From Stramenopiles sp. TOSAG23-6 (lineage: Eukaryota; Sar): a stretch of DNA of 25,704 nt. The translations under genes and the position numbers were made by a program. The DNA is taken from NCBI GenBank assembly GCA_900128565.1, contig LT635992.1, positions 1-25,704 of the forward strand, in the 5' to 3' direction. Under the pieces are notes generated by a model that saw nothing but the letters and a program-made list of their open reading frames with translations, was not told the DNA's origin and made no database searches. Shown piece by piece: positions 1 through 25,704 of this stretch; position 1 is the first letter of the stretch, and each line of letters starts with the position of its first letter.

Positions 1-53
1 ATACGAAATTTCGTACCTAACGATTTTTTTGTTGAAATATTTTTTCACAATAC
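1..53 (+). repeat. Introner-family intron copy 1 (3' part only)
   Basis: The window opens inside an intron of the family. It shows the perfect palindrome TACGAAATTTCGTA, the CCTAACGA branch-like motif and the terminal TTTTTTCACAATAC. Coding sequence of the first cNMP fold resumes at TTCCGCTTTACAG. The 5' end is outside the window. Confidence 0.8.
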
Positions 54-1922
54 TTCCGCTTTACAGTATAGAAAGTTCACTCCGGGTACAACAATATTCG
101 AAAGGAATACCAAAGGTTGCACAGCCTATTTAGTTTTGAATGGTTCAGTGAAACTTTCATTTGGTAACAGAAATATATCATATGTAGCTCCTGGCGAATG
201 TTTTGGAGAAGAAGTACGTTTCATTTCAATTTTGAATTTATTATTTTTTCAAAAAATCCTTTTAAAAACCAACAAAATATTTTGAATTTAAAATATTCTT
301 CACAATACGTGCTTTACTTACAATGAATTCAAAGAGAGAAACTGATGCCTATGCAGTTTTTAAAAACAATAAAGCGATTGAATGTCCTGAAAATGATGTA
401 AACAAAATTGTATCATTTGTGGAATGTGCGGAAATTTCAGTTGAAGATTATTTGCTGATACGTTTAGAATTGCGAAAATCAAGTCAACAATATTGTAATA
501 TTTTACAAACAAAATTTTCTTTATTTCAAAAATGGTCAAAACCACAAGTCTACCAAATAAGTAAGAAACTTCAAATAAATACTTATAAACCAGGTACAGT
601 AATTTATCGAGAAAAAGATGATGCTACAGCATTATTTTTAGTTTTTTCAGGTGAATTGAGTGGATTTTGCAAGTCAACATTTCGACAAAAAGTGTATGTT
701 TTCATTATGAATTTCATATTTGTTTGTTTTTTTCGTACTAAATTTTGTACCTAATGAAACATTTGAATTTTAAATATTTTTTCACAGTGTGAGCATTGGC
801 CAAAAGATCCAAAAAATAAAGGTAAAAATTATTCCACCCATAAAATAAGTCGATCGTTCAAGGTAGGTGCTTTTACACCTGGATTATTTTTTGGTCTTGA
901 AGGTTGTACATTTTCATCATTTGAATTTCGATTTTGTTTTGTTTTATTTTGTACCAAATTCTGTATTACCTAACGAAATTCAAATTTTTGAAATATTTTT
1001 CCACATTACTTGTAAATCTGAATTATCTCGACAAATTCAGCAGAATAAAGCAAAATATAGTACACAGGATACAGCAAACAAATTTTCTTTCAAAATGAGT
1101 AGTGAACTTTTAGAACTAATTGTGTCAGTGGATGAACTAACTGATAACCCTAACCCTAATGAAAAATTAAGAATAGAATCTGATGTAGATCAATCAACAA
1201 TGAGTTCATCATTTGAAGATAACGAATCAACCATCAGACGTGATTTTTCAGTTATTGCAAAAACAAGTGTCACAATTGCAAAATTTGATTACAAGAATTT
1301 TAAGATTCTCCCTACATCATTACTTCAGCAACTAGTCGATTTACACGATTCTCATTCGAAAAGATTAGAGATTATAAAGCACAGTACCAATCTTATACAA
1401 GAAGAAAAACGAAATAAAAAGCTTCTGCGGTTAGAATACGGTACAAAATATTGGAGTTCTAAAACTCGTGTTAAAGATTTCAGTAAAGTTGAAAAAAAAA
1501 AAAGTAATAATAAGAGAGGTTTTCGGGGTGAGATTCCTATAAATAAAATGCGTCCAATGACCTCAATTACGCCATATAGTAGTATTCGTAAGCTTAAGCA
1601 AAATAAATGTAATAAAATACGTCCAATGACGTCAATAGATCACTCTTCAAATCATTTGGAAATACTTCAATCAAAGCTGGCAATACTTCAAAACCAAGAT
1701 CTTGAAACTTCAATCAGAAAAATTCAAACAAGTCGACGTAAATTCATTTTGAAACGAAATAAAAATATGAAACAAAATATAGAAAAAAAATATACTTCTG
1801 AATGGGATGAAAAACTTAAAAATAGATCTCAATCGTCGCGTAGACGACTCATTGAAAGGAGGGGAAATTATTGGCGAAATGATGTTTTTTTTGTGGGTAC
1901 TTCAAAATCTCATGTAATTTAG
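1..1922 (+). CDS. Cyclic-nucleotide-binding (cNMP) domain protein, 5'-truncated, four introner-type introns
   Basis: The gene enters from the left edge, which lies inside an intron. Exons inferred: 54-211, 309-691, 788-903 and 1010-1922 (stop TAG). Joined, they encode two cNMP-binding folds. The first has FTPGTTIF, then PGECFGE, then an ALL...R segment. The second has YKPGTVIY, then FTPGLFFGLE, and ends in a typical last strand, RDFSVIAKTSVTIAKF, near 1225-1285. The ALL...R segment of fold 1 starts only after the 212-308 intron, which locates that junction. Fold 2 carries a long Asn/Ser-rich insert before its last strands. The C-terminal 200 residues are Lys/Arg/Asn-rich with a repeated RPMTSI motif (about 1552 and 1620). 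Such folds occur in PKA regulatory subunits, PKG and orphan cNMP sensors. No kinase or channel domain lies in this part, so the subtype is unknown. The splice calls rest on frame and homology, not transcripts. Confidence 0.8.
212..308 (+). repeat. Introner-family intron copy 2 (diverged)
   Basis: 97 nt. It begins AAGTACGTTTC and ends CACAATAC. The centre is degenerate: the palindrome is lost and CCAACAAA stands where CCTAACGA is normal. Removing it restores FGE-G-ALLT in the cNMP fold. Cutting GTACG...AATA instead gives FGEE-R-ALLT, also in frame. Flanks AA and GT do not match, so this copy lacks a clear direct repeat. Confidence 0.7.
692..787 (+). repeat. Introner-family intron copy 3 (compatible with GT-AG)
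   Basis: 96 nt with GTGTATGTTTTC at the start, a degenerate palindrome followed by GTACCTAATGAA, and the end TTTTTTCACAG. Unlike its relatives it lacks the AATAC terminus and can be spliced as canonical GT-AG in frame. GTGT occurs at both edges, so slightly shifted joins would also keep the frame. Confidence 0.75.
904..1009 (+). repeat. Introner-family intron copy 4
   Basis: 106 nt, starting TTGTACATTTTC and ending CCACATTAC, with ATTACCTAACGAAATT inside. TTGTA is present at both the 5' edge and just after the 3' end, a 5-bp direct repeat. Removal joins the LFFGLEG motif to the following coding frame. No AG lies at the required boundary. Confidence 0.78.
1145..1160 (+). repeat. Telomere-like (CCCTAA)2 tract inside coding sequence
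   Basis: The tract TAACCCTAACCCTAAT lies in frame in the cNMP-binding gene and encodes Asn-Pro-Asn-Pro-Asn. It matches two units of a TTAGGG-type repeat on the opposite strand. Confidence 0.6.
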
Positions 1923-2293
1923 AAGCTTCAAAATAAAGAATTAATGAAATACTACGACTACAACAGATATTTTCAAAATATATAAATATAATTTCTTCGG
2001 TCCACGTTAACGTTACCCGGTACTTCGTTTCGGCGGTTACGTTTTTTTCTTCTTTTCCTTTTTTCNTTTTTTTCCTTTTCATTTCTCTTGTACTTTCATA
2101 CATATATAGTAAAGTCATTAGACTTACTAGATAGGCATAGTAAGTGTAAAGCCCATCCCCTTATCTAACGACTCAAAGGTAAAATAGATTGTTATTCTAC
2201 GGATTAAAACCCTTATCTTTGATCGGTGGTTTAGTCCGTTTCTTTTTGTTATAGAGGTTTAAAGCATTTTTTGCTTTAAATAAATTAAGAAAT
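1923..2293 (+). promoter_or_regulatory. Intergenic region and 5' leader of the TOG gene
   Basis: 371 bp between the cNMP gene stop and the TOG gene start. It holds a strongly pyrimidine-rich tract on the + strand at about 2040-2095, containing one N, but no open coding frame that looks real. It presumably contains both the 3' end of the upstream gene and the promoter of the downstream one. I see no convincing TATA element. Confidence 0.4.
2258..2280 (+). other. Perfect 9-bp inverted repeat just upstream of the TOG start codon
   Basis: TTTAAAGCA and TGCTTTAAA are separated by five T bases and end 13 nt before the ATG at 2294. In the mRNA this could form a small hairpin next to the start codon; in DNA it could be a dyad binding site. 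Function is inferred only. Confidence 0.4.
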
Positions 2294-5200
2294 ATGCTTT
2301 ACCCTGGAGCTACAGTAGACTGTACGTATGACTCGAAGTTTCGAGCAGCACGTCCAGATGAACCATACACATATCACGGACACATTACAAATATTGACGG
2401 TCCAAATATTTTCATTGATTTTGGAGCTGATGGGGTTTTTCGTTTCGAAAAATTAAGCTCAAAGAACAATACTTTAGTGGATATAGATGGTTTTGAAATA
2501 AAAGTTAAAACTCTAAATAGTCCTCTGGACAAAAGCCGACAACGTCAGTATGCACCTAAACCTTTAAAAGTAGAGAAAACGATAAAGGAGGATAAAAATA
2601 TTTTAGATTTGTTTCTTAAAACCACGGAAGATGAACTGAACCAAGAGATCAAAGTGGAACAAAGGAATACTAGGGATTTCACGATTCCAGAGCTATCTGC
2701 TTCCGTTGGCAGAGATGCTGAAAGTCCCTCTTCTACAATGGAGGATAAAAAATCACTTGCTAACTCAGGAAATCAATTACGTATATCACATAGTCCAATT
2801 TCTTTAAAATCCCAACTTCGCAGTAACTCAAAAGACATTTCCGTCGGGGATGCCATTTCAGTCTTATATTCTGAATCATTTCAACAGGAATTCCCAGGAG
2901 AGCCATACGATTATACAGGAATTGTCACGGCAATAGTTCCAGAAACTCAATTTGAAAATGGAGAACTGGTTATTGATTTTGGAGTTGAAGGAGAATTTGC
3001 ATACAAGAAAAAACGAGATTCATGTATATTTTATTTTTTTTCAAATTCGAATTTTTTTTTCGTACGAAACTTTGTACCTAACGAATTTTTTTTCAAATAT
3101 TTTTCCAAAATACATATTTCGATCCTGATGATTTCGAGGTCCGTGTGAAAATAGTCCCAAATTTATCCTCTGTCAATCAAATTTTAGTTGACGATAGAAA
3201 CTATTTTGCGACAGCAGGAAATGATACATTTAATGATTCACAAGGTTTCGCCAGTTCGCCATTTGAAAAGCAACAAAATAATAACTTAAATACAAATAGC
3301 CGACCAACCTCAAGACCTGTGCCGGGGGTCAAACCTGCGTTATGTCGCCGACCAGTTCAATTTGCTTCATTTGAAGAGGGAAAACGACTTCAGCGAGTTC
3401 CGGCAAATGATTCAAGTTCGGGAAATCCAGGTTCACTTGGTGATATGACGTATGCAATGTCTGAATTATCGAAAATGGAAATTCCAAATTGGAGGGATCA
3501 TTGTGATGCACTGAAGGAAGGAAAATGGCAGGGAAAACGAGCAGCTTTGGTTGCTATTCAAGAACAATGTGAACGGATGGGACCTAATATTGACAAATTT
3601 CACAGAGGCGTTTCTTCATTTTGTTATCAATTGACGAAAAAATTCACTGAGCGGAATTTTAACGTTATTGCTTCTGCAATCGATGTAATAACAGTAATAG
3701 CAATGGCAGGCAATGATAAACACAAGAAATTTCCTAGAGGTATTGCTGCTCTTATAATGCCAATACTTCTAAAACAGGTAGGAGATCGAAGAATTGGTGC
3801 TTCTATAAAATCACTTGCAGGTATCATTGGAGAGTGTTGCGGTGTAAAATGGATGATTCGTTTAATAACTGATACTAGTAAAAAGAAAAGCTTTAAAGAT
3901 CCAAAGGCACTTGCAGCTGTCCTCGATATAATTGCAACGTCATCCACTGAATTTGGTCCTAATGCCGTTGACCTTGATGCTGTTGTAAAATATGTATCAG
4001 GTCCGAAAGGAGTTGCACATCACCAAGGTCGTGTTGTAAATGGAGCGGCGGTAAAAGCATTAGGAGTTTTATATACCCTGGTAGGTCAACCAGTAAAAGA
4101 CATTCTTGAAGAAATGCAAACTTCGAATAAGATTATGAAACAGTTGAAAACTGCTTTTGAGGCTGGAGATGTTAATGCCAAAATAAAAGGAGGATTTACT
4201 CCAATAAACCGCAATAAATCATTAAATAAAAGTCTGAATGCTTCTAAACATAAGTCACCAAAGAAAAGTCACAGTCAACTTAGACGCTCTCTATCGAATC
4301 AGAGAAATAGTCCTACAAAACGCGGAGGTAGTTTTCTGGGATCAACACTTACTAGTTCTACTTCCAACAATTCCAATAGTACACCAGAAGAAGAAGAAAA
4401 GGCATCACAAAATGATGATATTGAGCGTATGGATATTTCACCATTTATTACAGATGATTTACTAAAGAATTTACTCGACTTCTCGAAAACGGATTCTTGG
4501 AAGCAGAGAAAGTTAGGGCTTGAAGAGTGTCATGAAATTATGACAAAAAGAGCCAAATATAGAATTATTGTAAATCGAACACTAGAAAAACTTATCAAAA
4601 TTTTAAAAGACCGTTCACTAGAAAAAAATGCAACACTTAAAATTAAAGCTCTGAAAATAATTGGCATTTTAGGATTGTCAATTGAACGGAATCATCCAAG
4701 ACGCAGTGAAATGACTCGATGGCTTGCACCTGCAATCGTAGAAACATTTGCAGACAAAAAGAGAGCTACTCTCGCAGCGGGAATATCGGCACTAAGTAGA
4801 TGGTCTTCTGGTCGATTTGGATTGTCAGGAATATTACCATCGACATGTGCATCTTTAGTAGACAAACCTGTCTCCCGTCCAGCTTTACTTGCATGGTTAT
4901 TAATACATATTCCAAAGGCAACCTCTGCTGGACATATCGATGGTACTCGCATGACAAAGTTATTAGTGAAACCATTGCTAATTTGTATGAACGACAAAAT
5001 GAAAGTGGTACAAAAACAAGCCGCAAGTGTCCTCGTAGAAGTTATTCGAGCTGATAAGTCTCACGCGAGACTCGCTGTTTCTGAAGCAGCGAGTAAATTC
5101 TCAAAAGCGATACAAAGGAGTATCGATATTGTTTTAGAACGTGTAGATACTGCTGTGGAATCGGGGAAATCTTTTAATTCGGTTGATCAGCAAGCAGCAA

Positions 5201-8200
5201 AAAAAGCTAGTGCTAAGTGGGGATCTACAAGGAAAGTTTTAGGTACCCGAAGAAAACTTTCCGGTGGTCGACGACGTATGGCTAGCCCTGTTGCCAGATC
5301 AGGAAGAACTGGGCTCCAAAAATCGTCCAAAAAAAAGGCTGATGATGTCATTACATTAGTATCTTCTCTGGATGCTTCATCTAAAATTGCTAGTATTGGT
5401 ATTCTTGACTGGAAAAAGCACAGTAATGTCTCAAAAGATAGTACGTGGCAGGAAAAGAAGGATGCTTTAACTGCTATTTGTAATTACTGTTCAAACGGTG
5501 AATCAAACGTAGAAAAAAATGTACATCCAATATATTGTTATTGTTATTATTTAACAAATAATTTCGTAGAAACAAATTTTAATGTTAATTTGAGTATGTT
5601 TCAGTTAATGATTTTACTAGCTAAAAAGAGCAAAGGCACATTCGCGAAAGGACATGCCAAGTTAATCATACCATTCTTAGTGAATAAACTCGGAGAACAA
5701 ATGGTTGCAGCGAAGGCTACTGAGCTAATCTTGATGCTTTCAACACGATGTGGTGCCAAATACATTATTGGTCTAATACTTGAAGCTGTAAGTTCAATAG
5801 ATACTTCTCTAATCCAAATAGCTGTTCTACGGTTGTTTGAAGTCATGATTTCAACTGTGGGAATTCGAACGTTTAATGTTGCAGCGGTAACAAGGCACGC
5901 GTCTGGGACGAAAGGAATGAGTAGTGATGTTAAAAGTGTTGTAAAAGCAGCATCAGTGATGTTGCAAGCCTTATACAAGCAACTTGGACCTCCGCTTGTT
6001 AACCTATTGCGCGCAGTTGAGGCAAGTAATGACGTCATAGAAAAGTTAGAAGCATCTTTTGATGTTTGCGGTTATGACATTAATGCATCTGCTGCAAACA
6101 CTAGTGTCATTCCCGAAGCATTAGCTGCAGCTGCCGCATCTTCACGAAATTCGCGCAGGCAGAATGTTGTTAATGTTTCATTTGATGATGCACCCCGTGC
6201 AGATATATCACAATACGTAACCCCCGAATTAATGGCTCTACTATCTGCCCAGGAGAGAAAAGATTCCTGGATCCAACGCAAACAAGGTTTGGATCAAATT
6301 GAGTCTATAATATTTGAACAGGCTCAACAGCGAATATCAATGAGCCCAGCAACAGAGAAGCTGATTCGATCACTTGCGGATAGAGCGCGCGAGAAAAATT
6401 TATCATTAAAATTACAGGCTTTGAAATTGCTTGCAGCTTTAGGAGGGGCAATTGATTCAGCACAATTACCTAGATTTAGCCCTGTGGTTGTTCCTCCAAT
6501 GATAGATGCACTCGCAGATAACAAAGTTAATGCTCGACGAGCTGGATTTGAAGCTCTTGAAGCTTGGTCAATTCCCCGAGACGGGCCTTATCAAGGGCGT
6601 TCTTATGGCTTTGCTTCCATAGTACCAAAGGTTAGAGGGCCACTAGTGAATAAGCCTACAGTGCGACCTGAATTATTAGCTTGGCTGTTGAAACATATTC
6701 CTGTGGCTGCATCTACGGGACTCATTGACAGTGCTCGTCTAACGAAACAATTAGTGAAACCATTGGTAGCATGTATGCAGGATAAAAAGAAAGTTGTCCA
6801 GAAACAGGCCGCAAGTGTCCTCATTGAAGTTGTACGAGCGGATCCTTCACGAGCAAGTTTTGCCTTGAGTGCTGCTGTCAGCAAGTTACCTCGAGCCGTG
6901 CAACGAGGTTTGCAGACAGATTTAGATAGAATACACACAGAAGGTAGAGCTGCCCTAAATAATGGAGAAGTGGGCACATCTCAGTCAAATCAAAAGGCAG
7001 TAACCGCACCACCTAAATTGAGACGTCATCGTAGTAGGAGCCTCGGTGGACGTAATAATGGAATAGAAGGTAAAGATGTTTTGGCTGTTGCTTTAGGTGG
7101 CGCTCTGAGCGGATATGCTGATGGTGATGAGAGATTTGATATTTCATTTCAACTGCGGCCTGAACTTATTGCTCAGATGCAAGATTGTACTGATAGAAAT
7201 AGTTGGACGGAAAGAAGAGATGCAATGATTGAGTTGGATAAAATATTAAAGAAAGCACATGCCTCTGGAGGGATATGTTTGACTAGAAAAGTTGCCGAAG
7301 TTCTTCGAGTACTGAAAGCTCGATGCTTAGAAAAGAATATGTTGTTGAGGGTTAAAGCATTACAATTAACAGCAGGATTTGGTCGATGTATTTCGCTTGA
7401 TCGAAGAAAAAAAGTTGTTGCTATTTGCACTCCTTCGATATGTGAAGCTGTCGCTGACATGAAGGCTTCAGTGAGGGATGCTGCCCTTGATGCACTTGAA
7501 GCATGGACAGTTGATGGAAATAATTCACCTGTCTGTCTCGGAGATATTCTCCCATGTGTGTGTGAGCCACTTCGAAAAAGGCCTGCCACACGTGGAGAGT
7601 TATTGCATTGGTGTCTTCATTGGTTACCTATTGCAATACGCCTGGAACGGGAACGTCTCAACATTGCACGGATTTGTAAAATCATGATAAAACCATTAGT
7701 TGTCTGCATGGAAGATAGATCGAAGGTTATAAATAGACAAGCTGCAAGTGTTTTAGTACATCTCATTAGAGCCGAACCCGTAGTTGGTAGATTATCACTC
7801 GCCACAGCAACAGCTAATATGAAGTCAGCAGTGTCTATGGCATTGCAACCTATGATGGGTGAAGTCCTCCGTATGGCATCGATACCATCAAGTGGAGATC
7901 CAAGTGAAGATGTACCAGCATTTGATACTCCACCACCCGTGAGAAAAAGACCTGGAGCATGGTCAAATGGAATCAGCCGTGTCAGACAAAAACTGGTAGA
8001 CGCAAGAGAAGGTGGTAGTCAACATAAATACGCGGCTGCGGCATCAGCTGCACGAAAAGCTTCCCGTCGGACGCGAGCAGCATCATCAAGAAACACGATT
8101 CGTAGAGCTCGAACTCGCTCAGCAGCGGCATCGGCAGCACAACGACGACGTTCACAAAAGAAGCGACGCTCACCGCTCAGAGGGCACCGTGGTCGCAAAA

Positions 8201-8619
8201 ATTCTGATTCTACTTCACCTTTTAGAATTGAAAATTTAAGTCCTAAGGTTTCCATTAAAACAGAAATGTCTAAACCAGATGATGTTTCTGATGTAGTAGA
8301 TATGTTGAGTGCAAAGGCAGAGATTGCTAGGTATAGACAAATGTTGAAGTCTTCACTTCGGCTATCCATGTCCACATCAGATATTGAAGACACGAAAAAG
8401 CATGAAAGAAAGACGAATGAAGAAAGCCCAACAAGACCAATATCTGACCCTTCTGGGTTTTTAATGGGTGTTGATCAAAATCTATTACAAGGTTTGAAAG
8501 GTGCTCAAAAAACTTCACCTCCACCAAAGAATAGTAGGGAGTCTCCGAAACAATTTTTAAAAAAGCCGAGAAGTCCACCTGGTAAATTAAAGCCATTGGT
8601 TGAAACAAAATCAAAATGA
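2294..8619 (+). CDS. XMAP215/CKAP5/MOR1-family microtubule polymerase with five TOG repeats and N-terminal tandem Tudor/SH3-like repeats
   Basis: Two exons, 2294-3021 and 3114-8619, total 6234 nt (2077 aa); both phases agree. Five HEAT-type TOG arrays begin near residues 369 (WRDHCDALKEGKWQGKRAA), 684 (SWKQRKLGLEE), 1003 (WQEKKDALTAI), 1278 (SWIQRKQGLDQ) and 1590 (SWTERRDAM). TOG1 resembles TOG3; TOG2, 4 and 5 resemble one another, each ending in a KPL..CM.D...V..QAASVLV helix pair. TOG proteins bind tubulin dimers and promote growth at microtubule plus ends and kinetochores. The C-terminus is basic and Ala/Arg/Ser-rich (about 1850-2077), suiting lattice binding. Unusually, residues 1-255 hold two similar modules (PDEPYTYHGHI...IDFGADGVF and PGEPYDYTGIV...IDFGVEGEF) resembling Tudor/SH3-like barrels; the intron splits the second. 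The family call is strong; the N-terminal fold is inference. Confidence 0.9.
3022..3113 (+). repeat. Introner-family intron copy 5
   Basis: 92 nt, from ATGTATATTTT to CCAAAATAC, with CGTACGAAACTTTGTACC and CTAACGAA in the centre. AT lies on both sides. Excision joins the second Tudor-like repeat (KKRDS to YFDPDDFEVRVK), aligned with DIDGFEIKVK in repeat 1, and makes the whole gene a multiple of three. No AG is present at the boundary required by the frame. Confidence 0.85.
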
Positions 8620-8684
8620 AGAAATAAAAAACAGTCTTACTTAAAATTATTTATTTTTTATATCATTTCAATGATCATTAGAAT
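8620..8684. terminator. Shared convergent 3' region with AATAAA on both strands
   Basis: Only 65 bp separate the converging TOG and SANT gene stops. AATAAA occurs on the + strand at 8623-8628 and on the - strand at 8650-8655. Whether this organism uses AATAAA for polyadenylation is unknown. The 3' ends of the two transcripts may overlap. Confidence 0.35.
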
Positions 8685-11123
8685 TTAAAAACTAGAAATT
8701 GCAGAAAGTTCAAGTCTTTGACGATTCATCATTTCTATTGCAGCTGATCGATATTGACAAACAAGAGATTTCTGCGTAATATTACTCTTGTTTTGAACAT
8801 TTGATAGAAAATTTGCCCTACGATTTCGTTTTCGGTAATGCATGAGATCTCTACAAGCTGTGCGAAAGATAGACATCTTCCCTGAGATATTTTGTTTCAT
8901 CTGTTCATCAAATGAAGAACGTAAATTTTCCTGTTCAATCGCATGCTTGTAGGTTATTTGTTTAATTTGTTCACCATTACACTCTGAATGACTGATACTA
9001 ACACTTTTAAAAGGAGTCTTAAAATCGATATCATTATAACAGGCATGAGAAAATATCTTACAAGTAACACCGTCTATATTATTTTGTGAGTACTTTTTTG
9101 TTGTATTCAGCGATGCATTGTCCATTTTTTTTCGATACGTCTCTACATCAATAAACTCCATCTTTTTTCTCTGTTTTCGTATTTCTTTTAATTTATTTTG
9201 ATGAGAAGTTTGCAAAGATTTCGCGATATTCAATGCAACTTCTTTTAGAGATCTTACATCACCAACTGAGTTATTATATGGTAGAAATTTATTGGACAGT
9301 TCAATTTGAGATATATTATTTTCGCAAATCTCCTCAATGATAGGCAGTGCTACATGTTTTGACTTTTCTGTATTGGATGGATGTAGTGGTCTTGCTGTTG
9401 ATATTTTATCTGGAAGGCAATCAGGAGATACCATTGTGTTACGTATCGACACTCCTGAAATTGGAGTGTGTATTGTATTGAGATTGGATTGTTGAGGAGT
9501 ATTGAATGAGTCATTTAGAACCTTACGAGTAGGCTTTGGTGTAGCATTTAATGCAGAATGAGATAATATTGGAGTAGGCGGTGGCATCAAAGTATGTGGT
9601 CGAGGAGTGCTGGGGATGGAGTTCATTTCACAGGAGTTTATCGTAGATTTTTTATCTTTACAAAAGTGATGCAATTTTCGCCTTAACTTTGGATTTGAAA
9701 ATAGACAACGGGCAACAACAATAGCATCGTCATTGCGTTTCCTTTTCTTGATTTCTTTAGTAGTGAAAGTGCAGTGTTTTGACCCTGATACACGTCGGAC
9801 TTTATTATCTTTTGGAAAAATTTCATTCGTTGCCATTTTAGGGGCACTTCGTTTATTTGTCTTTTTATTTCGCATTTGTTGACGGAACCGACGACTTTTT
9901 CGGTTTTCTTCTAATGGCTTATCTAAAGGTGAAGTTGCTTTTACCGAGGGAGTTGAGTGTATTGCATTTGTAACAACATCTGGTGGTGAAGAATTTCGTT
10001 TTGGAGGTTTTGTTGCTGTTTTTTCGAAGGATTCCAGAGGATCACTTTGGATTTCTTTACTAGATTTCACAAAATTTTCTGTTTTTGGATTCGTCTGTAT
10101 TTTCTTCTTTGACTTTTGTGGTCGTGTAGATACTTTCCGTTGTATTGTTGATGTCTTTACAACTTGTGTTGGATTTTGTACAGATGTTGTTGTTTGAGAA
10201 ATAAACTGACTTTTTACACGAGTTTTTCGTTTGGTTCTCGTTTTCGTAACTAAAGAATTTTGACACATTCTTCGCCGTAATCGACATATTTTAACATGCT
10301 TTGACGTAAATCGAAGACCTAATGCACGGTATGTTTCGTCTAGAAGTTCGCCACTCTTTTTTTCTTTCAAAAGTGAACGATATAGCTTTTCGCACTGATT
10401 TCCTGTACGCCCAGGAATATGAAGAGAAAATAATCCCCATTTTGCACTGTCCTCAATGATGACTTTATCGACTGTATCGAAACGAACAATTGGATCCCAT
10501 GGTGGACGAGTTACCATTATTGCTTTAAATAATTCAATTTCATCATTTGTCCACTGAGCTGTTATCATACGTTCTCCTGGAGGGCAATATCGTTGATAGT
10601 AAAAGTTTGGATCTTCAGATAGCTTCTCCCAGGCGTTGCGACGTGTCGAGTTCCAACTGAGATGACATGGCGTTACTAGTTTCGATGGTAAACAAGATAA
10701 TTTTGTGGATTTTGGCGTTGTATTTCGAGTTTTAGACGTAGACGTGTGAGGTATTGGTGACTTTGAGCTTTCACGAAGACGTGTGCTCGGGGAGTTTTTT
10801 TTCATACTTGGAATTTCTACCTTCAAGTCTGATGAACCGCTTACAACAGAAGCCAAACTATTGGTATGACTTGTGATGACGTTGACTGATTGTTCATTCA
10901 ATTGTTTTTTCTCAGATTTTGCACTATGTCCTGTTAAGGTTTTCACATTCGTGCTCTTGCCCTTGGCTTCATTTTCTTTGTTTTCACTCAGAGACATTGC
11001 TACGGAAGGATCTCTGTTTTTACCTTTCAAAGTTACTAGCCTGGTATTCGAATTGGCCCTGGATACAGCACTCATCTGCATCGCATACGCAATTTGCTGC
11101 CTTTCAGTCATGCGAGGAAACAT
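8685..11123 (-). CDS. SANT/Myb-domain nuclear protein
   Basis: Intronless, 812 aa. The only confident domain is a SANT/Myb-like module at about 190-255. It follows a conserved-looking lead (DPNFYYQRYCPPGER) and contains QWTNDEIELFKAIM and WGLFSLHIPGRTGNQC, the classic tryptophan-spaced helices with an IPGRT...QC...YR recognition helix. The rest is low-complexity, Ser/Thr/Lys-rich and basic, with many short Lys/Arg clusters that would serve as nuclear localisation signals and several SP/TP sites. A role in chromatin or transcription is likely. I could not place it in a named family such as KNL2/MIS18BP1, which also carry SANT modules. The start at 11123 is preceded by a short leader with TATA-like motifs at about 11162-11181. 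The absence of introns contrasts with most neighbours. Confidence 0.75.
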   Translation of the reverse strand: MFPRMTERQQIAYAMQMSAVSRANSNTRLVTLKGKNRDPSVAMSLSENKENEAKGKSTNVKTLTGHSAKSEKKQLNEQSVNVITSHTNSLASVVSGSSDLKVEIPSMKKNSPSTRLRESSKSPIPHTSTSKTRNTTPKSTKLSCLPSKLVTPCHLSWNSTRRNAWEKLSEDPNFYYQRYCPPGERMITAQWTNDEIELFKAIMVTRPPWDPIVRFDTVDKVIIEDSAKWGLFSLHIPGRTGNQCEKLYRSLLKEKKSGELLDETYRALGLRFTSKHVKICRLRRRMCQNSLVTKTRTKRKTRVKSQFISQTTTSVQNPTQVVKTSTIQRKVSTRPQKSKKKIQTNPKTENFVKSSKEIQSDPLESFEKTATKPPKRNSSPPDVVTNAIHSTPSVKATSPLDKPLEENRKSRRFRQQMRNKKTNKRSAPKMATNEIFPKDNKVRRVSGSKHCTFTTKEIKKRKRNDDAIVVARCLFSNPKLRRKLHHFCKDKKSTINSCEMNSIPSTPRPHTLMPPPTPILSHSALNATPKPTRKVLNDSFNTPQQSNLNTIHTPISGVSIRNTMVSPDCLPDKISTARPLHPSNTEKSKHVALPIIEEICENNISQIELSNKFLPYNNSVGDVRSLKEVALNIAKSLQTSHQNKLKEIRKQRKKMEFIDVETYRKKMDNASLNTTKKYSQNNIDGVTCKIFSHACYNDIDFKTPFKSVSISHSECNGEQIKQITYKHAIEQENLRSSFDEQMKQNISGKMSIFRTACRDLMHYRKRNRRANFLSNVQNKSNITQKSLVCQYRSAAIEMMNRQRLELSAISSF

Positions 11124-11441
11124 TTTTACAATTACCGTATAGGGGGCGGGACGTTCTCTTTTTTATATAAAGATTTATATATAGAACTTACATACACAAA
11201 GGAGATCAAGTAGAAGAAAAATGAAAAGGGCGCCAAAATATTTGGAAAAAGGCGCGTAAAAAAACATTCAAAAAAGAACACGAAATATCAGAAATTCAAA
11301 AAAAAGAAAATTTCCTGATTTAGATTATGAAATATCTTATTTCTCTGATGCTAATGTATTGACATTTTTCAAAGAATATACTCCTTATTACAACAAAGAA
11401 TTATATACTGTTTATGATTATATTTATTTTTTAAATTTTTT
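11124..11441 (-). promoter_or_regulatory. Promoter region of the SANT gene and 3' flank of the LRR gene
   Basis: 318 bp with no credible gene. Read on the minus strand it has TATATAAA twice (11162-11169 and 11174-11181), about 40-60 bp before the ATG. Further upstream is TTTTGGCGCCC (11228-11238), resembling an E2F site, near an ACGCGCC motif (about 11250). These suggest cell-cycle-type control, but they are consensus matches only. Confidence 0.35.
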
Positions 11442-13459
11442 TTATAATTCTTTATCATTCATTCTTCTATCTTCAGGCATCGGGGAATACATTCGTAAGC
11501 CTTTGTTATCATTAATATTCAGAACCAATGTTTTTCTTCTATTTTTTGTAGCCTTTTCATTTTTAGTTTCCTCTTCAAAAATTGTATTTGCGGCTACAAC
11601 CATAGCGTTAGGCACTGTACCTGTCAGATTATTTTGATGTAAATCAATGACACGTAGCGTTTGAAGTTGACGAATATTTCCAATATGCTTTGGTATATTA
11701 CCTTGAAAGAAATTGGTCTGAAGGTATAACGATTCTAGATTGTATAGAAATCCAATTTCTTTGGGTAATTTGCCAGAAAACTGATTATTGTATAAACTTA
11801 ACCATTTCAACTTCTTTAATTTTCCAATATGAGCAGGTAAAGAAGAAGAAAAATTGTTATTTTGTAAAGCCAAATAAACTAAGTTTTCCAATTTACCTAT
11901 TGTAGGTGGCAAAGGACCATTAATCTTATTATTTGCCAAAGTCATTGTTCGGAGTGCGGTGAAGGCACCAAGAGGAAGTATTGTGAAAAAATATGTTACA
12001 TTTGAATTCTTTAGGTACAAAATTTTCAATGAAAAAAATAACTTTTACATTAAAGTGTATAACGTACAACAGTTGGTAAGTTTCCTTTCAGCCGATTATT
12101 AGATAAATCAATGCCAACAATTCTCCCTTCCTCGCACAATATTCCAGTCCAAATATATTATGAAAAAATATTTCAAAAAAAATCGTTAGGTACAAAATTT
12201 CGTACGAAACAAAAACGAATTTGAAAAAAAAATAAAACATACATATATCCTCGACTTTTATTAGCATATTTTGCAGTTGCAGCACCACCAGCATAACATG
12301 GATCTGAGTTACTTGCCATCCACCCTGAATTTGATATCCAATTTGGACCATCTAAAGCATAAAAAATTTCTAACAACGCTTTTTTTTCCTCGGGATGGCA
12401 CCGATTTCTATATCTGATTGCATCATCTATTTTTGGTAGTGTACCGGGCAAACTGTTTTCCTCTGGATTTGTAGCAGGGATAAGGAAATTGGACTGTGCA
12501 AATGCTTTGCCTGTACCTACTGCCGTCGTTGGAATTTCTTGACTGGGTGAAGCTGGTACAACTTCCCCCTTTTCTCTTTTTTCACGCCTCCACTCCGACA
12601 ACATGTTTAACGCTAATGCTTCTCCCCTATTACCTACAATTACAACATCCCGAGAGTCTTCTGCGCCATATCGGTAAATATTATAACCACCGTTGTCCCA
12701 CTTTACTCGCACCGCATATTTATCTCTAGCAACTTCACCACTCCACCAAGTCACTTCCATTACAATACCTTTTGGATACACAAACTGACCATCTTTTGAA
12801 AAATCGATACCTCCATCTTGATTGTCCCATTTCCAATCAGGTCCTCTGGTCACAGTACTACCAGCTTCGATGTCGTCATAATTATATTCCCTAGTTTGCA
12901 GATAAGCAAATATTGGGTTTTCTGGCGGTTGAAAAACGTCCAATCGTCTTTGTTGCATTAATACTCGGAGACGCTGTTGCTCCTGTTGTCGCAGGGTATG
13001 CGACTCCGCTGCAGCACCATGGTGAGCTACAGGACTAGTGAAACGTTCACTGTATTGTTCTTCTACGATATTTTCAGAAATTAAATTACCAACATTCGAA
13101 GTGCTTTCACTATCTTTATCGTTGGTTGGTGTCTGAATATCCAAAATATTCACAATATTATATTTACTCTTTTTGTTGTTTGTAGAGAGAGCATTTTCTT
13201 GCTCCCCAGGGAGCAAAGCATTATTCTCTGCATTTTTATGGGAACTTACTATAGTGGGATCTTGAAAGACAATCTCAGTAGGTTTCCCTTTCGGATACCA
13301 ATATGGTATATTATCTTCCAAACTACCCCTTACCCATTCTATGTCTTTTGAGATGGAAACTAAGTCATTTACAACTTCCAAGGGACTAGCTAGACATGTA
13401 GGGAGATAAGAAACTATACCGTGTCCAATGATGCTAAATAAAATAACTTTTAATCGCAT
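11442..13459 (-). CDS. Secreted MIB/HERC2-domain plus leucine-rich-repeat protein
   Basis: Three exons on the minus strand, 13459-12245, 12154-12070 and 11977-11442, give 1836 nt (611 aa) with consistent phases. The N-terminus is a signal peptide ending near CLAS (residue 25). Residues 199-276 match a MIB/HERC2 module (GSTVTRGPDWKWDNQDGG, then VRVKWDNGGYNIYRYG). A plant-type LRR region follows: an N-terminal cap (KALLEIFYALDGPNW, then WTGILCEEGRIVGIDLSNN) and about five repeats of the N-NxFSGxLPxxIGxLxxL kind. It ends with a hydrophilic tail and no transmembrane segment, so it is probably secreted or wall-associated. MIB/HERC2 modules are mostly known from intracellular ubiquitin ligases, so a secreted copy joined to LRRs is odd. 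The ligand is unknown. Both introns fall inside the LRR cap and first repeat. Confidence 0.85.
11978..12069 (-). repeat. Introner-family intron copy 7
   Basis: 92 nt. Minus-strand start TTGTACGTTATAC, end TTTTTTCACAATAC, with GAAAATTTTGTACCTAA inside. TT flanks both sides. Removal joins NLPTV to PLGAFTALRTMTLANN, an uninterrupted LRR. No AG is available near the junction. Confidence 0.85.
12155..12244 (-). repeat. Introner-family intron copy 6
   Basis: 90 nt. Minus-strand start ATGTATGTTTTATT, end TTTTTTCATAATAT, with the CGTACGAAATTTTGTACC palindrome and CTAACGA. The repeated flank is ATATAT on both sides. Removal gives SRGY-IWTGILC, the Trp-Thr-Gly-Ile...Cys of an LRR cap. The nearest downstream AG is far inside conserved coding sequence. 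Confidence 0.87.
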
Positions 13460-13667
13460 GGTTAAAAAATAACACAGTTCTCTTTTTACATCATATTATC
13501 TGAAATTGTCGCGACTCTAAAATGGTCTCGCTAAAGTGTAATTGTTGACATCAAATCGATAAAAAAAAAGCTTAAAAATTAAAAATGTAACTGCCGAATA
13601 TTTTTTGTACTTTATAATATTTTCATGTTACAAAATTAAGAAATTGAAAAAAACCCTCAGAAGAATG

Positions 13668-14582
13668 TTAAATAATTGCTTCTGGTTGTTCTTCCAGATA
13701 TAAGTCAACGACAATAGGTTCAACTAGAGGCACTGATGTACAAAAGCCATGATGTGAGCAACGAATACAGCCACTTTTTGATACGCAATCTTCATTAGAA
13801 AAACATTTTGGCCCTTTTTTATTTTTTACACAAATCTTTTTAGATGGGTGTTTAGGGTTAGGGTTAGGTGTTGAGTTGGCTTTTTTAATGAAAACTTTTT
13901 CTTCTGCGTCGCAACTATTTCCTTCAGGAGAGTCGACGGAAATATCACAACTCACTCGTTTTAACTGCATGTCATAGCACACACCAACTTCGGAGAGATA
14001 CTGTGTGGAGTCATCAAATTTACAGCCCATAGTTACCCGGAAACCTGTTCCTGCTTCAAATACGGTGGAAAGTGCGTCTAAAGAATAGCTTTTACCAACA
14101 ACAATTTCATTTTTGACCATTAATTGTTTGAGGTTTGCTTCTGAACGTAATTTTAGAGCAGTGGAGAAATAGTCAAGTTCACTTTTGATACTAGGAAGAT
14201 TTTCATAAAGAGCGCAAGTACCGTGTTTAGTCCATTCGTGACTCCAGAAACCAGAGTTTGAATGAATTGGCAACGTTGAAAAAGATGGCCAGTATTCCTC
14301 CATATCATGCATGATTGGTTTTAATTTACTTACATTAAATGGATCATTCTCACAATTACACGGGTAACTCTTCACTCTCTTGCCCTCCCTCGAAGGCCAG
14401 AGACCGTGCAAAGTAAAGTGAGCAATGTTTTGTGAAAATGCGGGTGGGTACTGCATCACAAGTTCGAAATAGTTAAATGATTTGTCATCGGAAGTGCAAC
14501 CATGTGGAAAGCCTGAGCGTAAACTAATCCCATTTACTGAAGCTGCACAAAGCACAAAAACAATTGAAATGAGCGAAGTCAT
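13668..14582 (-). CDS. Secreted RNase T2 family ribonuclease
   Basis: 304 aa from the ATG at 14582, preferred over an in-frame ATG at 14717 because it starts directly with a signal peptide (MTSLISIVFVLCAASVNG), while the extension is basic and crosses a promoter-like palindrome. Both catalytic segments are present: FTLHGLWP (CAS I) and FWSHEWTKHGTC (CAS II), with the essential histidines. These enzymes cut single-stranded RNA through 2',3'-cyclic intermediates in secretory, vacuolar or lysosomal compartments. Beyond the nuclease core is an extra Cys-rich tail of about 70 residues (CVKNKKGPKCFSNEDCV, then CIRCSHHGFC), reached through an Asn-Pro linker encoded by a telomere-like repeat. The tail resembles small disulfide-knot modules but is unassigned. 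No introns are seen. Confidence 0.92.
   Translation of the reverse strand: MTSLISIVFVLCAASVNGISLRSGFPHGCTSDDKSFNYFELVMQYPPAFSQNIAHFTLHGLWPSREGKRVKSYPCNCENDPFNVSKLKPIMHDMEEYWPSFSTLPIHSNSGFWSHEWTKHGTCALYENLPSIKSELDYFSTALKLRSEANLKQLMVKNEIVVGKSYSLDALSTVFEAGTGFRVTMGCKFDDSTQYLSEVGVCYDMQLKRVSCDISVDSPEGNSCDAEEKVFIKKANSTPNPNPKHPSKKICVKNKKGPKCFSNEDCVSKSGCIRCSHHGFCTSVPLVEPIVVDLYLEEQPEAII
13847..13872 (-). repeat. Telomere-like TAGGGTTAGGGTTA tract between GGTGTT repeats, in coding sequence
   Basis: On the + strand, TAGGGTTAGGGTTA (13853-13866) lies between two GGTGTT hexamers (13847-13852 and 13867-13872). In the RNase T2 frame it encodes Pro-Asn-Pro-Asn-Pro in the linker between the nuclease and the Cys-rich tail. 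The flanking repeat looks like a small target duplication. Confidence 0.6.
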
Positions 14583-14666
14583 TCGTTCCTTATTTTTTGT
14601 AATATTCTTGTTCTTGTCGAAAAAACGTTTGTGTTTAATTAATCGTCGTTCAATCGCGTGGACAAG

Positions 14667-14721
14667 AAAATTGCCGCCAAATGAATTTTGTACCTTTGAA
14701 TTTTGTTTTGGCGGCAAATTT
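14667..14721. promoter_or_regulatory. Inverted pair of TTTGGCGGCAA E2F-like sites between RNase T2 and ZC3H3-like genes
   Basis: Arms AAAATTGCCGCCAAA (14667-14681) and TTTGGCGGCAAATTT (14707-14721) are inverted with one mismatch. They enclose a spacer with a direct TGAATTTTGT repeat. TTTGGCGG is close to the E2F/DP consensus. The position between two divergent starts (14582 minus, 14948 plus) suits a shared bidirectional control site. Binding is inferred. Confidence 0.45.
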
Positions 14722-14947
14722 CGGACTATTTTTTATTATATTCGGTTTTCGTGTTCTTCAGTCAAAAAAAAAGATATTTTTATGTCAACATCATCATGAC
14801 ATGCATGTCCTATAAAGCATAAAGAACCAAGTGTAGTTTCTTACAAAGGAATATTATAGTGATGAAATCGACGAGTTTCTTGTGAATGGACTCATTTTGA
14901 TGTATTGATTATGTTTTTTATTGTTTTTAAATTGGTTTGTTTACAAA

Positions 14948-16124
14948 ATGCCACCAACAACTAGATCTCAAGTGCTAAAGCAGCTCAGTGAACGGATTGA
15001 GGAAATTTCAGATCACAATGATAGAAACTGTCGTGTTTTGCATAATACCCGCACAATCATTGCTGGAATTACATCTGAATTAGAAAAAGCTAATAGTAAG
15101 TATAATAGTACTGAGCGAAGTAAAACTCGCGCGCGTGGATACCGGGGAAACTATGACACTCGGTACCAAAAGCGGACAAAGTATAACACAGGTCATGGAA
15201 GAGGTCGGGGAAAAGGACGTGGGAGAGGTCGGGGAAGAGGTCGTGGGAGAGGACGTGGAAGAGGACGTGGTAGAGGTACTGGAAGATATACTGGAAGAGG
15301 GTGTGCTAGAACGCACCGAGGATCTAGTGGTAGTTGTAATTCGGTGAAAAATCCGAGGAAAATAGGAAATACTGGAAATTTAGTCTGGATTGCACCAAAA
15401 AAAGGCAGTCGTACTTCTCCAACTGATTTTAATAATAGTTTTATAGAAAAAAAAAAAAAAAACGCAACAATATTGTACATTTTACTGCCGATATGGTCGT
15501 TGTGCTAAAGCGGGTAAGTGTGAATTTATACACGATGCCGCAAAAGTTGTACGTTTTCATTTCAACTTCAATTATTTTTTCATACGAAATTTTGTACCTA
15601 ACAAATTTAAGTTTTTTTTTTTTGAAATATTTCTTTACAATACTTGCAGTTTGTAAAAAATTTTTGAGAGGTAGTTGCAAAGATAAGAATTGTCTATTAT
15701 CTCATAAAATATCTCCAGAGAAAATGCCTGTTTGTATATTTTATCTCTCTGGGGTATGCCCTAAAGGCAAGTCAAAATGTCCATATTCGCATGTGAGGGT
15801 AAATCCTAGTGCTCCCATCTGTGTAGATTTTAATAATGCCGGTGGTTGTCGATTAGGTGTTGTACGTTTTATTTTTTTTTTTAGTAAATATTTTTTTTTC
15901 ATACGAAATTTTGTACCTAACGAATTAAATTTTTTTTTTTTTTCACAATACATTTGTGCCCTCATCGACATATAGTACAGTCAAAAAAGCGACAAATTCA
16001 AAATAAATCTAATGGAAACCGTCTTTCAAATAACCCTAACAAACGTATGAAAACTGAAACAAGCACAAGTTGGGATATAAAAATAGATGATAGTATGAAA
16101 GTTCGACCACAATTCGCAAGATGA
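14948..16124 (+). CDS. ZC3H3-like CCCH zinc finger protein with RG-rich region and apparent frameshift
   Basis: Start chosen at 14948 (ACAAAATGCC); an in-frame ATG at 14921 would add nine hydrophobic residues. Exons: 14948-15546, 15644-15859, 15952-16124. The N-terminal half is basic with a long Arg-Gly tract (about 15196-15302). After a run of 16 A bases (15447-15462) the frame must shift, equal to one A too many, to enter the zinc fingers; probably a homopolymer error. The finger region reads CTFYCRYGRC...KCEFIHD, CKKFLRGSCKDKNCLLSHK, CIFYLSGVCPKGKSKCPYSH and CVDFNNAGGC-RLG--CPHRH. Spacing and the EKMPVC link closely match animal and plant ZC3H3-type proteins, nuclear factors for polyadenylation or mRNA export. 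It ends KVRPQFAR. Both introns split fingers, and frame plus Cys/His spacing define the joins. Confidence 0.82.
15196..15302 (+). repeat. Arg-Gly dipeptide-coding tandem repeat
   Basis: A degenerate GGACGTGGAAGAGGTCG-type tandem array encodes about 17 consecutive Arg/Lys-Gly pairs in the ZC3H3-like protein. RG tracts commonly bind RNA and are arginine-methylated. The purine-rich strand bias is strong. Confidence 0.75.
15447..15462 (+). other. A16 homopolymer at the site of a reading-frame break
   Basis: Sixteen consecutive A bases sit exactly where the upstream RG-rich frame must change to the zinc finger frame. Fifteen A bases would make the gene continuous. Assembly or polymerase slippage error is the simplest reading; programmed or transcriptional slippage is the alternative. 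Confidence 0.6.
15547..15643 (+). repeat. Introner-family intron copy 8
   Basis: 97 nt from TTGTACGTTTTC to TTTACAATAC, with CATACGAAATTTTGTACC and CTAACAAA inside. TTG occurs at both edges. Excision gives DAAKV-AVCKKFLRG, matching the KVAVC link of ZC3H3 proteins. A CAG lies five bases beyond the junction, but using it with the GT start puts a stop in frame. Confidence 0.87.
15860..15951 (+). repeat. Introner-family intron copy 9
   Basis: 92 nt from TTGTACGTTTTATT to TTTCACAATAC, with CATACGAAATTTTGTACC and CTAACGAA. Excision completes the last finger as C-x8-C-x5-C-x3-H (CRLG-x-LCPHRH). Flanks TT and AT match only at one base, so the exact cut could move by a base or two. The split codon reads Asp or Val. 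Confidence 0.8.
16031..16040 (+). repeat. Short telomere-like TAACCCTAAC tract in the ZC3H3-like C-terminus
   Basis: One and a half CCCTAA units in coding sequence, encoding Asn-Pro-Asn, 75 bp before the stop. Weak alone, but it has the same motif and coding phase as the tracts at 1145 and 13853. Confidence 0.35.
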
Positions 16125-16181
16125 ATTATTATCATAAATATAACCCTAACCCTAATTCGCAAGAAATTGTTATCATAAATA
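16111..16181 (+). repeat. Imperfect about 28-bp direct repeat flanking a (CCCTAA)2 tract
   Basis: AATTCGCAAGATGAATTATT... (16111-16140) recurs as AATTCGCAAGAAATTGTTAT... (16154-16181), both ending ATCATAAATA. Between them is TAACCCTAACCCT. The first copy contains the ZC3H3-like stop codon. The arrangement looks like telomere-repeat addition with duplication of the target. Confidence 0.6.
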
Positions 16182-16644
16182 ATAAATTGAACACTACAAT
16201 GATTACACACCATTTTTCTTTTTCTGGAATACTACAAAAACAAAAAACATAAAGATTCAACAGATACATGAAAGAAACATAAACATGCCTGAGTGAAGTA
16301 AATCCGGTCATCGAAAAAAAAGATGGAAAATAAAAATGTCAAAGAGAAAATTAAAAGTTTATAGACAACGACTTCGAATTTCAATGGAGACTACTACAAT
16401 CATCTACTAAATTACTGTTGAATGTATACGCATAATAAGATTCCTTACCAGAAAAATGTACAGAATGGTTGTACAGAAAATTGTACAGAATAACAATATA
16501 TGTGTACTACAACATGTATCAAAAGAACGATAAAATATAAATAAAAATTGACGATCTCAACAGTGCATCATTATGCATGATTCCTGAACTTCCACTACTT
16601 GTTGTTCCAGCGATTAATGTTTGTACAATTTGGAATATGATCAA
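16125..16644. other. Convergent intergenic region between ZC3H3-like and MND1 genes
   Basis: 520 bp between two converging stops, AT-rich and without a credible gene. Besides the telomere-like tract and its flanking repeats it contains three close GTACAGAA copies at about 16457-16488, downstream of the ZC3H3-like stop. These could be 3' UTR elements (UGUACAGA, similar to but not matching the PUF consensus UGUANAUA). Confidence 0.4.
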
Positions 16645-17256
16645 TTAGTCAACGTAATCAAAATCTGCGTCCATTCCTATGTATTTGTCAATCTCTTTCG
16701 ATGTCCTGTTGAACTTCTTGATTATAAATGACTTTATCGCCCAGCAGTTATCTGTCCAGCGATTCACTGATTCTTTCGCAATTATACTTTGTTGTTTTAA
16801 CTCTAACAAGACACTTGGGTCATTCAATTGAAGAATTTGAAGATCCTTTTCCAGTGATATTTTTTTTGACTTTAGTTTAGCCCACTCTTGTAATGATTCC
16901 TTTCTCTCATTTGTGTCTCCTCGTTGCAGGCGAAGTGTTTCTACTTTAGCAGTGAGTGTTTCTATATCACTCTGTACACTAGCAATTGAAGTTTTAAAGT
17001 TACTGATCTTGGATGTCTTTGTTACAGTCACAGCCGAAGGGAAGGACCAAAAAATATTCTGAGAACCTACCTTATCTTGATTTACATTATTATCATCGAC
17101 AAGACTCTGCAATACTTCTTTAATGGTCTGTGTAACAATGCCCGCTTTGCTTCCTTTCTTTTCCAACTCCTTGAGATTAAACACCGTATTCTCCTCCCGA
17201 ATTATCCGCAAAAGGCGAGCCTTCTTCTCATCAAAAGATAGACCTTTGCGTCCCAT
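16645..17256 (-). CDS. MND1: Meiotic nuclear division protein 1
   Basis: 203 aa, intronless and full length for the family (about 200-220 aa). It starts MGRKGLSFDEKKARLL, the conserved MND1 winged-helix opening, followed by EKKGSKAGIVTQTIKEVLQSLVDD and the FWSFPS motif. A coiled coil spans about residues 80-150. The C-terminal part has NRWTDNCWAIKSFIIKKF and ends in the acidic DADFDYVD. MND1 pairs with HOP2 and stimulates the RAD51/DMC1 strand-exchange step of meiotic homologous recombination in the nucleus. Its presence implies that this organism has, or recently had, meiosis. The neighbours are not meiotic genes. The lack of an intron contrasts with the surrounding genes. Confidence 0.96.
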   Translation of the reverse strand: MGRKGLSFDEKKARLLRIIREENTVFNLKELEKKGSKAGIVTQTIKEVLQSLVDDNNVNQDKVGSQNIFWSFPSAVTVTKTSKISNFKTSIASVQSDIETLTAKVETLRLQRGDTNERKESLQEWAKLKSKKISLEKDLQILQLNDPSVLLELKQQSIIAKESVNRWTDNCWAIKSFIIKKFNRTSKEIDKYIGMDADFDYVD

Positions 17257-17695
17257 AGCAATGCGTTATACTCGTGCCGATTATAATATTTTAGATTTCA
17301 TGGACAATTATAAAAGATTATTTTGTGAATCGCACACCAAACCTTGAGACGTCGGCGAAGTAAAAAAACAACAATTATTTTGGAAAATTGATGTTTGAAA
17401 ATTTGATTTCATTTCAAGCGTTTTTGAAATTTTTCGTCAAGACGTTTAAGTACGAAAAAAATAGTACGGAATGGAATATCACAATGCAACACTAAATGGA
17501 CACATTTAGCGACATTTTGTAGAAAAACACTAAAAAAATGGTAAAAACAGGATATTAATACATTCACTACATAAAAAGAATCATTTGGAGTAAAAAGTTT
17601 AACGATACAAATCAAGTCATGTTATGTTAACCTCATAAATCTCATAAATCATAACTACTAAAAAAAAAAAGCACATTTTTTTTTAGGTTTAGCTT
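17257..17695. other. Intergenic region upstream of MND1
   Basis: 439 bp between the MND1 start and the stop of the next minus-strand gene. Very AT-rich. A small direct duplication CTCATAAATCTCATAAATCATA lies at about 17632-17653. It should contain the MND1 promoter; I recognise no element confidently. Confidence 0.3.
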
Positions 17696-18451
17696 CTACA
17701 TAATTACTGCAGCAACAAATAGGACTATCATGGAAACTGTAGCAGAAATATATCTTGTAGAGCCTGTATTTTGCTTCTTTGGATTTCGCTTCTTTTCAGC
17801 AACAGTATCTCCACCATCACCAGTATCTCCACCACCACCAGTATCTCCACCACCACCAGTATCTCCACCGCCACCAGTATCTCCACCATCACCAGTATCT
17901 CCACCTCCACCAGTATCTCCACCACCAGTATTCCCACCAACATGAGCACTAGCAACAAGAGCATTAGCTGGACGCAGCTGTGCTTGAACTGTGTTTTCTT
18001 TTTTCGCTTTTGCTTCTGGTTCTTGTCGAACAGCTTTTAAACTTTTTTCAATCGACGGTTGTATATTCTGATCTAAACGCTTCCGTGCTTTTTTTTGAAG
18101 TTCTTTTGTGTCTTCTGCTGCACCAATATAGGATAATAAAATATTTTCAATCGTCTCTTCTTTTCGTGGTGTTTTGACATTAAAAGCGAACTCTGTTCCT
18201 CCATTAAAAAAATCTGGAAAAACTTGAATTCCTTCTTCTCCATTCTGTATCTCCTCTCCTCTACTTCTTGCAAATTTTGTGATGTTTTTTTTTTCTTTAC
18301 TATAATCCTTTGTATGGTCAAATTCAATATCATCCCTCGTTGTAGAGATATTTTCAGCCAATGACAAAGGGGCGCTCTGTGTGGCTTTGACATGATGAAA
18401 CATTGTGTGCAATAGACCACTTAAAAGAATTACGCTTTGAATAGATATCAT
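17696..18451 (-). CDS. Putative GPI-anchored surface protein with Gly-Gly-Gly-Asp-Thr repeats
   Basis: 251 aa. It has an N-terminal hydrophobic signal sequence (residues 2-23, ISIQSVILLSGLLHTMFHHV) and a C-terminal hydrophobic stretch (ISATVSMIVLFVAAVIM) ending the protein with no cytoplasmic tail. That combination is typical of GPI-anchored proteins, with an omega site plausibly in the NTGS segment. Between them lie a charged, Lys/Glu-rich helical region and about eight copies of a GGGGDT hexapeptide (about residues 171-216) encoded by 18-bp units. I recognise no named family; parasites and protists often carry such repeat surface proteins. A single-pass tail-anchored protein is the alternative. 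It diverges from the sphingomyelinase-like gene with 264 bp between starts. Confidence 0.65.
   Translation of the reverse strand: MISIQSVILLSGLLHTMFHHVKATQSAPLSLAENISTTRDDIEFDHTKDYSKEKKNITKFARSRGEEIQNGEEGIQVFPDFFNGGTEFAFNVKTPRKEETIENILLSYIGAAEDTKELQKKARKRLDQNIQPSIEKSLKAVRQEPEAKAKKENTVQAQLRPANALVASAHVGGNTGGGDTGGGGDTGDGGDTGGGGDTGGGGDTGGGGDTGDGGDTVAEKKRNPKKQNTGSTRYISATVSMIVLFVAAVIM
17804..17937 (-). repeat. 18-bp tandem repeat coding GGGGDT
   Basis: About seven units of AGTATCTCCACCACCACC on the + strand, with third-position variants (CCATCA, CCGCCA, CCTCCA) and one shortened unit at the right end. The array is in frame and probably varies in copy number between strains. Confidence 0.85.
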
Positions 18452-18715
18452 TTTCTTGAGTATCTTGCTTTGTTCGGTTTTGTGTATTCGCTTTGTGGTT
18501 TTCTTCTGACCGGAACGACGAATATTTTCAAAATTTTAACGTATAATACAAATTTGAACGCGGTATGTATCCCGGTTCTTCGTCTTTTCTTCATTATTGT
18601 GTTGAAAAGTTCCAAAAGTTCCTCTCAAGTTCGTCGCTGTGTTCCATCACTGTTCCGCAATTAATTCGAAATATTGACTGAAAATATAGTTGTCCAATGA
18701 TAATAGAAACTCCCC

Positions 18716-20050
18716 ATGGCAGATGAAAATCGGTTAACTACCGAGTTTCCTGGAACTTCTGGGAAGTTAAAATTACTTCACCTAAACATATTTCTGAGAA
18801 CTCCTTCTTTTATTTTGAGAGACCATCAAGAGANTCGATTTCAGTGGTTCTGTCGAAATGTAATAGACAGTTGTGAGTATGACGTTATTGCTCTGCAAGA
18901 ATGTTTCGGAACTTTTACCACTCGTAGACGCCGGCTTGTAAAGAGAGCTTGTAAACTTGGCTATTCTGCTGTTGTATCTCCTAGAGGATGTTGCAAAGTT
19001 GTCGACGGGGGTATAATGATCTTATCTCGGTACCCCATAGAGGAAAGTGCGTATCATATTTTTAGGTCAGGTGTCGGCATTGATCGTATTGCTTCTAAAG
19101 GTGTCGCATATGCTCGTATTGTGCTAGACAATGGTCGCAGAATACACCTATGTGTTACGCACCTACAGTCTTCCTATACCCTTTGGCCCTCTGATGCTAC
19201 AGTGAAAGCTCGAGAAATGCAAGTTGCAGAACTCGCCGATTTTTTGCAGTCGAAAATGCTTGACTCTCCTACAAATTGGCCTTTGTTAATTTCTGGAGAC
19301 TTAAACATGGATGCTTTCTTGCAAAAAGGTAGAGACGAACTAACATTGGCACATAAGGTGTTAAATAATGCTATTCCACAACAATCCGATACAGAAAATC
19401 AAAAAAGAAAATTAATTCATGTACTTTTTCATCATTCACTTCAAATTAAAAAAAAAAAATTTCATAGAAAATTTTGTACCTAACGATTTTTTTCGAAATA
19501 TTTTTTCACAAAATATGCAGGACTTTCTTTTTTTGGAAAACATATTCCTACGACTTTACCCTTTTTATTTAAACGAAGTGCACTTGGCGAAGAAATGATA
19601 GGTACTACTGCAATATTTAGAACAGACCCAGTGCCTATTGAAGATGGCGATTATGTATTATCTTGCTGTAGAGAAGAAATCCAGGAACAAAAAACTCCTT
19701 TTGAGGAGAAAACTCTGAAAACAGGAAAAATAGCATCGGATATTCCTCAACAAAAAACACTTACGCGACCTCGCATGTTATCGCGTGAGTTGACTGAAAC
19801 TCAACTTAGTCCAAAATCAAAGCACTATGGAACTGATACTGATTCATTAATGATTTCAGAAAATCAATTTTATGCTCAAATGGCTCTAGATCATATTTTT
19901 TTCGAAGAGGTAGGCCTTTCATTAACCAAGATGAAACTTGAAAAGTTTTTTGCTGAACCTGTCACTGACTCATCAAATAAGTTGAAAGAATTCCCATTTA
20001 GACAGTTATCAGATCATCATGGACTTGTTCTTGAATTTGATGTCACTTAA
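18716..20050 (+). CDS. Neutral sphingomyelinase-like phosphodiesterase (endonuclease/exonuclease/phosphatase fold)
   Basis: Exons 18716-19418 and 19515-20050 total 1239 nt (412 aa) in a single frame. The fold's motifs are in order: LHLNIF near the start (where the family usually has N), DVIALQECFG with the metal-binding Glu (about residue 62), GGIMILSRYPI, THLQSS, ISGDLNMDAF (about 190), and near the C-terminus LDHIFF and LSDHHGLVLEF with the catalytic Asp-His (about 400). GGIMILSRYPI and the GKH.PTT segment after the intron point to neutral sphingomyelinase, which cleaves sphingomyelin to ceramide and phosphocholine; related phospholipases C or inositol phosphatases remain possible. No signal peptide or clear membrane segment is seen. 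One N at 18834 makes a residue ambiguous (Glu or Asp). Spacing between the GD.N and DH motifs is long, with a Thr/Lys-rich insert at about 275-340. Confidence 0.82.
19419..19514 (+). repeat. Introner-family intron copy 10
   Basis: 96 nt from ATGTACTTTTTC to TTTTTTCACAAAAT, with CATAGAAAATTTTGTACC and CTAACGA. ATG lies on both sides. Excision gives KLIH-AGLSFFGKHIPTT in frame. Using the CAG four bases downstream with the GT start shifts the frame and destroys the SFFGKH motif. Confidence 0.85.
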
Positions 20051-20403
20051 AGTTTTTATAAAAAAATTATCAGAAACAGTTTTTGACTTCCACAAATCTT
20101 TATTGGATATTTTTTCAATTAACTTTGCCATCTTTAAGTAACAAATGTTGGTTTTCACTTGCTACTTTTATTTTAAAAGAAATAAATTTAACCGATACAT
20201 ACGTTAAATCGGAATTAACGGTTTCGTTTCGAGGACCTGCCTGGTATAAATAATAATAATATAATATAACACAATGGCTACGTCGTATACGTACATATTA
20301 TAAAGGAAGGGAACAATTTTCTTGTTGTGAATTAGATATGAACCTATCCTCTAATATAGTGTACACTTAAATATCGCTTTGCTTTATACAAAGGTTGACG
20401 TAA
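20051..20403 (+). promoter_or_regulatory. Intergenic region upstream of the WW/ankyrin gene
   Basis: 353 bp between tandem genes, no credible gene. It holds a GGTATAAATA element at about 20243-20252 followed by an ATA/ATT microsatellite-like stretch, about 150 bp before the ATG. It should contain the upstream gene's 3' end and the downstream promoter. Confidence 0.35.
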
Positions 20404-22363
20404 ATGTCTTCATCATTCGATGATAGGTCTGAAGGTCCAAAATGGCGTGAGATACGTCAAGGGGACGGCGGTCGTGTTGTCTACATGAATACTGAAACTG
20501 AGGAGATATCTTTAGAAAGACCAGAGGAAATGATTGATACAGAACCAAAACATGGCGATGAAGGTGATTGCATGGAAGCCCCTCCAGAAAATTTCAATTG
20601 GGAAAAGTTTCGATATAAACCACCAGTTGGTTTTGAGCATGTACCATTTGAAGCCCGACCCCTTGAGGTCCTTCAACCAACCGGTGAAAAGACGTTAATG
20701 TACAAAGGTGAAACAATTTCTTCTGCTTGCTACAAAAGGGATCCATACAAATTGAATATTCTTTTGGCATTTGGAGGAGATTTGAACTTTAAAGATGAAT
20801 ATGGTCAAACTGCTTTACACATGTATGTTTTATTTTTTTGAAAATTTGATTGTTTTTTTTTCGTACGAAATTTTGTACCTAACAAATATTTTTAGATTTT
20901 TTTTAAATATTTTTCCAGAATACATAGCAGCTTCAGCAGGGGCAACGAACGCAGTGAAGATGCTCATTGAAAAAGGTGCTGATTTAAATGTCCAAGATGA
21001 ATTTCGGAATACCCCACTCCACTGTGCTGCTGATGTTGGGTCTATCGGATGTTGTAAAGCTCTAGTTTTTGCGGAGGCTGATTTGCTTATTCGAAGTCCC
21101 TATGCAGGTCCTCAAATGTGTAATGTCGGTGCTCGAGGTGGTACGGCGGCTGACCTAGCTAAATCTAAAGGATTTCGTACCCTTTTTAAGTTTCTAAAGT
21201 CTCAAGAAGAGAAACTTTCAGAAATCGCAAATGCGGAAAAGAATGCACGAGATGCCGTTCGTGCAGCCAATGACCCTGTCTTTAAGTTAAAATTAATCAT
21301 TGAAAAATGTATTGAATTAGGCGAAGCCTCTGCCGATAAAACTACTTTTGATACATGTCTCTTAAACATTGAAGAGCGAAGCTGGGAAGGATACGATGTG
21401 GAACATTATATAAAGCTATGGTCACGACGACTACAGGAATGTAAGGATGATTTAGAAATGGATGAATTGGACGAAGAGGCCGCGGAGGAAGAGGCGCGAA
21501 GAGCAGCAATGTGTCGCACAGAAAATTGTGATTCGCCAATATACATGGTGCAGCCGAATGGATTTTGTACAAAATGTAATTTAAAAAAAACTCAAGAGGG
21601 TACAAAAGTATTGACTTCTAAAGAAGCCATCGCTTCTGCATTTACTGTATCCACACAGGCTTCCTTGGCGGCTTCTGTAGCCATGAATGAAGCTGTAGCA
21701 GCGCCTTGGATAGCCACAAGGGGATTTCTGTTGATACATTATATCAAGACAAGTACAAGTGGTCTTTCTGAGGATGACTATCGAAAAATTGTCTTTGAAG
21801 AAATGTCAAAGAAAGAAGTCCTAGCCGCATGTCAAAAGGAAGGTGTTACAACACACATCTCAATTATGAGATCATCTGGTTTTTCCGTCGAAGATGAAAA
21901 TGATGGTATTGATCTTACTATTAGTGAGAGTTCAATGTTTGATAGAGCAGAAATGGAAAATAAAGCCGAAAAGCGCAAAATAGAGATTGAGGTTTCAAAA
22001 TGGAAAAAAAGAGTAGAACCAAGATCCAATCGCGTATACTGGATTCATTCAGATAGTGGCAAAAGAACATGGAAAGATCCAAGAATAGAAATAGAAGATA
22101 GAATGATGGCTGAACGTGAAGCATCGAAAATAGCTAAAGAAAAATCAAATTCAACGAAAGCTAACTGGGAGTTGTCAGATGATGATAATGACGAAAATGG
22201 TGCAGGGTTCAATCTCATGAAAGCAAGGCGAAAAGCCCTTTTAGAATGTTATCTCGCTGATGCTGACGCGGATGTAGACCCAATGGATTTTAGAGATATG
22301 ATTACAGAAATGAATGACGAAGAAGTTCAAGAAGCATGCGAAGAAGAAGATTTGGATATTTAA
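20404..22363 (+). CDS. WW / ankyrin / A20-type zinc finger multidomain protein
   Basis: Exons 20404-20820 (139 codons) and 20924-22363 (480 codons including stop) encode 618 aa. Domains in order: a WW-like module at about 12-40 (PKWREI...GRVVYMNTETEEISLERP); at least two ankyrin repeats at about 105-185 (DEYGQTALH-IAASAG, then DEFRNTPLHCAADVG); an acidic helical region; a Cys motif C-x4-C-x11-C-x2-C at about 335-356 fitting the A20 zinc finger spacing; and a second WW module at about 496-525 (WKKRV...NRVYWIHSDSGKRTWKDP). The C-terminus is acidic. WW modules bind proline motifs, ankyrin repeats bind proteins and A20 fingers bind ubiquitin, so a scaffold role is likely. I know no named family with this order. 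The intron falls exactly inside the TALHIAA ankyrin signature. AATAAA immediately follows the stop. Confidence 0.82.
20821..20923 (+). repeat. Introner-family intron copy 11
   Basis: 103 nt from ATGTATGTTTTATT to TTTTTCCAGAATAC, with CGTACGAAATTTTGTACC and CTAACAAA. ACAT precedes the GT at the 5' edge and ends the sliding window at the 3' edge. Only removal between these repeats gives GQTALH-IAASAG, the ankyrin consensus. Nearby TAG and CAG sites give the wrong frame or delete the AASAG helix. Confidence 0.9.
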
Positions 22364-22532
22364 ATAAAAACATTAATATTTTGATCAATTGCACAGAATA
22401 AAATATTTTACAATCATTTNTTGTTTTCCAACACGAACAAAGTTGTTTCTATACATAAACATAAACTGTATCCACATTTCGCACCTAAAACAATTCAACT
22501 TTTCTGAGTGTCAACGCCTCTGATATCACCTT
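22364..22532. terminator. Convergent 3' region of the WW/ankyrin and TRAPPC9-like genes
   Basis: 169 bp between converging stops, with AATAAA on the + strand at 22363-22368 and again near 22396, and one N near 22420. No other feature is recognised. Confidence 0.3.
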
Positions 22533-25500
22533 TCAACATACAAAAAGTTCCACGACACGGTGACTCCAATATTTCATACCATTACATAGTAAACAGGTTG
22601 CTATTGCAAACTCGCCAGATTTCAAAAATCTTGCGTAGATTTGATGCTTGAATATTTCCCCAGGTAGTATACTACCTAATGAAATGTTTCGACACCCCGT
22701 GAGAAGAACATCCTCAGAAATTCCAAATTGATTCATCGAATCAAAACATCGAATCCATTCGTTGCGGCTACCACGACATAAAAGAATTACCGATAACATT
22801 TCGATACATTCACTCTTAGCATTCATTGTATTTTTTATATCTATTTGTACAGTATAAGATTTTCCGCGAATGATTTGAAGGGTATTTGCTTTCTCTTTTT
22901 TATTTAATTCATGATTATTTTCTATGTTCAGCAAGGTAACATTAAATGTAAACCGAGAAGACATGAGCAAAGTATGTTGCAATGCAAAAAGAGATTCTTG
23001 AGATTTGTGAGGAGATATGAGTCTTTCATCATTCTTATCACTAATTTTCTTATCAATAGTGTAATCACAGGGACCTACAATAGGGATAATCGTTGTTCCT
23101 ATACGAGCATTTTTATAGTCACCTAATTTCCAATTTATATAAACACACCAGCCTTCTTTAATATTTTTACAGTAGGCAATTTCAGATTTTGGAATAGTTC
23201 TGTCTTCGAACCGAGAATTTCGATAAGTAAGAATTTCAACGCGAGATGAAGAACCAGGGTAAATAACTTTGGTGACAGTGCAAATTGATTTTTTAGTGAT
23301 AGTACGCAAGACATTTTTAGTAGTAGTAGTAGTAGTATTCATACAATCATTACTTTTACTTTTTGTATCATTATTTGCAGCATTTTGACAGTATAGCACA
23401 TCACAGTTTACTACCATTGCACATAATAAATTATTATTTATTTCAACTGTTACCTTGCATGTTTCACTATCGGTATCAACAAAAAATGAACTATTTCTTA
23501 CATCTTTTGTCATTTTATTTAAATGATTTGAGATTTTGCATTGAATCATATCAATAGAAAGATTAGGCAAGACTGGACAAATATTGAGCGACTCTAACTT
23601 GAAATGATCTCTATTTTGTAATAAAAGATCTATGGTAGAAACTCTTTTCATAGGATCTGCAAAAACGGTAGATGTATTTTGAAGAATATCAATATTATCA
23701 GTGTAATGGAATTTAATTAAAATTCGAGCCACATCAATTTCAGCAGAAAGTAAAGCATTCATTTTAAATGCAGCACCTGGCATTAGAGGTAATTTATTTG
23801 ATATTTCTTGTATTGATTTGAAGGACCATGCTATTGATCCTGTTACTACTTTACCATTAAACATATGCGATTCTGTTTTTGCCACTACTTTGCCATTTGA
23901 GATAGAAAAATTAAATAATTCGTACTTTTTCTTAGAAATATATGACGTCATAACACTAGTGCGATGAATAGATTCTATTTCAACAGTACACTGAAGATAT
24001 GATAATGAAATAGAACCTATATTTTCCGCAAGAATTGCTATTGGTTTAATTTCACCTTTTAAAAGCTCTATAGAAGTGACACCCTCTATTAACAATAAAG
24101 GATTCAGTTGCGGCGATTCGGATGCATTTAATTGATGTATAGAAACTTTATTAGCCATCGACGAATTATGTTTACTACGGAGAACTAAAAGTGGCATTTT
24201 CTTATAGACAATCATCTCTAGAGGACATGCTTTGCTTGCTCTATTTGGATCCATGCATAACGACTGTACTTTTCGTACAGATGTACGGCGTGGTGATAGC
24301 TGTATATTTGGTATTGTACTATCATTCATTGATCTGAATATGTGAGAACTCCTTCGTAATTGAATGAACGAATACCCAAGGGTAAGCATCTGACAACCTG
24401 TGATTTCAACACGACCTGGCATCAAGGCTTTCGCAGATAAGACAATTGTCATTGTCGTTTTTGCATTTATTGTAAACGCAACAACGAAAGCCTCTACAGG
24501 CGCTCCACCTTCTGCATATGACATTTGTAAAGAATCAACAGGTAGGGCAATACTTAAAGGATTATACAAAGTAACTTCAACATTAAACACTTCATCTGTT
24601 ACCCATTGTACTGTTTTAGTTTTTTTTACTTTTTTATGAGACTGAAATGGATTATATTCAAGTACACGGGGTTTATTATTCGCACACTGTTCTGGAAGAT
24701 CCATACTTCCATTATTTGAGATATCACCGCCGACATTGGATTTATCAGTATTTATAGGCATTGGTTGATGATTTTTTCTAATATGACAGAACTCAAAGCC
24801 AAGTAAAATTGGAATACCATTAAATCCATTTTGATGATCAAGAATATTCTTTCTTTCATCGAAGCTTTCCTTTTGTGTTTTATCTACGTTTTTATCTATA
24901 ATTATCTCTTCTTTGAAATGATAATTGTAACACATTGAGTATGTTTTGTAGGAAGATAGATGTATAGAACAATGGCGTAACTCTCTGAAAATACTTTTTT
25001 GCTTAGCCGTATTTAAAACTTCGCTAATTGAGCCAAGTTTTAAAAGCCGCATCCCATGGGCTATCACTAAATTATATTTAGCAAGTGACCAAGCTAAATT
25101 CATTAACGATCTCAACAACAAACATTGCAACGAAGGTGAGCCAAGATTATTGTAATAATTTTTACATGTATAGTGAAAAAATATATATTTTCTAAATTTG
25201 TTAGGTACGAAATTTCGTAGGAAAAAAAAGTTCGAAATTGAAAAACAATAATTCTTACATGTTTTGTGCATTTTATCGCTTTGTTTTGTACTGCTGATAT
25301 CTTTCAATATTTGATTTTCTTCAACAATTTTGGATGTTTCTAATTCAATTGTAGGAATAGCTGCACATTGAATGGCAACAGACATTTCTAAAGCATATGC
25401 TCGAGATATTCGTATTGTATCACTCATCTTTAAATTTTTACTCTGTACAATTAATGAATTGCGTTTTTGAAGGGTAAAACTTGGAGAACTCTTGAACGAT

Positions 25501-25704
25501 TTGACAGACACAACACTACCAGAATTTTTAGTTATAGTATTGAAATTTTCTGGTATATTTTCATTCACGTTTGAATGTGTTGAATGTAAAATTTTGCGAG
25601 ATAAAATATGTACGGCAATGTGTTTAAAAAGTGCAAATCTTTTCATCATTTTTAATTTTTTTGATTCTTCTGCGCAGATTAATGCAACTTCGACCATATC
25701 ACTA
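22533..25704 (-). CDS. TRAPPC9/TRS120-like TRAPPII subunit, 5'-truncated at window edge
   Basis: Open from the right edge (no stop before 25704) to the stop at 22533; coding segments 25704-25261 and 25167-22533, about 1025 aa visible. The first visible region (ICAEESKKLKMMKRFALFKHIAVHIL) fits the TRS120 helical repeat that ends with a 'RK.AF' step. The stretch after the intron (LGSPSLQCLLLRSLMNLAWSL...AHGMRLL) continues that alpha-solenoid. The remainder is beta-sandwich-rich, with many Ig/ASPA-like strands such as VTDEVFNVEVTLYNPLSIALPVDSLQMSY and PGRVEITGCQML, typical of TRAPPC9 C-termini. TRAPPII activates Rab11/Ypt31-type GTPases at the trans-Golgi. The N-terminal 150-300 residues are presumably beyond the window. 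A Thr6 run is encoded by a (AGT)n microsatellite. I am confident of the family but less so of one-to-one orthology. Confidence 0.8.
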   Translation of the reverse strand, partial: SDMVEVALICAEESKKLKMMKRFALFKHIAVHILSRKILHSTHSNVNENIPENFNTITKNSGSVVSVKSFKSSPSFTLQKRNSLIVQSKNLKMSDTIRISRAYALEMSVAIQCAAIPTIELETSKIVEENQILKDISSTKQSDKMHKTCKNYCFSISNFFFLRNFVPNKFRKYIFFHYTCKNYYNNLGSPSLQCLLLRSLMNLAWSLAKYNLVIAHGMRLLKLGSISEVLNTAKQKSIFRELRHCSIHLSSYKTYSMCYNYHFKEEIIIDKNVDKTQKESFDERKNILDHQNGFNGIPILLGFEFCHIRKNHQPMPINTDKSNVGGDISNNGSMDLPEQCANNKPRVLEYNPFQSHKKVKKTKTVQWVTDEVFNVEVTLYNPLSIALPVDSLQMSYAEGGAPVEAFVVAFTINAKTTMTIVLSAKALMPGRVEITGCQMLTLGYSFIQLRRSSHIFRSMNDSTIPNIQLSPRRTSVRKVQSLCMDPNRASKACPLEMIVYKKMPLLVLRSKHNSSMANKVSIHQLNASESPQLNPLLLIEGVTSIELLKGEIKPIAILAENIGSISLSYLQCTVEIESIHRTSVMTSYISKKKYELFNFSISNGKVVAKTESHMFNGKVVTGSIAWSFKSIQEISNKLPLMPGAAFKMNALLSAEIDVARILIKFHYTDNIDILQNTSTVFADPMKRVSTIDLLLQNRDHFKLESLNICPVLPNLSIDMIQCKISNHLNKMTKDVRNSSFFVDTDSETCKVTVEINNNLLCAMVVNCDVLYCQNAANNDTKSKSNDCMNTTTTTTKNVLRTITKKSICTVTKVIYPGSSSRVEILTYRNSRFEDRTIPKSEIAYCKNIKEGWCVYINWKLGDYKNARIGTTIIPIVGPCDYTIDKKISDKNDERLISPHKSQESLFALQHTLLMSSRFTFNVTLLNIENNHELNKKEKANTLQIIRGKSYTVQIDIKNTMNAKSECIEMLSVILLCRGSRNEWIRCFDSMNQFGISEDVLLTGCRNISLGSILPGEIFKHQIYARFLKSGEFAIATCLLCNGMKYWSHRVVELFVC
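23318..23337 (-). repeat. Trinucleotide microsatellite coding a Thr run
   Basis: Six AGT repeats on the + strand (ACT on the coding strand) encode consecutive Thr residues in a loop of the TRAPPC9-like protein. Likely length-polymorphic. Confidence 0.7.
25168..25260 (-). repeat. Introner-family intron copy 12, with a 16-bp flanking duplication
   Basis: 93 nt, in phase and without a stop, so it is easily mistaken for coding sequence. Minus-strand start ATGTAAGAATTATTG, end TTTTTTCACTATAC, with CTACGAAATTTCGTACC and CTAACAAA. ACATGTAAGAATTATT at the start recurs after the end with a single change (AAG to AAA, both Lys), so any join within it gives HKTCKNYYNNLGS. Confidence 0.82.

Follow-up and report, generated by a model that had tools for sequence, protein, structure and literature searches.

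Short repeated elements interrupt protist genes and probably act as introns ending in YAU

The 25,704-nt stretch of DNA analysed here (the window) contains eleven full copies of one short element and a further copy truncated by its left end. All of them, as read by eye, lie on the strand of the gene that they interrupt. The copies are listed below with their start and end motifs and the dinucleotides before and after the element.

1 to 55, plus strand: copy 1, 5' part beyond the window; ends in CACAATAC, the terminal sequence of the element, plus TT; nhmmer match 2-55 to model positions 44-97
214 to 310, plus strand: copy 2, in a cyclic-nucleotide-binding-like gene (named by eye); GTACGT to AATACGT, flanks AA and GT
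694 to 792, plus strand: copy 3, same gene as copy 2; irregular end CACAGTGTGA, 3' coordinate approximate; a CACAG is out of frame
906 to 1011, plus strand: copy 4, same gene as copies 2 and 3; GTACAT to CATTACTT, flanks TT and TT
3024 to 3115, plus strand: copy 5, in a TOG-domain (XMAP215/CLASP-like) gene at 2294-8619; GTATAT to AAATACAT, flanks AT and AT; spliced length 6234
11976 to 12067, minus strand: copy 6, in an LRR gene; GTACGT to AATACTT, flanks TT and TT
12153 to 12242, minus strand: copy 7, in the LRR gene of copy 6; GTATGT to AATATAT, flanks AT and AT
15549 to 15645, plus strand: copy 8, in a ZC3H3-like CCCH gene; GTACGT to AATACTT, flanks TT and TT; join gapless against the nearest homologues (AAKV/AVC)
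15862 to 15953, plus strand: copy 9, in the ZC3H3-like CCCH gene of copy 8; GTACGT to AATACAT, flanks TT and AT; join residue V or D
19421 to 19516, plus strand: copy 10, in an endonuclease/exonuclease/phosphatase-like gene (named by eye); GTACTT to AAAATAT
20823 to 20925, plus strand: copy 11, in an ankyrin-like gene at 20404-22363 (named by eye); GTATGT to CAGAATACAT; an out-of-frame CAG lies 5 nt upstream of the 2-nt flank
25166 to 25258, minus strand: copy 12, in a gene spanning 22533-25703; GTAAGA to TATACAT

The initial annotation held that cuts at non-AG ends bring conserved protein motifs back into frame, and we confirmed this for the joins TALH/IAASAG, RGY/IWTGILC, NLPTV/PLGAF, AAKV/AVC, KLIH/AGLSFFGKH and RDS/YFDPDDFEVRVK. 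Gene lengths described there as multiples of three were recomputed as 6234, 1836 and 1857 nt, with the fourth being 1239 nt from the ATG at 18716 (1233 nt from 18722). The nearby AGs had been said to break the frame, hit stops or delete conserved residues. Of the 26 found in nine window copies, between 40 nt upstream and 45 nt downstream of the 3' end, twenty shift the frame and run into a stop inside 40 codons. A further one keeps the frame and meets a stop, and the last five keep it and meet none, with 8-13 residues added or removed. For the copy at 12153-12242 the 40-codon look-ahead enters the next copy, and the stop flags, being raised for the predicted join too, are meaningless. The proposed boundaries stood only in part. 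The non-AG end was upheld, and the WT...AC register appears less likely than GT...(Y)NT, the best register, which is shifted by 2 nt (for example 20823-20925).

The window is a single contig from an assembly of 8.0 Mb that is eukaryotic and probably belongs to a stramenopile. A search with the element core gave 2,360 matches across this assembly compared to 20 for the reversed control, and by this sequence count some two thousand copies of a single short element sit inside host genes. Such sequence-similar copies at unrelated gene positions within one genome are what characterizes introners. Eighty-four distinct full copies, 82-117 nt long, were collected from 313 kb of screened sequence (overlaps included). 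The element starts with GT in 78 of them, with a donor consensus GTAYGTTTT in a U1-like context. A core ACCTAA, which resembles a U2-type branch site in motif only, is present in 72 copies and lies 32-59 nt from the 3' end, while a T-rich stretch at -15 to -11 resembles a U-tract, again in motif. The donor, the branch core (ACCTAA in 33 of 42) and the 3' end are still conserved among the lower-scoring half of the copies. The termini are inverted (GTAT...ATAC) over only about 4 bp, the terminal dinucleotide of the element itself is AC in 59 of the 84 copies, and the 2-nt flanks are identical in 63 of 84, resembling a target-site duplication (TSD). All six copies followed by TT are also preceded by it (p 5e-7 for the TT pairing). 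The element and the coding sequence around it share a strand in 79 of 82 copies, with the remaining three showing weak coding scores on both strands. A 15-mer search also returned 66 matches to viral contigs, which were taken as chance.

We predicted the cut to run from the first GT of the element to two bases beyond the terminal ATAC. This cut restores the reading frame in 74 of 82 copies, where one third is expected by chance (p 7e-27), and in 51 of the 53 copies that have strong coding signal on either side. For six copies the start had been reset by eye prior to counting; with the original starts the numbers are 69 of 82 and 49 of 53. Among the eight failures, one is due to an anchor misplaced by 2 nt (L112:6608), one copy adjoins a second copy (L098:7586) and one has another copy about 33 nt off (L026:1825). 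The other five (L019:1454, L006:1453, L004:228, L100:5420 and L007:2394) have no explanation, L019 being the one with strong signal. Homologue alignments show no gap at twelve of thirteen covered junctions, namely those in genes for an insulin-degrading enzyme, a CaMK-like kinase (two), MATE (two), a FANCJ-like helicase (two), an asparaginase, an aspartic protease (two of three) and ZC3H3 (two).

The last triplet of the predicted intron is CAT in 49 copies, TAT in 14, CGT in seven, CTT in six and others in eight (n=84), with a pyrimidine at -3 in 83 of 84. YAT triplets also occur between the branch core and the end in 74 of 80 copies; YAU by itself is therefore insufficient to define the site. 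Conventional GT-AG introns with misjudged boundaries have almost no probability left. A CAG does occur near the end of some copies (20823-20925 and 694-792 in the window) and an AG lies between the branch core and the end in 26 of 80, but the first AG past the branch-like site is in frame in only 26 of 82 copies, which is the chance level, none of the 84 has, at the join that keeps the frame, the final AG of a U2-type 3' site, and it is at the non-AG join that homologue alignments run gapless. Frame, homology and orientation strongly support excision at a 3' end other than AG. The splicing machinery that the initial annotation held responsible is suggested by the U1-like donor, the branch-like site, the U-tract, the sense orientation and the presence in the assembly of genes for PRPF8 (domain E 8.6e-231) and Slu7 (E 7.6e-54).

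In our reading the repeats are probably spliceosomal introns derived from a MITE-like introner with a 2-bp target duplication and a YAU acceptor. The element would insert as DNA, duplicating a 2-bp NT target that is mostly AT, and would move as a DNA transposon. It would supply the donor GTAYGTTTT, which is compatible with U1, together with ACCTAAC as branch site and a U-tract, and would end in ...CAATAY, so that the 3' target copy completes a YAU acceptor instead of YAG. A U2-type spliceosome whose 3'-site recognition accepts YAU would then remove the element in RNA, and excision of GTAYG...(Y)AT would give back the uninterrupted coding sequence.

The same introns might instead be cut as NT...AC, mostly AT-AC, with the 3' target dinucleotide staying in the exon and an AT-AC-like boundary chemistry. 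Identical flanks give the same product either way, and AC is the element's commonest final dinucleotide. Where flanks differ (whole genome, unique strings), AT is the 3' copy in 27 strings and the 5' copy in five; the combination 5'GT/3'AT outnumbers its reverse by 17 to 2 and 5'TT/3'AT by 10 to 3. The former excess could mean that G was gained or favoured as the first intron base and the latter asymmetry is weak by itself (p 0.09), although its direction disfavours NT...AC. In one MATE gene (L020:1459) NT...AC yields LE followed by a stop, whereas GT...YAT yields LEWW; this is the one stop among 21 unequal-flank products, against none of 21 under GT...YAT. The first intron base would moreover vary among A, G, T and C, yet GT starts nearly all elements. 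U12-type AT-AC introns have the donor ATATCCTT and a branch site TTCCTTAAC 10-20 nt from the end, which neither the donor nor the branch distance found here resembles. Because AT is the 3' copy when flanks differ and one WT...AC product carries an in-frame stop, the WT...AC boundary appears less likely than GT...YAT, and we regard it as rather unlikely.

Removal without a spliceosome, by pairing of the intron ends as in euglenid nonconventional introns or Amoebophrya hairpin introners, seems improbable. The GTAT/ATAC ends are complementary and bordered by direct repeats, and 37% of 83 folds show three or more end pairs, compared to 12% of shuffles (a weak effect, mean z -0.84). By the same measure, however, 63% of copies lack paired ends, and it is the donor, branch core and U-tract that are conserved instead. 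The mostly CAG/CTG pairing of positions +4 to +6 with -8 to -6 described for euglenids (PMC4770533) is missing, as a column tally gave YGT and (C/A)AA at these positions. Elimination at the DNA level, with the elements still in place in the cell that was sampled but gone from a developed nucleus, is very improbable. Like this element, ciliate IES have short inverted termini and a repeat of 2 bp. Excision of DNA should ignore the strand of the gene, but the copies are almost uniformly sense, which disfavours this explanation, as does the conservation of the branch core and U-tract. For one protein, Mnd1, the closest named relatives among the matches listed (the best 120 of 552) are oomycetes and not ciliates.

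Several known systems share parts of this arrangement. In Fritillaria, larvacean tunicates with a preserved spliceosome core, most introns are not GT/AG, 3'AT is the commonest end (44% in F. pellucida, 34% in F. borealis), the AG/AC and AG/AT classes almost always have a YAY triplet at the 3' end, and duplicated, divergent U2AF subunits are a trait of such introns (PMC13326754). Among the 84 copies here, 63 end in YAT and 4 in YAC, which may be an analogy, with no shared ancestry implied. Fritillaria is an animal with diverse introns whose major non-canonical classes start with AG, whereas here a non-animal host has a normal GTAYGT donor and the introns detected come from a single element family. 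Amoebophrya, also a protist, has introns that recur as transposon-like repeats, are bordered by direct repeats and have non-canonical ends. There the direct repeats measure 3-5 nt and the inverted ones 8-20 nt, the splice motifs vary greatly and 30-34% of the introns are GT-AG (PMC7789003), unlike the 2-nt repeats, about four complementary end bases, uniform GT...YAT and absence of any detected GT-AG intron here. Euglenid introns likewise have non-canonical ends, direct repeats on recent gain and ongoing gain, but their borders are variable, unlike the conserved donor, branch core and U-tract here, where end pairing is weak (PMC4770533). The introners of Gozashti et al. 2022 are MITE-like, bring one of the two splice sites with them and draw the second from the TSD, as Chrysochromulina introners do for the 3' site, mostly without net mRNA change. 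Known TSDs are 3-9 bp and donors rarely GC or GA, with non-AG acceptors unmentioned in the available sections (PMC9860276); the present element has a 2-bp TSD and AU as putative recruited acceptor. Yeast without Prp18 uses CAU and UAU most among non-G 3' sites, helped by upstream poly(U) (PMC10711555), although that is a mutant state and this putatively the normal state of a genome. Among the titles and abstracts searched, mostly outside the subscription literature, none dealt with introners or with introns lacking AG in MAST-type stramenopiles. Few, long predicted introns are given for MAST genomes in the portion available of PMC5269757, and the passages available of a second genome paper do not contain the word intron (PMC8163842). 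For three proteins, no near-identical sequence from another source was among the matches listed (best 57%, 43% and 51% identity; one listing being the best 120 of 552).

A frame-change scan of 225 kb detected no conventional (GT-AG) intron. It gave twenty frame-changing interruptions, seventeen with the element, one with a decayed copy and two at apparent sequence errors. At the loosest setting of the gap scan there were 78 element-free gaps, of which 74 stay within one frame (noise) and four change it, two of these being sequence errors and the other two decayed copies. Two of fourteen element-bearing gaps are antisense at this setting, against fourteen of fourteen sense in the other gap scan. 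A stretch GTACAT...TTTCAG at 5521-5604 in the window was rejected as an intron, as it is in frame, looks coding and encodes residues similar to those of a further TOG repeat in this protein.

With chances that we put somewhat short of even, this protist may have given up the AG rule: all introns that can be detected in it would belong to one transposon-born family, its U2-type spliceosome would use YAU as the standard 3' site, and the element's target preference (AT) would have become the acceptor signal of the genome. If confirmed in RNA, this would place a spliceosome working routinely on non-AG acceptors in a lineage far from tunicates, and the single uniform signal GTAYGT...YAU would make the mechanism easy to test. 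Intron birth would be tied to acceptor choice, with the target duplication completing the 3' site, and gene prediction built on the AG assumption would overlook or disrupt the interrupted genes in genomes of this kind.

Searches of the assembly gave no match for U6 (Rfam search), U2 (pattern search), U2AF1 or Prp18; since the controls for U6 and Prp18 gave no signal either and the assembly probably has gaps, these four absences decide nothing. The part of PRPF8 that contacts the 3' site was checked for change, and NAQRSGLNQIPNRR, which we take to be the stretch holding the contacting glutamine, looks normal, while a 12-residue linker patch of the protein is strongly divergent from human.

A profile built from the eleven full copies of the element in the window recovered 84 distinct full copies in the 313 kb of sequence sampled, namely the window, twenty 10-kb stretches and 30 loci chosen by an exact match to the core, which partly overlap. 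The copies are 82-117 nt long (median 96) and follow the consensus (N)T|GTAYGTTTT ... TTTTGTACCTAACGAA ... ATTTTTYCACAATAC|(N)T, in which the donor, the core of the branch site and the 3' end are conserved also among the lower-scoring half of copies. In the whole assembly (8,027,113 bases in 408 contigs, of which the window is all of C42), the 16-base core has 2,360 matches when at most two mismatches are allowed, duplicates counted, against 20 for the reversed control. Two copies at positions 7482-7678 of sampled locus L098 lie back to back with zero exon between them.

The initial annotation had claimed that the exon joins forced by frame and homology at 3022-25260 are not GT-AG, and this is borne out across the sample. 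None of the 84 copies terminates in AG and 63 end in CAT or TAT. Using a codon model trained on 85 long ORFs, with frames compared over 30 codons either side, the join from the element's GT to two bases past ATAC was found to match frames in 74 of the 82 copies with usable flanks, and in 51 of the 53 with a clear coding signal on both sides. When the 3' end was set instead at the first AG beyond the branch-like site, only 26 of 82 were in frame. Before this final count, five copies whose start fell at a GT lying 4 nt within the element were re-anchored to the aligned start and one further start was shifted by 2 nt; 69 of 82 matched before re-anchoring. Among the eight failures, L112:6608 needs another 2-nt shift, after which the join stays open for longer, L098:7586 adjoins a second copy and L026:1825 lies about 33 nt from another one; the remaining five, including L019:1454 with its strong signal, are unexplained. 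After re-anchoring, four copies (L013:1955, L015:1460, L025:1455 and L104:2899) begin with AT (ATACG) in place of GT, and as all of them join in frame, removal may not require even the GT of the donor.

Alignment with database homologues or with the best solved structure covered thirteen junctions in seven genes, and twelve of these junctions are gapless at the predicted join.

Junctions compared with homologues
Insulin-degrading enzyme: 1 junction, no gap
CaMK-like kinase: 2 junctions, no gap
MATE: 2 junctions, no gap
FANCJ-like helicase: 2 junctions, no gap; first junction outside the alignment
Asparaginase: 1 junction, no gap
Aspartic protease: 2 of 3 junctions without gap
ZC3H3 (CCCH gene; copies at 15549-15645 and 15862-15953): 2 junctions, no gap; several remoter homologues gapped nearby

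At the third aspartic protease join, a one-residue gap lies two residues downstream against four of seven homologues and is absent against the other three. An A run at 15450-15466 of the window disrupts the frame of the CCCH gene and is probably a homopolymer length error.

Ordinary introns were sought as frame changes within one-strand coding sequence in 225 kb. Twenty such places were found, seventeen of which contain the element; the others are one decayed copy and two apparent sequence errors (a C run and a stretch with N). The scan caught only part of the copies, the same sequence having 64 matches at E < 1e-3, and frame-keeping introns are invisible to it, so the absence of GT-AG introns here means that none were detected.

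The element strand is the coding strand in 79 of 82 cases. The flanking dinucleotides are the same in 63 of 84 copies, and TT follows six copies, all of which also have TT before them (p = 5e-7). These flanks point to a 2-bp target duplication and hence to a probable insertion of the element by DNA transposition. Where the flanks are identical, the exact cut is hidden. Exact patterns with unequal flanks were counted genome-wide: 5'GT/3'AT has 21 occurrences (17 of them unique strings) and its reverse 2, while 5'TT/3'AT has 12 (10 unique) and its reverse 3 (p = 0.09 alone), with both pairs pooled giving 27 against 5 (p = 1e-4). This asymmetry suggests that the 3' dinucleotide acts as an intron signal and the 5' one as exon. 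At L020:1459, keeping the 3' copy places a stop inside the conserved LEWW motif; the ZC3H3 copy leaves the register undecided.

The element's donor fits U1 pairing. Its branch core is at a distance of 32-59 nt from the end, ahead of which there is a T-tract, and genes for PRPF8 (open frame of 2021 aa) and Slu7 are present. Prp18, U2 and U6 were not found in the assembly, which is probably incomplete, and the Prp18 and U6 controls were silent. In the GT...YAT register, the last C (or T) of the element and the target AT would form YAU. Yeast lacking Prp18 is reported to use CAU and UAU more efficiently than any other non-G 3' sites, with poly(U) favouring their use (PMC10711555), and in Fritillaria, 3'AT introns are described as common, with the main non-canonical classes ending in a YAY triplet (PMC13326754). 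Taken together, these features and parallels suggest that the most likely mechanism for the putative removal of the element would be U2-type chemistry of the ordinary kind, with a relaxed acceptor. Earlier YAT triplets occur between branch core and end in 74 of 80 copies, and pairing of the RNA ends exceeds the shuffled level, yet is seen in just 37% of 83 folds. The PRPF8 stretch L118 (C84:13230-13850) has 7 of about 194 residues unlike the human chain, but a single linker patch departs from it at 9 of its 12 residues (human TDFKQYQVLKQN, here KHFRQYIQYRTD).

The finding of elements without a terminal AG is real, genome-wide and strange. Judged from sequence, they are best regarded as a family of introners with putative splicing at an acceptor other than AG, a novel variant of both known introners and known non-canonical spliceosomal introns.

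Contig C1 opens with a partial eukaryotic 18S gene. Among the best 120 of 552 matches to the window's Mnd1 protein, the closest (57% identity) is from a EukProt set, and the next named ones are two oomycetes (44 and 42%), followed by a bird and, lower, a brown alga. The host is probably a stramenopile and may be an uncultured flagellate of the MAST type. Long inverted duplications within contigs C2 (locus L100), C128 and C381 suggest whole-genome amplification chimeras. Short telomere-type repeats, CCCTAACCC, are dispersed within and between genes on both strands (window 1148, 13855 and 16144; also L100, L104, L114 and others). In 225 kb there are 22 overlapping matches against 0.55 in shuffles; these fall at 20 distinct places, and three pairs are inverted duplicates within L100. 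Some of these repeats encode NPNP stretches.
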